Origin: Sulfurimicrobium lacus
GTDB lineage: Bacteria; Pseudomonadota; Gammaproteobacteria; Burkholderiales; Sulfuricellaceae
Assembly (NCBI RefSeq): GCF_011764585.1
Contig: NZ_AP022853.1
Span: 2,947,501-3,011,500 of the forward strand
Reading direction: 5' to 3'
Length of the DNA stretch: 64,000 bases
Part shown: positions 1-64,000 of the stretch, piece by piece
Layout of the letters: every line of letters starts with the position of its first letter
How positions within the stretch are numbered: the first letter of the stretch is position 1
Made by a program: the position numbers and the translations under genes
Notes under the pieces: model-generated
Databases searched by the model: none
What the model saw: only the letters and a program-made list of their open reading frames with translations
Told to the model about the DNA's origin: nothing

Positions 1-815
1 AGGTCGACGCCGAAGTTGAGGTGCATGGATTCGTCGCGCAGGATGTACTGGTACTGCTCGGCAGCGCCGGTCATCTTGTTCTGGCGGCCGAGGGCGAGGA
101 TCTGCACGAAGCCGACGTAGAAGAAAATCCCTTCCATGATGCAGGCGAACACGATCAGCGAGCGCAGCAGCTTCTGGTCGTTTTCCGGCGTGCCGGTCCT
201 GAATTCCGGGTTGGTCAGGGTGTCGATGAAGGGGATGAGGAACTCGTCCTTGTCGCGGATGGACGGGATCTCGTGGTACATGTTGAACACTTCGCCCTCG
301 TCCAGCCCCAGGCTTTCCACGATGTACTGGTAGGCGTGGGTGTGGATGGCTTCCTCGAAGGCCTGGCGCAGCAGGTACTGGCGGCATTCCGGCGCGGTGA
401 TGTGGCGGTAGGTGCCGAGCACAATGTTGTTGGCCGCCAGCGAATCTGCGGTGGTGAAGAAACCCAGGTTGCGCATGACGATGCGGCGCTCGTCCTCGGT
501 CAGACCGTTGGGGTCCTTCCAGGTGGCGATGTCGCGGCTCATGTTCACTTCCTGCGGCATCCAGTGGTTGGCGCAGCCGGCGAGGTACTTTTCCCACGCC
601 CACTTGTACTTGAACGGCACCAGCTGGTTGACGTCGACGGTGCCGTTGATCACGCGCTTGTCCTCGGCGCGCACGCGGCGCGTATCGTGGATGCCGGTCA
701 GCGCCGAGGAATGAATCGGCTCCTGATTCACCGCTTGTGCCGGCGCCATGGCATCGAAACCGCCCAGCGGAGGCTGGGACATGGCCGGGGTCAGGTCATC
801 TTCAAAATTCAGCAT
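1..815 (-). CDS. nrdB: Ribonucleoside-diphosphate reductase class Ia, beta subunit (partial, C-terminus outside window)
   Basis: This is the radical-bearing small subunit that supplies the tyrosyl radical to NrdA for making dNTPs in the cytoplasm. About 271 N-terminal residues are present, beginning [10 protein letters not shown], and the gene continues past base 1. The di-iron helices are visible: an E-A-I-H-T-H-A-Y block gives the E-x2-H ligands and the radical tyrosine, and D-E-S-M-H-L-N-F gives the later Glu/His pair. The ATG at 815 is preceded by GGAGAATAAATA, a good ribosome binding site. It follows nrdA by 26 bases on the same strand and is surely in one operon with it. The presence of the tyrosine argues for a conventional class Ia enzyme rather than a Mn/Fe or Tyr-less variant. 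Confidence 0.96.
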
Positions 816-841
816 TATTTATTCTCCACGTCCGACTGTTG

Positions 842-3736
842 CTACTGGCAAGCTTCGCATTCTTCAAAACCTTCATCGCCCGGGCGCAGCGTGCACGCCT
901 TGCCGACGACTTCCGGTTCCGGCAGGTTCATCGCGCCCGCTGCGCCGCCCAGGCCGCCGCTGACCGGCACGGCATTAAGCTCGCCGCCCTTGCCGGTGGA
1001 TTTCTCCGCGCTGGTGGCACCCAGCGTGCGCAGGTAATAGGTGGTCTTGAGGCCGCGCAGCCAGGCCAGCTTGTAGGTCTCATCCAGCTTCTTGCCGGAG
1101 GCGCCAGCCATGTAGATGTTGAGGCTCTGCGCCTGGTCGATCCACTTCTGGCGCCGCGAGGCTGCTTCCACCAGCCACTTCGGCTCCACTTCGAAGGCGG
1201 TGGCGTAGAGCTGGCGCAGTTCTGCCGGCACCCGGTCAATCTTGGACAGCGAACCGTCGAAATATTTCAGGTCGCCGATCATCACTTCGTCCCACATGCC
1301 CAGCTGCTTGAGGTCGCGCACCAGGTACTGGTTGGCCACGGTGAACTCGCCCGACAGGTTGGATTTGACGTAAATGTTTTGGTAGGTCGGCTCGATCGAG
1401 GCCGACACGCCGACGATGTTGGCGATGGTGGCCGTCGGCGCGATCGCCAGGCAGTTGGAGTTGCGCATGCCGTATTGGCGGATGCGGGCGCGCAGCGCGT
1501 CCCAGTCCATGCTCGTGGACTCGTCCACTTCCAGATAGCCGCCCCGCTGCTCCGCCAGCAGCTTGTTGCTGTCGTGCGGCAGGATGCCCTTGTCCCACAG
1601 GCTGCCGGTGAAGCTGCTGTAGCGACCGCGTTCCTGCGCCAGCTCGCTGGATGCCCAGTAGGCGTAATAGGCCACGGCTTCCATGGAGCGGTCGGCGAAC
1701 TCCACCGCGCTCTCGGAGCTGTAAGGAATGCGCAGGTTCAGCAGGCAATCCTGGAAGCCCATGATGCCCATGCCGACAGGACGGTGCTTGAGATTGGAGT
1801 TGCGCGCCTTGCCCACGGCGTAGAAATTGACGTCCACCACGTTGTCCAGCATGCGCATGGCGGTAGCGATGGTGCGCTTGAGCTTGTCGTGATCCAGTTG
1901 GCCATCCTTGAGATGGTTAACCAGGTTCACCGAACCCAGGTTGCACACCGCGATTTCGTGCTCGTTGGTGTTGAGGGTAATCTCGGTGCACAGGTTGGAA
2001 CTGTGCACCACGCCCACGTGCTGCTGCGGGCTGCGCACGTTGCACGGGTCCTTGAAGGTGATCCAGGGATGGCCGGTTTCGAACAGCATGGACAGCATCT
2101 TGCGCCACAACTGCTGCGCCGGGATTTTCCTGAACAGCTTGAGTTCGCCGCGCGCCGCCTTGTCTTCGTAAGCGATATAGGCGGCCTCGAAATCCTTGCC
2201 GAAACGATCGTGCAGGTCGGGCACGTCGTTGGGGGAGAACAGGGTCCATTCCTGGTTTTCCATCACGCGCTTCATGAACAGGTCGGGAATCCAGTTGGAG
2301 GTGTTCATGTCGTGGGTACGGCGGCGGTCGTCACCGGTGTTCTTGCGCAGATCGAGGAATTCTTCCATGTCGAGGTGCCAGGTTTCCAGGTAGGCGCACA
2401 CCGCGCCCTTGCGCTTGCCGCCCTGGTTCACCGCCACGGCGGTGTCGTTGACCACCTTGAGGAAGGGGATCACGCCCTGCGACTTGCCGTTGGTGCCCTT
2501 GATGCGGGCGCCGAGGGCGCGCACGTTGGTCCAGTCGTTGCCCAGGCCGCCGGCGAACTTCTGCAGCATGGCGTTTTCCTTGATGGCCTGGTAGATGCCG
2601 TCGAGGTCGTCGGACACGGTGGTCAGGTAGCACGAGGAAAGCTGGCTGTGGCGCGTGCCGGCGTTGAACAGGGTGGGCGTCGAGCTCATGAAGTCGAAGC
2701 TGGAGAGCACGTTGTAGAACTCGATGGCGCGCGCTTCGCGGTCGATCTCGTTGAGGGCCAGGCCCATCGCCACGCGCATGAAGAAGGCTTGCGGCAGCTC
2801 GATGCGACGTTCTTCGATGTGCAGGAAATAGCGGTCGTACAGGGTCTGCAGGCCGAGGTAGCCGAACTGGTTGTCGCGCTCCACCTTGAGCGCCGCGCCC
2901 AGGCGGGCAAGGTCGAACTGTTGCAGCTTCTCGTCCAACAGCTCGGCGTCTATGCCTTTCTTGATGAATTCCGGGAAATACTCGGCATAGCGCGTGGCCA
3001 TGTCGCTCTGCGGCACTTCCTCGCCCAGCACTTCGTGGCGGATGGTGTTGAGCAGCAGGCGCGCGGTGACAAAGGAGTAAGCCGGGTCGTTTTCGATCAG
3101 GGAACGGGCGGAGAGAATCACCGACTTGCGCACTTCGTCCATCGACACGCCGTCGTACAGGTCGCGCAAGGTCGGCTCGATGATGGCCTTGGCGTTCACC
3201 TGCTCGCCCAGACCGGTGCAGGCAGCATCCACCAGGGAAGCCAATTTCGCCGTATCCAGCGGGACGCGAACGCCGTTTTCAATGGCATGCAAGGCATGCT
3301 CGGCAGCAGCCGGCGCCATGGCCTTCGCCTGGGCACGCTCCTGCGAGCGCTTTTCGCGGTACAGCACGTAGGAACGCGCCACGTCATGCTCGCCGGAACG
3401 CATCAGGGACAGTTCGACCTGGTCCTGGATATCCTCGATATGGAACGTGCCGCCGTGAGGCTGGCGGCGCATCAGGGCGTTGACCACGGCCTGGGTCAGC
3501 ATGTCCACCTGCTCGCGAATCCGCGCCGAAGCCGCAGCCTGCCCGCCGTTGACGGCGATGAAGGCCTTGGTCATGGCGATGGCGATTTTTGCCGGTTCGA
3601 AGGGAACCACGCTGCCATTGCGACGGATTATTTTGTAATCGGCATATGAAACGCCCGTGGCGGACGCGGGAGTTTGGGCGCCGAAATTCGAAGCCGGTAA
3701 GGAAGAGCTAGAAACGTTCTCAGTAGCCAGTTGCAT
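842..3736 (-). CDS. nrdA: Ribonucleoside-diphosphate reductase class Ia, alpha subunit
   Basis: This is the catalytic large subunit that reduces ribonucleoside diphosphates. An in-frame ATG lies upstream at 3796, but I place the start at 3736 (MQLATENV) because GGGGGAT sits about ten bases before it; this gives 964 residues. The N-terminus carries an ATP-cone (I-I-R-R-N-G-S-V-V-P-F-E) and a second cone-like segment follows, so allosteric activity control by ATP/dATP is likely. Catalytic landmarks include S-S-C-Y-L near the middle and N-L-C-T-E-I-T-L-N, which holds the Asn, Cys and Glu of the active site. The protein ends in E-C-E-A-C-Q, the C-x2-C pair that re-reduces the active site. At 964 residues it is longer than E. 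coli NrdA, consistent with the doubled N-terminal region. Confidence 0.96.
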   Translation of the reverse strand: MQLATENVSSSSLPASNFGAQTPASATGVSYADYKIIRRNGSVVPFEPAKIAIAMTKAFIAVNGGQAAASARIREQVDMLTQAVVNALMRRQPHGGTFHIEDIQDQVELSLMRSGEHDVARSYVLYREKRSQERAQAKAMAPAAAEHALHAIENGVRVPLDTAKLASLVDAACTGLGEQVNAKAIIEPTLRDLYDGVSMDEVRKSVILSARSLIENDPAYSFVTARLLLNTIRHEVLGEEVPQSDMATRYAEYFPEFIKKGIDAELLDEKLQQFDLARLGAALKVERDNQFGYLGLQTLYDRYFLHIEERRIELPQAFFMRVAMGLALNEIDREARAIEFYNVLSSFDFMSSTPTLFNAGTRHSQLSSCYLTTVSDDLDGIYQAIKENAMLQKFAGGLGNDWTNVRALGARIKGTNGKSQGVIPFLKVVNDTAVAVNQGGKRKGAVCAYLETWHLDMEEFLDLRKNTGDDRRRTHDMNTSNWIPDLFMKRVMENQEWTLFSPNDVPDLHDRFGKDFEAAYIAYEDKAARGELKLFRKIPAQQLWRKMLSMLFETGHPWITFKDPCNVRSPQQHVGVVHSSNLCTEITLNTNEHEIAVCNLGSVNLVNHLKDGQLDHDKLKRTIATAMRMLDNVVDVNFYAVGKARNSNLKHRPVGMGIMGFQDCLLNLRIPYSSESAVEFADRSMEAVAYYAYWASSELAQERGRYSSFTGSLWDKGILPHDSNKLLAEQRGGYLEVDESTSMDWDALRARIRQYGMRNSNCLAIAPTATIANIVGVSASIEPTYQNIYVKSNLSGEFTVANQYLVRDLKQLGMWDEVMIGDLKYFDGSLSKIDRVPAELRQLYATAFEVEPKWLVEAASRRQKWIDQAQSLNIYMAGASGKKLDETYKLAWLRGLKTTYYLRTLGATSAEKSTGKGGELNAVPVSGGLGGAAGAMNLPEPEVVGKACTLRPGDEGFEECEACQ

Positions 3737-3788
3737 ATAGTTGAATCCCCCTTGTTTTTTGTCGCTTGGCGAACAGATTATCAGACTC

Positions 3789-3832
3789 TTATCCACAACA
3801 TATCCAACGATGTATCCACAACATATTGTGAT
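3789..3832. promoter_or_regulatory. DnaA boxes and NrdR-like palindrome upstream of nrdA
   Basis: A perfect DnaA box, TTATCCACA, lies at 3789-3797. A second copy with one mismatch, GTATCCACA, lies at 3812-3820. The second overlaps a near-palindrome, CACAACATATTGTG (3817-3830), which matches the core of the NrdR box consensus at most positions. The sites lie 53-96 bases upstream of the preferred nrdA start. DnaA control of nrdAB is known in E. coli and NrdR control is widespread, so joint control by both is a reasonable inference. The 23-base offset between the two similar half sites is not the usual NrdR spacing. Confidence 0.55.
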
Positions 3833-4016
3833 CGGCCGTGCATGATTCCACTAATTCTAGTTATTGGGCTGGCAAATTGCAACCTAATTTAACTTTCATT
3901 CGTCATCGCCAGATCCGCCTATTACTCCTCTTTAATGCGGTTGTAAATCACCCCCCGCTGGGCTACTCTGAAGCGGCAAACTCAGCAGGTTAAACCACCC
4001 GAAACGGGGCATTATT

Positions 4017-4733
<717 letters not shown>

Positions 4734-4740
4734 GAACGAA

Positions 4741-4815
4741 CTTGGTGAGGGGTAAGGCGTTAGGGGTGAGGGGAAAACCAGCCCTCGCCTCACCCTCTCC
4801 CCCTCACGCCTCACG
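4741..4815. repeat. Inverted GTGAGGG-type repeat between ATPase and permease genes
   Basis: The 88-base gap inside the exporter operon is filled by GTGAGGGG-rich sequence on the left (4744-4773) and its complementary CCTCAC/CTCACG-rich counterpart on the right (4787-4814), separated by a short spacer. The transcript would fold into a long GC-rich hairpin between two co-transcribed genes. The same motif family recurs at 52631-52739 in the lepA-lepB gap. Its role is unknown; an mRNA-processing or stability element is one possibility. Confidence 0.7.
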
Positions 4816-4821
4816 GTCCCG

Positions 4822-7182
4822 ATGAAAACCCTCGAACGCAAGCTGCTGCGCGACCTGTGGCAGATGAAGAGCCAGGCCTTCTCCATCGCGCTGGTGGTGG
4901 CGGCGGGCATCGGCGCCTTCATCGCCCTGCTCTCCACCTACGATTCGCTGCAATGGTCGCGTCACTCCTATTATGAGGAAGCGCGCTTCGCCCAGGTCTT
5001 CGCCGACATCAAAAGCGCGCCCAAGGCGGTGGAACGCCAGATCGCCGAACTGGCGGGGGTGGCCGCGTTGGAAACCAGCATCGTGGAGGATGTGACCCTC
5101 GACATTGCCGGCGTGAACGAACCCGTTATCGGGCGCATGATCGGCATGACCAGCAACGGCCCCGCCCGCCTCAATCGCCTGACCCTGCGGCGGGGACGCT
5201 TCCTGGAACGGGACAAGCGGAACGAGGCGCTGGTTTCCGAAGGTTTTGCCAAGGCGCACCGTCTCGGGCCAGGCGACCATGTGGTTGCACTGCTCAACGG
5301 CAAGCGCGAGGAACTGGAAATCGTCGGCATCGTGCTTTCGCCGGAATACATCTTCGCCTCGCGCGGCGGCGACCTCCCAGACGACAAGGGCTTCGGCGTG
5401 TTCTGGATGGATCGCGAACGCCTGGCGAGCGCCTTCAACATGGAAGGCGCGTTCAACCACGCGGCGCTGAGCCTCGCGCCCGGCGCCAGCGAGGCGGCGG
5501 TGATCGACGCGCTCGACCGCCTGCTCGAACCCTACGGCAATCTCAACACCCACGGGCGCAATGACCAGACTTCGCACCGCATCCTCAACCAGGAAATCAA
5601 CCAGCAGAAGACCATGGCCACGATTTTTCCGACCATTTTCCTCGGCGTGGCGGCGTTCCTGCTCAACGTCGTGCTCAGCCGCCAGGTGGCGACGCAGCGC
5701 GACCAGATCGCGGCGCTCAAGGCGCTGGGTTACGCCGACTTCGACATCGCCGCGCATTATCTCAAGCTGGTGCTGGTGATCGTGCTGTGCGGCATCCTGC
5801 TGGGCGTGGCGGTGGGCGCCTGGATGGGCTACGAGATGACGGACCTGTACACCACTTTTTTCCATTTCCCGCGCCTGATCTACCGCATCCAGCCGTGGAT
5901 CATCCTGCTGGCCTCGGGCATCAGCCTGGCTGCCGCCCTGGGGGCCGCGTACGGCGCGGTGCGCCGGATCGTGGCGCTGGCGCCGGCCGAAGCCATGCGT
6001 CCGCCCGCCCCGACCAGCTACCGGCGCATGCTGCTGGAAAAACTCGGCCTGGCGCACCTGCTCTCACCCCAGGCACGCATGGTGATCCGCACCCTGGAAC
6101 GCCGCCCGCTGCGCACGCTGCTGACCAGCTTCGGCATCGCCTGTGCGATTGCCATCATCGTGGCCGGCACATTCTGGGGCGACGCCATGGATTACCTGAT
6201 GGAGGTGCAGTTCAACGCTGCGGAACGGGGCGACGTGACGGTGGTTTTCACCGTCCCGCTCGCGCGCAGCGCATTGTACGAAATCAGCCGGCTGCCGGGG
6301 GTACTGCGCAGCGAGGAAATGCGCTCCGTTCCGGTGCGCCTGCGTGCGGGGCATCGCACCTACCGCACTGTCCTGTCGGGCTACCCGTCCGAAGCGGAGC
6401 TACGCCAGTTGCTGGACACGCAATTGCGCAGCGTGCCCCTGCCGAGCGACGGCGTCCTGCTCTCGCGCCGCCTGGCGCAACGCCTGGGCGTCAAGCTGGG
6501 AGACCGGATCATGCTCGAATCCCTGGAGGCCACCCGCAGCAAGCGTGAAGCCGTGGTCAGCGCCCTGGTCAACGACATGATCGGCCTCGCCGCCTACATG
6601 GACATCGCCGCACTCAACCGCCTGATGGGAGAAGGAGATTCCATCTCCGGCGTCGCGGTGCGGCTCGACCCCGCACAGGCCAGCGCGTTCTACGCCCGCA
6701 TCAAGCAGATGCCACAGGTCGCCACGGTCACCATCAAGGACGAAATGCTGCGCAGCTTCCGCGAAACCAACCGGCGTTTTCTCATCTTCTTCACCAGCAT
6801 CGTCACGGTGTTCGCCGCCGCCATCGCCGTCGGCGTGGTCTACAACAGCGCCCGCATATCGCTCGCCGAGCGCGCCTGGGAACTGGCCAGCCTGCGCGTG
6901 CTGGGCTTCACGCGCCAGGAAGTCTCCACCCTCCTGCTGGGCGAACTCGCCTTCGAAATAGCCTTGGCGATCCCGCTCGGCCTGTGGCTGGGCTATCTTT
7001 TGTCGCACCTGATCGTCGCGCAGATGCCGATGGAGACCGTCGACATCCCGGTCATCATCACCTCCGCCACCTATGCCTACGCCGCGCTCGCCATCCTGAT
7101 CTCCGGCGTGGCCAGCGCGCTGATCGTGCGCCACCGGATCGACCACCTGGACCTGGTGGCGGTACTGAAAACAAGGGAATAG
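4822..7182 (+). CDS. ABC transporter permease with two FtsX-like domains
   Basis: This inner-membrane permease pairs with the upstream ATPase. The 786-residue chain has an N-terminal transmembrane helix (residues about 15-35), a periplasmic MacB-PCD-like stretch, and three helices around residues 260-380. The pattern then repeats: a second leading helix near 435-450, a second periplasmic domain, and three helices near 655-780. That double FtsX arrangement is the one seen in DevC-like or LolE/MacB-type permeases encoded as a single large subunit. The start ATG at 4822 follows the inverted repeat. The downstream adaptor gene begins four bases after the stop, so the two are translationally linked. 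Substrate unknown: lipid, glycolipid, peptide or drug export are all possible. Confidence 0.9.
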   Translation: MKTLERKLLRDLWQMKSQAFSIALVVAAGIGAFIALLSTYDSLQWSRHSYYEEARFAQVFADIKSAPKAVERQIAELAGVAALETSIVEDVTLDIAGVNEPVIGRMIGMTSNGPARLNRLTLRRGRFLERDKRNEALVSEGFAKAHRLGPGDHVVALLNGKREELEIVGIVLSPEYIFASRGGDLPDDKGFGVFWMDRERLASAFNMEGAFNHAALSLAPGASEAAVIDALDRLLEPYGNLNTHGRNDQTSHRILNQEINQQKTMATIFPTIFLGVAAFLLNVVLSRQVATQRDQIAALKALGYADFDIAAHYLKLVLVIVLCGILLGVAVGAWMGYEMTDLYTTFFHFPRLIYRIQPWIILLASGISLAAALGAAYGAVRRIVALAPAEAMRPPAPTSYRRMLLEKLGLAHLLSPQARMVIRTLERRPLRTLLTSFGIACAIAIIVAGTFWGDAMDYLMEVQFNAAERGDVTVVFTVPLARSALYEISRLPGVLRSEEMRSVPVRLRAGHRTYRTVLSGYPSEAELRQLLDTQLRSVPLPSDGVLLSRRLAQRLGVKLGDRIMLESLEATRSKREAVVSALVNDMIGLAAYMDIAALNRLMGEGDSISGVAVRLDPAQASAFYARIKQMPQVATVTIKDEMLRSFRETNRRFLIFFTSIVTVFAAAIAVGVVYNSARISLAERAWELASLRVLGFTRQEVSTLLLGELAFEIALAIPLGLWLGYLLSHLIVAQMPMETVDIPVIITSATYAYAALAILISGVASALIVRHRIDHLDLVAVLKTRE

Positions 7183-7185
7183 AAA

Positions 7186-8400
7186 ATGAAAACCTCCAAG
7201 CGCGTCCTCCTGATCCTGCTCGGCGCCCTGCTGCTCGGCGTGCTGGTATGGGCCTTCCGCCCCCAGCCGGCCCTGGTGGAACTGGCCGAGGTCACCCAGG
7301 GGCGCTTCGAACAGACCATCGAGGAAGACGGCAAGACCCGCGTGCGCGAGCGCTACGTCGTTTCCGCCCCGCTCGCCGGCAAGATGCGGCGCCTTACCCT
7401 CAAGGCGGGCGATACCGTCAAGGAAGGCGACACGGTCGCCGTGATCGCGCCCAGCGCGCCCGGCCTGCTCGATGCGCGCACCGAACGCGAGCTTGGCGAA
7501 CGCGTCGGCAGCGCGGAAGCCACCCAGCAGCGCGCCAGGGCGGAAGTGGCACGGGCACGCGCCGCGCTGGACAAATCCGCCGCGGATCTCGCCCGCGCGC
7601 GCAAGCTGGCGCAGCAAAAGTTCGTTTCAGCCTCCGCCCTGGAACAGGCGGAACTCGCATACCGGCTCGGCCAGCGCGAGCTCGAAGCCGCACAGTATGG
7701 GGAACATGCGGCGCAACACGAAGTGGCCGTGGCGCGTGCCGCGCTCTTCATGTTGAGGCAGGAGGCCGGTGGCAGGAAACCCGCCGGTCAGCGCTGGGAA
7801 GTGCGCACACCGGTTGCCGGCAAGGTGCTGAAAGTGCTGCAGGAAAGCGAGTCCGTCGTCGGCGTCGGCACAGCGCTGCTGGAAATCGGCCAGCCCTCGG
7901 ACCTCGAGGTGGTGGTGGACGTGCTCAGCAGCGACGCAGTACAAATCCCGCCCGGTGCCAAAGTGCGCTTCGAGCGCTGGGGCCGGGCCGAACCGCTGGA
8001 AGGCGTGGTGCGCCGGGTCGAGCCCGCCGCCTTCACCAAGATTTCCGCACTGGGCGTGGAAGAACAGCGGGTGAACGTCATCATCGACCTGGCCTCGCCG
8101 CCACAACGCTGGCAAACCCTGGGAGACGGCTACAAGGTGGACGCCCGCATCGTCACCGCCAGCCTGGACAAGGCCGTCAAAGTGCCGGTCAGCGCGCTGT
8201 TCCGTGCCGGGGATCAATGGGCGGTGTTCGTAGTGAGCAACGGCCGCGCGGCCAAGCGAATCGTCACCCTTTCCCGCCGCGGCGCGACGGAAGCGGTGGT
8301 GCAGGAGGGCTTGAAAGTGGGCGAGAAGGTCGCCGTCCATCCCGGCGACAACGTCAGCGACGGCAAGACGGTGAGGGAACGCAAAAATTCAAATAATTGA
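7186..8400 (+). CDS. HlyD/DevB-type periplasmic adaptor (membrane fusion) protein
   Basis: The 404-residue protein has a single N-terminal signal-anchor helix (residues about 6-24), a lipoyl-like beta domain (residues about 40-90), an Ala/Arg/Glu-rich coiled-coil hairpin (about 95-190), the second half of the lipoyl domain, then beta-barrel and membrane-proximal domains to the end. This is the normal order for adaptors that bridge an inner-membrane ABC transporter to an outer-membrane channel. It lies four bases downstream of the permease and completes an ATPase-permease-adaptor exporter. No TolC-like gene is adjacent, so the outer-membrane channel must be encoded elsewhere. Integron-type cassettes begin 177 bases after its stop; that gap holds nothing I can name. 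Confidence 0.92.
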   Translation: MKTSKRVLLILLGALLLGVLVWAFRPQPALVELAEVTQGRFEQTIEEDGKTRVRERYVVSAPLAGKMRRLTLKAGDTVKEGDTVAVIAPSAPGLLDARTERELGERVGSAEATQQRARAEVARARAALDKSAADLARARKLAQQKFVSASALEQAELAYRLGQRELEAAQYGEHAAQHEVAVARAALFMLRQEAGGRKPAGQRWEVRTPVAGKVLKVLQESESVVGVGTALLEIGQPSDLEVVVDVLSSDAVQIPPGAKVRFERWGRAEPLEGVVRRVEPAAFTKISALGVEEQRVNVIIDLASPPQRWQTLGDGYKVDARIVTASLDKAVKVPVSALFRAGDQWAVFVVSNGRAAKRIVTLSRRGATEAVVQEGLKVGEKVAVHPGDNVSDGKTVRERKNSNN

Positions 8401-8607
8401 GTGTAATGCAGTGCCGGGGTTCGGTTGCCGTTGCAAGTCAACAGCAAGAAATCGCGGGCTGGTGTCGATGTGTTTGTAGCGCGCCATCCTGTCCACCCCG
8501 CAAGTCATGATGGATGGATATTGATGCACCCGGCCAGTTGAGGCAAGATGCGGAGATGATACTTTTTCTACAGCCTCGTTAGGCTTTAAAGGGCGCACGA
8601 GCAAACA

Positions 8608-8916
8608 ATGGTTGAAATTCTCTATCAAGCATCTGGGGTATTTCGCCCCGTTCTGTTTTTTGTTCTGCTGGCCTATCTGCCTATGAAACTGGGTTTGGGC
8701 TTTGATGTTGCCGCCCAAGCCCCAACTGCCGAACAAGTTTTAGCGGCGAGGGAAAAGCAGCTGCAATTTCTTCGAAATCCCAGCCTTCGCACATTTGCCC
8801 TCTACCCCTTGCAGATTCTGGTGTTTCTTTACTTCACGCTGTGGCTTGCGACCGATAAATTTCTATATCCGCTCGTGGCCATTTTCCTGTTGTCCGTTCT
8901 GCCTGTTTATTTATGA
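8608..8916 (+). CDS. Cassette-borne small membrane protein of unknown function
   Basis: This 102-residue protein begins 30 bases after the cassette boundary at an ATG with only a weak upstream ribosome binding site. Three hydrophobic stretches are visible: residues about 11-28, 64-82 and 84-102. They are separated by a polar, Glu/Gln/Arg-rich segment (about 40-60). The second and third probably form a hairpin, and the protein ends in the membrane. I do not recognise the family. It is the only gene of cassette 1 and its stop lies 61 bases before attC 1, normal spacing for a cassette. Cassette genes are often promoterless, and none is obvious here. Confidence 0.65.
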   Translation: MVEILYQASGVFRPVLFFVLLAYLPMKLGLGFDVAAQAPTAEQVLAAREKQLQFLRNPSLRTFALYPLQILVFLYFTLWLATDKFLYPLVAIFLLSVLPVYL

Positions 8917-8977
8917 GAAAGCCAGCCTTTGCAAACCGCCGCCCCACCAGCGCCGACTTTTGCGCTTTGGGCTATCA

Positions 8978-9049
8978 GCCTAACCCGCTACTCCAGAGGG
9001 ACGCTTCGCCGGCAAGCCGGCTCCGCGCCCCTGAGCTAGCACGTTGGGC
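8978..9049 (+). other. attC recombination site 1
   Basis: The 72-base site has R'' GCCTAAC at 8978-8984 and R' GTTGGGC at 9043-9049. The inner arms GCTACTCCAGAGGG and CCCCTGAGCTAGC pair with an extra unpaired base, as in folded attC sites. A GCCGGC-aa-GCCGGC hairpin forms the variable end. Recombination would fall between G9043 and T9044. Confidence 0.82.
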
Positions 9050-9060
9050 GCCATCAACAC

Positions 9061-9819
9061 GTGCCTCCTCACCAAATGTCCATGTCTAGCACCACAGGCC
9101 TCCAACTGCCGACCGGGTTTGACGTCGCGTCATACGACCGAGTGAACGAAGCCGCAGCGGTAGTTGCCAATCCGAATGACGCCGCAGCACCGTGGAAGCA
9201 GACTTCATGGTTTGGCTATTCGGCGGCGTGGAACGGGCTGGCGTTGCGCCTACGATCAGCTACCGAGTACGACGCGGAGTTTGGAAGGCTGATTGCGATT
9301 TCGACGGCACCAGATCAAGAGGTTCGGTATGTGCAGGAGCGCGCTCTTTTCGGCTGCATTGCATCTTCGTTCTCCGCCGTTGAATGCTTCTACATGGCCA
9401 CCTATTGCCTCGGCGCTGCCCTATCTCAGTCTCACTTTCCTTTGAAGGACGGGGAGGACTTAAACAAGTCCCCGAGCCAAGTAGTGAAGTCGTTCCAAGC
9501 ATGGCAACGCTCCGATCCTTTCTCCCAGGTTCTTGCAACGGAGGCAAGTTCGAACGAATTTAAGATCCTTAAGGATCTCCGAAACAGTCTGGCTCACCGA
9601 GGAATACTGCCGCGACAGGTATTTCTCAGTACCGACAGCGATATTCCATCAGCCATTCCGAGCAATCCCAAGGCGCTGGCACGTAACTTTGCTTACGACG
9701 CAACGCTCAGCGCTTCAACTACTTCCGCTCATGTGCAGTGGGTCAATGAAACGACCTCTCGCCTTGTCAGCGCACTGCAGGACTTTCTCAAGCGGTACAG
9801 GCAGGCGAATGACGCCTAA
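9061..9819 (+). CDS. Cassette-borne protein with HEPN-like R-x4-H motif, function unknown
   Basis: The gene of cassette 2 encodes up to 252 residues from GTG at 9061; ATG codons at 9076 and 9082 are alternative starts and none has a clear ribosome binding site. The chain is mostly helical in composition. Near residue 174 it has L-R-N-S-L-A-H-R, which fits the R-(N/D/H)-x3-H signature of HEPN domains (R174, N175, H179). HEPN proteins include toxin and anti-phage ribonucleases as well as inactive relatives. The motif is preceded by a helix with conserved-looking Cys and aromatic residues (E-C-F-Y-M-A near 117). No antitoxin partner gene is seen in the cassette. RNase activity is only a possibility; the existence of the gene is well supported by its position between attC sites. 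Confidence 0.7.
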   Translation: MPPHQMSMSSTTGLQLPTGFDVASYDRVNEAAAVVANPNDAAAPWKQTSWFGYSAAWNGLALRLRSATEYDAEFGRLIAISTAPDQEVRYVQERALFGCIASSFSAVECFYMATYCLGAALSQSHFPLKDGEDLNKSPSQVVKSFQAWQRSDPFSQVLATEASSNEFKILKDLRNSLAHRGILPRQVFLSTDSDIPSAIPSNPKALARNFAYDATLSASTTSAHVQWVNETTSRLVSALQDFLKRYRQANDA

Positions 9820-9826
9820 AGTTGCT

Positions 9827-9893
9827 GCCCAACCCATCAATCCACCGGACCTGCGCGAAAATCCGCGCAGGCCTTTGAATTCAAACGTTATGC
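9827..9893 (+). other. attC recombination site 2
   Basis: The site has R'' GCCCAAC at 9827-9833 and R' GTTATGC at 9887-9893, with a strong central stem made by CCTGCGCG and CGCGCAGG around a short A-rich loop. The segment TGAATTCAAAC just before R' is typical of many attC L' arms. It begins seven bases after the stop codon of the cassette 2 gene. R' departs from the GTTRRRY consensus at one base. Confidence 0.8.
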
Positions 9894-9942
9894 GGCATAC
9901 AAACAAGTCGACGCGAATGCGGTCTTCAGGCGCATCTGATCG

Positions 9943-10533
9943 TCAGTTCCCCGGACGCTTACCACCCAGCGGCGTACGCCCCAGAACAGAGGATGCACGG
10001 AGATGTTGTATCTCCGGCATTTCCGCCAGGCTCGGCAAGGCTTTTTCCGGCTCGGCAACGGGCTCCGTTTTGGCGTTTTGAGCGTCTTTGGCGATTCCCG
10101 CCACATCTCCCGAGATTGAGCCGCCATCTTCTATGGTCAATGCGCCGTAGCGAATCTTTCCTGTGACTCTTCCCGAGGCATAAATCACCAGTTGCTTGCG
10201 CGCGGTCAGTTCGCCCTCGAACAGGCCTCTCACTTCTGCCACATCTATATCGGCCTTGCCCGAGAACACCCCGCCTTCGGCGATGCGGATATCCCGGCTA
10301 TTCATGGATGCTTCGACTCTGCCTTCGACCACCAGGATTTCGCAATCGGTAATTTCCGAGCCTTTGAGCTTGATGTTCGGCCCCACGATCAGTTTGTTGC
10401 CCTCTTCGCGCGGCACCGATGCCTTTGGGGGCGCTTGCTCCGGTTGAGCTGCTACCGGCGGCCTGGTGGGCGCCGCAGCCTGATTCCTGGTTTCGTTGTA
10501 GTCGTTTCGGGTTTTCATAAAATTCTTCAGCAT
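9943..10533 (-). CDS. Bactofilin family cytoskeletal protein
   Basis: The 196-residue protein has a Pro/Ala/Gln-rich N-terminal tail (residues about 15-45). A beta-helical bactofilin (DUF583) core of about 105 residues follows, with repeating short strands and glycine turns such as G-S-E-I-T-D-C-E, G-R-V-E-A and G-V-F-S-G-K-A-D. A disordered C-terminal tail ends the protein. Bactofilins polymerise without nucleotides and scaffold cell-wall or polarity functions. The start ATG at 10533 follows GAGAGGAC. It is a single gene with no M23 peptidase neighbour, which is a common bactofilin partner elsewhere. The integron cassettes end 50 bases beyond its stop. Confidence 0.9.
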   Translation of the reverse strand: MLKNFMKTRNDYNETRNQAAAPTRPPVAAQPEQAPPKASVPREEGNKLIVGPNIKLKGSEITDCEILVVEGRVEASMNSRDIRIAEGGVFSGKADIDVAEVRGLFEGELTARKQLVIYASGRVTGKIRYGALTIEDGGSISGDVAGIAKDAQNAKTEPVAEPEKALPSLAEMPEIQHLRASSVLGRTPLGGKRPGN

Positions 10534-11030
10534 GTTTTAGTCCTCTCTAAGGTTATACGAACCAAGCACCAGCCTGCCCGTCGCATCAAGATGGAATATC
10601 GGGTTGATGCGAAATTGCACGGTGGCGGCTCGGTTAACGTGTTCCGGCATACGCGTTGTTGCGCTGAATTTTTCGTCCATTTCAGCGACATTGAGGTGAT
10701 GCGAATCGGGCGCCCATCGGCGGCCCTCGGATCACCCGGAAATCGCGCCTGACTGGCAAATGCAATCCTTGCCGCTGGCAGCATTGCCGCATGAATCATT
10801 TGGCGCGGGAGAAATACGGCGGGCAATTACCCTGGCACGTGTTTTAGACTATAACTGTCTATTTATTCATTGCTAATTACCATTAGTTAACCATGGATTT
10901 CTTGCGGGAGCTGATTCGCTCCGGCGCACATTTGGCTGGAACGCAGTCGGAGAATGTTGCGCCAACAACATCCTGCGTTTTGCGTTCAATGCCTCTATAA
11001 TCGGCCTTAATCCAATTTTCGCATTCCAAC
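10534..11030. other. Intergenic region between bactofilin and purU, with candidate purU promoter
   Basis: No convincing gene is present in these 497 bases. A TATAAT hexamer at 10996-11001, 30 bases before the purU start, is a good -10 candidate, but no strong -35 is seen. An inverted repeat ATGTTG-6-CAACAT (10954-10971) sits where an upstream regulator could bind. Another short one, TAGAC-7-GTCTA, precedes a T-rich run near 10850-10870. Confidence 0.4.
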
Positions 11031-11885
11031 ATGAAAAACACTGCGATCCTGCTCATCAGCTGCCCCGACCGCAAAGGTCTGGTGGCCACCATTGCCGAAT
11101 TCCTGTACCGCCACAATGCCAATATCCTGCACGCCGACCAGCACCAGGACAGCGCGAACGGGCTGTTCCTGATGCGGGTGGAATGGGATCTGGAGGGCTT
11201 CGACCTCGCGCCCGAGGATTTCCATCAGCATTTCGCGCACATCGCGCACCAGTTCGAGATGCAGTGGCGGCTGGCGCTGTCCAGCCAGCGCCCGCGAGTG
11301 GCGATCTTCGTCTCGCGCTACGATCACTGCTTGGCCGACCTGCTTTATCGCCACCAGGCAGGGGAACTGCACTGTGACATCCCGCTGATCATCGGCAACC
11401 ACTCCGACACCAAGTGGCTGGCGGACACCTACCGCATCCCGTTCCAGCACATCGAAGTGCTCAAGGACGCCAAGGCGGAAGCGGAAAGAGACCAACTCGC
11501 CCTGCTGCGCCACCACCACATCGACCTGATCGTGCTGGCGCGCTACATGCAGGTGCTGTCGCCCGAGTTCATCCGCCACTACCCCAACCGCATCATCAAC
11601 ATCCACCATTCCTTCCTGCCCGCGTTCCACGGCGCCAAGCCCTATCACCGCGCGTTCGACCGGGGCGTGAAGCTGATCGGCGCGACCAGCCATTACGTGA
11701 CGGAAATACTGGATGACGGCCCGATTATCGAGCAGGACGTGGCGCGCATATCGCACCGCGATGCACTGGATGATTTGATTCAGAAGGGGCGCGACCTGGA
11801 AAAGATCGTGCTGTCGCGCGCCGTGCGCTGGCATATCGAGAACCGCGTGCTGCTGTATGCCAACAAGACGGTGGTGTTCGATTGA
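11031..11885 (+). CDS. purU: Formyltetrahydrofolate deformylase
   Basis: The enzyme hydrolyses 10-formyltetrahydrofolate to tetrahydrofolate and formate, balancing the one-carbon pool and supplying formate to purine synthesis. Residues 1-80 form an ACT domain (L-L-I-S-C-P-D-R-K-G-L-V). The rest is a formyltransferase fold with the conserved N-I-H-H-S-F-L-P block (N190, H192) and the later aspartate in L-D-D-G-P (D228/D229). The length of 284 residues is typical. The gene stands alone, with a TATAAT box just upstream. A convergent ampD lies beyond a tandem repeat array. Confidence 0.95.
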   Translation: MKNTAILLISCPDRKGLVATIAEFLYRHNANILHADQHQDSANGLFLMRVEWDLEGFDLAPEDFHQHFAHIAHQFEMQWRLALSSQRPRVAIFVSRYDHCLADLLYRHQAGELHCDIPLIIGNHSDTKWLADTYRIPFQHIEVLKDAKAEAERDQLALLRHHHIDLIVLARYMQVLSPEFIRHYPNRIINIHHSFLPAFHGAKPYHRAFDRGVKLIGATSHYVTEILDDGPIIEQDVARISHRDALDDLIQKGRDLEKIVLSRAVRWHIENRVLLYANKTVVFD

Positions 11886-11887
11886 TA

Positions 11888-12041
11888 GCTATCAGCGGTC
11901 AGCTAATCAGCCATCAGTAAAACCGGGTACCGCCGCGACTGCTGACTGCTGACTGCTGACTGCTGACTGCTGACTGCTGACTGCTGACTGCTGACTGCTG
12001 ACTGCTGACTGCTGACTGCTAACTGCTAACTGCTAACTGCC
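11888..12041. repeat. Tandem heptamer array and associated repeat between purU and ampD
   Basis: From 11937 there are twelve perfect copies of GACTGCT in register (to 12020), then two copies of AACTGCT and a decayed third. The array runs into the coding end of ampD, whose stop codon (12033-12035 on the complement) is made from repeat sequence. Just upstream, 11888-11915 contains ATCAGCGGTCAGCTA, shared with the element at 49216-49286. There is no coding function. Such perfect repeats are prone to copy-number change by slippage. Confidence 0.9.
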
Positions 12042-12572
12042 GACCGCGGCCAGGTACCTGTCCCACGCAAAGAACGGCCCCGGATCGGTCTTGCGGTTAG
12101 GTGCGATGTCGGAGTGGCCGGTAATGTCCTCGATGGGATAGGCCTGTTTCAGCGCCCTGGTCAATTCGGCCAACTTCTCGTACTGAACGTCCTCGAAGGC
12201 GTCCATGTCGCTGCCTTCCAGCTCGATGCCGATGGAAAAATCGTTGCAGCGCTCGCGCTCTTTCCATGTCGATAGCCCGGCGTGCCAGGCGCGCAGGTTG
12301 CAGTTGACGAACTGGATGATCTCGCCGTCGCGGCGGATGAAGAAGTGCGACGACACTTTCAGGTCGGCGACCATGCGGTAGTATTCGTGCGCAGACGGAT
12401 CGAGCCGGTTGGTGAAAAATTCGATCACGCCGTTCCCGCCGTATTCACGCGGCGGCAGGCTGATGTTGTGGATCACCAGTAGCGTGACCGGTTCTTCCGG
12501 CGAACGCTCGTCGAAGTTGGGGGAGGGAATGAAGCGCACGCCCTTGAGAAAACCCGATTGATCTATTTCCAC
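12033..12572 (-). CDS. ampD: 1,6-anhydro-N-acetylmuramyl-L-alanine amidase
   Basis: This cytoplasmic zinc amidase of murein recycling cleaves the peptide from anhydro-MurNAc. The 179-residue amidase_2 domain shows the zinc ligands H35 (V-I-H-N-I-S-L-P), H153 (I-T-G-H-S-D-I-A-P) and D163 (K-T-D-P-G-P), the same pattern as E. coli AmpD. The last few codons and the stop lie in the edge of the heptamer array, so the C-terminus may vary with repeat changes. It lies 28 bases downstream of the thioredoxin-fold gene on the same strand and is probably co-transcribed with it. Confidence 0.95.
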   Translation of the reverse strand: MEIDQSGFLKGVRFIPSPNFDERSPEEPVTLLVIHNISLPPREYGGNGVIEFFTNRLDPSAHEYYRMVADLKVSSHFFIRRDGEIIQFVNCNLRAWHAGLSTWKERERCNDFSIGIELEGSDMDAFEDVQYEKLAELTRALKQAYPIEDITGHSDIAPNRKTDPGPFFAWDRYLAAVGS

Positions 12573-12600
12573 TATTCACACCCTTCATATTTGCACCCTT

Positions 12601-12951
12601 CTAGGGTTCATCCTGCGGCGGTAAGGCCAGTGCCGCTTCCAGCGCCACCTTCATTTTGCTCGGCGTCACTTCGCTTTCGATCTGTGCGTGGTAATGCCCG
12701 TCCACGAACAAAAACAGCGCAGGGAGATGAAACACCTCGTAAGCCCGCGCCAAACCCATGCTCTGCTGCACGTCCACCTTGAACAGACCGCTAACCATGC
12801 CGGCCACCGTTCCCGGCAGAAGTTTTTCGACCTTGCGGCAGGTGCCGCAAGCGGGCGCACCGAACATCACCAGCACCGGGCCTTCGCTTCGGGCCAGCAC
12901 GCGATGGAAGTCGAATTCCGAAAGGGGCTCCAGGGTCAGCATCGCGGCCAT
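12601..12951 (-). CDS. Thioredoxin-fold protein
   Basis: This is a 116-residue thioredoxin-like protein (start MAAMLTLEP; a second ATG at 12942 is possible). It has F-G-A-P-A-C-G-T-C-R-K as a C-x2-C redox site near residue 35 and a later cis-Pro in F-H-L-P-A-L-F-L-F. There is no signal peptide, so it is probably cytoplasmic. The CGTC motif differs from the CGPC of classical thioredoxin, which suggests a specialised reductase or co-chaperone. Its partner is unknown. It shares a short divergent region with the antiporter gene and precedes ampD. Confidence 0.88.
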   Translation of the reverse strand: MAAMLTLEPLSEFDFHRVLARSEGPVLVMFGAPACGTCRKVEKLLPGTVAGMVSGLFKVDVQQSMGLARAYEVFHLPALFLFVDGHYHAQIESEVTPSKMKVALEAALALPPQDEP

Positions 12952-12961
12952 TATACCGGCA

Positions 12962-12983
12962 GCCGCGATGCTATAATCGCGGC
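12962..12983. promoter_or_regulatory. Palindrome overlapping a -10 box between divergent genes
   Basis: GCCGCGAT and ATCGCGGC form perfect 8-base arms (12962-12969 and 12976-12983) around GCTATA. A TATAAT hexamer at 12972-12977 lies across the junction, 29 bases before the antiporter start. A run of four T follows. It could be an operator covering the promoter, or a weak terminator-like hairpin; the position favours a promoter role. Confidence 0.5.
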
Positions 12984-13005
12984 TTTTCACGTTTCCGGAT
13001 CTGTC

Positions 13006-14007
13006 ATGGTTTTCGCCCAACTGCTGCTGATGCTCGTCGTCATCCTGATCGCCGCGGAGGTGTTCACCAACGCCCTCGAACACCTGGGCGAAAAGCTGAA
13101 AATCTCGGAAGGCGTGACCGGGTCGCTGTTCGCCGCCATCGGCACCGCCCTGCCGGAGACCATGGTGCCCTTGCTGGCCATTTTCGCCGGCACCACCAGT
13201 GCGAGCGTCAACGAGGAAATCGGCGTTGGCGCCATCCTCGGCGCACCGCTGATGCTTTCCACCCTGTCGCTGTGCCTGATGTCCGCATCGGTGTTGAAGA
13301 AACGCGGCCTGCGGGGCCATCTCACGCCGGAGCACACCGGCCTGACGCGCGACCTCAACTTTTTCCTCGCCGCCTTCTCGCTTTCCGCCGTGGCCCTTTT
13401 CGTGCCGCACGACACGCCGCTGTTCCGCGCCATGCTGGCGATCGGCATGGTACTGATTTATTTCGTCTACATCATGCTCACCCTGCGCGCCTCGGCCCAC
13501 CTGGTGAAGGAAGGGCACGGCACCGAGGCGGAAGGCAAGATGATGCTGTGCAAGCTGGGCCTGCCGGAAAACATGCTCATCATCGTGCTGCAGCTAGCGC
13601 TGGGCCTGGGCCTGCTGGTCGGTGGCGCGAAGGGCTTCATCGACGGCGTGGACGAGGCAGCGAAGCTGCTCGGCATTTCTGCGCTGCTGCTGTCGCTGCT
13701 GATCATCCCCATCGCCACCGAGCTGCCGGAAAAGGTCAACAGCATCTTGTGGATCCGCCGCCGCAAGGACACGCTGGCTTTCGGCAACATCACCGGCGCC
13801 ATGGTATTCCAGGGCACGCTGCTGCCGGCCATCGGCATCATGCTCACGCCGTGGGCGCCGCAGCGCGAAGTGCTGGCCGGCATCGTGATCACCCTGCTGG
13901 CAGCCGGCTGGCTGCGCTGGATATCCTCACGCGGGCAATTGAAGGTGTGGCACCTGGCGCTCAACGGCGCGCTGTATGTAAGCTACCTCGCCATCGCGCT
14001 CGCCTGA
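13006..14007 (+). CDS. Sodium/calcium exchanger family membrane protein
   Basis: This 333-residue inner-membrane protein of the cation/Ca2+ antiporter superfamily has about ten hydrophobic helices. The two alpha-repeat motifs are visible as G-T-A-L-P-E-T-M-V-P (residues about 47-56) and I-A-T-E-L-P-E-K-V-N-S in the second half. Each has the conserved Pro-Glu that binds the cation. The start ATG at 13006 follows the palindromic promoter. The transported ion (Na+, Ca2+ or other) cannot be decided. A GC hairpin (14010-14036) follows the stop but lacks a T tract. Confidence 0.9.
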   Translation: MVFAQLLLMLVVILIAAEVFTNALEHLGEKLKISEGVTGSLFAAIGTALPETMVPLLAIFAGTTSASVNEEIGVGAILGAPLMLSTLSLCLMSASVLKKRGLRGHLTPEHTGLTRDLNFFLAAFSLSAVALFVPHDTPLFRAMLAIGMVLIYFVYIMLTLRASAHLVKEGHGTEAEGKMMLCKLGLPENMLIIVLQLALGLGLLVGGAKGFIDGVDEAAKLLGISALLLSLLIIPIATELPEKVNSILWIRRRKDTLAFGNITGAMVFQGTLLPAIGIMLTPWAPQREVLAGIVITLLAAGWLRWISSRGQLKVWHLALNGALYVSYLAIALA

Positions 14008-14071
14008 GCCTGCCGCCCCTTTACCGGGGACGGCAGCAAGGCTATGCTGGCACTTCCTGCAGGAGAGTGTC

Positions 14072-16534
<2,463 letters not shown>

Positions 16535-16580
16535 GAGTTATCCGGCAGATTATTCACTCCATTTTGGCTACGCTTACGCA

Positions 16581-18560
16581 ATGAGAAGAAGCACCTTATC
16601 CATCGCCTTTGCCCTGGCTTTCAGCAGTGCCGCCGTGGCCGAAGACGGCGCCACATCAAATTACCTGCTGGACGACCTGGGCGAGCAAACGCGCATCGCC
16701 ACGCGCACCAAGCTCAACATCGATTACGCCCCCGGCACGATTTCCATTCTCCATAGCGACAACCTCCTGGCCCATGGTGCGCGCACGGTATGGGAGGCGC
16801 TGGCGCTGGTACCGGGCTTCGAAATGTCGATGGATGAAACCGGCACGAGGCAGGTGCTGGTGCGCGGTGTAGGTCGAACCTACTCCTCCGGCAACATCAA
16901 ATTACTGCTCAACGATGTAGCGCTCAATTCGGAGTTATTGAGCCTGGCCAATCCGCTGCTCAACATGCCGGTGGAGCAGGTGGAACGTATCGAGGTAATT
17001 CGCGGCCCCGGTTCGGTCATATATGGCGAATCGGCCTACATGGGCGTGGTCAACGTCATCACCCGAAAGCAGGGGCAACGCGTGTTCGCGGCGCTGGGTG
17101 ACAAGGGAGCCGCGGCAGGCGGCGGAGTGCTGGCGATGACCGACGCGGAGCGGCAATTCGACATGAGCCTCAACGTCGCCGCCTGGAAGCAGGACGGAGG
17201 CGGACTCCATGCAGGCGAGGATGCCGGGTATCCAGAGGGGTTTGGCGCATTTTCCAACGCCCCCGGCCTGGCCAATGACAAATACGACTACAAATCAGCG
17301 CTGTTCAATCTGAATGTCCAGAAATTCTCCCTGTCCGCCCAATGGCTGGAAGATGGCGCAGGCGACCATTTCGGCATCAACTCCTATTTGCCGCCCAACG
17401 AACGGCGGATTGTCACACGCCAGAGACACCGCTCTCTCGAAGCCAAACAGCTGTTTGAGCTAAGCGATGAATTGCAGCTGGAGTTTCGCCTGGGATGGGG
17501 TGATTACACGCGCCAGCGCGACCGAATGTTCCTCTACCCTGTCGGAGTATTAGACCCCTATTATTATATGGATCTGAACTACCGGGAGCAGCGGACGAAT
17601 GCGGCCCTTGACTTGGCGTGGGAGAAAGGACGCAACACATGGCAAATGGGTTGGGTGTACAACTCTATCGACGTCGAGCAAGCGAATAGTACGTTCAATG
17701 GAATGCCGACAAGCAACTGGCTTGACCTGAACATGAAGCGAAATATTTCCAGTTTCACGCTGCAGGATCAATTCCGCGCCACCGATGCGCTGACTATCAC
17801 CGCCGGCCTGCGGCACGATCGCTACAACGATGTCGGCAGCAGCACCACGCCGCGCCTGGCGGCGGTGTGGCAGGCAGCACCGGGGCATGTATTCAAGGCG
17901 CAATATGCCGAGGCATTCCGCGCCCCTACTTTTTATGAACTGCGCTACGGCGGTCAGATCGAGCCCGAAGTAATTGCCACCAGAGAACTCGGTTACACCT
18001 ACCGTCATGGCGGAGGCCTGGCGCGGATCACCGCATTCGATTCGACGCTCAAGCAGCAAATCATATTCGACGAGAATCTGGGCTATCTGAATTTGGCTGG
18101 CACGTCGTCCAGCCGGGGAGTGGAACTCGAGGTCGAACGCTGGTTGGGCTCGGCACTGAAAATCGATGGCAATTTGACGCTGATTCGCACCGAAGACAAG
18201 AGCTCCGGCCAGCCTGTCCCGGGCGCGGCGAATCGTTTGCTCAATCTTGGAATGGAATGGCATCCGGCCAGCGAACTCACCGTAGATCTGCGCCTTCGCC
18301 ATGTCGGCCCGCGCCAACGCGAAACCGGCGATCTACGCGAAAAGCTGGCCGGCTACAACACGGTCGATCTGACCGCCACAACATTTAATTTTGGTTCCCG
18401 CGGCTTGACCTTGCGCGCCGGCATCAAGAACCTGCTCAATCAGACCGTCAAGGTACCGTCGACCATCGATATTTGGGCATGTCCTGCGCCCAATTACCGC
18501 GACGACATGCCCATGTTGGAAGGGCGCAGTGCATGGGCGCAATTGACTTACAGTTTTTAG
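16581..18560 (+). CDS. TonB-dependent outer-membrane receptor
   Basis: The 659-residue protein has a signal peptide (MRRSTLSIAFALAFSSAAVA), a plug domain and a beta barrel. The plug contains V-E-R-I-E-V-I-R-G-P-G-S-V-I-Y-G, the standard plug landmark, and the chain ends in Phe (L-T-Y-S-F), as barrels recognised by BAM do. No clear TonB box is evident in the first mature residues. The ligand is unknown: siderophore, cobalamin, metal or carbohydrate are possible. The adjacent glycogen phosphorylase is a weak hint only. A strong hairpin follows the stop. Confidence 0.9.
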   Translation: MRRSTLSIAFALAFSSAAVAEDGATSNYLLDDLGEQTRIATRTKLNIDYAPGTISILHSDNLLAHGARTVWEALALVPGFEMSMDETGTRQVLVRGVGRTYSSGNIKLLLNDVALNSELLSLANPLLNMPVEQVERIEVIRGPGSVIYGESAYMGVVNVITRKQGQRVFAALGDKGAAAGGGVLAMTDAERQFDMSLNVAAWKQDGGGLHAGEDAGYPEGFGAFSNAPGLANDKYDYKSALFNLNVQKFSLSAQWLEDGAGDHFGINSYLPPNERRIVTRQRHRSLEAKQLFELSDELQLEFRLGWGDYTRQRDRMFLYPVGVLDPYYYMDLNYREQRTNAALDLAWEKGRNTWQMGWVYNSIDVEQANSTFNGMPTSNWLDLNMKRNISSFTLQDQFRATDALTITAGLRHDRYNDVGSSTTPRLAAVWQAAPGHVFKAQYAEAFRAPTFYELRYGGQIEPEVIATRELGYTYRHGGGLARITAFDSTLKQQIIFDENLGYLNLAGTSSSRGVELEVERWLGSALKIDGNLTLIRTEDKSSGQPVPGAANRLLNLGMEWHPASELTVDLRLRHVGPRQRETGDLREKLAGYNTVDLTATTFNFGSRGLTLRAGIKNLLNQTVKVPSTIDIWACPAPNYRDDMPMLEGRSAWAQLTYSF

Positions 18561-18586
18561 GGCGTGGAAACACTAATTTCACGCCC
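18560..18586. terminator. Bidirectional terminator between TonB receptor and pilR
   Basis: GGGCGTG (18560-18566) and CACGCCC (18580-18586) form a perfect 7-base stem. It starts at the last base of the receptor stop codon and overlaps the first base of the convergent pilR stop region. The receptor side has a T-run before the stem and an A-rich loop; the trailing T tract is poor, so efficiency is uncertain. Confidence 0.6.
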
Positions 18587-19941
18587 TAATCAATGCCTAA
18601 GCGCGCCAGCCGGTATCTCAACGCCCGGAAGGTAATCCCCAGCAGCTTCGCCGCCGCGGTCTTGTTGTAACGGGTTTTTTCCAGCGCCTCCTGCAACGCT
18701 TCCTTCTCCACCCGGTCGAGATAATCCGGCAGCGGCCATTTGGCGCCCGGTTCGTAAATGGCGGGGCCGTCGTTCTCCGGCTCGGTCAGGTGCAGGTCGT
18801 CCATCTCGATCCGGCTGCCGCCGCACAGAGCCAGCGTGCGCTCCAGGATGTTTTCCAGTTCCCGCACATTGCCGGGGAAGTCGTATTGTTGCAACGCCTC
18901 CACCCCCGCCGCAGAAAACTCCGGCAGCGCAGCACCGGCCTGGCGCGCCAGCCTGGCCAGGATATTGCCGGCGATGAGCGGCACGTCATCGCGCATTTCG
19001 CGCAAAGCGGGCATCTTGAGCTCGATCACGTTGAGGCGGTAATAGAGGTCCTGGCGGAATTTTCCGTGCTCCACGCAATCAGCCAGCTTCTGGTGGGTCG
19101 CGCTGATAATGCGCACGTCCACCGGCTCTTCCTGCGTGGCGCCCACCTTGCGCACTTTCTTCTCCTGGATAACCCGCAGCAGCTTGACCTGCATGGCCAA
19201 GGGCAGATCGGCCACTTCGTCGAGAAACAGGGTGCCGCCGTTGGCCGCCTGGAAAAATCCGTCGCGGTCCTGCTCCGCGCCGGTGAAGGCGCCCTTGCGG
19301 TAACCGAAAAATTCGCTTTCCATGAGGTTTTCCGGAATCGCGCCGCAGTTCACCGGCACGAAGGGTTTTTCGCGCCGCGCGCTCTTTTCGTGTATCAGGC
19401 GCGCCGCCAGTTCCTTGCCGCTGCCCGACTCGCCGCTCACATAGACCGGCGCCTGGCTGCGCGCCAGCTTGTCGATCAGGCCGCGCACCTGTTCCATGGC
19501 GGGAGACTGGCCGAGCAGCACGTAGCCTTGCTCCGCCGTCGGCTCCGGCGCCGACGGCAGCTTGAGCGCCGATTTCACTACCGCGCGCAGCTGTTCGAGA
19601 GACACCGGCTTGGCCAGGTAGTCGAAGGCGCCCGCCTTCAGGGCGGCTACCGCGTTCTCGGTGCTGCCGTGCGCGGTAATCACCGCCACCGGCAGATCGG
19701 GGCAATTGGCACCGATGTAGCGCACCAGTTCCAGTCCCTCGCCGTCGGGCAGGCGCATGTCGGTGAGGCATAGATCGAACTGCTTTTCCTCCACGAGCTT
19801 GAGCGCAGCCTGGACCGTGGAGGCACGCTCCACCTCCAGGCCCATTTTCAACAAGGTAAGTTCGAGCAACTCAAGGATGTCGGCTTCGTCATCCACGATC
19901 AGGGCAAGAAAATTTGCCGCATTGCCTCTCGCACGTTTCAA
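18586..19941 (-). CDS. pilR: Sigma-54-dependent response regulator, PilR-like
   Basis: This 451-residue NtrC-class regulator has an N-terminal receiver (V-D-D-E-A-D, phospho-acceptor in C-L-T-D-M-R-L-P and Lys in Y-L-A-K-P). It is followed by an AAA+ domain with Walker A G-E-S-G-S-G-K-E, the sigma-54 contact G-A-F-T-G-A and Walker B G-G-T-L-F-L-D-E. A Fis-type helix-turn-helix ends the protein (N-K-T-A-A-A-K-L-L-G-I-T). It overlaps the kinase gene by four bases. PilR controls the pilin gene in other proteobacteria; pilB- and pilU-like genes occur about 36 kb away in this window. The PilR name rests on the pairing with a PilS-like kinase. Confidence 0.88.
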   Translation of the reverse strand: MKRARGNAANFLALIVDDEADILELLELTLLKMGLEVERASTVQAALKLVEEKQFDLCLTDMRLPDGEGLELVRYIGANCPDLPVAVITAHGSTENAVAALKAGAFDYLAKPVSLEQLRAVVKSALKLPSAPEPTAEQGYVLLGQSPAMEQVRGLIDKLARSQAPVYVSGESGSGKELAARLIHEKSARREKPFVPVNCGAIPENLMESEFFGYRKGAFTGAEQDRDGFFQAANGGTLFLDEVADLPLAMQVKLLRVIQEKKVRKVGATQEEPVDVRIISATHQKLADCVEHGKFRQDLYYRLNVIELKMPALREMRDDVPLIAGNILARLARQAGAALPEFSAAGVEALQQYDFPGNVRELENILERTLALCGGSRIEMDDLHLTEPENDGPAIYEPGAKWPLPDYLDRVEKEALQEALEKTRYNKTAAAKLLGITFRALRYRLARLGID

Positions 19942-21557
19942 CAGGAACCTCCTTTACAACAGATTCTGAACTGGCCGCCGGGTGCGACTTCGATGTAATC
20001 CAGGCTGGCGCCGTTGGCTTCGCAAATCTCGCGCGCAATATACAGGCCCAAACCGGTTCCGCCGCTGAAGGTGGTGAAGAACGGCTCGAACAGCTGCGCG
20101 ACCAACGCCTTGTCCACGCCGGGACCGTCGTCGATCACATCGATCTGCACCACATTTTCCAGATGCGCCGCGGACACGTAGATTCGTATGCTGCCTTCAG
20201 CCTGCCGACTGTGGCGCCAGGCATTGACGCACAGGTTCCACAATACCTGATGCAGGTGGGCGCGATCGAAGCATATCGCCTGAGCGCTCTCCATTTCCAG
20301 CGAAATGCCGCGCGCGGGAATTTTTTCCGCCAGGCAGATCTGCTCGATGAAGGCGCGCAGGAAGACTTCCGGCTGGATGGTCTCGCGCTGCGCCCGGTCG
20401 CGGCGGTTGAGCTGCAGCACGTCCTGCACGATGCGGTCGAGACGCAGGGTGTTGTCGCGGATGATCTGCAGCAGGCGCACTTCGGTCTTGTCGTGCTCCT
20501 CCTCCTGCAGCAGTTGGGTGGCGTGCCCGATGGCGGAAAGCGGGTTGCGGATTTCGTGCGCGATGTTGGCGGTGAGCCGGCCCAGCGCCGCCAGCTTGAT
20601 CTGCTGCGCCTGGGCCTGCTGCAGGCTGACATCTTCGAGAAAAATCACCGCGCCCACATCGCTGCCGGCATCGATCGGGCTGAAGCGGGTACTGACCTCC
20701 TTGCCGGTCACCCGCACGCGCATGGGAGGGAAGATCGTATTGCGATCATTGTTCCAGCGCGTCATTCGCTCCGCCAGCGCCGGGGCATAATCGTTGAGGC
20801 GCAGGTCGCTCCAGATCCTGGGCGGCGGCCCAAGCAATCCTTCGCAGCGCGCATTGTGAGTGCGCACCCGCCCTATTCCGTCCACTACCAGCACCCCGTC
20901 CTGCATCTCGTGGATCACCAGTTCGTTGACCTGGGCCAGATTCTCCAGATCGATGCTTTTCTGCTCGACCAGGCGCTCGCTCGCCACCACCTGCTTGGCG
21001 AGGTAATACCCCAGGCCGGCCGTGGCGAAGAAGCCCATGCCCAGCATCGCCGCCTGAAAATAATCTTCCTTCACGTCCAGCACGAACAGCCGGAAACTCT
21101 GCTCCAGCAACACGGCGATCGCGGCAACGGCAGCAAAAAACATCGCCTGCCGTCCCTTGCTGATCAGGCTGCTCGCCGCCAGCGACACCACCAGCAACAT
21201 GCCGATGCCGCTCTTCACGCCGCCGCTGGCATGCATCAGCAGCACGATGAAAGCCGCATCGCCGATGCTCTGAACACTCAATTGCATGATGAATGCAGGC
21301 CATCTGACCCTGACGGCTATAGCCATGAGAATGGCGAAAAAAACATAAACGACGCTGACGCCGAAAAACAGGCGCGGGTCGTCCGCGCCGTACACCGGGA
21401 TTCTATCCAGTACGAGGAAGCTGACAACGAAGAAGCCGCTGACGATGAGGCGATAAAGATTGAAATAATGCAGCGAGCGCCAGTAAGGCTCGGGCGGAGA
21501 AACCGTGCGCTTGAGATCGGTCAGGAAAGGCGCGAGGATTTTCCTCATCATCGCCAT
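19938..21557 (-). CDS. pilS: Sensor histidine kinase, PilS-like
   Basis: This 539-residue membrane kinase has six hydrophobic segments in its first 200 residues, a PAS-like linker (residues about 205-320), a dimerisation/phosphoacceptor helix with N-I-A-H-E-I-R-N-P-L, and an HATPase domain with N-L-C-V-N-A-W, D-D-G-P-G-V and G-G-T-G-L-G-L. Six N-terminal helices plus PAS is the PilS layout. The stop overlaps the pilR start by ATGA-type coupling. It begins nine bases after the small zinc-ribbon gene. PilS in other species senses inner-membrane pilin levels. Confidence 0.88.
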   Translation of the reverse strand: MAMMRKILAPFLTDLKRTVSPPEPYWRSLHYFNLYRLIVSGFFVVSFLVLDRIPVYGADDPRLFFGVSVVYVFFAILMAIAVRVRWPAFIMQLSVQSIGDAAFIVLLMHASGGVKSGIGMLLVVSLAASSLISKGRQAMFFAAVAAIAVLLEQSFRLFVLDVKEDYFQAAMLGMGFFATAGLGYYLAKQVVASERLVEQKSIDLENLAQVNELVIHEMQDGVLVVDGIGRVRTHNARCEGLLGPPPRIWSDLRLNDYAPALAERMTRWNNDRNTIFPPMRVRVTGKEVSTRFSPIDAGSDVGAVIFLEDVSLQQAQAQQIKLAALGRLTANIAHEIRNPLSAIGHATQLLQEEEHDKTEVRLLQIIRDNTLRLDRIVQDVLQLNRRDRAQRETIQPEVFLRAFIEQICLAEKIPARGISLEMESAQAICFDRAHLHQVLWNLCVNAWRHSRQAEGSIRIYVSAAHLENVVQIDVIDDGPGVDKALVAQLFEPFFTTFSGGTGLGLYIAREICEANGASLDYIEVAPGGQFRICCKGGSC

Positions 21558-21566
21558 CAGCGAGCC

Positions 21567-21809
21567 CTAAGAATTACCCTGATGCTGGCGGCGGTGCTCT
21601 TCGCTGCAATAGAACTCCCCGCGGGAAAGAATGCTTTCACTTTTCGGCAGGTGCACCCCGCACTGGGCGCAGCGCACCATATCCTCTTGCTCGGGGGTGG
21701 CCGGCACGTCAGTCTCATCGCGGTCAACGCTCCTGGCGTAATTCTTCAGGATGGAGTAAATCAACCAGACAACCGCCGCCAGCAGCAAAAGCTTAATCAA
21801 GTAAATCAC
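21567..21809 (-). CDS. PP0621-family small membrane protein with zinc-ribbon
   Basis: The 80-residue protein has one N-terminal transmembrane helix (residues about 3-21) and a cytoplasmic tail with C-A-Q-C-G-V-H-L-P and Y-C-S-E-E-H-R-R-Q-H-Q, a treble-clef-like Cys/His metal site. Members of this family are commonly encoded directly upstream of pilS-pilR in betaproteobacteria, as here with a nine-base gap. The function is unknown. The arrangement suggests it is co-transcribed with the pili regulators. Confidence 0.88.
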   Translation of the reverse strand: MIYLIKLLLLAAVVWLIYSILKNYARSVDRDETDVPATPEQEDMVRCAQCGVHLPKSESILSRGEFYCSEEHRRQHQGNS

Positions 21810-21884
21810 CCGCGTTGAAAATGGACATGCAGGAATTATCGGACCACGGTTATGAGTTGTCCATACAAACCGGAGAGGTGAGAG

Positions 21885-21920
21885 ATGAAGCCAGAAAAAA
21901 TCTTTTTTTTAGTTAAATAA
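21885..21920 (+). CDS. Candidate leader micro-ORF (11 residues)
   Basis: A very short frame encoding M-K-P-E-K-I-F-F-L-V-K follows a strong ribosome binding site, GGAGAGG at 21872-21878, with six-base spacing. It lies upstream of the heme-type histidine kinase gene. It could be a leader peptide or chance; no conservation test was possible. Confidence 0.25.
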   Translation: MKPEKIFFLVK

Positions 21921-22092
21921 CATAGCAATGATGAGCATCAAGAACATAATGCAGCAGCGGGTTGATTTAGATCTGGAATAGCTCCATATTGCCTGGGTAA
22001 CCCCGTAAATGCAGCGACGTCCGAAACCTCGCAAGCGAACCGACAGTGAGTGGAATTTGTACCTGCACGACGGGCTCGTGGCAAGGAGGCAC

Positions 22093-23637
22093 ATGCAAGC
22101 CGACATTCCCGATTTCTCCCACACTTCCTGGCCGCACAGGTACGCCGTTCTCGCCGCCATCTGGAGCGTGCTGGTGGGCGGATCGCTGGCCTGGAATCTG
22201 CACCTGAAAAGTCAAAACACCCTGGGCGTCGCCGCAGTTGCAGCCCTGTCAAACATCAACAAGGACATGAGCTTCCGCAAATGGGCAACTTCCCACGGCG
22301 GCGTCTACGTCCAGCCTGACCAGCACACCCCGCCCAACCCCTATCTCGAGATACCCGACCGGGATGTTCTCACCACCAAGGGCAAGGCGCTGACCCTGAT
22401 GAACCCCGCCTACATGCTGCGGCAGATGCAAAACGATTTTCCCGACGATTACGGCACCAGGAGCCACATCACCAGCCTTAAACCTCTCAACCCTAAAAAC
22501 GCGCCGGACACATGGGAAAGCAAGGCACTGCGCAGCTTTGAGCAGGGCGGACGGGAATTGATGGAAGTTCAGCAAATCGAAGGTTACCCTTACCTGCGAA
22601 TGATGCGCCCCTTCTTCGTGGAACAGGGTTGCATGAAGTGCCATGCGCAGCAAGGCTACAAGGTGGGCGACATCCGCGGCGGCATCGCAACGGCCGTTCC
22701 GCTCGAACCATACCTGGCACGCGAGCATGAGTTCAGCACCAGCCTGGCACTGTCCCACGGCACGATCTGGCTGATTGGCATGGCGGGATTGGGATTTGCA
22801 TACCGGCGCGACCGCCACCTGTCCAACGATCGCGAGAAAGCGGCAAAAGCCTTGCGCCAACTCAATGAGGAACTGGAAACACGGGTCAGGGAGCGCACCG
22901 CCCAACTGGTAACTGCCAACGCCGATCTGGAAAGCTTCAGCTACTCCGTGTCCCACGACCTGCGTGCGCCGCTGCGAGCCATAGACGGCTTCGCCGCCAT
23001 CCTGCAGGAAGACTATGCCCCATTGCTGGACGATGAAGGCAAGCGCCTGTTCCGGGTGGTGGGCGACAATGCAAAAAAAATGGGGCAGCTGATCGACGAC
23101 ATCCTGGCCTTTTCCCGCGCAAGCCGTCTGGAGCCGCAGGCAGCACGAATCGACATGAATGCCCTGGCACAGGAAGTCTGGCAAGCTCTCGAGCCCCAGC
23201 GGACAGGGCGCGCCATCGAGTTCCGCCTGAGCGACCTGCCCAAGGCTTGCGGCGACCTGGCCGCCATGCGCCAGGTATTGCAGAACCTGCTGTCCAATGC
23301 GGTAAAATTCACCCGCGGGCGCGAACCTGCGGTGATTGAACTTGGTTGCGAGGCTTCGAGCACGGAAAATGCCTTTTACGTCAGGGATAATGGCGCCGGA
23401 TTCGACATGGACTATGTCGGCAAGCTGTTCGGTCTGTTCCAGCGGCTGCACGGCATGGATGAATTCGAGGGCACCGGCGTCGGCCTGGCTATCGTCAAGC
23501 GCTTCATCGTCAAGCACGGCGGCCGCGTATGGGCGGAAGGCAGACCCGGGGAAGGAGCGACCTTCTGGTTCGCCCTGCCGCCGGGACCATGCAACAAGGA
23601 CATTGCGATTGAAAACAGATCAAAACAGCCCACCTGA
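22093..23637 (+). CDS. Membrane histidine kinase with heme-type (CxxCH, DUF3365/Tll0287-like) sensor
   Basis: I place the start at ATG 22093, after AAGGAGG with a short gap; an ATG at 22009 would add 28 residues. The 514-residue protein has a transmembrane helix near residues 18-36, a periplasmic domain, and a second helix near 215-235. The periplasmic domain holds C-M-K-C-H (C180, C183, H184), the c-type heme attachment motif, as in Tll0287-like sensors. The cytoplasmic part has a coiled linker, a HisKA box [10 protein letters not shown] and an HATPase with N-L-L-S-N-A-V-K-F and G-T-G-V-G-L. Redox, NO or gas sensing is an inference. The HD-GYP regulator follows directly. Confidence 0.88.
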
Positions 23638-23686
23638 TATCCTGCTGGCGGGGGGCAATCCCACCGATGCCGAGTTGTCGTCATGA
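23609..23686 (+). pseudogene. Possible remnant of a receiver-domain gene start
   Basis: In a frame different from the kinase, a TTG-initiated stretch reads [23 protein letters not shown] and stops after 25 residues. It closely resembles the usual start of single receiver proteins (P-x-I-L-L-V-E-D-N-P-T-D-A-E-L), with A-G-G replacing the acidic V-E-D. The stop overlaps the start of the real HD-GYP regulator. It may be a decayed or deleted duplicate of a response regulator. Confidence 0.35.
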
Positions 23687-25578
23687 ACAAGTCGCTACGC
23701 GTTCTGCTGCTGGAAGACAGCCCCACCGATGCAGAGCTGAATGAACGCGTGCTGCGCAAGGCGGGGATCGTCTTCACCGCCTTGCGGGTAGAGTCGCAGG
23801 TGGGATTTGTCGCTGCCCTGGACGACTTCAAGCCGGACATTATCCTGGCCGACTATCACCTTCCCGGCTTCGACGGTCTGGGCGCACTGGAGATCGTCCA
23901 CGAGAAGCATCCGGAGATCCCCTTCATTTTCGTCACCGGGGCCATGGGCGAGGAACGCGCGGTGGACAGCATCAGGCACGGCGCCACCGATTACATCATC
24001 AAGGACCGCCTGGCGCGCCTGCCCTCGGCAGTACAGCGCGCCCTTGAGGAAAAAAAACTGCGTCTGCAGCACCGCGAAAGCGAGGAGCGTTACCACCAAC
24101 TGTTCGAGAACATGGCCAGCGGCGTAGCCATCTACGAGCCGGATGAAACCTGCCAGACCTTCGTCTTCAAATCCGTCAACCGGGCCGCAGAGCGCATTGA
24201 CCTGCTGCGCCGCGAGGACGTCATCGGACGCAGCGTGGAGGAGGTTTTTCCCGGCGTGCGTGAGCTGGGCTTCGTGGAGGTATTTCAGCGGGTGTGCCGC
24301 AGCGGCGTAGCGGAGCATTTTTCCAACAACTATTACCAGGACGACCGCATCTCCGGCTGGCGCGAAAATTATGTCTACCGGCTCGAATCCGGTGAGGTTG
24401 TCGCCGTCTATGACGACGTGAGCGAGCGCATCGAGCGGGAGACGCGGATCAAGAACCTCAACCGCGTCCTGCGCACCATCAGCGCCTGCAATGAGGATCT
24501 GGTGCGCGCGGCAAGCGAGGGCGATTTATTGAGCGCGGTCTGCCGCAACATTGTTCAAATCGGCGGCCACCTGCTGGCCTGGGTCGTTTATCCGGGGGAA
24601 CAACGTGAGAACCAGCCCATCGTTGTCGCGCATTTCGGCGACGAAAATGTCTTCCAAAGCCATGCGCAACTGGAACACGACCCCGAGCACGCCCGCGATT
24701 GCCTGACCGTGATGGCCATGCGCGAGCGCCGCACCACCTCTCGCAACCGTCTGCTGGACATGCCGGAACACAGCTTCGACAAGCTGCAGCAGTTGGGCGT
24801 GAATTCCATCCTGGCTTTGCCGCTGCTCAACGACGGCACCCTGTATGGCGTCATCACGGTTTTCTCGGCCACGCCCGACGCTTTCGACGCCGACGAAATG
24901 CGGCTCATGGAAGAACTCGCCGCCGACCTGGCCTACGGCATCGAGGCCCTGCGCACCACCAGTGAAAGGGACCATTACATCACCCAGCTCAGCCATGCCA
25001 TGAAGAACACGGTGACCGCCATTGCGCGCACGCTGGAAATGCGCGACCCCTACACCGCAGGCCACCAGCAGCGGGTGACCGCGCTCTGCGTGAGCATCGC
25101 CCGGGCAATGGGGCTGAAAGAAGAAGTCATCGAAGGACTGTATTTCGGCGCCATGATCCACGATATCGGCAAAATATCCGTGCCGGCGGAAATCCTGTCC
25201 AAACCCGGAGCCCTCACCAAAACCGAGTACCAACTGATCCAGTGCCACCCCGAAACCGGATTTGACATCGTGCAGGGCATCGAATTTCCCTGGCCGGTGG
25301 CGGAAATGATCGCACAGCACCACGAGCGCCTGGACGGCAGCGGCTACCCCAAGGGCTGCAAGGACGAAACGATCATCATCGAGGCCCGCATCATCGCGGT
25401 GGCCGACGTGGTCGAAGCCATGACCACGCACCGTCCCTACCGGCCCGCGCTGGGGATAACGGCAGCGCTGGAAGAAATCTCACAAGGCAAGGGCATCCGC
25501 TACGACCCGACCGTGGTGGAAGCCTGCATCCGGGTAATTAGGACGAACGACATGCAATTGCCGCAGCTAGGCAGTTGA
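23683..25578 (+). CDS. Response regulator with receiver, PAS, GAF and HD-GYP domains
   Basis: This 631-residue cytoplasmic protein has a receiver (L-L-L-E-D-S-P-T-D-A-E, acceptor in I-I-L-A-D-Y-H-L-P, Lys in Y-I-I-K-D-R), a PAS-like region (residues about 130-250), a GAF domain (about 265-430), and a C-terminal HD-GYP domain. The metal and catalytic marks are intact: I-H-D-I-G-K at H493/D494 and the G-Y-P signature at residues 554-556. An active cyclic-di-GMP phosphodiesterase is therefore expected. It follows the heme-type kinase by 45 bases, so a heme-sensing kinase controlling c-di-GMP breakdown is the natural reading. No GGDEF domain is present. Confidence 0.92.
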   Translation: MNKSLRVLLLEDSPTDAELNERVLRKAGIVFTALRVESQVGFVAALDDFKPDIILADYHLPGFDGLGALEIVHEKHPEIPFIFVTGAMGEERAVDSIRHGATDYIIKDRLARLPSAVQRALEEKKLRLQHRESEERYHQLFENMASGVAIYEPDETCQTFVFKSVNRAAERIDLLRREDVIGRSVEEVFPGVRELGFVEVFQRVCRSGVAEHFSNNYYQDDRISGWRENYVYRLESGEVVAVYDDVSERIERETRIKNLNRVLRTISACNEDLVRAASEGDLLSAVCRNIVQIGGHLLAWVVYPGEQRENQPIVVAHFGDENVFQSHAQLEHDPEHARDCLTVMAMRERRTTSRNRLLDMPEHSFDKLQQLGVNSILALPLLNDGTLYGVITVFSATPDAFDADEMRLMEELAADLAYGIEALRTTSERDHYITQLSHAMKNTVTAIARTLEMRDPYTAGHQQRVTALCVSIARAMGLKEEVIEGLYFGAMIHDIGKISVPAEILSKPGALTKTEYQLIQCHPETGFDIVQGIEFPWPVAEMIAQHHERLDGSGYPKGCKDETIIIEARIIAVADVVEAMTTHRPYRPALGITAALEEISQGKGIRYDPTVVEACIRVIRTNDMQLPQLGS

Positions 25579-25645
25579 AATTTTACGGCGCTCAGCCGTT
25601 GAATCGTCGCACTTTCATGCACCACTCCTCGTGTGCTGTTTCGCG

Positions 25646-26977
25646 CTAAATGGCATAGCTATGAATCAGCCCCACCAGGGCGCAGGCGCCGATGACTCGC
25701 ATGATGTCCTGCTTGTATTTCCACAGGGCCAGGAAGGCCGCTACGGACATCAGGGCGAAGAACCACTCGAACGGACCGTCAAAGCCCTTCGGCCACAGCA
25801 CGTGGTAGCCGAAGAACAGCGCCAGGTTGAGTATCACCCCCACCACCGCCGCCGTGATACCGGTCAGCGGCGCGGTAAACTTGAGGTCGCCATGCGTCGC
25901 TTCCACCAGCGGGCCGCCGGCCAGGATGAAAAGGTAGCCCGGCAGGAAGGTGAAGAAGGTGGCGACACAAGCCCCGGCGAACCCCGCCAGCAACAGACTC
26001 TCCGGGCCGAAAATTTCCTTGCTCCAGCCGCCGATGAAACCGACGAAAGCCACCACCATGATGAGTGGGCCGGGCGTGGTCTCGCCCAGCGCCAGGCCAT
26101 CGATCATCTGCGGGCCGGTGAGCCACTGGTAGTGTTCGACGCCGCCCTGGTAAACGTAGGGCAGCACGGCGTAAGCGCCACCAAAAGTGACCAGCGCGGC
26201 CTTGGTGAAGAATTCGCCCATGTCCAGCAGCACCGGTCTCCCCATCAGCAGCCACATCGCCGCCGCCCAGATGGCGAGAAAGGCGGCTGTCATGAAGATC
26301 AGGCGCGACAGTTTGAATTTCGCGTGTTCGGGTGTCGGCGTGTCGTCGTCGATCACGGCCGGGCCGTATTGCGTGCTGGATGCGCCGTGGCCGCCGCCGA
26401 CCTTGAACTTGTCGGGCGCGACCTTGCTGCCGATGAACCCCAGCACGCCCGCCGCCAGCACGATGGCCGGGAAGGGAACGTCCAACGCAAAGATGGCAAT
26501 GAAGGAAACCGCCGCCATGGCCCACAGCAGCTTGTTCTTCAAAGCCCGTGAACCGATGCGCCAGGCAGCGAACACCACGATCGCCACCACCGCCGGCTTG
26601 ATGCCGGCAAACACGCCCTGGACCAACTGCAGTTTGCCGAAAGCCAGATAGACATAGGTCAGCGCGGAGAGAATGAACAGCGAGGGCAGCAGGAACAGCG
26701 TGCCGGCGACGATGCCGCCCCAGGTGCGGTGCATCAGCCAGCCGATGTAGATGGCGAGCTGTTGCGCTTCCGGCCCCGGCAGCACCATGGCGTAATTGAG
26801 CGCGTGCAGGAAGCGGCGTTCGGAAATCCAGCGCCGGTTCTCCACCAGGTCCTGGTGCATCATGGAAATCTGCCCGGCGGGGCCGCCGAAGCTGAGGAAA
26901 CCCAGCTTGAGCCAGTAGACGAATGCCTCCCAAAATGTCGGAGAGGCCGGGCACACCAGATCGTCGGTCTCGCTCAT
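25646..26977 (-). CDS. chrA: Chromate transporter family protein (CHR), double-domain form
   Basis: The start at 26977 (MSETDDLVCP) is favoured by GGAGTG seven bases upstream, giving 443 residues. The protein has the duplicated CHR architecture. The first half begins F-W-L-K-L-G-F-L-S-F-G-G-P-A-G-Q-I and has L-P-G-P-E-A-Q-Q-L-A; the second begins F-F-T-K-A-A-L-V-T-F-G-G-A-Y and has E-T-T-P-G-P-L. ChrA proteins export chromate. Some CHR family members have been shown to move inorganic carbon in autotrophic bacteria. A chrB gene lies about 6 kb away rather than adjacent, so chromate resistance is not the only reading. It is transcribed away from the downstream kinase genes. Confidence 0.9.
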   Translation of the reverse strand: MSETDDLVCPASPTFWEAFVYWLKLGFLSFGGPAGQISMMHQDLVENRRWISERRFLHALNYAMVLPGPEAQQLAIYIGWLMHRTWGGIVAGTLFLLPSLFILSALTYVYLAFGKLQLVQGVFAGIKPAVVAIVVFAAWRIGSRALKNKLLWAMAAVSFIAIFALDVPFPAIVLAAGVLGFIGSKVAPDKFKVGGGHGASSTQYGPAVIDDDTPTPEHAKFKLSRLIFMTAAFLAIWAAAMWLLMGRPVLLDMGEFFTKAALVTFGGAYAVLPYVYQGGVEHYQWLTGPQMIDGLALGETTPGPLIMVVAFVGFIGGWSKEIFGPESLLLAGFAGACVATFFTFLPGYLFILAGGPLVEATHGDLKFTAPLTGITAAVVGVILNLALFFGYHVLWPKGFDGPFEWFFALMSVAAFLALWKYKQDIMRVIGACALVGLIHSYAI

Positions 26978-27351
26978 CGTTACACTCCAATTTTGAAATT
27001 CTTGTGGATTCCGCCGAAAACCTTTCCCGAGGCAGGCTGACAAAAATCAACCGTCCTTCCAATATAGCTGGAAACGACACATGGAGAAGGAACGAATTGC
27101 AAAGAGGATTTTGCAGCCCTTTACGGGCACAGCGAATGTGAATCCATGATCATGAAACTGCCGCTCTGCCCTGCGAACGAGAGCGAACTCGCCGGCTACG
27201 CAAGAGTCACCTTGAAATTCCGGGAGGGGCGGTTCACCTTCATGCCTGAAGAGCAATGGCGTCAAAAGCGACGAACCCCGCGCCGCACTGAAGCACGCAG
27301 GGTTGATGAACACGGTATGGAAGAAAAAACGGGGGGCGCTCAGCCCTCCGA
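26978..27351. other. Intergenic region upstream of chrA
   Basis: About 370 bases hold no gene I trust. A plus-strand frame of 97 codons from 27146 and a minus-strand frame of 102 codons are present, but composition and lack of similarity make both doubtful. It must contain the chrA promoter, which I could not place. Confidence 0.4.
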
Positions 27352-27528
27352 TCACATCGCGGGAAGAGCCGACCGACCGTCGGAAATTCCCTCGTTAGCC
27401 TTGTCCTCCGAGACCACGGAATTTTTATATTCGGCCTGAAGGATTTGCTTGACCGCGTCGAAATCGCCCGCCTCGGCGTATGCAATGGCGTTGAGCATAT
27501 TCCTGAATCTGGTTAAAAAGTTGCTCAT
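27352..27528 (-). CDS. Small protein (58 aa) of an unrecognised family, paralogue of the one at 40515
   Basis: The start ATG at 27528 follows GGGGGC with six-base spacing. The product begins MSNFLTRFRNMLNAIAYAEAG and continues with D-F-D-A-V-K-Q-I-L-Q. The segment A-I-A-Y-A-E-A-G-(D/N)-F-D-x-V-x-x-I-L is nearly identical in the 70-residue protein at 40515-40727. It looks like a short helix-turn-helix hairpin of the TPR type (A-x-x-G-D/N between two helices). It is soluble, without signal peptide or cysteine. It lies divergent to a two-component system that precedes the first SulP gene. I do not know its function. Confidence 0.65.
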   Translation of the reverse strand: MSNFLTRFRNMLNAIAYAEAGDFDAVKQILQAEYKNSVVSEDKANEGISDGRSALPAM

Positions 27529-27664
27529 GATAGCCCCCGTTACAGATAAGTTTTTTGAATTCTGTCTGTTACGTAGCACTATCCATGCCATCACATGGAT
27601 TCATTGTAGCCATATGTTTTTATTACATTAAATATATATCGTCAAGCGGCGATAAAAACCGAAC

Positions 27665-27790
27665 TGTTGCACTTTGCAATGCGCACGCTCGCCATTCCCT
27701 TAAGAAACAACATGACACCTGTCCTGCCATACACTATCCGATAAATTCCCGGTGTTTCAACACAGTCCGCCAGTGTTGCGTAATGCAACA
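27665..27790. promoter_or_regulatory. Cluster of palindromes upstream of histidine kinase gene
   Basis: Three inverted repeats lie in 126 bases: TTGCA-3-TGCAA (27667-27679), GTGTT-2-AACAC (27752-27763) and TGTTGC-5-GCAACA (27774-27790). The first and third share the TGTTGC half site. The last ends 12 bases before the preferred kinase start. Together with the divergent small gene this looks like a regulated intergenic region; the regulator is unknown. Confidence 0.45.
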
Positions 27791-27802
27791 TTTTGTAGCA
27801 GC

Positions 27803-29317
27803 ATGGTAAACATGAAGCTCCAGTCCTCGCTCCGCCAGAAAATCACGCTCGGCTACCTGGGCTATTACGTCATGGCCCTGCTGATCGTTGCCCTTTCCTT
27901 GTTCACCTTCCTCGAACTGCGCGTGATCGACAACAGGGTCGTACTCGGCGAACGCATTACCGCCCTGTTCGACGCCACGCTGGAAATCAGGCGATTCGAA
28001 AAGAACTACTTCCTTTACCATCAGGATACCGACCTGCAAGAGAGCAAGCGCTATGCCGCAAAGGTAATCGACCTGATCGAGCACAACACGGCGGATTTCG
28101 CCAAGCTCGCCTCGGCGCCGCGAATTTTAGCGCTGCAGAACGAGGTCCGCGCCTACCGCGAACTGATGGCGGAGTATGCCAGGAGCGGCGCGGACGACAC
28201 GGGCCAAAGCGAGTTGCTGGAAGCGCAGATCAGGAAAGCCGGCAAGGGTGTCGTCACCATCGCCGAAGAGATGGCGGGAACGGAAAGGCGCAGGATACGC
28301 GCCTCCCTGGACCGCTTCCGCTCCATACTGGTGGCTTCGATCGTCCTGCTCTCGCTGCTGATGATCGCGGTAGGCTGGGCCCTGTCGCGCATGGTGGTTC
28401 GCCCGCTCAAGCACATGGACAGCTGCGTGGAGGCGGTTTCCGGCGGCAGGCTGGACAAGCTGACCACTCCCTCCGAAGACAGCGAGATCATCGCCATCAC
28501 CCAGGCCTTCAATCACATGCTGGGAGAGCTCGAACTGCGCCAAAAGATGCTGCTGCGCTCCGAGAAGCTCGCCTCGCTCGGCACCATGCTGGCGGGCGTG
28601 GCGCACGAACTGAACAATCCGCTCTCGAACATTTCCCTCTCGGCTCAGATCCTGTTGGAGGAAATCGAGGAAAACGACCCCGAGCGGCGCCAGGAGTTGC
28701 TGGCGCAAATCGAGGAACAGACGGAGCGGGCACGCAATATCGTGCGCGCACTGCTGGATTTTGCCCGCGACAAGCCGGTCAAGCGCGAAGACGTGCTGCT
28801 TGCGCCCCTGATCGAGGAGGTCATCCTGTTTCTCCGTGGGGAAACGCCCTCCGACGTGCGCATCACCTCCGAGATTGCAGCCGACATCGCACTCCCGGCG
28901 GACCGACAGCGGCTCGAACAGGCCTTCCTCAACCTGATCAAGAATGCGCTGGAAGAGATGGGCGGCACTGGCGAAATCCGCATCAGCGCCACGCGGCGCC
29001 ACCTGAGCCGCGAAGCGGCCGTGTCCCTGCTCGACGAGGGCGCAAAATCGCTCGGCAAGTGTTTCCATGGCGGCGACGCGGTCGACATCGAAATCCGCGA
29101 CAACGGACCGGGCATTCCTGACGAGATACTGCCGCGTATTTTCGACCCGTTTTTCACCACCAAGGATGTCGGACGCGGCATGGGACTCGGCCTGTTCATC
29201 GTGTACGAAATCATCGAGGAGCATAACGGCTGCATTTCCGTGGAAAGCGAAGCCGGGCGGGGAACCGTGTTCCATATCCGGCTGCCGCTGGAACATATCG
29301 ACGAAGAAAACGGTTAA
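27803..29317 (+). CDS. Membrane histidine kinase with four-helix-type periplasmic sensor
   Basis: I start at ATG 27803 (MVNMKLQSS); ATG 27812 is equally possible. The roughly 504-residue kinase has helices near residues 18-38 and 190-210. They flank a helical periplasmic domain with E-I-R-R-F-E-K-N-Y-F-L-Y, typical of helical-bundle sensors (HBM or 4HB type). A HAMP domain follows, then a HisKA box G-V-A-H-E-L-N-N-P-L, and an HATPase with N-L-I-K-N-A-L-E, D-N-G-P-G-I and G-M-G-L-G-L. Its stop lies eight bases from the sigma-54 regulator gene, so the pair form a two-component system. The same run continues into the first SulP gene, which suggests the signal relates to anion transport. Confidence 0.9.
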   Translation: MVNMKLQSSLRQKITLGYLGYYVMALLIVALSLFTFLELRVIDNRVVLGERITALFDATLEIRRFEKNYFLYHQDTDLQESKRYAAKVIDLIEHNTADFAKLASAPRILALQNEVRAYRELMAEYARSGADDTGQSELLEAQIRKAGKGVVTIAEEMAGTERRRIRASLDRFRSILVASIVLLSLLMIAVGWALSRMVVRPLKHMDSCVEAVSGGRLDKLTTPSEDSEIIAITQAFNHMLGELELRQKMLLRSEKLASLGTMLAGVAHELNNPLSNISLSAQILLEEIEENDPERRQELLAQIEEQTERARNIVRALLDFARDKPVKREDVLLAPLIEEVILFLRGETPSDVRITSEIAADIALPADRQRLEQAFLNLIKNALEEMGGTGEIRISATRRHLSREAAVSLLDEGAKSLGKCFHGGDAVDIEIRDNGPGIPDEILPRIFDPFFTTKDVGRGMGLGLFIVYEIIEEHNGCISVESEAGRGTVFHIRLPLEHIDEENG

Positions 29318-29325
29318 AGGAAAAC

Positions 29326-30708
29326 ATGCAAAGCAAGGGAAGACTGCTGATCGTCGAGGACGAGAAAATCGCCCTCAAGAACCTGGTTCACGTCATGACC
29401 AAGGAAGGCTATGACGTGGCCGGAACGCAGAGCGGCGCGACCGCGCTGGGCTGGATCGAAAGCCAGTCGTTCGACGTGGTGCTGACCGACCTCAGGATGG
29501 AAAAAGTGGACGGCATGCAGGTGCTGAAAAAGTGCCGCGAGCGCAGCCCGGACACCGAGGTGATCATGATCACCGGCCATGCAACGCCGGAATCGGCGGT
29601 GGAAGCCATGAAGAGCGGCGCTTTTTTTTATATCGCCAAGCCCTTCCGCCTGGACGACGTGCGCAAGGTGGTCAGGGAAGCGCTGGAAAAGAATCTGCTG
29701 AAGCGCGAAAACCGCCAGTTGCGCGAGCAGATAGAAGGTTACGAAGGCAAGGTCAAGATCATCACCCAGGACCCGGCCATGCTGAAGGTGCTTGAAATGG
29801 CGCGGCAGGTGGCGCCGACCGACTGCAATGTGCTGATCACCGGCGAATCCGGGACGGGCAAGGAATTGTTCGCGCGCTACCTGCACTACAACAGCGGTCG
29901 CGCGGATGGGCCGTTCGTCGCGGTAAACTGCGGCGCGTTCGGCGAGGAACTGCTGTCCAACGAGTTGTTCGGACATGAGAAAGGCGCTTTCACCGGCGCG
30001 CTGACGCTGAAGAAGGGGCTGATCGAATCGGCCCAGGGCGGCACGCTGTTTCTCGATGAGATCACCGAAATGTCGCCGGCGATGCAGGTCAAACTGCTGC
30101 GCGTGATCCAGGAGCGCGAAGTGCTGCACCTGGGCGGCACCGCGCCGGTCAAGACCGACGCGCGCTATATCGCCGCGACCAACCGCGATATCGAGACAGT
30201 CACCAGGGACGGCTCGTTGCGCCAGGACCTGTTCTTCCGCCTCAACGTCGTGAACCTGCACATCCCGCCCCTGTGCGAACGCAAGGGAGACGTAGCCCCG
30301 CTCAGCTATTACTTCCTCAAGAAGTTCTCCGTGCTGATGAAAAAGGAAGTCAACGACATTTCTCCGGAAGCGATCTCGGTGCTCGAAAACCATGACTTTC
30401 CCGGCAACGTGCGCGAACTGGAAAACATCATCGAGCGCGGTGTCGCGATCAACACCGGCCAAACCATCGAACTCGCGCACCTGCCCGAGAAACTGCGCGA
30501 AGCCAGCGCGCAGATGTTCAGGAAAAAAGAGGGGCGCGTCCCCTCCCTCGAAGCACAGGAAAAAGCCTATATACGCTGGGTGCTCAACGAGGCGGGAGGA
30601 AACCAGACCGTCGCCGCGCAGATGCTGGGAATCAACCGTGTTTCGCTGTGGCGCAAGCTGAAAAGCTACGAAATGGACGATGGGACGCTCCTTGATGGCA
30701 CCCCGTGA
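29326..30708 (+). CDS. Sigma-54-dependent response regulator (NtrC family)
   Basis: The 460-residue protein has a receiver (I-V-E-D-E-K, acceptor in V-L-T-D-L-R-M, Lys in I-A-K-P-F), a central AAA+ domain (G-E-S-G-T-G-K-E, G-A-F-T-G-A, G-G-T-L-F-L-D-E) and a Fis-type DNA-binding end (N-Q-T-V-A-A-Q-M-L-G-I-N-R-V). All residues needed for sigma-54 activation are visible. It is paired with the kinase just upstream, and the first SulP gene starts 50 bases after its stop. I found no convincing -24/-12 promoter in that short gap, so its targets may lie elsewhere. Confidence 0.92.
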   Translation: MQSKGRLLIVEDEKIALKNLVHVMTKEGYDVAGTQSGATALGWIESQSFDVVLTDLRMEKVDGMQVLKKCRERSPDTEVIMITGHATPESAVEAMKSGAFFYIAKPFRLDDVRKVVREALEKNLLKRENRQLREQIEGYEGKVKIITQDPAMLKVLEMARQVAPTDCNVLITGESGTGKELFARYLHYNSGRADGPFVAVNCGAFGEELLSNELFGHEKGAFTGALTLKKGLIESAQGGTLFLDEITEMSPAMQVKLLRVIQEREVLHLGGTAPVKTDARYIAATNRDIETVTRDGSLRQDLFFRLNVVNLHIPPLCERKGDVAPLSYYFLKKFSVLMKKEVNDISPEAISVLENHDFPGNVRELENIIERGVAINTGQTIELAHLPEKLREASAQMFRKKEGRVPSLEAQEKAYIRWVLNEAGGNQTVAAQMLGINRVSLWRKLKSYEMDDGTLLDGTP

Positions 30709-30743
30709 ATTCTGTAGTATGTGATGCATAGTAAAACAGGATA

Positions 30744-30758
30744 GTTTCAAATTGAAAC
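30744..30758. promoter_or_regulatory. Palindrome abutting the start codon of the first SulP gene
   Basis: GTTTCAAATTGAAAC is a perfect palindrome (7-base arms, one-base centre) whose last base touches the ATG at 30759. The nearest ribosome-binding-like AGGAT (30738-30742) lies 16 bases from the ATG, so a small RNA hairpin could bring it closer, or the site may be a protein operator. Confidence 0.4.
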
Positions 30759-32558
30759 ATGTCTGAAAATTCGCTGAAAAGCGCACTCGCCTGCAATCTC
30801 TGGCTCCATAAAATATTCCCCTTCCTGCGCTGGTGGCCGATGCTGGACAAGCACACCACGCGCGCCGACATGATTGCCGGCCTGACCGGCGCCATCATCG
30901 TGCTGCCTCAGGGCGTGGCATTCGCCACCATCGCCGGACTGCCGCCGGAATACGGCCTGTATGCCGCGATGGTTCCGGCCATATTCGGCGCGCTGTTCGG
31001 GTCCAGCTGGCACCTGGTTTCGGGTCCGACCACTGCCATTTCCATTGTCGTATTCTCCTCGGTCAGTCCGCTCGCCGAGCCGGGCAGCGCGCAGTTCATC
31101 AGCCTGGTGCTGACCCTGACCTTCCTCACCGGAGTGTTCCAGCTCATCATGGGCATGGCGCGCATGGGCGTGCTGGTCAACTTCATTTCGCACACGGTGG
31201 TGATCGGCTTTACCGCCGGCGCGGCGGTGCTGATCGCCGCCAGCCAGATCAAGAACTTCTTCGGCATCAACATCCCGCGCGGCTCCCATTTCTACGAGAT
31301 CATCCACCAGTTGGTGCTGCAGATCGGCGAGATCAACCCTTACGTCACCTCGGTGGCGCTGGTCACGCTGCTGTCGGGCATCCTGGTGAAGAAGTTCTGG
31401 CCATGGATTCCCTACATGATCGCCGCCATGCTGATAGGCAGCCTGTTCGCCCTCGGCCTGAACGGCCATTTCGGCAACGACATCACCCACATCCGCACCG
31501 TCGGCGCCCTGCCTGCGCATTTGCCGCCTTTTTCCCTGCCCGACCTGTCGCTGGAAACGATCAAGAAGATGGCGCCCAGCGCCCTGGCCGTGACCATGCT
31601 GGCGCTCACCGAGGCAGTTTCGATCGCCCGCGCCGTGGCGGTGCGCTCGGAACAGCGCATCGACGGCAACCAGGAATTCATCGGCCAGGGACTGTCGAAC
31701 ATCTTCGGCAGCCTGTTCTCCGGCTATGCTTCAAGCGGCTCCTTCAACCGCAGTGGCCTGAACTACGCCGCCGGGGCACGCACCCCGCTGGCGGCGGTAT
31801 TCTCCGCCGTGTTCCTTGCCGCCACCCTGCTCCTGGTGGCCCCGCTCGCGGCCTACCTGCCGATCCCCGCCATGGCGGCGATCCTGTTCCTGGTGGCATG
31901 GGGGCTGATCGACTTCCACCATATTCATTCCATTTTCCACACCAGCCGCGCGGAAACCGCGGTGCTGATCACCACGCTGCTCTCGACCCTGTTCGTCGAA
32001 CTGGAATTCGCCATCTACGTCGGCGTGATGCTGTCGCTCATGCTCTACCTCGCCCGCACGTCCCAGCCCGCCATCGTGCCGGTGATACCTGCCGGCGAAG
32101 AAGGCGCCTACCATTTCGAAGACCTCAAGGGACGCACCGAATGCCCGCAATTCCGCATGGTGCGCGTCAACGGCTCGATCTTTTTCGGCGCGGTCGACCA
32201 CGTACAGCGCAACCTGCAACAGATCGACGAAATCAATCCGCAGCAGAAAACGGTTCTGGTGGTCGGCAGCGGCGTCAATTTCGTCGACGTGGCAGGGGCG
32301 GAAATGCTGTCGCAGGAAGCCAAGCGCCGGCGCAAGATGGGGGGCGGACTGTATTTCTATCGCCTCAAGGAGCCGGTGTACAACTTCCTCAAGCAGGGAC
32401 ACTACCTGAAGGACATCGGCGAGAGCAGCTTCTTCCCAGCCAAATCGAACGTGATCCCGGTGGTCTACGAAACCCTCGACCCGGAAATCTGCCGCACCTG
32501 CAAGGCCAGGATTTTCCCGGAATGCCAGGAAGTTCTTCCGGGCGGAGAGAGGCGCTAA
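30759..32558 (+). CDS. SulP family anion transporter with STAS domain and Cys-rich tail (SulP-1)
   Basis: The 599-residue inner-membrane protein has the SulP core (about 12-14 helices, residues about 30-430) with the N-terminal signature G-L-P-P-E-Y-G-L-Y-A-A, then S-G-S-F-N-R-S. A STAS domain (about 450-560) carries V-N-F-V-D-V-A-G-A-E-M-L. After STAS comes an unusual tail, D-P-E-I-C-R-T-C-K-A-R-I-F-P-E-C-Q, with cysteines at 578, 581 and 589. SulP proteins carry sulfate, bicarbonate or other anions. This copy is closest to SulP-2 in the window. Context with carbonic anhydrase further down favours inorganic carbon, but sulfate is not excluded. Confidence 0.92.
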   Translation: MSENSLKSALACNLWLHKIFPFLRWWPMLDKHTTRADMIAGLTGAIIVLPQGVAFATIAGLPPEYGLYAAMVPAIFGALFGSSWHLVSGPTTAISIVVFSSVSPLAEPGSAQFISLVLTLTFLTGVFQLIMGMARMGVLVNFISHTVVIGFTAGAAVLIAASQIKNFFGINIPRGSHFYEIIHQLVLQIGEINPYVTSVALVTLLSGILVKKFWPWIPYMIAAMLIGSLFALGLNGHFGNDITHIRTVGALPAHLPPFSLPDLSLETIKKMAPSALAVTMLALTEAVSIARAVAVRSEQRIDGNQEFIGQGLSNIFGSLFSGYASSGSFNRSGLNYAAGARTPLAAVFSAVFLAATLLLVAPLAAYLPIPAMAAILFLVAWGLIDFHHIHSIFHTSRAETAVLITTLLSTLFVELEFAIYVGVMLSLMLYLARTSQPAIVPVIPAGEEGAYHFEDLKGRTECPQFRMVRVNGSIFFGAVDHVQRNLQQIDEINPQQKTVLVVGSGVNFVDVAGAEMLSQEAKRRRKMGGGLYFYRLKEPVYNFLKQGHYLKDIGESSFFPAKSNVIPVVYETLDPEICRTCKARIFPECQEVLPGGERR

Positions 32559-32579
32559 GTGCGCCGACAGGCCAACTGC

Positions 32580-33530
32580 TTATTCGCCGGCCGCATACAT
32601 CGAATCAAAAACCCCCATCGCCCGCGCCAGCAGGGCATCGTCGTCGGCGCACTGGCGGCGCAAACCGGACAGCACCATTTCCACGCCCGGCGCCTCTGCC
32701 ACTGCGGCGCCGCCGGCATCCAGAAAATGCACGACGGCAGCGATCCGTCCCAGCAACGGATCCTTGTCCAGACCGAAGGCGGCGAGCAGCACCTCGAACG
32801 TGACATGCTTGCCCACATGGGTGAATTCGGCACCGTCGAAGTCGAATCCGACAGCGTCGGGGGGACAGTTCTCGGGATTTTCCAGCCAGACGAAATGCGC
32901 CTCCGCATCGACGAAACGACGCACCAGCCAAGCGCTCGCCAGGCGATCGACCCACACATGCCGGCGCGTCGCCCACACGCGCCCCAGGTAGGCGGCGCGC
33001 TCGCGCGGCACGATTTCACCGGACACCGTGCGGCGTTCGCCGGGCGACAGGCTGGCAAAGAACAGGGTTTCCGCTTCGGCCAGCCGATCTTCCACCTCTT
33101 CCTTGGTCAAATCGGGAAAGTAGTCCACCGCGGTGATCGCTTCCAGGTCGCGGCGCAGCGCCTTGAGCTGGCGGCGCCCCGCCACCGTGTCCAGCGAGGC
33201 GAAGCCGGACTTGAACGCATCTATCTTTTCCGCGACCTCGCGATATTCAGCACGCCGGTCGAACAGCCCCTGAAATTCGGCGCGCTCCTCGCCCGCCGCA
33301 CTGCTGACGTTCAACAGAAAAGCGCTGCCTCCTCCCTGCCTGACCTCTTCCACGTACATCCTGAGCGCCTGGCGCAGGCCGCGCCCGGCCGGCAGAAGAT
33401 AGACACCATCACGCAATACCGCGCACCCCAGCCCCTTGAGCGCGCGCCATACGCGCGTGCGCACGGTCGCGTTCGAAGTAGGCAGACTCAACACGATGAC
33501 CAGCCATTTGTCCGTCCCGAAAGCCCGCAT
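32580..33530 (-). CDS. chrB: ChrB-like chromate resistance/regulatory protein
   Basis: The start at ATG 33530 (MRAFGTDKWLV) is preferred over a TTG nine codons upstream; the protein has 316 residues. The N-terminal domain W-L-V-I-V-L-S-L-P-T-S-N-A-T-x-R-T-R-V-W-R-A-L-K-G-L-G is characteristic of ChrB. The C-terminal domain has R-R-H-V-W-V-D-R-L-A-S-A-W-L-V-R-R-F and F-D-x-D-G-A-E-F-T-H, the ChrB C-terminal family. ChrB acts as a chromate-responsive regulator in some operons. Here it is convergent with SulP-1 and divergent from SulP-2, and chrA is not adjacent. That placement suggests it may control SulP-2. Confidence 0.88.
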   Translation of the reverse strand: MRAFGTDKWLVIVLSLPTSNATVRTRVWRALKGLGCAVLRDGVYLLPAGRGLRQALRMYVEEVRQGGGSAFLLNVSSAAGEERAEFQGLFDRRAEYREVAEKIDAFKSGFASLDTVAGRRQLKALRRDLEAITAVDYFPDLTKEEVEDRLAEAETLFFASLSPGERRTVSGEIVPRERAAYLGRVWATRRHVWVDRLASAWLVRRFVDAEAHFVWLENPENCPPDAVGFDFDGAEFTHVGKHVTFEVLLAAFGLDKDPLLGRIAAVVHFLDAGGAAVAEAPGVEMVLSGLRRQCADDDALLARAMGVFDSMYAAGE

Positions 33531-33704
33531 CCTGACCCGCCCCTGTATTTGTTTCAATCATTACACTATATTGTCACTACAACATCAACAACAAAAAACA
33601 TTAAACCTCGCAAATCAAGGCCCTGCAACACTTGCAAGAACATTGAAAAAAAACGATAATTACAAGTCTCGAAAGCCTCAAATCAAATTCTTGTAGGAAA
33701 TACC

Positions 33705-35492
33705 GTGCTGAACCCGTCCTGCTGCCCCCTCCTGTTCTACAAAATATTTCCCTTCCTGCGTTGGTGGCCCATGGTCAACAAGGCCTCCAACAAGGCGGAC
33801 CTGATCGCCGGCATCACCGGCGCGATGATCGTGCTGCCGCAGGGCGTGGCCTTCGCCACCATCGCGGGCATGCCCCCCGAATACGGCCTGTATGCCGCCA
33901 TGGTGCCGGCCATCATCGCCGCCATGTTCGGATCGAGTTGGCACCTGGTTTCCGGCCCGACCACGGCCATTTCCATCGCCGTGTTTGCGGCCATGAGCCC
34001 CCTCGCCGACCCGGGCTCGCCCCAGTTCGTCAGCATGGTGCTGACCCTGACTTTCCTTACCGGCCTGTTCCAGCTAATCCTCGGACTGGCGCGCATGGGG
34101 GTGCTGGTCAACTTCATCTCCCACACAGTGGTGATCGGCTTTACCGCCGGCGCGGCTTTGCTGATCGCCGCCAGCCAGGTGAAGAACTTCTTCGGCATTG
34201 CCATCGAGCGCGGCGCACACTTCCACGTGGTGATCGAGCAACTGGTTCTGCAGTTCGGCAACATCAACCCCTATGTCACCGCTGTTGGCGCCGTAACGCT
34301 GGCAACCGGCATTCTGGCCAAGAAGTTCATCCCCAAGTTCCCATACATGATCGTCGCCATGGTGGTGGGCAGCGTGCTGGCTTATTTCATCAACCTGGAA
34401 TTCGGCGTTGAAGTCACCAAGATCAAGACGGTGGGTGCCCTGCCGGCCAGCCTGCCGCCGTTCTTCCTACCCGATTTTTCCTATGCCACCATCCACAAGG
34501 TGGTCTTCCCGGCGCTGGTCGTCACCATGCTGGCACTGACCGAGGCAGTTTCCATTTCACGCGCCATTGCCACCAAATCCGAGCAACGCATCGATGGCAA
34601 CCAGGAGTTCGTCGGCCAGGGTCTGGCCAACATAGTCGGCAGCTTTTTCTCCGGCTACGCTTCCTGCGGCTCCTTCAACCGCAGCGGCGTCAACTACGCT
34701 TCGGGCGCACAGACCCCGCTGGCAACGGTTTATGCCTCGATTTTCCTGGTACTGATCCTGCTGCTGGTAGCGCCGCTCGCTTCCTACCTGCCCAATGCTG
34801 CCATGGCCGGTATCCTGTTCCTGGTGGCATGGGGCCTGATCGACTTCCACCACATCGGCTCCATCGGCAAGACCAGCATGGCGGAAACCGTGGTGCTGTG
34901 GGTTACGCTGCTCGGCACCCTGGTCAACCTGGAAGAGGGCATCTTCTTCGGCATCCTGCTCTCCCTTTCGCTCTACCTGTACCGCGTTTCGCGCCCGGCG
35001 ATCGACCCGGTGGTACCGGCCAAGGAAGAAGGCGCCTACCATTTCGTGGACGCGCACGGCCACCACGAGTGCCCGCAGTTCCGCATCGTGCGCATCAACG
35101 GCGCGGTGTTTTTCGGCGCGGTGGATTACGTGCAGAACGGCCTGACCCAGATCGACGAATCCAACCCGGACCAGAAGTCGGTGATGATCGTCGCCAGCGG
35201 CATCAACTTCATCGACGTGGCTGGCGCGGAAATGCTCGCTCAGGAAGCGCGTCGCCGGCGCAAGATGGGCGGCGGTCTGTACTTCTACCGCTGCAAGGAT
35301 TCCATCTACAAATTCCTGCGCAAATCCGACAAGCTGGACGACATCGGCGAAGGCGGTTTCTTCCCGGCCATGTCGAACTGGATCAAGCCGATTTACAGCA
35401 CCCTCGACCCGGAAATCTGCCGCAACTGCAAATACCGCATTTTCCCCGAGTGCCAGACCCATTTGCCCGACGGCGAGGCGAGGACGGCATGA
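33705..35492 (+). CDS. SulP family anion transporter with STAS domain and Cys-rich tail (SulP-2)
   Basis: A GTG start at 33705 follows GTAGGAAA, a good ribosome binding site, giving 595 residues. The core and STAS domain match SulP-1 closely (G-M-P-P-E-Y-G-L-Y-A-A, S-C-G-S-F-N-R-S, I-N-F-I-D-V-A-G-A-E-M-L). The same tail is present, with cysteines at 572, 575 and 583 (C-x2-C-x7-C). The stop TGA overlaps the ATG of the gamma carbonic anhydrase gene, so the two proteins are made together. A transporter coupled to a carbonic anhydrase is the strongest reason to suspect bicarbonate as substrate. Confidence 0.93.
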   Translation: MLNPSCCPLLFYKIFPFLRWWPMVNKASNKADLIAGITGAMIVLPQGVAFATIAGMPPEYGLYAAMVPAIIAAMFGSSWHLVSGPTTAISIAVFAAMSPLADPGSPQFVSMVLTLTFLTGLFQLILGLARMGVLVNFISHTVVIGFTAGAALLIAASQVKNFFGIAIERGAHFHVVIEQLVLQFGNINPYVTAVGAVTLATGILAKKFIPKFPYMIVAMVVGSVLAYFINLEFGVEVTKIKTVGALPASLPPFFLPDFSYATIHKVVFPALVVTMLALTEAVSISRAIATKSEQRIDGNQEFVGQGLANIVGSFFSGYASCGSFNRSGVNYASGAQTPLATVYASIFLVLILLLVAPLASYLPNAAMAGILFLVAWGLIDFHHIGSIGKTSMAETVVLWVTLLGTLVNLEEGIFFGILLSLSLYLYRVSRPAIDPVVPAKEEGAYHFVDAHGHHECPQFRIVRINGAVFFGAVDYVQNGLTQIDESNPDQKSVMIVASGINFIDVAGAEMLAQEARRRRKMGGGLYFYRCKDSIYKFLRKSDKLDDIGEGGFFPAMSNWIKPIYSTLDPEICRNCKYRIFPECQTHLPDGEARTA

Positions 35493-36049
35493 TCCGCAAG
35501 AACCCGAGCGGCGACCTGCCACTCATCCATGAGTCCGCCTATGTCGACAACACCGCGATTCTCTGCGGCAAGATCATCGTAGAGGAAAATGTTTTCATCG
35601 GGCCATACGCCGTCATTCGCGCCGATGAAGTCAACGAGCACGGCGAGATGGAGCCGATCATCATCGGCGCCAACTCCAATATCCAGGACGGCGTGGTCAT
35701 CCACTCCAAGGCGGGCGGTCTCGTCAGGATCGGCACCAACACCTCGATCGCCCACCGCTCCATCGTGCATGGCCCGTGCGTCGTCGGGGAGAACGTCTTC
35801 ATCGGCTTCAACTCGGTGCTGTTCGACTGCGTGATCGGCAATGGCTCGGTCGTGCGGCACAACTCCGTGGTGGAACACTGCGCAGTACCCGAGAACTTTC
35901 ATATCCCCTCCACCACCAACGTGCATTCCAACCAGGAACTGAACAAGATCGAACAGGTTTCGCCGCAGGCGAGCGACTTCTCCGAATCGGTATTGAAAGC
36001 CAACCACGAACTGGTCAAGGGATACAAGAAACTGCAGAACGAGTTTTAA
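35489..36049 (+). CDS. Gamma-class carbonic anhydrase-like hexapeptide protein
   Basis: This 186-residue left-handed beta-helix protein has repeated (I/V)-G-x-x sequences. The zinc ligands line up with Cam: H72 in V-V-I-H-S, and H89 and H94 in I-A-H-R-S-I-V-H-G-P with the right spacing of five. R44 and D46 (V-I-R-A-D) match the conserved Arg/Asp of the family. A C-terminal helix (residues about 150-186) follows. The start overlaps the SulP-2 stop as ATGA. CO2/HCO3- interconversion beside a SulP porter fits an inorganic carbon uptake unit; activity is not proved by sequence. Confidence 0.85.
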   Translation: MIRKNPSGDLPLIHESAYVDNTAILCGKIIVEENVFIGPYAVIRADEVNEHGEMEPIIIGANSNIQDGVVIHSKAGGLVRIGTNTSIAHRSIVHGPCVVGENVFIGFNSVLFDCVIGNGSVVRHNSVVEHCAVPENFHIPSTTNVHSNQELNKIEQVSPQASDFSESVLKANHELVKGYKKLQNEF

Positions 36050-36134
36050 CTGCAACATCGCGCGTACCGCCTTTCCCTGCCTGACCTCCGCCGCCAAAGA
36101 CCATGATGATTTGATGTCTTTCCGCCGGTCTCGC

Positions 36135-36163
36135 TGGTATGATTTAAGGACTACATGAAGTCC
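36135..36163 (+). promoter_or_regulatory. Extended -10 promoter and inverted repeat upstream of SulP-3
   Basis: TGGTATGAT at 36135-36143 is an extended -10 element, about 74 bases before the SulP-3 start. GGACT (36148-36152) and AGTCC (36159-36163) form a short inverted repeat just after it, where a repressor could bind. No clear -35 hexamer was found. Confidence 0.4.
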
Positions 36164-36216
36164 GGCGAATCCGTTTCATTTCCGACCGGAATGCAGGTCA
36201 CAGGGGGAAATAACTC

Positions 36217-38367
36217 ATGATTCAGGTTGCACGCGTTCTACCATTTTTGCGCTGGTTCCCGTTAAGCGGGACAAATATCAAATCCGACCTGATCGCCGGC
36301 ATCACCGTGGCGCTGGTGTTGATCCCGCAATCCATGGCCTATGCCCAGCTGGCCGGACTTCCCCCTTACTACGGACTGTATGCGGCATTCCTGCCAGGTA
36401 TCATTGCCGCCCTGTGGGGATCCTCGGCGCAGCTCGCCACCGGCCCGGTGGCCGTGGCCTCCCTGCTCACCGCCTCCACCCTGGCGCCACTGGCCGCCAC
36501 CGGCTCGGAGCAATTCATCGCCCTCGCCATCCTGATGGCCATGCTGGTGGGCATCATCCAACTCGCGCTGGGCGCCTTCAAGCTCGGCGTAGTGGTCAAC
36601 TTCCTCTCGCACCCGGTGATCGTCGGCTTCACCAACGCCGCCGCCATCATCATCGGCCTGTCCCAACTCAACAAGCTGTTCGGCGTTTCCATGGGACGCA
36701 GCGAACATTTCATCCAGGATATCTGGGGCGTATTGCTGCAGATCGGCGACACCCATCTGCCCACGCTGATCATGGGCATTTGCGCCTTCGCCATCATGTT
36801 CGGCCTGAAAAAATTCGCGCCAAAAATGCCCGGCGTGCTGATCGCGGTCGCCCTCACCACCGTGGTGAGCTGGGCCATTGGCTTCGAGCACAACAGCAAG
36901 GGCCGGATCGAGGACATCATGGACGTCGAGGTCAAGGCCCTGGCCAATGACTTTTCCGGCACTGAAACCAGGATCGACGCGCTCAACAACAAGATCAGCG
37001 CCAAGTCCCTGGAACTCAAGCAGCACCAGAAAGCCCATGAAGGCGGTTCGCAACGCACCGCGGCACTCAAGTACGAACTGGAACTGCTCAAGCTGGAACT
37101 GAAGGACAGCGAAGGTGAAAATCGCAAGCTGGCGCGTTCCATGCGCAAGTTCATCTTCGAACAGGTGCCGGCGACCGATGGCCAGCCTGCAAAACTCTAC
37201 CTGGCAGGGCAGCTCCCCCAAGGTGAAAAATCCGATGGCTACCGCTGGCGTATCCGCAAGGTAAGCAAGGGCGAAATGAAACTGGTCGGCGGCGGCGAAG
37301 TGGTGGGCGCGATTCCAGCCGGCCTGCCCAAGGTCGACGTGCCGCAATTCAGCTGGGACATGGTGACAACCATGCTTTCCGGTGCGCTGGTCATCTCCCT
37401 GGTCGGCTTCATGGAAGCCATTTCCATCGCCAAGGCCATGGCCGCCAAGACCAAGGCACGCATCGACCCCAACCAGGAACTGCTGGGACAGGGCCTGTCC
37501 AACCTGATCGGCAGCTTCAGCCAGGCTTTCCCGGTCAGCGGCTCCTTCTCGCGCTCGGCGGTCAACCTCAATGCCGGCGCGGTAACGGGGATGTCCTCGG
37601 TGTTCGCCGGCATCATCGTACTGGTCACCCTGCTGTTCCTCACGCCGCTGCTGTATCACCTGCCCCAGGCGGTGCTGGCAGCAGTGATCATGATGGCGGT
37701 GATCGGCCTGATCAATTTCAAGGCGATCAAGCATGCCTGGCACACCCACAAGCATGACGGCATCGCCTCGGTGGTGACCTTCGTCGCCACCCTGGCGTTC
37801 GCCCCGCACCTGGACAACGGCATCATGGTAGGCGCCGGCTTGGCCATCATCCTCTATCTCTACCGCACCATGACGCCGCGCGTCGCCATTCTCGGCCGCT
37901 ACCACGACGGCACCCTGCGCGACGCCAAGATCAACAATCTCCCGATCAGCGAATACATCATCGCCATCCGCTACGACGGTTCGCTGTACTTCGCCAACGT
38001 GCCCTACTTCGAGGACGTCATTCTGGAAGCCGTGGCCAACAGCCCCTGCGCCAAGCATCTGCTGATCGTGTCGGACGGCATCAACCAGCTCGACGCCTCA
38101 GGCGAGGAAGTCATCCATCACATGGTGGAGCGTTTACGCTCCAGCGGCATCCGCGTCGTTTTCAGCGGCCTCAAGAAGCAGGTTCTCGACGTCATGCACC
38201 ATTCCGGGCTGTTCGACTACATCAGTCAGGAAAACATTTTCCCGGACGAAGACAAGGCGCTGGAATCGATTTACGCCGAAGTCCTGGAGAAAGACCCTAA
38301 CGCCCAATGCCGCCTGATGAAGGGCGGACATATTGGCGGGGCCGATGGAGTCAAGACCTGGCTGTGA
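36217..38367 (+). CDS. SulP family anion transporter with a large inserted coiled-coil segment (SulP-3)
   Basis: The 716-residue protein starts at ATG 36217 after AGGGGGAA. The SulP core is clear (G-L-P-P-Y-Y-G-L-Y-A-A, P-V-S-G-S-F-S-R-S-A-V-N) and the STAS domain ends the protein (I-N-Q-L-D-A-S-G-E-E). Compared with SulP-4, it carries about 130 extra residues (about 229-360), inserted after the helix ending W-A-I-G-F. The insert begins with charged heptad-like helices (K-L-E-L/E-L-L-K-L-E-L type) and ends with a beta-like stretch. It sits in an extramembrane loop and could mediate oligomerisation or partner binding. No Cys tail is present. The OmpR-type regulator follows immediately. Confidence 0.92.
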   Translation: MIQVARVLPFLRWFPLSGTNIKSDLIAGITVALVLIPQSMAYAQLAGLPPYYGLYAAFLPGIIAALWGSSAQLATGPVAVASLLTASTLAPLAATGSEQFIALAILMAMLVGIIQLALGAFKLGVVVNFLSHPVIVGFTNAAAIIIGLSQLNKLFGVSMGRSEHFIQDIWGVLLQIGDTHLPTLIMGICAFAIMFGLKKFAPKMPGVLIAVALTTVVSWAIGFEHNSKGRIEDIMDVEVKALANDFSGTETRIDALNNKISAKSLELKQHQKAHEGGSQRTAALKYELELLKLELKDSEGENRKLARSMRKFIFEQVPATDGQPAKLYLAGQLPQGEKSDGYRWRIRKVSKGEMKLVGGGEVVGAIPAGLPKVDVPQFSWDMVTTMLSGALVISLVGFMEAISIAKAMAAKTKARIDPNQELLGQGLSNLIGSFSQAFPVSGSFSRSAVNLNAGAVTGMSSVFAGIIVLVTLLFLTPLLYHLPQAVLAAVIMMAVIGLINFKAIKHAWHTHKHDGIASVVTFVATLAFAPHLDNGIMVGAGLAIILYLYRTMTPRVAILGRYHDGTLRDAKINNLPISEYIIAIRYDGSLYFANVPYFEDVILEAVANSPCAKHLLIVSDGINQLDASGEEVIHHMVERLRSSGIRVVFSGLKKQVLDVMHHSGLFDYISQENIFPDEDKALESIYAEVLEKDPNAQCRLMKGGHIGGADGVKTWL

Positions 38368-38368
38368 A

Positions 38369-39040
38369 ATGCACATTCTCCTGGTAGAAGACAACCGCGA
38401 CCTTGCGCAAAACATATTCGATTACTTCGAAGCCAGAGGTCACACCATCGACTTGGGCGAAGATGGCATTTCGGGGTTGCATCTTGCCGCATCCAACCCC
38501 TACGATGTAATCATCCTCGACCTGATGCTGCCCGGCATCGACGGCATGACCTTGTGCCGCAGGCTGCGCGACGCCGGTAAACAAACGCCGGTTCTGATGC
38601 TCACTGCGCGCGACTCCCTGGATGACAAGATTGCCGGACTGGAAGCGGGCGCAGACGATTATGTCGTCAAGCCGTTCGCATTGCGGGAGGTGGAAGCGCG
38701 CCTGGTTGCACTGGTGCGGCGCGCGCAAGGACACAAAGGCCCCGCCAGGCTGCAAGTGGGGGACATGACGTTCGATCCGGCGACACTCAAGGTAACGCGC
38801 GGCGAACGAAACATCGAATTGCCGCCGATTCCATTGAAAATCGTTGAAATCCTGATGCGCAACTCGCCCCGCGTGATGTCGCGCGAAGAGCTTGAGCGCC
38901 ACATCTGGGGCGACTCTCCGCCCGACAGCGACGCCTTGCGGGCGCACCTGCACATCCTGCGCAACGCGATCGACAAACAGGCGGACAAGCCGCTCCTCAA
39001 GACCCTGCGCGGCATCGGCTACCAAATCGCAAGTGAATAG
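38369..39040 (+). CDS. OmpR-family response regulator
   Basis: This 223-residue winged-helix regulator begins MHILLVEDNRD one base after the SulP-3 stop. The receiver has the acidic pair in V-E-D-N, the acceptor Asp in I-I-L-D-L-M-L-P (about residue 51), and Lys in Y-V-V-K-P-F. The C-terminal winged helix has R-V-M-S-R-E-E-L-E-R-H-I-W-G and L-R-G-I-G-Y-Q. It overlaps the start of the kinase gene. Four TTGACG repeats at 11-base spacing lie right after the kinase and are the obvious binding site. A role in controlling SulP-3 and SulP-4 is inferred from the position. Confidence 0.92.
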   Translation: MHILLVEDNRDLAQNIFDYFEARGHTIDLGEDGISGLHLAASNPYDVIILDLMLPGIDGMTLCRRLRDAGKQTPVLMLTARDSLDDKIAGLEAGADDYVVKPFALREVEARLVALVRRAQGHKGPARLQVGDMTFDPATLKVTRGERNIELPPIPLKIVEILMRNSPRVMSREELERHIWGDSPPDSDALRAHLHILRNAIDKQADKPLLKTLRGIGYQIASE

Positions 39041-40325
39041 ACACAGCCTGCGCTTCCGCCTGGCCTTCACCTTCGCCTGGTTCGGCGCCCTCGTCAGCCT
39101 GCTGCTGTCGATCGGCCTGTCCTTTACGGCGCACAACCTCGGCGAGCGCCTGATGGACGAAACCCTGCGCGCGGAAATAGAGGACTACATGTCGCGCCGC
39201 GCGCGCAATCCCGATTCCCTGCCGCCGGCAACGATCAGCGTGCGCGGATACGTTCACGTGCCCGGACGAAAAACCGAGGACATCCCGCCCGTCCTGCTCG
39301 AACTTTCCCCCGGCAAGCACCAACTGACCCTCAACGGCACGCCTTATCGGGCCGCCGTGGCGAACAAGGGAGAGGAACGTTACGTCATGCTGTTCAACGA
39401 ACTGCGACAACGCCAGCGCGAAGAACAGTTCCTGATGTACCTGGTGTCAGGCGCACTCATCATGACGCTGATTTCCGCAGGCATAGGCTGGTGGCTGGCG
39501 GGAAGAGTGGTGGCGCCCGTCAGCGAACTGGCCCGTCGGGTCAGCAAGGCAAAACCGGAAGACGATGCCGCAGAAATCACCAAAGGCTTTCCCCGCGACG
39601 AAATCGGTGCGCTGGCCCGCGTTTTCGGCGGCTATCTCGAACGCATGCGCGCATTCATCGACCGCGAACGTGCCTTCACGGCAGACGTCAGCCACGAACT
39701 CAGGACGCCGCTTGCCATTGTCCAGGGCGCGGTAGAACTGCTGGAGGACGACCCGCGCCTCGACGAAAAACAGCAAAAACGCATCGCGCGCATCGGGCGG
39801 GCAGCACGGGAAATGATCGATCTGAGCTCCGCCCTGCTGCTGATGGCGCGAGAGGAGACCTCGGATGAAGCAGTCAAGCAGGATTGCGACGTGTGGGATG
39901 TGGTCATGCACGCCGTCGAGACGCAGCGCCACCTGGTCAGCGCGCAAACCACGGTCGAACTGGCATGCCGCAGCCGCTCGCGCATTACGGCGGAACGGAC
40001 GCTGCTCGGAATCGTAGCCGCCAACCTGATCCGCAACGCATTCGCCTATACCAAGGCCGGCACGGTCTCCATCTGCCTGGAAGAGGGCTGCCTGACCGTG
40101 TCCGATTCCGGCCCCGGCATTCGCGAAGAGGACATCGGCAAAGTCTTCCAGCGGCACTTCAAAGGCTCCACGAGCGCCGGGTCGGGGATCGGGCTGTCGC
40201 TCGTCAAGCGCATCTGCGACCGCTATGGCTGGGAAACCGTCATTGAAAGCTCGGAAGGCCGCGGCACGACCGCCCAATTATTTTTCGCCACTTCGCCCCA
40301 CCACACCCCCGCCCTCGCACCCTGA
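39033..40325 (+). CDS. Sensor histidine kinase (EnvZ/QseC-like)
   Basis: A GTG start at 39033, overlapping the regulator stop, gives 430 residues. There are two membrane helices (residues about 9-28 and 137-157) around a small periplasmic domain of about 105 residues. A HAMP-like linker follows, then the phosphoacceptor box D-V-S-H-E-L-R-T-P-L and an HATPase domain (N-L-I-R-N-A-F-A, D-S-G-P-G-I, G-S-G-I-G-L). It is the cognate kinase of the OmpR-type regulator. The periplasmic domain has no recognised ligand motif. Because the system sits between two SulP genes, the anion or its consequences may be the signal. Confidence 0.9.
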   Translation: MNRHSLRFRLAFTFAWFGALVSLLLSIGLSFTAHNLGERLMDETLRAEIEDYMSRRARNPDSLPPATISVRGYVHVPGRKTEDIPPVLLELSPGKHQLTLNGTPYRAAVANKGEERYVMLFNELRQRQREEQFLMYLVSGALIMTLISAGIGWWLAGRVVAPVSELARRVSKAKPEDDAAEITKGFPRDEIGALARVFGGYLERMRAFIDRERAFTADVSHELRTPLAIVQGAVELLEDDPRLDEKQQKRIARIGRAAREMIDLSSALLLMAREETSDEAVKQDCDVWDVVMHAVETQRHLVSAQTTVELACRSRSRITAERTLLGIVAANLIRNAFAYTKAGTVSICLEEGCLTVSDSGPGIREEDIGKVFQRHFKGSTSAGSGIGLSLVKRICDRYGWETVIESSEGRGTTAQLFFATSPHHTPALAP

Positions 40326-40338
40326 TTTTCCGCCCTTC

Positions 40339-40377
40339 TTGACGCTCCCTTGACGCTTGCTTGACGCCGTCTTGACG
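40339..40377. promoter_or_regulatory. Four TTGACG direct repeats at 11-bp pitch (response regulator operator)
   Basis: TTGACG occurs at 40339, 40350, 40361 and 40372, exactly 11 bases apart. Direct repeats at one helical turn are the usual layout for OmpR-family dimers. The last copy also resembles a -35 hexamer (TTGACA), with only a weak -10 about 17 bases later, as expected for an activator-dependent promoter. The array lies 14 bases after the kinase stop and about 140 bases before the small protein and SulP-4 genes. Confidence 0.75.
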
Positions 40378-40514
40378 GTGCTCAACGTAACATTCAATAC
40401 CAAATTAGAGCTAGCCGCTGTTCCCGAAAAAGGCTGCCACGAATAGTCGACGCCTCATCTTGCCAACTGGTGTGATGAGCCCCGGCATCAGCCCATCCAT
40501 TTGCGAGAAACCAG

Positions 40515-40727
40515 ATGAAAATTTCTTCGGCTTCAGCCTCCTGCATGAATAACGCATCCGAATCCATCGGTGATTTCGATACGCCGCGCCTGGCCATATG
40601 GTCCGCAGTGAAATCGTTCTTTCGCAAGCTGGACCGGCACCTGACGGCGATCGCCTATGCCGAAGCCGGCAACTTCGATGAAGTACAAAAAATTCTTGAC
40701 CAGAACAAAGTCCAGGCACAGCGATGA
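40515..40727 (+). CDS. Small protein (70 aa) of an unrecognised family, paralogue of the one at 27352
   Basis: The frame from ATG 40515 encodes 70 residues; a second ATG at 40545 would remove the first ten. The C-terminal half has L-T-A-I-A-Y-A-E-A-G-N-F-D-E-V-Q-K-I-L, nearly the same as the protein at 27352-27528, and so a shared hairpin-like helical pair. The last codons overlap the SulP-4 start (ATGA), so it is translationally coupled to the transporter. It lies downstream of the TTGACG operator. A regulatory or accessory subunit for SulP or the two-component systems is possible, but nothing proves it. Confidence 0.75.
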   Translation: MKISSASASCMNNASESIGDFDTPRLAIWSAVKSFFRKLDRHLTAIAYAEAGNFDEVQKILDQNKVQAQR

Positions 40728-42418
40728 ATACCTGGGTTCATCGTCTGCCGATAGCCAAGCGCTTCAGTCTGAATCCCGACGAGCTCAAGAACGACCTGGT
40801 CGCCGGCGTCACCGTCTCGCTGGTAGCCATCCCGCAATCCCTGGCCTATGCCCAGCTAGCCGGTGTTCCCGCTTACTACGGCCTTTATGCCGCGCTGGTG
40901 CCCACCATCATCGGCGCCCTGTTCGGCTCTTCCCGGCAACTTTCGACCGGCCCTGTTGCCATGACCTCGCTGCTGACGGCGGCTAGCGTCGCCCCTCTGG
41001 CTGCGCACGGCAGCGAGATGTTCTACGCTTACGTGATTCTGCTCGCCTTGCTGTCCGGCCTGTTTCAGGTGCTTTTCGGCGCGCTGCGCATGGGCGTACT
41101 GCTCAACTTCCTGTCTCATCCGGTACTGATGGGATTCATCAACGCCGCGGCCATCATCATCGGCCTGTCGCAACTACCGACCCTGTTAGGCATATCGGCT
41201 CGCCAGTCCGACCATTTCCTGCTCGACATCTGGCAGGTGCTGTCGCACATCGACACCATGCATGAGATCTCGGTAGCCTTCGGCATTTCGGCCATCATCC
41301 TGCTGGTCGGTTTCAAGAAGCTGGCACCGAAGCTCCCCGGCGTGCTGATCACGGTTGTCCTGCTGACCTGGGTCAGCTACATGCTCGACTACGCCGGCCT
41401 GGGCGGCAAGGTCGTCGGCCTGGTGCCGAGCGGCCTGCCTTCGCTGAGCATGCCGCTGCTTGACTGGCACGCCACCATGGCACTGCTCCCCGCCGGCTTC
41501 GTCATCGCGCTCATCAGTTTCATGGAAGCCATGTCCAGCGCCAAGGTAATCGCCATCAAAACGCGGCAGCCGTGGGATGAAAACAAGGAACTCATCGGCC
41601 AGGGCCTGGCGAAAATCGCCGCGGCTTTCAGCCATTCCATGCCCGTCAGCGGCTCCTTTTCCCGTTCCGCACTGAACCTTGCGACGAACGCACAGACGCC
41701 ATTTTCTTCCGTCATCTCGGCAATTTTCGTCCTGCTGACCCTGCTCTTCTTCACCTCCCTGCTCTACCACCTGCCCAAGCCGGTTCTGGCCGCAATCATC
41801 ATGATGGCAGTCATCGGCCTGATCAATTTCAAGGCAATCTTCAACGCCTGGCGCGCCAGTCGCGATGACGGCATCGCGTCCATGGTCACTTTCCTGTCCA
41901 CCCTGGCGTTTGCGCCCAACATCCAGAACGGCATTCTCACCGGCATCATCCTGTCTCTGGCGATGCTGCTCTACCGCATGATGAAGCCGCATATCGCCGC
42001 ATTGGGAAAACACGATGACGGAACACTGCGCGACGCCCAGCGGCACCAGCTCCCTCCATTGCACCCCAAGCTCGGCGCGATCCGCTTCGATGGCGCGCTC
42101 CGGTTCGTCAATTCGTCCTACTTCGAGGACGCACTGCTCAAACTCGAAAGGGAAAATCCGGCAGTGCGCTATATCCTGGTGAAATGCAGCGGCGTGAATT
42201 ATCTGGACGCCTCGGGGGTCGAGATGCTCAATAACCTGATCAGTCGCTTCCGGAACAATGGCATCACTTTGGGCTTCAGTGACCTGAAGAAACAGGTTCG
42301 GGAGGTGATGGACCGAACCGGTCTTAGCCAGGGAATCGGCCACGAAAACATCTTTTCAAGCGATCACGAAGCTTTCGAGCAACTGTATTTGCGCGGCGAG
42401 ATTGACGTAAGAATCTAG
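40724..42418 (+). CDS. SulP family anion transporter with STAS domain (SulP-4)
   Basis: The 564-residue protein has a SulP core (G-V-P-A-Y-Y-G-L-Y-A-A, P-V-S-G-S-F-S-R-S-A-L-N) and a C-terminal STAS domain (V-N-Y-L-D-A-S-G-V-E-M-L). It is closest to SulP-3 but lacks that protein's inserted segment, and lacks the Cys tail of SulP-1 and SulP-2. It begins within the stop of the small protein gene and probably depends on the TTGACG promoter. It is followed by the Hyf-like operon after a 176-base gap. The substrate is uncertain; bicarbonate or sulfate are the main candidates. Confidence 0.92.
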   Translation: MNTWVHRLPIAKRFSLNPDELKNDLVAGVTVSLVAIPQSLAYAQLAGVPAYYGLYAALVPTIIGALFGSSRQLSTGPVAMTSLLTAASVAPLAAHGSEMFYAYVILLALLSGLFQVLFGALRMGVLLNFLSHPVLMGFINAAAIIIGLSQLPTLLGISARQSDHFLLDIWQVLSHIDTMHEISVAFGISAIILLVGFKKLAPKLPGVLITVVLLTWVSYMLDYAGLGGKVVGLVPSGLPSLSMPLLDWHATMALLPAGFVIALISFMEAMSSAKVIAIKTRQPWDENKELIGQGLAKIAAAFSHSMPVSGSFSRSALNLATNAQTPFSSVISAIFVLLTLLFFTSLLYHLPKPVLAAIIMMAVIGLINFKAIFNAWRASRDDGIASMVTFLSTLAFAPNIQNGILTGIILSLAMLLYRMMKPHIAALGKHDDGTLRDAQRHQLPPLHPKLGAIRFDGALRFVNSSYFEDALLKLERENPAVRYILVKCSGVNYLDASGVEMLNNLISRFRNNGITLGFSDLKKQVREVMDRTGLSQGIGHENIFSSDHEAFEQLYLRGEIDVRI

Positions 42419-42486
42419 CGGTTGTATGGTGTAAATGCTTACGGATTCAAGCAGTCGCCGAACTCCTCTGCACGGAAATTTCCCGG

Positions 42487-42521
42487 ACTAGATTTTTTCC
42501 AGAAAACGGAAAAGACCTAGT
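42487..42521. other. Imperfect inverted repeat between SulP-4 and the Hyf-like operon
   Basis: ACTAG...TTTTCC (42487-42500) pairs with GGAAAA...CTAGT (42508-42521) around a seven-base loop. There is no T tract after it, so it is a poor intrinsic terminator; it could be an operator or attenuating hairpin for the following operon. Confidence 0.35.
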
Positions 42522-42594
42522 TATGAGACTCCCGGGAACAATTCAAGTTCCACCAAAACAATAACACCGAACTTTTGAGGCTTCAGAAACTTTC

Positions 42595-44613
42595 GTGATT
42601 AGCATATCCAGCACTTTGCCAATTGATTGGGTCATCGGCGTCGTTGCGTTCTGGTTCCTCATCGGTCTGCTTGGTCTCGCGCTGCAAGACAAACCCCGTC
42701 TCATCACGGCACTGATTTTCCCGGCCGGAGCATTGGCCGCCCTGGTTCTGGCTGCTTCCGCCCTGGTTGCGCTCGGCCAGGGAGCCAGCGTGGCAACACT
42801 GCCGCTCGGCCTGCCGGACCTGCCTTTCCATCTCCGGCTCGATGCACTTTCGGCATTCTTCCTGCTGATTCTGGGGGCGGCCTCCTTCGGCATTTCGCTC
42901 TACGGCGCCGGCTACTTCCGTTCCATGGACAAGGCTACGCTGGGATTGCTGTGCTTCGAGTACCACCTGTTTCTCGCGAGCATGGCACTGGTAATCCTGG
43001 CGGACGATGCTTACATGTTCATGGTGGCTTGGGAGACGATGGCCATCTCCTCCTACTTTCTCGTCACCACCGACCACAAGATTCCCGAAATCCGCAGCGC
43101 CGGCTTCATTTACCTGCTCATCGCACATATCGGCGCCATCGCCATTCTGATGTGCTTCGGCGTGCTGGAAGGCGGTCAGGGTGACTACACCTTCGCCACC
43201 ATGCGCCACCACGCGCTTTCACCCTTGTGGGCCAGCATCGCGTTTTTGCTGGCGCTGTTCGGCTTCGGCGCCAAGGCCGGCATGCTGCCGCTTCATGTCT
43301 GGCTGCCCGAGGCACATCCCGCAGCTCCCTCGCCGGTTTCCGCCATGATGAGCGGCATCATGCTGAAAACCGCCATTTACGGCATTTTGCGGGTGACGTT
43401 CGACCTCCTCCACACCAGCCAGTGGTGGTGGGGCATCCTGGCACTGACGCTGGGGCTGCTGACGGCGCTCTACGGGGTGCTCTTCGCCACGGTGCAATCG
43501 GACATGAAGCGCCTGCTGGCGTATTCCTCGATCGAAAACATCGGCATCCTCATCGCCGGCATCGGCCTGACCATCCTGTTTCATTCCAGCAACCAGGACC
43601 AGGTGGCCGCGCTGGCCCTGGTCGCCACGCTCTACCACGCGCTCAACCATTCGTTTTTCAAATCGCTGCTGTTCCTTACCACCGGTTCGGTGCTGCATTC
43701 CACCGGGGAACGCAACCTCGGCAAGCTGGGCGGCCTGATCCACAAGATGCCCTGGGTGGCGCTGCTGGCGCTGGTGGGCGTGCTCGCCATCTCCGGCCTG
43801 CCGCCCCTCAACGGCTTCGTTTCCGAATGGCTGCTGCTGCAGGCATTCCTGCTCGCTCCCAACATGCCCCACCAGCTCTACATCAGCATGCTCCTGCCGC
43901 TGGGCGCGGCGGCGCTTGCCCTGGCCGGCGCCCTTGCCGCCTACGCCATGGTCAAATTCTACGGCATCATTTTTCTCGGTCAGCCACGCGAAGAACGGCT
44001 CGCTGAAGCCCACGACGCAGGCCCGCTGGAACGGGCGGGCATGCTCTGGCTAGCGGGCTGGTGCGTGATACTAGGCCTGTCCCCGGTGTTTTTTATCCTC
44101 CAGATCGACAACGTCGCGATGGCCCTGGTCGGTCGCGACCTCGGCGGCAGCGCCGCCAGTAGCGGGTGGCTCTGGCTCACCCCGGTCGCCGCGGAACGCG
44201 CCAGCTACAGCCCGCTGATTCTGTTCCTCATCATTCTTGCCGGCTTCATTTTCACGTTCTTGTTCGCACGCAAGTTCTACCATGGCAAGGTGCGCCGCGG
44301 CCCGGCCTGGGACTGCGGCTATCCCGCCCAGACGCCGCGCATGCAGGACAGCGCTGAAGGCTTCGGCCAGCCGATCCGCCAAATTTTCGAACAATTCTTC
44401 GGTATCGTGCGCGAGGTGCCCAACCCCTTCGATACCCACCCCCACTACCACGGGGAAACCCGCGACCAGATCTGGGACCTGATTTACCATCCTGTCGCCC
44501 GTCTTGCCGAGTGGCTGTCCGCGCTGATCGGCAAGCTGCAGCACGGCCGCATATCCCTTTACCTGCTGTACAGCTTCGTTACGCTCATGGCGTTGCTGGC
44601 TTTCGTCCGATGA
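42595..44613 (+). CDS. Hydrogenase-4/NuoL-like antiporter subunit (HyfB-type)
   Basis: The 672-residue membrane protein begins at GTG 42595; the nearest GAGG lies about 14 bases upstream, so the start is not certain. It has about 16 helices and the proton-conducting subunit motif, with a Lys in G-F-G-A-K-A-G-M-L-P-L-H-V-W-L-P-E-A-H-P. It also has the usual Y-S-S-I-E-N-I-G segment and the C-terminal W-D-C-G-Y region found in HyfB/HycC. Its length fits HyfB. It heads a six-gene run with overlapping ends. The subunit should move H+ or Na+. Together with the large subunit lacking nickel ligands, it belongs to a hydrogenase-related (Ehr-type) complex rather than a hydrogenase. Confidence 0.9.
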   Translation: MISISSTLPIDWVIGVVAFWFLIGLLGLALQDKPRLITALIFPAGALAALVLAASALVALGQGASVATLPLGLPDLPFHLRLDALSAFFLLILGAASFGISLYGAGYFRSMDKATLGLLCFEYHLFLASMALVILADDAYMFMVAWETMAISSYFLVTTDHKIPEIRSAGFIYLLIAHIGAIAILMCFGVLEGGQGDYTFATMRHHALSPLWASIAFLLALFGFGAKAGMLPLHVWLPEAHPAAPSPVSAMMSGIMLKTAIYGILRVTFDLLHTSQWWWGILALTLGLLTALYGVLFATVQSDMKRLLAYSSIENIGILIAGIGLTILFHSSNQDQVAALALVATLYHALNHSFFKSLLFLTTGSVLHSTGERNLGKLGGLIHKMPWVALLALVGVLAISGLPPLNGFVSEWLLLQAFLLAPNMPHQLYISMLLPLGAAALALAGALAAYAMVKFYGIIFLGQPREERLAEAHDAGPLERAGMLWLAGWCVILGLSPVFFILQIDNVAMALVGRDLGGSAASSGWLWLTPVAAERASYSPLILFLIILAGFIFTFLFARKFYHGKVRRGPAWDCGYPAQTPRMQDSAEGFGQPIRQIFEQFFGIVREVPNPFDTHPHYHGETRDQIWDLIYHPVARLAEWLSALIGKLQHGRISLYLLYSFVTLMALLAFVR

Positions 44614-45563
44614 ATACTTCGACCTTATCATTGCAGTTGCTGCAAAACATGCTGGTCGTCCTCGCCGCGCCGCTCCTGCTCGGCTGGGTAAATACCTGTC
44701 GCGCCTGGATGCAAAGCCGTAGCGCGGCAGGCATCTTCCAGCCCTACCGCAACCTGGCCAAGCTGTTTCAGAAGGACGCAGTGCTGGCCCACAACGCCTC
44801 CCCGCTGTTCCGCTACACCCCCTACATCCTGTTCGTCAGCATGTGGCTGGCCGCCGCGATGGTGCCTGTGATTGCCGTGGATCTACCGCTTTCCACGGTA
44901 GTCGACGTCATCGCGCTGGTGGGCGTATTCGCCTTGGCACGGGTGTTCATCGCGCTGGCGGCGATGGACGTCGGCACCTCGTTCGGCACGCTGGGCGCGA
45001 GGCGCGAAATGCTGGTTTCCTTCCTCGCCGAGCCGGCGCTAATGATGGTTTTCTTTACCGCCGCCGCCATCAGTCATTCAACCTCGCTCACCACCATCGT
45101 GGGCGTGCTGGCGCACAAAGAGTTCGTGCTGCACCCCAGCCTGGCGTTCGCCGCCATTGCTTTCATCATGGTGCTGCTGGCCGAAAATGCGCGCATCCCG
45201 GTGGACAACCCGTCCACCCACCTCGAACTCACCATGATCCACGAGGCCATGATCCTGGAATACTCGGCGCGCCATCTGGCACTGATCGAATGGGCTAGCG
45301 CCATCAAGCTGTTCGCCTACATCACCATCGGCTTTGCCCTGTTCCTGCCGTGGGGCATTGCCGGCGTGGGCGAATGGAACGCGCTGCCGCTGGCGCTGGT
45401 ACTGCTGGTCATCAAACTCGCCGCGGCGGGTTTCGGTCTGGCCCTGCTCGAAAGCGTATCGGCCAAGCTGCGTATCTTCCGCGCCCCGGAATTCCTGGGG
45501 ACGGCATTCCTGCTGGCAGTGCTGGGCATACTCACTCACTTCCTGCGGACTAGCGTGGCATGA
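44610..45563 (+). CDS. NuoH/HyfC-like membrane subunit
   Basis: The 317-residue protein starts with ATG overlapping the HyfB-type stop (ATGA). It has about eight helices and shows the quinone-site family marks: Q-P-Y-R-N-L-A-K-L-F near residue 43, E-P-A-L-M-M-V-F-F, and the acidic loop E-N-A-R-I-P-V-D-N-P-S-T-H-L-E-L-T-M-I-H-E-A-M. Those acidic and basic residues link the soluble arm to the membrane arm in complex I relatives. It is expected to anchor the peripheral subunits encoded downstream. Confidence 0.92.
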   Translation: MNTSTLSLQLLQNMLVVLAAPLLLGWVNTCRAWMQSRSAAGIFQPYRNLAKLFQKDAVLAHNASPLFRYTPYILFVSMWLAAAMVPVIAVDLPLSTVVDVIALVGVFALARVFIALAAMDVGTSFGTLGARREMLVSFLAEPALMMVFFTAAAISHSTSLTTIVGVLAHKEFVLHPSLAFAAIAFIMVLLAENARIPVDNPSTHLELTMIHEAMILEYSARHLALIEWASAIKLFAYITIGFALFLPWGIAGVGEWNALPLALVLLVIKLAAAGFGLALLESVSAKLRIFRAPEFLGTAFLLAVLGILTHFLRTSVA

Positions 45564-46216
45564 ACATGCAAGGCCAACTCATCGATCTCTTCGCATCCCT
45601 GTTGCTGCTCATTTCTTTCGCCATGCTCGCGCAGAGACGGATTCTCAGGTTGATCAACCTGTTCGCCTGGCAAGGCCTGATACTGAGCGTTTCCACCTTG
45701 GTCGTGGCGTGGTCGTCGCACCAGCACCACCTGTATTACTCCGCCGGCCTGACCCTGCTGCTGAAAGTCATATTCCTGCCCTGGCTGCTGCACCGCCTGA
45801 TCCGCAAGCTCGACATCAAGTGGGACGTTGAAACCCTCATCAACATACCAACCACCATGCTGATCGGCATCGGCCTGGTGGTCTTCGCCTTCAACCTGGC
45901 CCTGCCCATATCCGCACTCTCGGCAACCATCACCAAGAGCACGCTGGGCATCGCGCTCGCCACCGTACTGCTGTCGTTCATGATGATGATCACGCGGCGC
46001 AAGGCGGTACCCCAGGTGATCGGCTTCCTGGCCATGGAAAACGGATTGTTTTTCGCCGCCACCAGCGCCACCTACGGCATGCCGATGGTGGTGGAACTGG
46101 GCATCGCACTGGACGTGCTGGTGGGCTCTTTCATATTCGGCATTTTCTTCTTCCACATCCGCGAGACGTTCGACAGCCTGGACATCAAGCATATGGAAAA
46201 GCTGAAAGAGGATTGA
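45560..46216 (+). CDS. HyfE-like membrane subunit
   Basis: The 218-residue, highly hydrophobic protein has about seven helices. It corresponds to HyfE, whose C-terminal half resembles NuoK (F-L-A-M-E-N-G-L-F-F-A with the membrane Glu). Start and stop overlap both neighbours. It has no cofactor motif and probably contributes to ion transfer. Confidence 0.88.
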   Translation: MNMQGQLIDLFASLLLLISFAMLAQRRILRLINLFAWQGLILSVSTLVVAWSSHQHHLYYSAGLTLLLKVIFLPWLLHRLIRKLDIKWDVETLINIPTTMLIGIGLVVFAFNLALPISALSATITKSTLGIALATVLLSFMMMITRRKAVPQVIGFLAMENGLFFAATSATYGMPMVVELGIALDVLVGSFIFGIFFFHIRETFDSLDIKHMEKLKED

Positions 46217-46218
46217 AC

Positions 46219-47668
46219 GTGGAAATTATCTGGCTGCTCAGCATTCCTCTCGCCGGCGGGCTTTTATTAGCGCTGCTGGGTGGCAAACGCTATGCGCCCG
46301 AACTCAATTCGCTGATGAGTTTCGGCACCTTGGTCGCCTCCGCCGTACTGACATTGAAGATCATCAGCGGCGGCCCCATGACCGCCTTCGGCGAACAGTT
46401 TTTCATCGACTCCTTCAACGTGTTCCTGGTCGCGCTGACCGCCTTCGTGGCATTCACCACGTCGCTGTTCTCGCGCCCCTACATGCGCATCGAGGATGCA
46501 TCACGGCAAGCTCAGCCGCAACATGCTGCGCCTCTATCACAGCATGTACCAGCTGTTCAGCTTCACCATGCTGCTGGCGCTCACCACCAACAACATGGGC
46601 ATCCTGTGGGTGGCCATGGAAGCAGCCACGCTCACCACGGTGCTGCTGGTTTCGCTGTACCGCACCCCGGCGTCGCTGGAAGCCGCGTGGAAATACTTCA
46701 TCCTGTGCGGCGTGGGCATCGCCCAGGCGCTGTTCGGCACCATCCTGCTCTACTTCGCGGCGGAAAAAGTGCTCGGCGCCGGGGGTACCGCGCTGCTGTG
46801 GACGCACCTCAACGCGGTCAAGACCGAGTTGGAACCAACCGTGCTCTCCCTCGCCTTCGTCTTCCTACTGGTGGGCTACGGCACCAAGGTCGGGCTGGCC
46901 CCTCTGCACAACTGGCTGCCCGATGCGCACGCCGAAGGCCCGACACCTATCTCGGCCGTGCTCTCCGGCCTGCTGCTCAATGTTGCCCTCTATGCCGTGG
47001 TGCGCTCCAAGGTGCTGGTGGATGGCGCGCTGGAAACCCACTTCGCCGGCAACCTAATGATGGGCTTCGGGCTGCTGTCGGTGGTCATGGCGGCATTCTT
47101 CCTGTCGCGCCAGAAAGACATCAAGCGCATGTTCGCCTATTCTTCCATCGAACACATGGGGCTGATGACCTTCGCCTTCGGCATGGGCGGCGCGGTGGCA
47201 ACCTTTGCCGCGCTGCTGCACATGACCGTTCACTGCCTAACCAAATCCGCCATCTTTTATGCCGTCGGCCACGCTACGCAGAACGCCGGCACCCAGCTCA
47301 TGGACGGCATCCGCGGCTTGATCAGGACCAGCCCGACCATCGGCTGGGGGCTGATCCTTGGCAGCCTGGCGATCCTCGGCATGCCCCCGTTCGGCGTTTT
47401 CGCCAGCGAATTCCTAATCATCACCACCGCCATGCACGAACACTCGTGGGCCACGCCGTTCCTGCTGATCGCGCTGGGCGTGGCTTTCGCCGCAATTTTC
47501 GGCAAAGTGCAGCCAATGGTGTTCGGCGAAACCGAGGCATTACGCCTGCCCCATCCGCCTGCACTGATACCGGTGTTCGTCCACCTGGGGCTGGTTTTGA
47601 TGCTGGGCCTGTACATCCCGCCCTACCTGGCCGACTGGTACCGCCAGGCAGCGGCGTTGCTGGGTTAA
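46219..47668 (+). CDS. HyfF/NuoN-like antiporter subunit, interrupted by an apparent one-base frameshift
   Basis: The GTG at 46219 after GAGGA is the better start; a TTG at 46213 is also in frame. The first 90 or so residues (W-L-L-S-I-P-L-A-G-G... to S-R-P-Y-M-R-I-E) read in one frame. The homologous continuation, H-G-K-L-S-R-N-M-L-R-L-Y-H-S-M-Y-Q-L-F, is in the +1 frame from about 46496 and runs to the stop at 47668 without interruption, including Y-G-T-K-V-G-L-A-P-L-H-N-W-L-P-D-A-H. One extra base near 46490-46497 explains it. It could be a real mutation, a sequencing error or, less likely, programmed frameshifting. The conserved downstream frame argues against long-standing decay. Confidence 0.8.
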
Positions 47669-47672
47669 TTTC

Positions 47673-49214
47673 ATGAGCGATCCCGTACTGCAACTAGAAG
47701 AACTCAAGACCGGTCTTCCCGCCTGGCGCGCCACCGTGGATGCCGGGCAGTTCCGTGCCACCTGCGCCAGAGTCCGCGACGGCGGCGGACGCCTGATCGC
47801 GCTGTGGGGCAGCGACGAACGCGCCCGCGGACAAGGCTTCGCGCTGCATGCGGCCATGATGGACTCTCCCGGCCTGGTCTGCCTGACCCTAGCGCTGGAC
47901 AGCAACGAGCCGACTTACCTTAGCATTATCGATATTTTCCCCACCGCCAACCGCATGCAACGCGCGCTGTACGACCTGCTCGGCATCGTTGCGCAGGACA
48001 GCCCTGACACGCGCAAATGGCTGCGCCACGGCGCTTGGCCGGAAGAGCTGTTCCCCCTGCGCAAGGAATTCGACCTCAAAACCCAGCATCCGTTGAGCGA
48101 CGACGCCTATCCCTTCGTCACCGTGACCGGCAACGGCGTGCACGAGATCCCGGTTGGCCCGGTGCATGCAGGCACCATCGAACCCGGGCATTTCCGCTTC
48201 TCCATCATCGGCGAACGAGTGCTGCGATTGGAAGAGCGCCTCGGCTACAAGCACAAGGGCGTGGAAAAGCTTGCCGAAACCATGACCGTGGAGCAAGGCG
48301 CCAAGCTGGCCGGACGAATTTCCGGCGACAGCACCGTCGCCTATGCCTGGGCCTACGCCATGGCGGCGGAAAACCTCGCCAACCTCACCCCCGAGCCGCG
48401 CGCCGTGTGGCTGCGCGCGTTGCTGCTGGAACGCGAGCGCATTGCCAACCACCTCGGCGACCTCGGCTATCTCGGCAATGATGTCGCCCTGGCATTCGGC
48501 TTCGCACAGTTCTGGCGCCTCAAGGAAGACTGGCTGCGCGGCAACCAGGCGATGTTCGGCCACCGTTACCTGATGGACAGCATTATCCCCGGCGGGGTCG
48601 CGGTAGATCTCAAGCCCGCCGATTACGGCCGCCTAGTGAAAGATGGCGATGAACTGGAACGGGAAGTGCGCATCCTGCGCGATATTTACGAGGAGCACGC
48701 CGGGGCCCAGGACCGCTTCGTCACTACCGGCCGCGTCAAGCCGGAACTGGCGGCAAACCTCGGGCTCACCGGCTTCGCCGGCCGCGCCAGCGCCCAGTCA
48801 TGGGATCTGCGCGCCCAATATCCGAGCGCCCCTTACGACCAACTCGACGTGCGCATGGCGACCCATAGAAACGGCGACGTGGCGGCGCGGGTGATCGTAC
48901 GCTTCGAAGAAGTGTTCGAATCGCTGAGATTGTGCCGCCTGATCCTCGACCGCATGCCGGCCGGCCCGGTCCTCACGCCCTTTCCGGACGTACCCGAAAA
49001 CGCTTTCGGCGTCGGCATGGTGGAGGGCTGGCGCGGCGAGGTACTGATGGCATTGCACAGCGGCAAGGACAACCGCATCGAACGCCTGCACCCGCATGAC
49101 CCGTCGTGGCAGAACTGGCCCCTGCTGGAACACGCCGTGATCGGCAACATCGTGCCGGACTTTCCGCTGATCAACAAATCGTTCAATTTGAGCTACACAG
49201 GAACGGATTTATGA
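47673..49214 (+). CDS. HyfG/NuoD-like large subunit lacking the nickel-binding cysteines
   Basis: The 513-residue protein combines an N-terminal NuoC-like domain (residues about 50-130) with a NuoD/hydrogenase large-subunit domain (G-P-V-H-A-G-T-I-E-P-G-H-F-R-F, R-L-G-Y-K-H-K-G). Where hydrogenases have R-I-C-G-I-C-G, this protein has R-I-S-G-D-S-T (Ser217 and Ser220). At the end, where hydrogenases have D-P-C-x-x-C, it has N-L-S-Y-T-G-T-D-L (Ser507, Gly510). All four Ni-Fe ligands are therefore gone, so it should not bind a [NiFe] centre. It belongs with hydrogenase-related complexes of unknown electron donor. Confidence 0.9.
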   Translation: MSDPVLQLEELKTGLPAWRATVDAGQFRATCARVRDGGGRLIALWGSDERARGQGFALHAAMMDSPGLVCLTLALDSNEPTYLSIIDIFPTANRMQRALYDLLGIVAQDSPDTRKWLRHGAWPEELFPLRKEFDLKTQHPLSDDAYPFVTVTGNGVHEIPVGPVHAGTIEPGHFRFSIIGERVLRLEERLGYKHKGVEKLAETMTVEQGAKLAGRISGDSTVAYAWAYAMAAENLANLTPEPRAVWLRALLLERERIANHLGDLGYLGNDVALAFGFAQFWRLKEDWLRGNQAMFGHRYLMDSIIPGGVAVDLKPADYGRLVKDGDELEREVRILRDIYEEHAGAQDRFVTTGRVKPELAANLGLTGFAGRASAQSWDLRAQYPSAPYDQLDVRMATHRNGDVAARVIVRFEEVFESLRLCRLILDRMPAGPVLTPFPDVPENAFGVGMVEGWRGEVLMALHSGKDNRIERLHPHDPSWQNWPLLEHAVIGNIVPDFPLINKSFNLSYTGTDL

Positions 49215-49215
49215 G

Positions 49216-49286
49216 CAATCAGCGGTCAGCTATCAGCCAGACCGCCAGATGCTGACCGCTGACAGCTGATTACTGAGAGCTATTAA
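49216..49286. repeat. Inverted repeat element between large- and small-subunit genes
   Basis: CAGCGGTCAGC (49220-49230) and GCTGACCGCTG (49251-49261) are perfect 11-base inverted arms. The left part shares ATCAGCGGTCAGCTA with the element next to the heptamer array at 11888-11915. The transcript would fold into a hairpin between two genes of one operon. It separates the last gene from the otherwise overlapping cluster. Confidence 0.75.
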
Positions 49287-49799
49287 ATGTACCAGATCAT
49301 CAAGCAGATGCTGCGCACCGGCATCAAGACCGAAACGCCACCCGCCACGGACGAGTCTCTGCGGGTTGTTCAGCAGCGCCTGCAGGAAGACATTCTCAAG
49401 CACTTCGGCCGCGCGCTGGCCATCCGTCACGTCGATGCGGGGTCATGCAATGGCTGCGAACTGGAAATTCACTGCCTCAACAACCCCTACTACAATCTTG
49501 AAGGCCTGGGCATCAACTTTGTCGCCAGCCCGCGCCACGCGGACATGCTGCTGGTCACCGGACCGGTGACGAAGAACATGGAAGTCGCCTTGCAGCGCAC
49601 TTACGACGCCACGCCGGACCCCAAGCTCGTGGTCGCGCTCGGCGACTGCGGTTGCTGCGGGGGGATTTACGGCGAAAATTACGCCAGTTGCGGCGGGATT
49701 TCGAATGTCATCCCGGTGGATGTCGCCGTTCCCGGTTGCCCGCCCACTCCCACGGCGATCATGCAGGGCATCCTGACCGCCATCAGCAAGGGCGCTTGA
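49287..49799 (+). CDS. HyfI/NuoB-like small subunit with one [4Fe-4S] cluster
   Basis: The 170-residue soluble subunit has the proximal cluster ligands intact: C54 and C57 in G-S-C-N-G-C-E-L-E, C121 in A-L-G-D-C-G, and C151 in V-P-G-C-P-P-T-P. This is the N2-type cluster arrangement of complex I and group 4 hydrogenases. Extra cysteines (C123, C124) lie beside C121. It is the last gene of the cluster. No ferredoxin-like NuoI/HyfH subunit is encoded in between, so how electrons enter or leave is unclear. The gene ends convergent to era. Confidence 0.9.
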   Translation: MYQIIKQMLRTGIKTETPPATDESLRVVQQRLQEDILKHFGRALAIRHVDAGSCNGCELEIHCLNNPYYNLEGLGINFVASPRHADMLLVTGPVTKNMEVALQRTYDATPDPKLVVALGDCGCCGGIYGENYASCGGISNVIPVDVAVPGCPPTPTAIMQGILTAISKGA

Positions 49800-49821
49800 G
49801 AAAAGCGGTTCGGTTTTTCGG

Positions 49822-50715
49822 CTAGTCGTAGCCCAGGCTTTTCAGCGCCCGTTCATCGTCAGCCCAGCCGCCCTTGACCTTGACCCATACTTCCAGGTAA
49901 ACCTTGCCGTCGAACAGCTTTTCCATGTCCTTGCGGGCCTGGGTGGCCATCTCCTTCAGCTTCTCGCCGTTTTTGCCGATCAGGATCGGCTTCTGGCTTT
50001 CGCGGTCCACGATGATGGCAGCGAAAATTCGGCGCAGCTTGCCCTCCACCTCGAACTTCTCGATTTCGACGCTGACGGAGTAAGGCACTTCGTCACCAGA
50101 CAGGCGGAACACTTTTTCGCGCACGATCTCAGCAGCGAGAAAGCGTTCGCTGCGATCGGTAATTTCGTCCTCGCCGTACATCGGCGTGCCCTCGGGCAGG
50201 TGGCTGCGAATCTCCTGCAGCAATTGATCCAGTTGCGGACCTCCACGCTGGGCGCTGACGGGCACGATGGCCGCGAAGGGAAAAAGCGCCGACATTTTCT
50301 CGATGAACGGCAGCAATTTTTCCTTGTCGTCGACCTTGTCGACCTTGTTCAGCACCAGCACCACTGGCCGGTTGCGCGGCAGAAGTGCAAGCACCTTTTC
50401 GTCGCGCGCATCGAAACGCATGACCTCGATCACGAACAGGACCACGTCCACATTCGACAAAGTCTGGGTGACGCTGCGGTTCATCACGCGGTTCAATGCG
50501 CTCTGGTGCTGCGTCTGGAATCCCGGCGTATCGACGAAGATATACTGCACATCAGCATCGGTACGGATGCCGGTAATGCGGTGACGGGTAGTCTGCGCCT
50601 TGCGCGACGTAATGCTGACTTTTTGCCCGATGAGGTGGTTGAGCAAGGTCGACTTGCCGACATTGGGGCGGCCGACGATCGCGATGTAGCCGACTTTCAT
50701 GCTTGCGTCAGTCAT
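49822..50715 (-). CDS. era: GTPase Era
   Basis: This essential GTPase acts in 16S rRNA maturation and 30S assembly. From ATG 50715 ([15 protein letters not shown]) the protein has 297 residues; ATG 50700 is an alternative. The G motifs are [18 protein letters not shown] and V-S-A-Q. A C-terminal KH domain includes G-K-N-G-E-K-L-K-E, the RNA-binding loop. The start overlaps the rnc stop, as is usual in proteobacteria. The normal downstream neighbour recO is absent; the Hyf-like cluster ends convergently instead. Confidence 0.97.
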
Positions 50716-51379
50716 GAGTTGCCGCCTGATAAGCAGCAACGGCTGCGTTCTGTTCGGCGCTGCGGCGGCTGTGACCCTCGCCCAGCGAACGGATATTGAG
50801 GCCGGGGATAATGCATTCCACTTCAAACTCCTGTTCGTGCGCCTCGCCGCGTATCGCCAGCACCTCATATTGCGGCAAGGCGAGTTTGCGGCTTTGCAGA
50901 TATTCCTGCAGTTGGGTTTTGGGGTCCTTGGCGAGGGTTTTCGGATCGAGATCCTGCAGCAGCGGCTCGTACAGCGCCAGGATCATCCCTTCTGCAGCGA
51001 CAAATCCCGCATCGAGGTAAACCGCACCGATGATGGCTTCCAGGGCATCGGCCAGAATCGACGGACGGCGAAAGCCGCCGCTTTTCAACTCGCCTTCGCC
51101 CAGCATCAGCATCTCGCCCAGTTTGAGCCCGGATGCGACCTCGGCCAGCGTCTGCTCCTTGACCAAGGCAGCACGCATGCGGCTCAGATCTCCTTCGGGC
51201 AGACGCGGGTAGGTTTGATACAGCCGGGCAGCGATGGCGCAGTTCAGAACACTGTCACCGAGAAACTCCAGCCGCTCGTTATTCGGCGAGCCGTGGCTGC
51301 GATGCGTCAGCGCCTGGCGCAACAACTCCGGTCGTGTGAATTCATATCCCAGCTGGCGGCAGAGTGCGCGGTATTTCAT
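50708..51379 (-). CDS. rnc: Ribonuclease III
   Basis: The 223-residue enzyme cleaves double-stranded RNA in rRNA and mRNA processing. The signature [12 protein letters not shown] (residues about 34-45) holds the catalytic acids. A second acidic site is in [12 protein letters not shown] double-stranded RNA-binding domain occupies the end (about 150-223). It lies between the DUF4845 gene and era in the standard order, overlapping era by a few bases. Confidence 0.97.
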
Positions 51380-51394
51380 GCGTGGGCAACGGCT

Positions 51395-51787
51395 TTAGTC
51401 AATCGGCTTCTTTCCTGGCGCGGAACCCGAAGTAGACGCCTGGAACTCCATCAGGGCGCTGAGGTTGCCGACGAGAGGCACGGTAACCGAGTAGTTTGCG
51501 TTCACCACGGTTGTGCCGCGATCCTTGCTGATTTCCAGGTCGGAGCCCTTGATCACGTTGACGTTATCGATCACCGCACGTTTGTCGAAAGAATCCCTGA
51601 CTTCAGAAGGCGTCATGCCTGGCAGAGAAGAGTCCTTGGCCATGACGCCGATAATTTTCTCCACCGACCAGTATTCAAGATACGGCGGGATCAGTTTCAT
51701 GACCAGGATGGCACCGAATACCACGATCATCCCGACAAATATCACACCGAAAAAAGTCATCCCCTGCTGATTTTTTTTCATCCCCAT
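51395..51787 (-). CDS. DUF4845 small membrane protein
   Basis: This 130-residue protein has one N-terminal transmembrane helix (residues about 12-32, F-F-G-V-I-F-V-G-M-I-V-V) and a periplasmic or cytoplasmic domain of about 95 residues. Members of this family are nearly always encoded between lepB and rnc in betaproteobacteria, as here. The N-terminal G-M-T-F-F segment resembles a prepilin-like leader, but no cleavage has been shown. The function is unknown. Confidence 0.9.
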   Translation of the reverse strand: MGMKKNQQGMTFFGVIFVGMIVVFGAILVMKLIPPYLEYWSVEKIIGVMAKDSSLPGMTPSEVRDSFDKRAVIDNVNVIKGSDLEISKDRGTTVVNANYSVTVPLVGNLSALMEFQASTSGSAPGKKPID

Positions 51788-51790
51788 CTC

Positions 51791-52618
51791 CTAGTTGATC
51801 ATCTGTCCGACGCGTTTCAAATCCATTCCAACAAACACGAACTCCCTGGCATGCCACCAGATCATGATCGCCTTGCCGACGATGTTGCGGTCCGGCACGA
51901 AGCCCCAATAGCGGCTGTCGTTGCTGTCGTCGCGATTGTCGCCCATCATGAAATACTGCCCCGGCGGCACGGTACAGCTAAAACCGTCCTCATTGTAATC
52001 ACAGTTGGCGCGCGACGGAAACGCCCTGACGTCGCCCAGACGCACGCTGGGGAACTCGGGCAGGAGCAACACCGCATGCTTGTGACTGCCCAGCTGTTCA
52101 TAGGCGCGTTTGGCAGTGACATAGTTGAGACCGCTCTTCTCGTAGCCGAACTCCTCGCCGCGGTCTTCCATCGCCACCGGCTTGCCGTTGATGGTCAGCC
52201 GCTTGTCGCGGTAAACGACGCGATCACCCGGCAGTCCGACCACGCGTTTGATGTAATCGAGTGACGGGTCTTCCGGGTAGCGGAACACCATCACATCGCC
52301 GCGCTGCGGCTGGTTCACCTCGATGATTTTGGTATTGACGACCGGCAGGCGAATGCCATAGGTGTACTTGTTGACGATGATGAAGTCCCCCACCAGGAGC
52401 GTCGGCAGCATGGACCCGGAGGGAATCTTGAACGGCTCGACCAGGAAAGAGCGCAACAGGAACACCACCAGGATGACCGGAAAGAAACTCTTGGCGTATT
52501 CGACCAGGATTGGGTCCTTGGCTTCCTTGGCGCGGTGCGGCTTGCCCAGATAAATATCAAACAGCCAGATGGCGCCGGTTAACAACAGCGCGACCAGCAT
52601 GATTAAAGCAAAATTCAT
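51791..52618 (-). CDS. lepB: Signal peptidase I
   Basis: The 275-residue inner-membrane protease removes Sec signal peptides. Two N-terminal helices are present (residues about 3-22 and 45-62). The catalytic Ser is in I-P-S-G-S-M-L-P-T-L, and the catalytic Lys is in Y-I-K-R-V-V-G-L-P-G-D. The box D-N-R-D-D-S-N-D-S-R-Y-W-G-F-V lies near the end. It follows lepA on the same strand, separated by a repeat-filled gap. Confidence 0.97.
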   Translation of the reverse strand: MNFALIMLVALLLTGAIWLFDIYLGKPHRAKEAKDPILVEYAKSFFPVILVVFLLRSFLVEPFKIPSGSMLPTLLVGDFIIVNKYTYGIRLPVVNTKIIEVNQPQRGDVMVFRYPEDPSLDYIKRVVGLPGDRVVYRDKRLTINGKPVAMEDRGEEFGYEKSGLNYVTAKRAYEQLGSHKHAVLLLPEFPSVRLGDVRAFPSRANCDYNEDGFSCTVPPGQYFMMGDNRDDSNDSRYWGFVPDRNIVGKAIMIWWHAREFVFVGMDLKRVGQMIN

Positions 52619-52630
52619 TTGTTACCCCGA

Positions 52631-52737
52631 GTGAGGGGTGAGGGGTGAGGGGTGAGGGGTAAAACCGGGTTCGGTGCGTGGTGTTGACTTTCCACCTCAC
52701 CCCTCACCTTCTCACCCCTCACCTTCTCACCCCTCAC

Positions 52738-52739
<2 letters not shown>
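52631..52739. repeat. Inverted GTGAGGG-type tandem repeat between lepA and lepB
   Basis: The left arm (52631-52660) has four tandem GTGAGGG units. The right arm (52694-52739) has their complement as CTCACC-type units with CTTCTCACC variants, ending against the lepA stop codon. A spacer of about 33 bases separates them. It would form a long hairpin in the lepA-lepB mRNA. It belongs to the same family as 4741-4815. Unit spacing of seven bases matches the heptamer logic at 11937-12041. Confidence 0.85.
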
Positions 52740-54531
<1,792 letters not shown>

Positions 54532-54544
54532 GCTCGTATGCAGC

Positions 54545-54570
54545 AAAAAGGGCACGGTCGGTGCCCTTTT
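54545..54570. terminator. Rho-independent terminator between the FimV-like gene and lepA
   Basis: AAAAAGGGCAC and GTGCCCTTTT form a seven-base GC-containing stem (GGGCAC/GTGCCC) around a four-base loop, flanked by A and T runs, so it can work in both directions. On the minus strand it ends transcription coming from the FimV-like gene just before lepA. Confidence 0.8.
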
Positions 54571-54687
54571 CCGTTTTAAATTAAAGGCGAATTCTAACGG
54601 ATTTCCGCCCGCGATGCACTCACGGTCGGGGATGAATTACCGCTACCAGCACAGCGAGCACGGTTTGAGCAAAGCAAGTACGCCGCA

Positions 54688-55581
54688 TCATGCAGCCATG
54701 GGTTGCGTGACAGCCATTTTCTGCTTGATTTCGAGCACACCGATCAATATCAAGAGTTCGCGGAATGCTTCCAGATGGAGTCCTCCGCGTTCGCCGTTAC
54801 GATTATCCTGCGTCAGGCTGTGTAAATAATCCAGACAGTCCAGGTAATCCGCGCCATTCCACTGCGCAGTGACTTTGGCGAACAAATGCGGAAAATGCTC
54901 CAGCCCCGTCAGTTCGTTGCTGCGTGTATTTGCATCTTCCCAAGTGGGTAAGGTCACATTGAAGCGCCCCCTGATTTCGGCAGCAAGCTTCTCGAACTCC
55001 TGGCGCAGTCCCTGGGCATGCAGGACATCCAGCAGGCTCATCCAGACATGAGCCGGGGCAGCTTCGTTGGCCTCGACATGATGGCGCAACACCCCGATCG
55101 CCATATCCATGCGCCCCAGCAGCAGAAAGACCTCCGCCTCCTCCTCGACGCTGGACAGTTCGTCTACCGTCACCGTAGTGTCCTGATCCAGGGGTATCCA
55201 GTACTTGACCGCCTCCCCGCTTATGGCTCCACCGGCATGCGACTCGTGCGGCGCAGGAACAACACGACGTGGCATATCGACGAGCGGTGCTGAAGGCATC
55301 CCGGAACGGCGCCCAAACCAGAAAAACACCAAGCCGAGTCCCGCCCCTCCCAGCAGCAGCCATAGCGTGCCGTTCGATTTGGTTTCAGCGTTGGCGGCGG
55401 CAGGCATGGGCTGGATATTGCCCGGCACGACTGCTTGCCGCTCCGCGACTTCAGCAGAAGGCGCCTGAACACCGTTCGCGCCAGCCGCAACAGCAAGCGC
55501 TTGTTCGGCCCCGGCGTGCATCGTGAAGAAGAACGCCACCAGCAATGTAATTCTGGAAAAAATTCGGGGAGAGTAATACAT
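54688..55581 (-). CDS. FimV-like membrane protein of uncertain function
   Basis: From ATG 55581 (MYYSPRIFSRITLL) there are 297 residues; an upstream ATG would add 19. An N-terminal signal peptide ends near A-G-A-E-Q-A-L-A. A Pro/Ala-rich periplasmic stretch and a transmembrane helix (L-W-L-L-L-G-G-A-G-L-G-L-V-F-F-W-F) follow. The C-terminal cytoplasmic part has L-L-L-G-R-M-D-M-A-I-G-V-L-R and W-M-S-L-L-D-V-L-H, which resemble the TPR-like region of FimV/TspA proteins. It precedes the pilB-like gene in the opposite order of reading. A role in pilus assembly or motility is inferred from neighbours. Confidence 0.6.
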   Translation of the reverse strand: MYYSPRIFSRITLLVAFFFTMHAGAEQALAVAAGANGVQAPSAEVAERQAVVPGNIQPMPAAANAETKSNGTLWLLLGGAGLGLVFFWFGRRSGMPSAPLVDMPRRVVPAPHESHAGGAISGEAVKYWIPLDQDTTVTVDELSSVEEEAEVFLLLGRMDMAIGVLRHHVEANEAAPAHVWMSLLDVLHAQGLRQEFEKLAAEIRGRFNVTLPTWEDANTRSNELTGLEHFPHLFAKVTAQWNGADYLDCLDYLHSLTQDNRNGERGGLHLEAFRELLILIGVLEIKQKMAVTQPMAA

Positions 55582-55664
55582 GATTGCCTTGCTGTTTGAG
55601 TCACCGCGATTATACGGTGCGCAGTAATTTGCATGCATCGGGGAATCCCCGATTTTCCGCTACC

Positions 55665-57437
55665 TCACAGCACTTCCAGGCAAACCCGATAGACTTCGGA
55701 GAGCGAAGTATCGTGTTGACGTGCCAGTTGAATCGCATTGTCGGTCAGGGTAACCATCCCTTCCGCAACGGCTATCTTGCGCAGATCGCTGGCGGCGATA
55801 CCCGGCATGATGTGGCCACGTATGTTTTCGTTGACAGCGAGCAATTCGTAAGCCGCAAGGCGACCGAAAAAACCGGTATTGTTGCAGCGTTCGCACCCCT
55901 GCCCTTTGTAGAATTTCTCGTCTAGCGGAACTTTCAGGCTGGTGCGGATGAACGGGTCGACATCTTCCTCTGCCATGCAATGCGGACAATTGCGCCGCAC
56001 CAGCCGCTGCGCAATGACGCCGATGACTGCCGATTTCAGCAAATAGGGCTCCACCCCCATTTCCACCAGCCGGATAATGGCGCCCGGGGCATCGTTGGTA
56101 TGCAGGGTGGACAGCACAAGGTGCCCGGTGAGCGCGCTTTCCACGGCGATCTTTGCCGTTTCCTCGTCGCGGATCTCGCCGATCATGATGACGTCCGGAT
56201 CATGGCGCAAAATATGACGCAGAGCCTGGGGGAAGCCGAAATTGATCTGCGGCAGAATGTGAATCTGGCGCATGCCCTCGAATTCGTACTCGACCGGGTC
56301 TTCCACCGTCACGATATTGAGGTTGTTGCGTGCCACTTCACGCATGGCGGCATAGAGCGTAGTGGTCTTGCCAGAACCGGTCGGGCCGGTGACCAGCAGA
56401 ATTCCATAGCTCTTGTTGATGAGATGGGTGAACAATTGCTCATCGCGCGGGTTGAAGCCGATGTCTTTCACCGAGCGCAGCCCTTCGCCCTTGTTGAGCA
56501 GGCGGATCACGATGCTCTCGCCGAACTGGCAGGGAATGGTCGATATGCGCATATCGACGATATTCTTGCCGTCCAGCATGCGCGAACGGCCGTCCTGGGG
56601 CAGACGATGCTCGGCAATATTGAGGCGGCTGATAATCTTGATGCGGCTTACGATGGCCGGCAACAGCCCTTTCTGAATCTCGCGTTTCTTGACCAGGGTG
56701 CCGTCCACCCGGTAAAGCAGATCCACTTGCTTGCTGCCGGGACGGATGTGGATATCCGAAGCGCGCTGGTGGATGCCGCCCAGGATGATATTGTCCACCA
56801 GCTTGACGATCGGCGTCTCGTTCGCCAGTCGCTCCGCTTCTTTCCATATTTCCAGATCATCCTCGTAATAATAGTCGGACAGTTCGAGGCGATCGAGTTC
56901 CAGCTCCTGTTCCTGCGTATCGAAAAACTTGTTGATGGCGGCGTTGATTTCTTCCCGCGGCGCGAACACCGGTTCGATGGCACGCTGCGTGATGAAAGTG
57001 ATGGCATGGATGGCTGCGGTATCGAGCAGGTTCTCCATCGCCAGCACCAGGCGATCTTCATGAAACATCAAAGGGATGACATGGTGTTCGCGCGCCAGTT
57101 CTGGCGTGATCAGGGCGAGCGCCCGGTGGTCGAAATCGAAACCGTTGAGGCACACGACCGGTGCGCCCAGGGATCGCGATACGGCAAGATAAATCTGGAG
57201 TGAAGTCGCCACACCCATGTCGGACAAAATGGCGCCCAGCTTCATGCCATGATGCTTGCTCTGGTAAGCGAGGGCCTCATCCAGCTGTTGCTGGGTGATC
57301 ACCTTCTCCTGCACCAGCAGACTGCCGAGGTTGGTGTGGTGGAACTGTTGCTGCGCCTTCAGCACAGATTCCAGCTCGGCGGCATTCAGGACCGTGCCGT
57401 CATGGCCTTTGCTTACAGGTAAGGCGCTTTCTTGCAT
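55665..57437 (-). CDS. PilB/GspE-family assembly ATPase
   Basis: This 590-residue ATPase has N-terminal MshEN-type c-di-GMP-binding-like domains (residues about 30-170, L-G-S-L-L-V-Q-E and L-G-A-I-L-S-D-M-G). The ATPase core has Walker A G-P-T-G-S-G-K-T-T, an Asp box D-P-V-E-Y-E, Walker B M-I-G-E-I-R-D-E-E-T and a His box T-L-H-T-N-D-A. A four-cysteine zinc site lies near the end (N-C-P-H-C, C-E-R-C). It powers extension of type IV pili or type II secretion. The PilU-like gene lies 18 bases upstream in the same direction, so pilus is the better guess. The MshEN region offers a c-di-GMP link to the HD-GYP protein elsewhere in the window. Confidence 0.9.
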   Translation of the reverse strand: MQESALPVSKGHDGTVLNAAELESVLKAQQQFHHTNLGSLLVQEKVITQQQLDEALAYQSKHHGMKLGAILSDMGVATSLQIYLAVSRSLGAPVVCLNGFDFDHRALALITPELAREHHVIPLMFHEDRLVLAMENLLDTAAIHAITFITQRAIEPVFAPREEINAAINKFFDTQEQELELDRLELSDYYYEDDLEIWKEAERLANETPIVKLVDNIILGGIHQRASDIHIRPGSKQVDLLYRVDGTLVKKREIQKGLLPAIVSRIKIISRLNIAEHRLPQDGRSRMLDGKNIVDMRISTIPCQFGESIVIRLLNKGEGLRSVKDIGFNPRDEQLFTHLINKSYGILLVTGPTGSGKTTTLYAAMREVARNNLNIVTVEDPVEYEFEGMRQIHILPQINFGFPQALRHILRHDPDVIMIGEIRDEETAKIAVESALTGHLVLSTLHTNDAPGAIIRLVEMGVEPYLLKSAVIGVIAQRLVRRNCPHCMAEEDVDPFIRTSLKVPLDEKFYKGQGCERCNNTGFFGRLAAYELLAVNENIRGHIMPGIAASDLRKIAVAEGMVTLTDNAIQLARQHDTSLSEVYRVCLEVL

Positions 57438-57455
57438 GGAGTTGTATAGTTTCTA

Positions 57456-58688
57456 TCAGCGCTTTGGAAATCCAGAGGGCCCCGAGCCGATCTTGTCGAG
57501 GAACTCGGGGTTAATGGTGAAACCTTCGAGGCTTTCACCCACGTTCAAACTGGCTTCACTGAGTTCGACCGCGGTATTCGCCTTTTGCCCGCCTTTGCCC
57601 CCTTCCTGCACGGAATTGCTGATTAGCCACTCCATGTCGGTACGCGAATCGGCGTTGGAAAGCGCCTCTTCGCGGCTGATCTTGCCGGCGATAAAAAGAT
57701 CCAGCAAGGAACGCTCGAAGGTCTGCGAACCGGCGTTGAGGCTTTGCTCGATGGCGTCCTTGAGCTTTTCCACCTCGCCCTTCTGGATCAGCTCGGAAAC
57801 ATAGAAAGTATTCATCAGTACTTCGACTGCCGCCACCCGCTTGCCGTCCACACCCTTCACCAGGCGCTGCGAAACGATACCCTTCAACGTCATGGACAGG
57901 TCGAGCAGTAGCGACTCGCGCTCTTCCTCGGGGAAGAAACTCACGATCCGGTTGATGGCGTGGTAGGCATTGTTGGCATGCAAGGTGCCCAGGCACAGAT
58001 GGCCGGTCTGGGTAATGATCAACGCCTGCTTCATGGTGGCGGTATCGCGAATCTCGCCGATCAGCAGCACATCGGGCGCCTCGCGCAAGGCATTGATCAG
58101 GGCCGTGGCATAGGATTCGGTATCGATCCCGACTTCGCGCTGGTTGACCAGCGACTTGTTGTGCTTGTGGACGAACTCGATGGGATCTTCGATGGTGAGG
58201 ATGTGCCCGGCCTTGTTCGCGTTGCGGTGGTTGATCATGGCGGCCAGGGTGGTGGACTTGCCCGAACCGGTGGCGCCCACCACCAGGATCAGCCCGCGCT
58301 TCTCCAGCACCATGTCCTTCAGCACCGCAGGCAGACTCGTGCCGTCCAGCGTGGGGACCAAGTGGGTGATATAGCGCGCCACCATCGCCACGCTGCCGCG
58401 CTGGCGAAATACATTAATGCGGAAGCGTCCGGCACCCGGCACGGAAAGCCCGAAATTCAGCTCATTTTTTTCCTCGAAGGTGCGGATCTGCTCCTCGTTC
58501 ATGATCCCGTAGATAGCCCTTTTCACCATCTCGACATCGAGAACCTGGCTGTTGAGCGGCCGCAATTCACCCTCGATTTTTATGTATGCCGGGGCGCCGG
58601 CCGAAAAGAACAGGTCGGAAGCCAGCTTCTCCGCCATGAATTTGAAGGCTGGTGTGATATCTATTTTGGAGTCCTGGCTGTTTTCCAT
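57456..58688 (-). CDS. pilU: PilT/PilU-family retraction ATPase (PilU-like)
   Basis: The 410-residue hexameric ATPase has Walker A G-A-T-G-S-G-K-S-T, an Asp box E-D-P-I-E-F, Walker B L-I-G-E-I-R-D and a His box T-L-H-A-N-N. The length over 390 residues and the long C-terminal extension (after about residue 350, with S-L-E-G-F) are features of PilU rather than PilT (about 345). No PilT is adjacent. It lies in line with the PilB-like ATPase. PilU needs PilT for most retraction, so another copy should be elsewhere. Confidence 0.85.
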   Translation of the reverse strand: MENSQDSKIDITPAFKFMAEKLASDLFFSAGAPAYIKIEGELRPLNSQVLDVEMVKRAIYGIMNEEQIRTFEEKNELNFGLSVPGAGRFRINVFRQRGSVAMVARYITHLVPTLDGTSLPAVLKDMVLEKRGLILVVGATGSGKSTTLAAMINHRNANKAGHILTIEDPIEFVHKHNKSLVNQREVGIDTESYATALINALREAPDVLLIGEIRDTATMKQALIITQTGHLCLGTLHANNAYHAINRIVSFFPEEERESLLLDLSMTLKGIVSQRLVKGVDGKRVAAVEVLMNTFYVSELIQKGEVEKLKDAIEQSLNAGSQTFERSLLDLFIAGKISREEALSNADSRTDMEWLISNSVQEGGKGGQKANTAVELSEASLNVGESLEGFTINPEFLDKIGSGPSGFPKR

Positions 58689-58695
58689 AATGCAC

Positions 58696-59526
58696 TTAAT
58701 CCCGCGACAGCAATGATTTCAGGGCGCCGAACAAGCCTTTTTTGCCCGATGATTTTTCTCCCTCTGCGCCCGCGTCAAGTTTAGCAGCAGCGCTCTGATT
58801 GAGCTTGGCGTAGGCTGCGTCTGGATTGGCGCGTTTAACGGCGATTTTCTGTTTAATCGCCTGCTGGTGGCGGCCCAGTTCCATAAAATTGGTCGGTTTT
58901 CCCAGCAGATATTTGGCAAATTCGTCGAGCAACGTTTCGTCCACCTCGTCGGCGTCGAAGGTGAATTCGTTAACGGTCAGGCCGTTTAAATTCTTGATGG
59001 CGAGGAAAATCTTGGCGTTCTCGAAGTCCGCGGAAAATTTTATATGGACCGGAATTTCATTCACCACGTCGAAGGTGGCGCGGTCGACATGGCCTTTCTC
59101 ATTCTTGAATTCGGTGCACTGGAACTTGACGTTGGCCTGCCACAGGTACTGCCGCTCCATCTCGATCAGCGAGGGAGAGTTTTTCTCGATCACTATTTTC
59201 TGGCTGGTCTTGCAGGAAAAGCGCAGATAGATCACCTTGATGAACTCTTTTTCATCGACGTGAAAACGGTCGGTATTCACCACGAAGCGCTCCGGGCGGA
59301 AGTCGTCTATCGTTCCGAAGCCGTCGATGTAATAGGTTCGAGTCGTGTTGGCGGAAACCGTGTTGAGGTGTTTTGCCAGTTCCTGCAAATACAGAAGTAT
59401 CGCCCTGAGCCTTGACTGCACCAGCAAAAAGCTTTGCGTCACCTCCATGGCACGCGCCTGTGTCAGGTTCTGCTCCTGCTCTTTTAGCGCATCTGCCTCT
59501 TTTTTCAGCTCGTCAAGAAAAGCCAT
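58696..59526 (-). CDS. Conserved-looking protein of unknown function next to pilU
   Basis: From ATG 59526 (MAFLDELKKEADALKEQEQ) the protein has 276 residues. The first 60 are helical and charged, probably a coiled coil. A mixed alpha/beta middle part follows (Y-Y-I-D-G-F-G-T-I-D-D-F-R-P). The tail is Lys/Ala/Gly-rich and likely disordered (residues about 240-276). No signal peptide or membrane helix is present. It ends seven bases before the pilU start, so it is the first gene of a pilU-pilB unit. I do not recognise the family; a pilus or motility accessory role is suggested only by position. Confidence 0.8.
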   Translation of the reverse strand: MAFLDELKKEADALKEQEQNLTQARAMEVTQSFLLVQSRLRAILLYLQELAKHLNTVSANTTRTYYIDGFGTIDDFRPERFVVNTDRFHVDEKEFIKVIYLRFSCKTSQKIVIEKNSPSLIEMERQYLWQANVKFQCTEFKNEKGHVDRATFDVVNEIPVHIKFSADFENAKIFLAIKNLNGLTVNEFTFDADEVDETLLDEFAKYLLGKPTNFMELGRHQQAIKQKIAVKRANPDAAYAKLNQSAAAKLDAGAEGEKSSGKKGLFGALKSLLSRD

Positions 59527-59727
59527 GTTCGTCCTACCCCAATAACCGCAATAAACCTTGTTCATTGTATGCCAAAAATTGGAAAGGGAATAAATCGGCC
59601 ATGCAGTATAATTTTTCGCTAATATTTCGAACCATGAAACGCATGATGCATGCGTCCATACCCGTATATCGGCCTTGCACCAAACAGCCGAGGGAAGAAC
59701 GAGAAAACAACCATAAGGAGTAAACAC

Positions 59728-60102
59728 ATGGCCACAGTAGAACTGAACAAGGACAATTTCGCCGGCATCATCAACGGCAACGATCTCGTGGTCGTGGATT
59801 TCTGGGCACCGTGGTGCGGACCGTGCAAAGCTTTCGCGCCCACCTACGAAGCTGTCTCGGAAAAGGTTTCCGGCGTCACCTTCGCCAAGGTCAACACCGA
59901 AGAAGAACAGGAATTGGCGCATCACTTCCAGATCCGCTCGATTCCCACGCTGATGATTTTCCGCGAACAAGTCATCATCTTCGCCCAGCCAGGCTCCATG
60001 CCCGGGCATGCGCTGGAAGAGGTCATCGAGCAGGCCCAGGCGCTGGACATGGCGGAAGTGCACAAGCAGATCGCCGAAGAAGAAGCCAAACAGCAGGGAT
60101 AG
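59728..60102 (+). CDS. Thioredoxin
   Basis: The 124-residue protein begins at ATG 59728 after a strong AAGGAG. The active site is W-A-P-W-C-G-P-C-K, and the cis-Pro is in I-R-S-I-P-T-L-M-I-F, both canonical. The C-terminal 18 residues after the fold are helical and charged, longer than classic TrxA (about 108), which recalls a variant group. It has no signal peptide and acts in the cytoplasm. It stands alone, convergent with arfB. Confidence 0.93.
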   Translation: MATVELNKDNFAGIINGNDLVVVDFWAPWCGPCKAFAPTYEAVSEKVSGVTFAKVNTEEEQELAHHFQIRSIPTLMIFREQVIIFAQPGSMPGHALEEVIEQAQALDMAEVHKQIAEEEAKQQG

Positions 60103-60117
60103 AAACCGTAACCGGCA

Positions 60118-60534
60118 CTACTCGCTTACAGCCCCTCGCCCGCGCTTGGTCTCGGCGCGCTGCTTCTTGCTTTCCAGGCGGCGTTTCTTCGATGCCAGGG
60201 TCGGCCGGGTAGCGACACGCGGTTTGGGCTTTTCGGTCGCGCGGCGAATCAGCTCCACCAACCGGGCAATGGCGTCCTGCCGGTTGCGTTCCTGGGTACG
60301 GAAGCGTTTGGCCTCGATCACCACTTCGCCTTCGGTGGTCAAACGGCTCCCCGCCAGCCGCAGCAAGCGAGTGCGTACATCCTCAGGCAGCGATGGCGAA
60401 TGGGCAACGTCAAAGCGCAACTGCACGGCACTCGACACCTTGTTGACATTCTGGCCGCCCGGCCCGGACGCGCGAATGAATTGCAGCCCGATTTCGCGTT
60501 CGTCGATAGCAAGTTGTGGCGTAATCCTGATCAT
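60118..60534 (-). CDS. arfB: Alternative ribosome-rescue factor / peptidyl-tRNA hydrolase
   Basis: From ATG 60534 (MIRITPQLAIDE) the protein has 138 residues. It carries the catalytic G-G-Q in A-S-G-P-G-G-Q-N-V-N-K-V-S-S-A-V-Q-L, typical of class I release-factor-like proteins without codon recognition. The basic C-terminal tail (K-K-R-R-L-E-S-K-K-Q-R) enters the mRNA channel of stalled ribosomes in ArfB/YaeJ. It rescues non-stop complexes by hydrolysing peptidyl-tRNA. The tail here is complete. Confidence 0.93.
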   Translation of the reverse strand: MIRITPQLAIDEREIGLQFIRASGPGGQNVNKVSSAVQLRFDVAHSPSLPEDVRTRLLRLAGSRLTTEGEVVIEAKRFRTQERNRQDAIARLVELIRRATEKPKPRVATRPTLASKKRRLESKKQRAETKRGRGAVSE

Positions 60535-60849
60535 TACGCCATGGTAGCAGCCGAAACGACCCCGCCAAAACAATTCAGAGGGTTTGGTCAAGCGTATTTG
60601 AAACGCTGAGCCCCCCGCACAATGGAACCAGATATAAAGCGCTGACAGTACCCGCAATCATGTCGAAGCGCCATCCGAGTTCGATGGCTTTTAAAGCGAC
60701 AACTTCGGTGTACGTTACATTCCCATGGGCTTTGGGGATTTGGCCGGCACCTTACAGCGACTACATAACACCCCCAGCAGGGCTGGAATGCTGGTGTCTG
60801 ATTGGAATCGTGGTGGTAAGATTTGCTTTAAACCCCGGGGAGAAGAAGG
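60535..60849. other. Divergent intergenic region between arfB and the binding-protein gene
   Basis: About 315 bases without a trustworthy gene. A 132-codon frame from 60660 crosses into the next gene and looks spurious. CCAGCA and TGCTGG near 60775-60795 form a small inverted repeat. The promoter of the following gene should lie here, but no clear pair of hexamers was found. Confidence 0.35.
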
Positions 60850-61833
60850 ATGCGCAAGGTCTGGATTGCTTTAGCTCTGGCGTTATTGCTGGCGGGCATC
60901 TACTGGCTGATCCCGGGCTTGCGTACGCCCGCCGTAAAAACTTACGTAATCAGCGTAATTCAACTGACTTCGGTAGACTCGGCAACCTTCGCCGGCCTGG
61001 TGGAAGGCTTGGCGGAACGGGACTACAAGGAAGGCAAGAATATCGTTTTCCTGAATGACGGCCCCGCAGGCAGCATCGACAAACTTGCACCCATGATCGC
61101 CCGGCATCTTGCCCACAAGGTCGACATGATTTTCGTTTCGAGTACGCCGGCAGCCCTGGCAGTAAAGCATGCGACCGAGGGGAAAAACATCCCGGTGGTG
61201 TTTGCCCCGGTCAATGATCCGGTCGGGTCAGGCATTGTGCAGAGCATACAGAAACCGGGCGGCAACATTACCGGGATACGGCTGCCCGCAGGAGACGACG
61301 TGCGCATGCAGTGGCTAACCAAGCTCGCGCCGCACGTCAAACGCGTACTGGTGCCTTACACGCCGGGCGACAAGAGCGCGCTGGCCTCCCTGGATCTGGC
61401 CCGACAGGCGGCGCAAACGCTGGGCTTGGCGCTGATCGAGCGCGAGGTCGGCAACGAGGCAGCGCTGCGGCAACTGTTGTTGTCGCTTCCTGCCGAAGCC
61501 GAGGCCATTTTTCTTCCCCGCGACAGCAGCGTGGAATCGCACATCCGGGAGATTGTCGCCGCCGCGGAACAGCGGCACCTGCCGCTGTGCGCGCCCAGCC
61601 TGAGCCAGGTGGAAGCGGGCGCGCTGCTGAGTTACGGCTTCGCGCATCGAGAAATTGGTATTCAGGCGGCGGGACTGGTCGACCAGGTGCTGCGCGGCAC
61701 TCCCCCAGCCGACCTGCCGGTGGAAACGGCGGAAAGCCATCTCGCCATCAACCTGCGAACAGCCCAGGCGATCGGCCTGCCCATACCGGATGAAATCCTG
61801 TTCCAGGCCGAGAAAGTGATCCGGCAACCATGA
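60850..61833 (+). CDS. ABC-type periplasmic substrate-binding protein, TrpX-like
   Basis: This 327-residue protein begins at ATG 60850 with an N-terminal signal-anchor (W-I-A-L-A-L-A-L-L-L-A-G). It belongs to the ABC_sub_bind (DUF534/TrpX) family. The two-lobe fold shows segments such as F-A-P-V-N-D-P-V-G-S-G-I-V and P-G-G-N-I-T-G-I-R. No permease or ATPase gene follows. Instead, the ATG of a sensor kinase overlaps its stop. This points to a role as a ligand-sensing partner of that kinase. The ligand is unknown; aromatic compounds are one known TrpX substrate class. Confidence 0.88.
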   Translation: MRKVWIALALALLLAGIYWLIPGLRTPAVKTYVISVIQLTSVDSATFAGLVEGLAERDYKEGKNIVFLNDGPAGSIDKLAPMIARHLAHKVDMIFVSSTPAALAVKHATEGKNIPVVFAPVNDPVGSGIVQSIQKPGGNITGIRLPAGDDVRMQWLTKLAPHVKRVLVPYTPGDKSALASLDLARQAAQTLGLALIEREVGNEAALRQLLLSLPAEAEAIFLPRDSSVESHIREIVAAAEQRHLPLCAPSLSQVEAGALLSYGFAHREIGIQAAGLVDQVLRGTPPADLPVETAESHLAINLRTAQAIGLPIPDEILFQAEKVIRQP

Positions 61834-64000
61834 CTAACGCCAGCCTGCGCAACCAATTGATCGCGGCTTTTGTCGGCCTCGCGGTCGTTCCGTTGCTGCT
61901 GGCTGGGGTGTTGCTCGGCTGGCACATCTATTCGGTGCACCTCAGCGACGCCTATGCGCGTCAGAAAATGCTGGCTCAGAACGTTGCCGAGCAGGTTACG
62001 AATTTCCTCGGGCGTTTTGAACTGGCACTGGAAGAAGCGTCGACCTTGTCCAATTTTGTCGCTCTGGACACCATCGAACAACGGCGCGTAATGGAACGTC
62101 TGCTCGCCAAACAGCCCCCTTTTCGTGAAGTCTGGTTATGGGACGATGCCGGCCGCGAACGCATCCATCTATCCAAGTACCGGCTGCCCCATGCCGCTGG
62201 CTACCGGGATGTAACCATCGAAAATCTCTTTCACGAAACACTCAAATCCGGGCACAGCCAATTCGGCCCGATCTATTACGACCCCACCAACAGCGAGCCC
62301 ATGCTCGACATGGCCATGCCGCTAAAGGATCAGCGGAGCGGAAAAACCGTAGGCGTGCTCGGCGCTCAACTGCGCGTCAAGGCCATCTGGTCCCTGGTCT
62401 CCAGTGTAAAAACCGAGAAGGGCGAGCTGGTTTATATCCTGGATACAAAACAGCGCATCATCGCCCACCGCAACCCCTCCGTGGTGCTGCGTGAAATCCG
62501 TGCCAGTCTGCGCCCCGACCAGCGGCAAGTCGGACTTGACGGCGAAGAAGTGTTCGTTGCCACCCATCCCGTGCAACTCGGCCAGCAGACTTATACCGTG
62601 GTGGTCGAGCGCGCCGTTTCGGTAACCCGGATTCCCGCGCTGACCGGGGTAAAAATTGTCGGTATCGTGATGGTTCTGGCCCTGGGCGTCGCACTGGCGA
62701 TCTTTTACGCGGCCATGCGCCGGATTGTCGCGCCCATCCGGGAGATAGCCTCGACCGCGCGCGCCATCCGCGACGGAAATCTGGAACGCCAGGTAGCGGT
62801 GAGCAGAAAAGACGAAATCGGCGATCTGGCAAGCTCCTTCAACAGCATGACGGTCAAGCTGCGCAGCACGCTGCTGGATCTGGAAAGCGAAATACAGGAA
62901 CGCAAACAGAAAGAGTTCGAGCTGCACAAGATCAACAAGGCCTACATCGCGCTTTCCATGTCGAACCGCGCGGTTATTCTCGCCCGCGACGAAATGGAAC
63001 TGTTCCGCGAAATCTGCCGCATCGTGATCGAGGAATGCGGCTACCGCTTGTCCTGGATCGGCCTGGCCGAAAACGATGAGGAAAAAACCGTGCGCCCGGT
63101 GGCGCAGGCCGGGTTTGAAGATGGCTATCTCGAAACCCTGCACCTCACCTGGGCCGACACGGAGCGGGGACGGGGGCCGACCGGCACTGCCATTCGGGAA
63201 CGTCGCGCGATCATCAATCAGGACATTCACAACAATCCGGCGTTTGCGCCCTGGCGGGAGCAGGCATTGAAGCGCGGTTATGCCTCGTCAGCCGCCTTCC
63301 CGCTGATCACGGGCGATCAGGTATGGGGCGCCCTGATGGTTTACTCAGCCGCGCCGAGCGCGTTCATTGAAGAAGAAGTCCGGCTGCTGTTCGAACTGGC
63401 CAACAACATCGCCTTCGGCGTGGCGGCTCTGCATGCCGAAAAGGAACGCCGGCATGCGGCGGAAGTATTGCGGCAGGAACGGGATTTCATCGGTGCGGTC
63501 CTGAATACTGCCGGCACCATCATCGTGGTAATGAACCGCCATGGCCACATCGTCCGCTTCAACCGCACCGCGGAATTGCTGACCGGCTACCGTTTCGACG
63601 AAGTGGCCGACCAGCCATTCTGGGAGAATTTTCTGCTGCCTGAAGAAAAAGCGGCGGTGAAGGGTGTATTCGACAACCTGGCTCAGGGCCAGATGGTCGC
63701 GCGCCACGAGAATTACTGGCAGATGCGCGACGGCTCTCGGCGCTTGTTCGACTGGTCCAATGCAGTCCTGCGGGACAAAGCCGGGTCCATCAACTACATC
63801 GTGAGCATCGGCGTCGACATTACCGAACGCAAGCGCGCCGAGGACGCCTTGCGCGAGTTGAATGCCTCGCTCGAACAGCGGGTGCGCGAACAGACCGAAG
63901 AAAACCTGCTGAAGGAACGGCTGCTGCTGCAACAGTCGCGGCATGCCGCGATGGGCGAAATGGTCAGCATGATCGCGCACCAGTGGCGCCAGCCGCTCAA
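61830..64000 (+). CDS. Membrane histidine kinase with Cache, HAMP, GAF and PAS domains (partial)
   Basis: The gene starts at ATG 61830, overlapping the binding-protein stop, and runs off the window after about 723 codons. There is a membrane helix at residues about 14-36, a large periplasmic domain of Cache type (about 40-270), and a second helix near 275-295. A HAMP domain follows, with K-D-E-I-G-D-L-A. Next come a GAF domain (about 385-540) and a PAS domain (about 555-670). Then comes a coiled coil and the phosphoacceptor region A-M-G-E-M-V-S-M-I-A-H-Q-W-R-Q-P-L. The ATPase domain is beyond the edge. Coupling to a TrpX-like protein suggests ligand-bound binding protein or ligand is sensed in the periplasm. 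Confidence 0.92.
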   Translation, partial: MTNASLRNQLIAAFVGLAVVPLLLAGVLLGWHIYSVHLSDAYARQKMLAQNVAEQVTNFLGRFELALEEASTLSNFVALDTIEQRRVMERLLAKQPPFREVWLWDDAGRERIHLSKYRLPHAAGYRDVTIENLFHETLKSGHSQFGPIYYDPTNSEPMLDMAMPLKDQRSGKTVGVLGAQLRVKAIWSLVSSVKTEKGELVYILDTKQRIIAHRNPSVVLREIRASLRPDQRQVGLDGEEVFVATHPVQLGQQTYTVVVERAVSVTRIPALTGVKIVGIVMVLALGVALAIFYAAMRRIVAPIREIASTARAIRDGNLERQVAVSRKDEIGDLASSFNSMTVKLRSTLLDLESEIQERKQKEFELHKINKAYIALSMSNRAVILARDEMELFREICRIVIEECGYRLSWIGLAENDEEKTVRPVAQAGFEDGYLETLHLTWADTERGRGPTGTAIRERRAIINQDIHNNPAFAPWREQALKRGYASSAAFPLITGDQVWGALMVYSAAPSAFIEEEVRLLFELANNIAFGVAALHAEKERRHAAEVLRQERDFIGAVLNTAGTIIVVMNRHGHIVRFNRTAELLTGYRFDEVADQPFWENFLLPEEKAAVKGVFDNLAQGQMVARHENYWQMRDGSRRLFDWSNAVLRDKAGSINYIVSIGVDITERKRAEDALRELNASLEQRVREQTEENLLKERLLLQQSRHAAMGEMVSMIAHQWRQPL

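Follow-up and report, generated by a model that had tools for sequence, protein, structure and literature searches.

A probable inorganic-carbon acquisition island of Sulfurimicrobium lacus with a nickel-iron-free hydrogenase-related complex at a locus shared with the DAB pump

We analyzed a window of 64,000 nucleotides of the Sulfurimicrobium lacus genome (contig NZ_AP022853.1, positions 2,947,501 to 3,011,500) and found that, among related genomes, a hydrogenase-related complex encoded by hyf genes and the DAB complex alternate behind the same type of SulP gene, here called SulP3. The hydrogenase-related complex has lost its nickel-iron site, and the genes of the island are linked to carbonic anhydrase and RuBisCO genes. 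Judged by gene content and gene order, the island is very probably a module for the acquisition of dissolved inorganic carbon (DIC) in an autotroph, and the hydrogenase-related complex seems, on balance, to stand in for the DAB pump. DAB is a known, CO2-hydrating DIC pump (PMC13144422), and an exchange with such a pump suggests that DIC itself is what the complex acts on.

The island is preceded by chrA for a CHR-family transporter (25646..27043, reverse strand; PF02417, 4.3e-77), which adjoins chrB and SulP2 in relatives. All further genes except chrB lie on the forward strand. An NtrB-type histidine kinase (27752..29317; Pfam HAMP, HisKA and HATPase), which adjoins SulP1 or SulP3 in relatives, and an NtrC-type sigma-54 regulator (29326..30708; PF00158, 5.6e-67) are followed by SulP1 (30759..32558; PF00916, 6e-96), with a STAS domain and a C-terminal CxxCxxRIFxEC motif. 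The chrB gene (32580..33557, reverse strand; PF09828, 1.6e-44) lies between SulP1 and SulP2 (33705..35492; PF00916, 6e-93), and SulP2 shares the STAS domain and the Cys motif of SulP1. SulP2 overlaps by 4 bp the gene of a predicted gamma-carbonic anhydrase, gCA (35489..36049). SulP3 (36217..38367) matched PF00916 in two stretches, and alignment placed an insert of ~120 amino acids between the halves of its transport domain. Then come an OmpR-type response regulator (38369..39040; PF00072, PF00486 and its start), a histidine kinase (39033..40325; Pfam and its start) and a 70-aa ORF (40515..40727) that overlaps the start of SulP4 (40724..42418; PF00916, 4.8e-98). Homologues of the 70-aa protein occur in 5 related loci, directly 5' of SulP4 (L049, L257, L258, L259 and L261). 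An earlier note on this DNA had listed four SulP genes, chrB with chrA upstream, an OmpR-type and an NtrC-type two-component system, the gCA overlap and a small coupled protein, and all of them were recovered. The GC content of the region (0.59-0.62) is similar to that of the remaining window; a foreign island by composition was therefore rejected, and "island" here denotes linkage.

The same note had described a six-gene Hyf-like set, and all six genes were found, one of them frameshifted. The set comprises hyfB for an antiporter-like subunit (42595..44613; PF00361, and the NCBIfam model for hydrogenase 4 subunit B above its cut-off), the NuoH-like hyfC (44610..45563; PF00146 and its start), hyfE (45560..46216; NF008556 at 4.5e-26, below cut-off, and tblastn with relatives), the antiporter-like hyfF (46213..47668), hyfG for a NuoCD-like large subunit (47673..49214), and hyfI for a NuoB-like small subunit with a CxxC..C..C pattern for one 4Fe-4S cluster (49287..49799). 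The frameshift (+1, near 46491, in this assembly) means that hyfF is read in frame 1 from 46213 and then in frame 2 from about 46496; the ORF at 46213-47676 is only partly HyfF, and the gene is unbroken in the relatives L040 and L041. If the frameshift is real, this hyf copy would be inactive, and weight would pass to the second hyf set. HyfB and HyfF retain charged residues at the positions of NuoM E144, K234 and E407, which favors the preferred reading below, and HyfF has Asn at the position of K265, as does E. coli HyfF; this Asn and the frameshift count against that reading.

All four nickel-iron cysteines are absent from HyfG. The motifs RVCGICG and DPCYSC of E. coli HyfG align with RISGDST and NLSYTG in the window, and none of the 12 aligned sequences had Cys at any of the four positions. 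A true [NiFe] group 4 hydrogenase or hydrogenase-4 was thus rejected, and we call the complex Ehr (hydrogenase-related) because of this loss; its predicted subunits combine a group-4-like large subunit without nickel-iron ligands with antiporter-like subunits. Ehr complexes as presented in the relevant parts of PMC10284858 and PMC6349859 share a group-4-like large subunit without CxxC nickel-iron motifs and antiporter-like subunits, whereas the window complex differs from those described there in being embedded in a SulP/carbonic anhydrase island. The complex resembles E. coli hydrogenase-4 in its hyfB, C, E, F, G and I homologues; unlike it, the island has no hyfA, hyfD, hyfH or hyfJ. Scanning the island ORFs revealed no electron-input subunit (HyfA/HyfH, as E. 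coli has, NuoEFG-like or FDH). HyfG relatives at E up to 1e-140 were present in 44 of the 369 genomes of the class sample.

Three related genomes (G002, G003 and G005) have the order chrA-chrB-SulP2-gCA-SulP3 followed by a DAB operon. The window reads SulP2-gCA-SulP3-RR-HK-SulP4-Hyf-era, and locus L254 of G005 reads chrA-chrB-SulP2-gCA-SulP3-DAB-era, with DAB occupying the slot as far as the same era-like gene that bounds Hyf in the window. DabA was recognized in all three scanned genes behind SulP3 (PF10070 at 1e-231 or better). Among 70 SulP3 places, hyfB lay behind 18 and DAB behind 11, with neither complex directly behind SulP3 in 39, and both types were found within each of the families f1 and f224. 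An order-wide sample included 49 genomes with SulP3, and in these Hyf was directly behind SulP3 in 10 and DAB in 7. DabA occurred anywhere in 0 of the 10 genomes with Hyf behind SulP3 versus 12 of the 31 with neither (Fisher p=0.02, kinship ignored), and a PF10070 search of the window's own genome gave 0 matches. The 22 genomes of family f1 comprised 2 with both complexes, 14 with hyf only, 5 with DAB only and 1 with neither (p=0.004, kinship ignored; G009 and G021 are counted as hyf from other hyf genes on their contigs, no hyfG having been found in them). Hyf and DAB occurred together in G001 and G004; this, like the many SulP3 places with neither complex, counts against an exchange.

SulP and hyf genes are linked beyond chance. 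We found 12 SulP genes within 713 kb of DNA flanking hyf, in 11 of the 80 named hyf loci, against an expectation of ~0.4; this expectation, calculated from how densely SulP genes occur in 43 other hyf genomes, is a rough yardstick, as genomes and search method differed. In many genomes a SulP gene lies immediately 5' of hyfB, including the methanotroph loci L127, L133 and L134. In the class sample, only 1 of 43 genomes, many of them fragmented, had a SulP gene close to hyf on one contig. The earlier note had named a lack of conserved linkage among the findings that would refute its reading; linkage is conserved.

RuBisCO genes bear on the reading in two ways. Locally, cbb genes are found close to hyf in G013, G008, G351 and Thiomonas (L103), and SulP3 kin lie beside CbbR-cbbL in G436 and G479. 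Across the class sample, no association of hyf with RuBisCO was found (25 of 44 hyf genomes versus 187 of 369 overall; p=0.42, kinship ignored). The latter result favors a rival in which Ehr is a redox enzyme, linked to formate, ferredoxin or quinone, that provides the Calvin cycle with reductant and lies near carbon genes through lifestyle rather than DIC handling. The passages on Ehr in PMC6349859 suspect it of coupling redox reactions to charge translocation, and the core hyf of A. caldus was interpreted as formate-linked in the corresponding part of PMC3826726. However, a redox partner gene was not found in the island, and hyf and DAB rarely co-occur; we consider this rival rather unlikely.

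The SulP proteins themselves cut both ways. SulP1, SulP3 and SulP4 exceeded the cut-off of the SulP family model TIGR00815 (390, 435 and 433 bits; cut-off 380.45), and SulP2 scored just below it (377). BicA-type SulPs were rejected, because the four scored 146 to 188 bits with the BicA model NF050096 (cut-off 880) and because BicA fell outside the supported clade that unites them with the sulfate transporter SULTR4;1. SulPs adjacent to DAB and to RuBisCO belong to that same clade. The phylogeny for which the earlier note had called thus speaks against its bicarbonate reading by the SULTR4;1 grouping and the exclusion of BicA, and for it by the DAB- and RuBisCO-adjacent members. The SULTR4;1 grouping also favors a second rival, in which sulfur metabolism is the primary business of the island and the SulPs act, while sulfur is oxidized, as sulfate exporters or as sulfate/bicarbonate exchangers. 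TauE/SafE and CitMHS-type porters adjoin these SulPs in several loci, and a SulP/carbonic anhydrase "sulfate/carbonate antiporter" was proposed earlier, in the section of PMC2621215 on this pair. However, DAB and RuBisCO genes adjoin SulP3-type SulPs, and the methanotroph loci also have SulP before hyfB; sulfur-anion handling is unlikely as the primary role. The mechanism of the earlier note, an ion gradient supplied by the Hyf-like complex for bicarbonate uptake (taken here as ion export by a redox reaction, with the SulPs using the gradient), would suit the SulP genes directly before hyfB and the 4Fe-4S site retained in HyfI, but it is very unlikely, as it lacks an electron-input subunit among the island ORFs, respiration already provides the cell with a proton gradient, and the DAB swap is left unexplained.

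DIC uptake is thus the part of that note's bicarbonate module that is borne out, by DAB in the same slot, gCA in a cbb cluster and hyf near cbb, and the Hyf-driven ion gradient was not singled out. His72, His89 and His94 of gCA align with the zinc-binding histidines of Cam-type chains and are invariant in 4 of 4 sequences; the predicted protein, which has hexapeptide repeats (PF00132), carries the three zinc histidines of a gamma-carbonic anhydrase. None of the 25 NCBIfam matches listed was to a carbonic anhydrase model above cut-off. The cbb cluster is that of G165, where cbbLSQO and fba-cbbM flank a gCA of this type. gCA accompanies DAB too and hence is no Hyf-specific partner.

For the preferred DIC reading, we propose that the SulP porters would carry bicarbonate over the inner membrane, gCA would interconvert CO2 and bicarbonate, and the nickel-iron-free Ehr complex, in DAB's place, would do a similar job if the two are functionally equivalent, as we infer. 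A gradient of protons (or another ion), acting via HyfB and HyfF, might power the hydration of CO2 in one direction or the accumulation of DIC, and a carbonic anhydrase would be the partner of Ehr. Vectorial CO2 hydration by Ehr and a carbonic anhydrase is put forward tentatively.

The cyanobacterial NDH-1MS complex with CupA/CupB is a complex-I relative tied to CO2 uptake; the window complex resembles it as a complex-I relative and differs in having gCA as the linked carbonic anhydrase. With DAB/DAC (DabA and DabB, e.g., DAB2 of Halothiobacillus, as far as PMC13144422 describes it) it shares antiporter-like, complex-I-type membrane subunits, the place behind SulP3 and the DIC setting; unlike DAB/DAC, it is without DabA, has NuoH-, NuoCD- and NuoB-like subunits, and any carbonic anhydrase would be a separate protein. 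BicA and the can2-sulP pair of A. ferrooxidans, in the account given in PMC6458275, offer the likeness of a SulP porter beside a carbonic anhydrase; here, BicA is outside the clade, the carbonic anhydrase is gamma- and not beta-type, and four SulPs are joined by Ehr. Ehr of this group might even join NDH-1MS and DAB as a third kind of energized machine for CO2 hydration, forming a DAB-interchangeable cassette behind a dedicated SulP, although we regard this as doubtful. In that case, a relative of complex I, no longer catalytic as a hydrogenase, would use the ion gradient to make a separate carbonic anhydrase (gamma- or CsoSCA-like) work in one direction.

The function of Ehr is described as unknown in the pertinent part of a recent paper (PMC10284858), and no earlier proposal of Ehr as a DIC pump was found in the searched literature, with subscription papers outside the search. 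The exchange of Hyf and DAB at one locus provides a concrete, testable hypothesis for one Ehr group. If true, chemolithoautotrophs would have an extra CO2-concentrating device, candidate bicarbonate porters would extend beyond the BicA clade, and readings as "hydrogenase-4/formate hydrogenlyase", for instance in PMC4136832 and PMC5178258, would be corrected wherever the same complex is meant. In A. caldus, one hyf set lies beside a beta-carbonic anhydrase and another with carbon-fixation genes, as the section on these clusters reports (PMC3826726).

A promoter scan gave 4 sites versus 5.4 expected, no excess; terminator-like sites numbered 26 versus 17.8 expected, an excess that we left unused as evidence. 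The structure model of SulP3 was poor (mean pLDDT 47), with the insert and parts of the STAS region locally better.

The genome around the window measures 3.83 Mb in a single contig, and RuBisCO forms I and II (named from sequence) are both encoded outside the window, in two places. All the island genes listed by the earlier note were found in the window. SulP2 and the gamma-carbonic anhydrase gene (gCA) overlap by 4 bp, as do the genes along hyfB-C-E-F, and an era-like gene (GTPase plus KH domain) closes the hyf set. The best named matches of HyfG came from Gallionellales and other betaproteobacteria, Thiobacillus included, and the best solved structure was formate hydrogenlyase subunit 5 (7z0s, 5e-67). 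In the alignment with E. coli HyfG, RVCGICG was replaced by RISGDST and DPCYSC by NLSYTG, and cysteines at the four CxxC positions were found in none of the 12 aligned sequences. Since both CxxC motifs are replaced, a hydrogenase identity was ruled out. All 10 HyfI sequences retained a CxxC motif and two further cysteines for binding a single 4Fe-4S cluster. HyfB and HyfF retained Glu, Lys and Glu at the positions of NuoM E144, K234 and E407, which we take to be proton-carrying residues, and the K265 position is Asn in HyfF, as in E. coli HyfF. No electron-input subunit was found among the island genes. Judged by its sequences, with no NiFe CxxC motifs in HyfG and with antiporter-type HyfB and HyfF, the complex fits the hydrogenase-related (Ehr) type, whose function is called unknown in one account (PMC10284858).

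The place behind SulP3 was occupied in some relatives by DAB, a known pump for dissolved inorganic carbon (DIC). Genomes G002, G003 and G005 carried chrA-chrB-SulP2-gCA-SulP3 followed by DAB; G014 had chrA-chrB-SulP2 and, further along, SulP3-DAB, without gCA; and G007 had SulP3-DAB on one contig and chrA-chrB-SulP2 on another. The identity of DabA in these operons is certain from PF10070. The DAB operon of G005 extended to the same era-like gene that closes the hyf set of the window. Among 70 SulP3 places, at loci picked partly for the presence of hyf or DAB and with the window not counted, hyfB lay behind SulP3 (same strand, within 3 kb) in 18, DAB in 11 and neither in 39, and the locus was cut short in 2. 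SulP3 in the window is followed by a response regulator, a histidine kinase, SulP4 and Hyf, an arrangement shared by G009, which was scored as neither.

The order sample of 300 genomes was less biased than these 70 places, and SulP3 was present in 49 genomes, our own included. Hyf lay behind SulP3 in 10 of them (G008, G012, G013, G673, G518, G422, G568, G627, G532 and G549), DAB in seven (G003, G005, G014, G552, G473, G430 and G640) and neither in 31, including five whose loci were left out (G458, G477, G488, G593 and G651). DabA occurred anywhere in the genome in 0/10, 7/7 and 12/31 of these groups, respectively (0/10 versus 12/31, Fisher p = 0.02, uncorrected for kinship). Three of the last 12 had DabA close to SulP3, not behind it. 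At C34:23184-27795 of G504, DabA preceded a SulP3-type gene of the same strand by 224 bp, and fba came after the latter; the DabA-SulP3 distance was 8.0 kb in G436 and 8.2 kb in G479. Of the 22 genomes of family f1, 14 had only hyf, five had only DAB, two had both complexes and one had neither (p = 0.004, uncorrected for kinship). Two families at least (f1 and f224) had Hyf behind SulP3 in some members and DAB in others; the exchange therefore took place repeatedly, or losses came after it. Hyf and DAB were on separate contigs in G001 and G004, which have both complexes, and a DAB operon lay ~1.5 kb after hyf at the Accumulibacter locus L092. The Ehr complex would thus take the place of DAB behind SulP3, and from the repeated positional exchange and the near mutual exclusion we lean slightly towards the view that it stands in for DAB, a reading that is cheap to test.

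The earlier note had suggested a module for bicarbonate uptake in which the Hyf-like complex supplies an ion gradient, and the carbon-uptake part of this reading was strengthened by support from beyond the window. In both G013 and G008, the genes cbbR-cbbLSQO lay ~5 kb downstream of hyf, and G008 had a beta-carbonic anhydrase (PF00484) beyond the cbb genes (RuBisCO and CbbQ of the G008 stretch were confirmed by Pfam, and the remaining names in both genomes were given by similarity). PsiE-fba-cbbLS-cbbR-bCA-cbb was found downstream of hyf in G351, and cbbM-cbbQ-cbbO (cbbM 87% identical) began ~280 bp behind hyf at the Thiomonas locus L103. The gCA matched the Cam and CcmM chains with all three zinc histidines present, and its homologues at E up to 1e-40 occurred in four of the 369 class genomes, our own included. 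The gCA of G165 was flanked by cbbL-S-Q-O and fba-cbbM-Q-O (names read from sequences; RuBisCO also found by PF00016) and therefore lies within a carbon-fixation cluster. At loci L057, L082 and L274, gCA was immediately 5' of hyfB. A protein of 351-353 aa showed weak but significant similarity to CsoSCA and is a putative relative of it (PF20686, 2.5e-7 in G008, 1.6e-5 in L074 and no match in G017; TIGR02701, 3.6e-10, far below the cut-off; 2fgy, 1.8e-4). It adjoined hyfI in G008, G013, G017 and L074, lay near hyfI in G012 and was present in 14 of the 41 relatives searched; genes for it (~353 aa) were located at L147:1310-2371 and, away from the window, at C1:2773970-2775028 of our own genome.

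The 37-row SulP tree contained one clade of 26 rows (100/100) with the four window SulPs, the betaproteobacterial SulPs of the set adjacent to hyf, DAB or Fba/CbbL, SULTR4;1, and five SulPs from the more distant G122, G217 and G351. BicA, SLC26Dg, DauA, two methanotroph SulPs, four other SulPs of our own genome, the cbb-adjacent SulP of G116 and the G176 SulP beside a beta-carbonic anhydrase fell outside. Membership with BicA was thus unsupported. SULTR4;1 lay inside the clade, making sulfate specificity, the main alternative of the earlier note, possible; both SULTR4;1 and BicA were on long branches. Gene context, not sequence, argues for bicarbonate as the substrate. That the island SulPs instead serve a sulfur-anion role seems unlikely to us, and it would agree with the TauE/SafE and CitMHS-type porters found near these SulPs; TauE/SafE recurred beside these SulPs, gCA or hyf at nine loci (L050, L051, L196, L200, L272, L273, L274, L279 and L282).

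The DIC role may also be limited to a SulP-linked subgroup, since hyf and RuBisCO were not associated in the class sample (25 of 44 hyf genomes, for which the HyfG threshold was E of 1e-140 or lower and two of the 25 RuBisCO calls were weak matches, versus 187 of 369 overall). SulP was near hyf in only one of 43 class hyf genomes (G217), and the Paraburkholderia and Rhodoferax hyf loci had no SulP within the stretch seen. In a published study, one SulP and Chr of Thiomicrospira did not rescue carbonic-anhydrase-less E. coli, whereas a carboxysome-linked SulP did (PMC12628692); family membership by itself is thus no proof of DIC transport.

A CxxCxxRIFxEC motif followed the STAS domain at the C-termini of SulP1 and SulP2 (32490-32525 and 35418-35453), occurring in 8/8 rows of the SulP1/2 clade and 0/25 other rows searched (three incomplete, one out of frame), and may form a metal or redox site. 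Residues ~232-357 of SulP3 (36910-37287) form an insert that splits the transport domain into two halves; the structure prediction showed it as a hairpin of two helices with additional strands (pLDDT means over 10 residues of 52-85), and it is presumably periplasmic from SulP topology. At the methanotroph loci L127, L133 and L134, a SulP of another clade directly preceded hyfB, and BicA was the closest solved structure to that of L127. A near-identical SulP pair of another clade at C1:2331268 and C1:2373376 of our own genome is apparently a recent duplication.

In this assembly, hyfF (46213-47668) had one extra base near 46491 relative to loci L040 and L041, so that either the assembly is wrong here or the gene is broken. 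A second, divergent hyf set was found in the same genome (L039, ~C1:2261634-2268823), with a HyfG 46% identical and an open hyfF reading frame of 490 aa; a SulP was located ~3.4 kb away on the opposite strand. Upstream of chrA, a histidine kinase whose sensor domain resembles Tll0287 was followed by an HD-GAF response regulator (22009-25578). The ORF of a 70-aa protein (40515-40727) ran into the SulP4 start, and other relatives had short stretches of weak similarity to this protein close to NtrB and SulP3.
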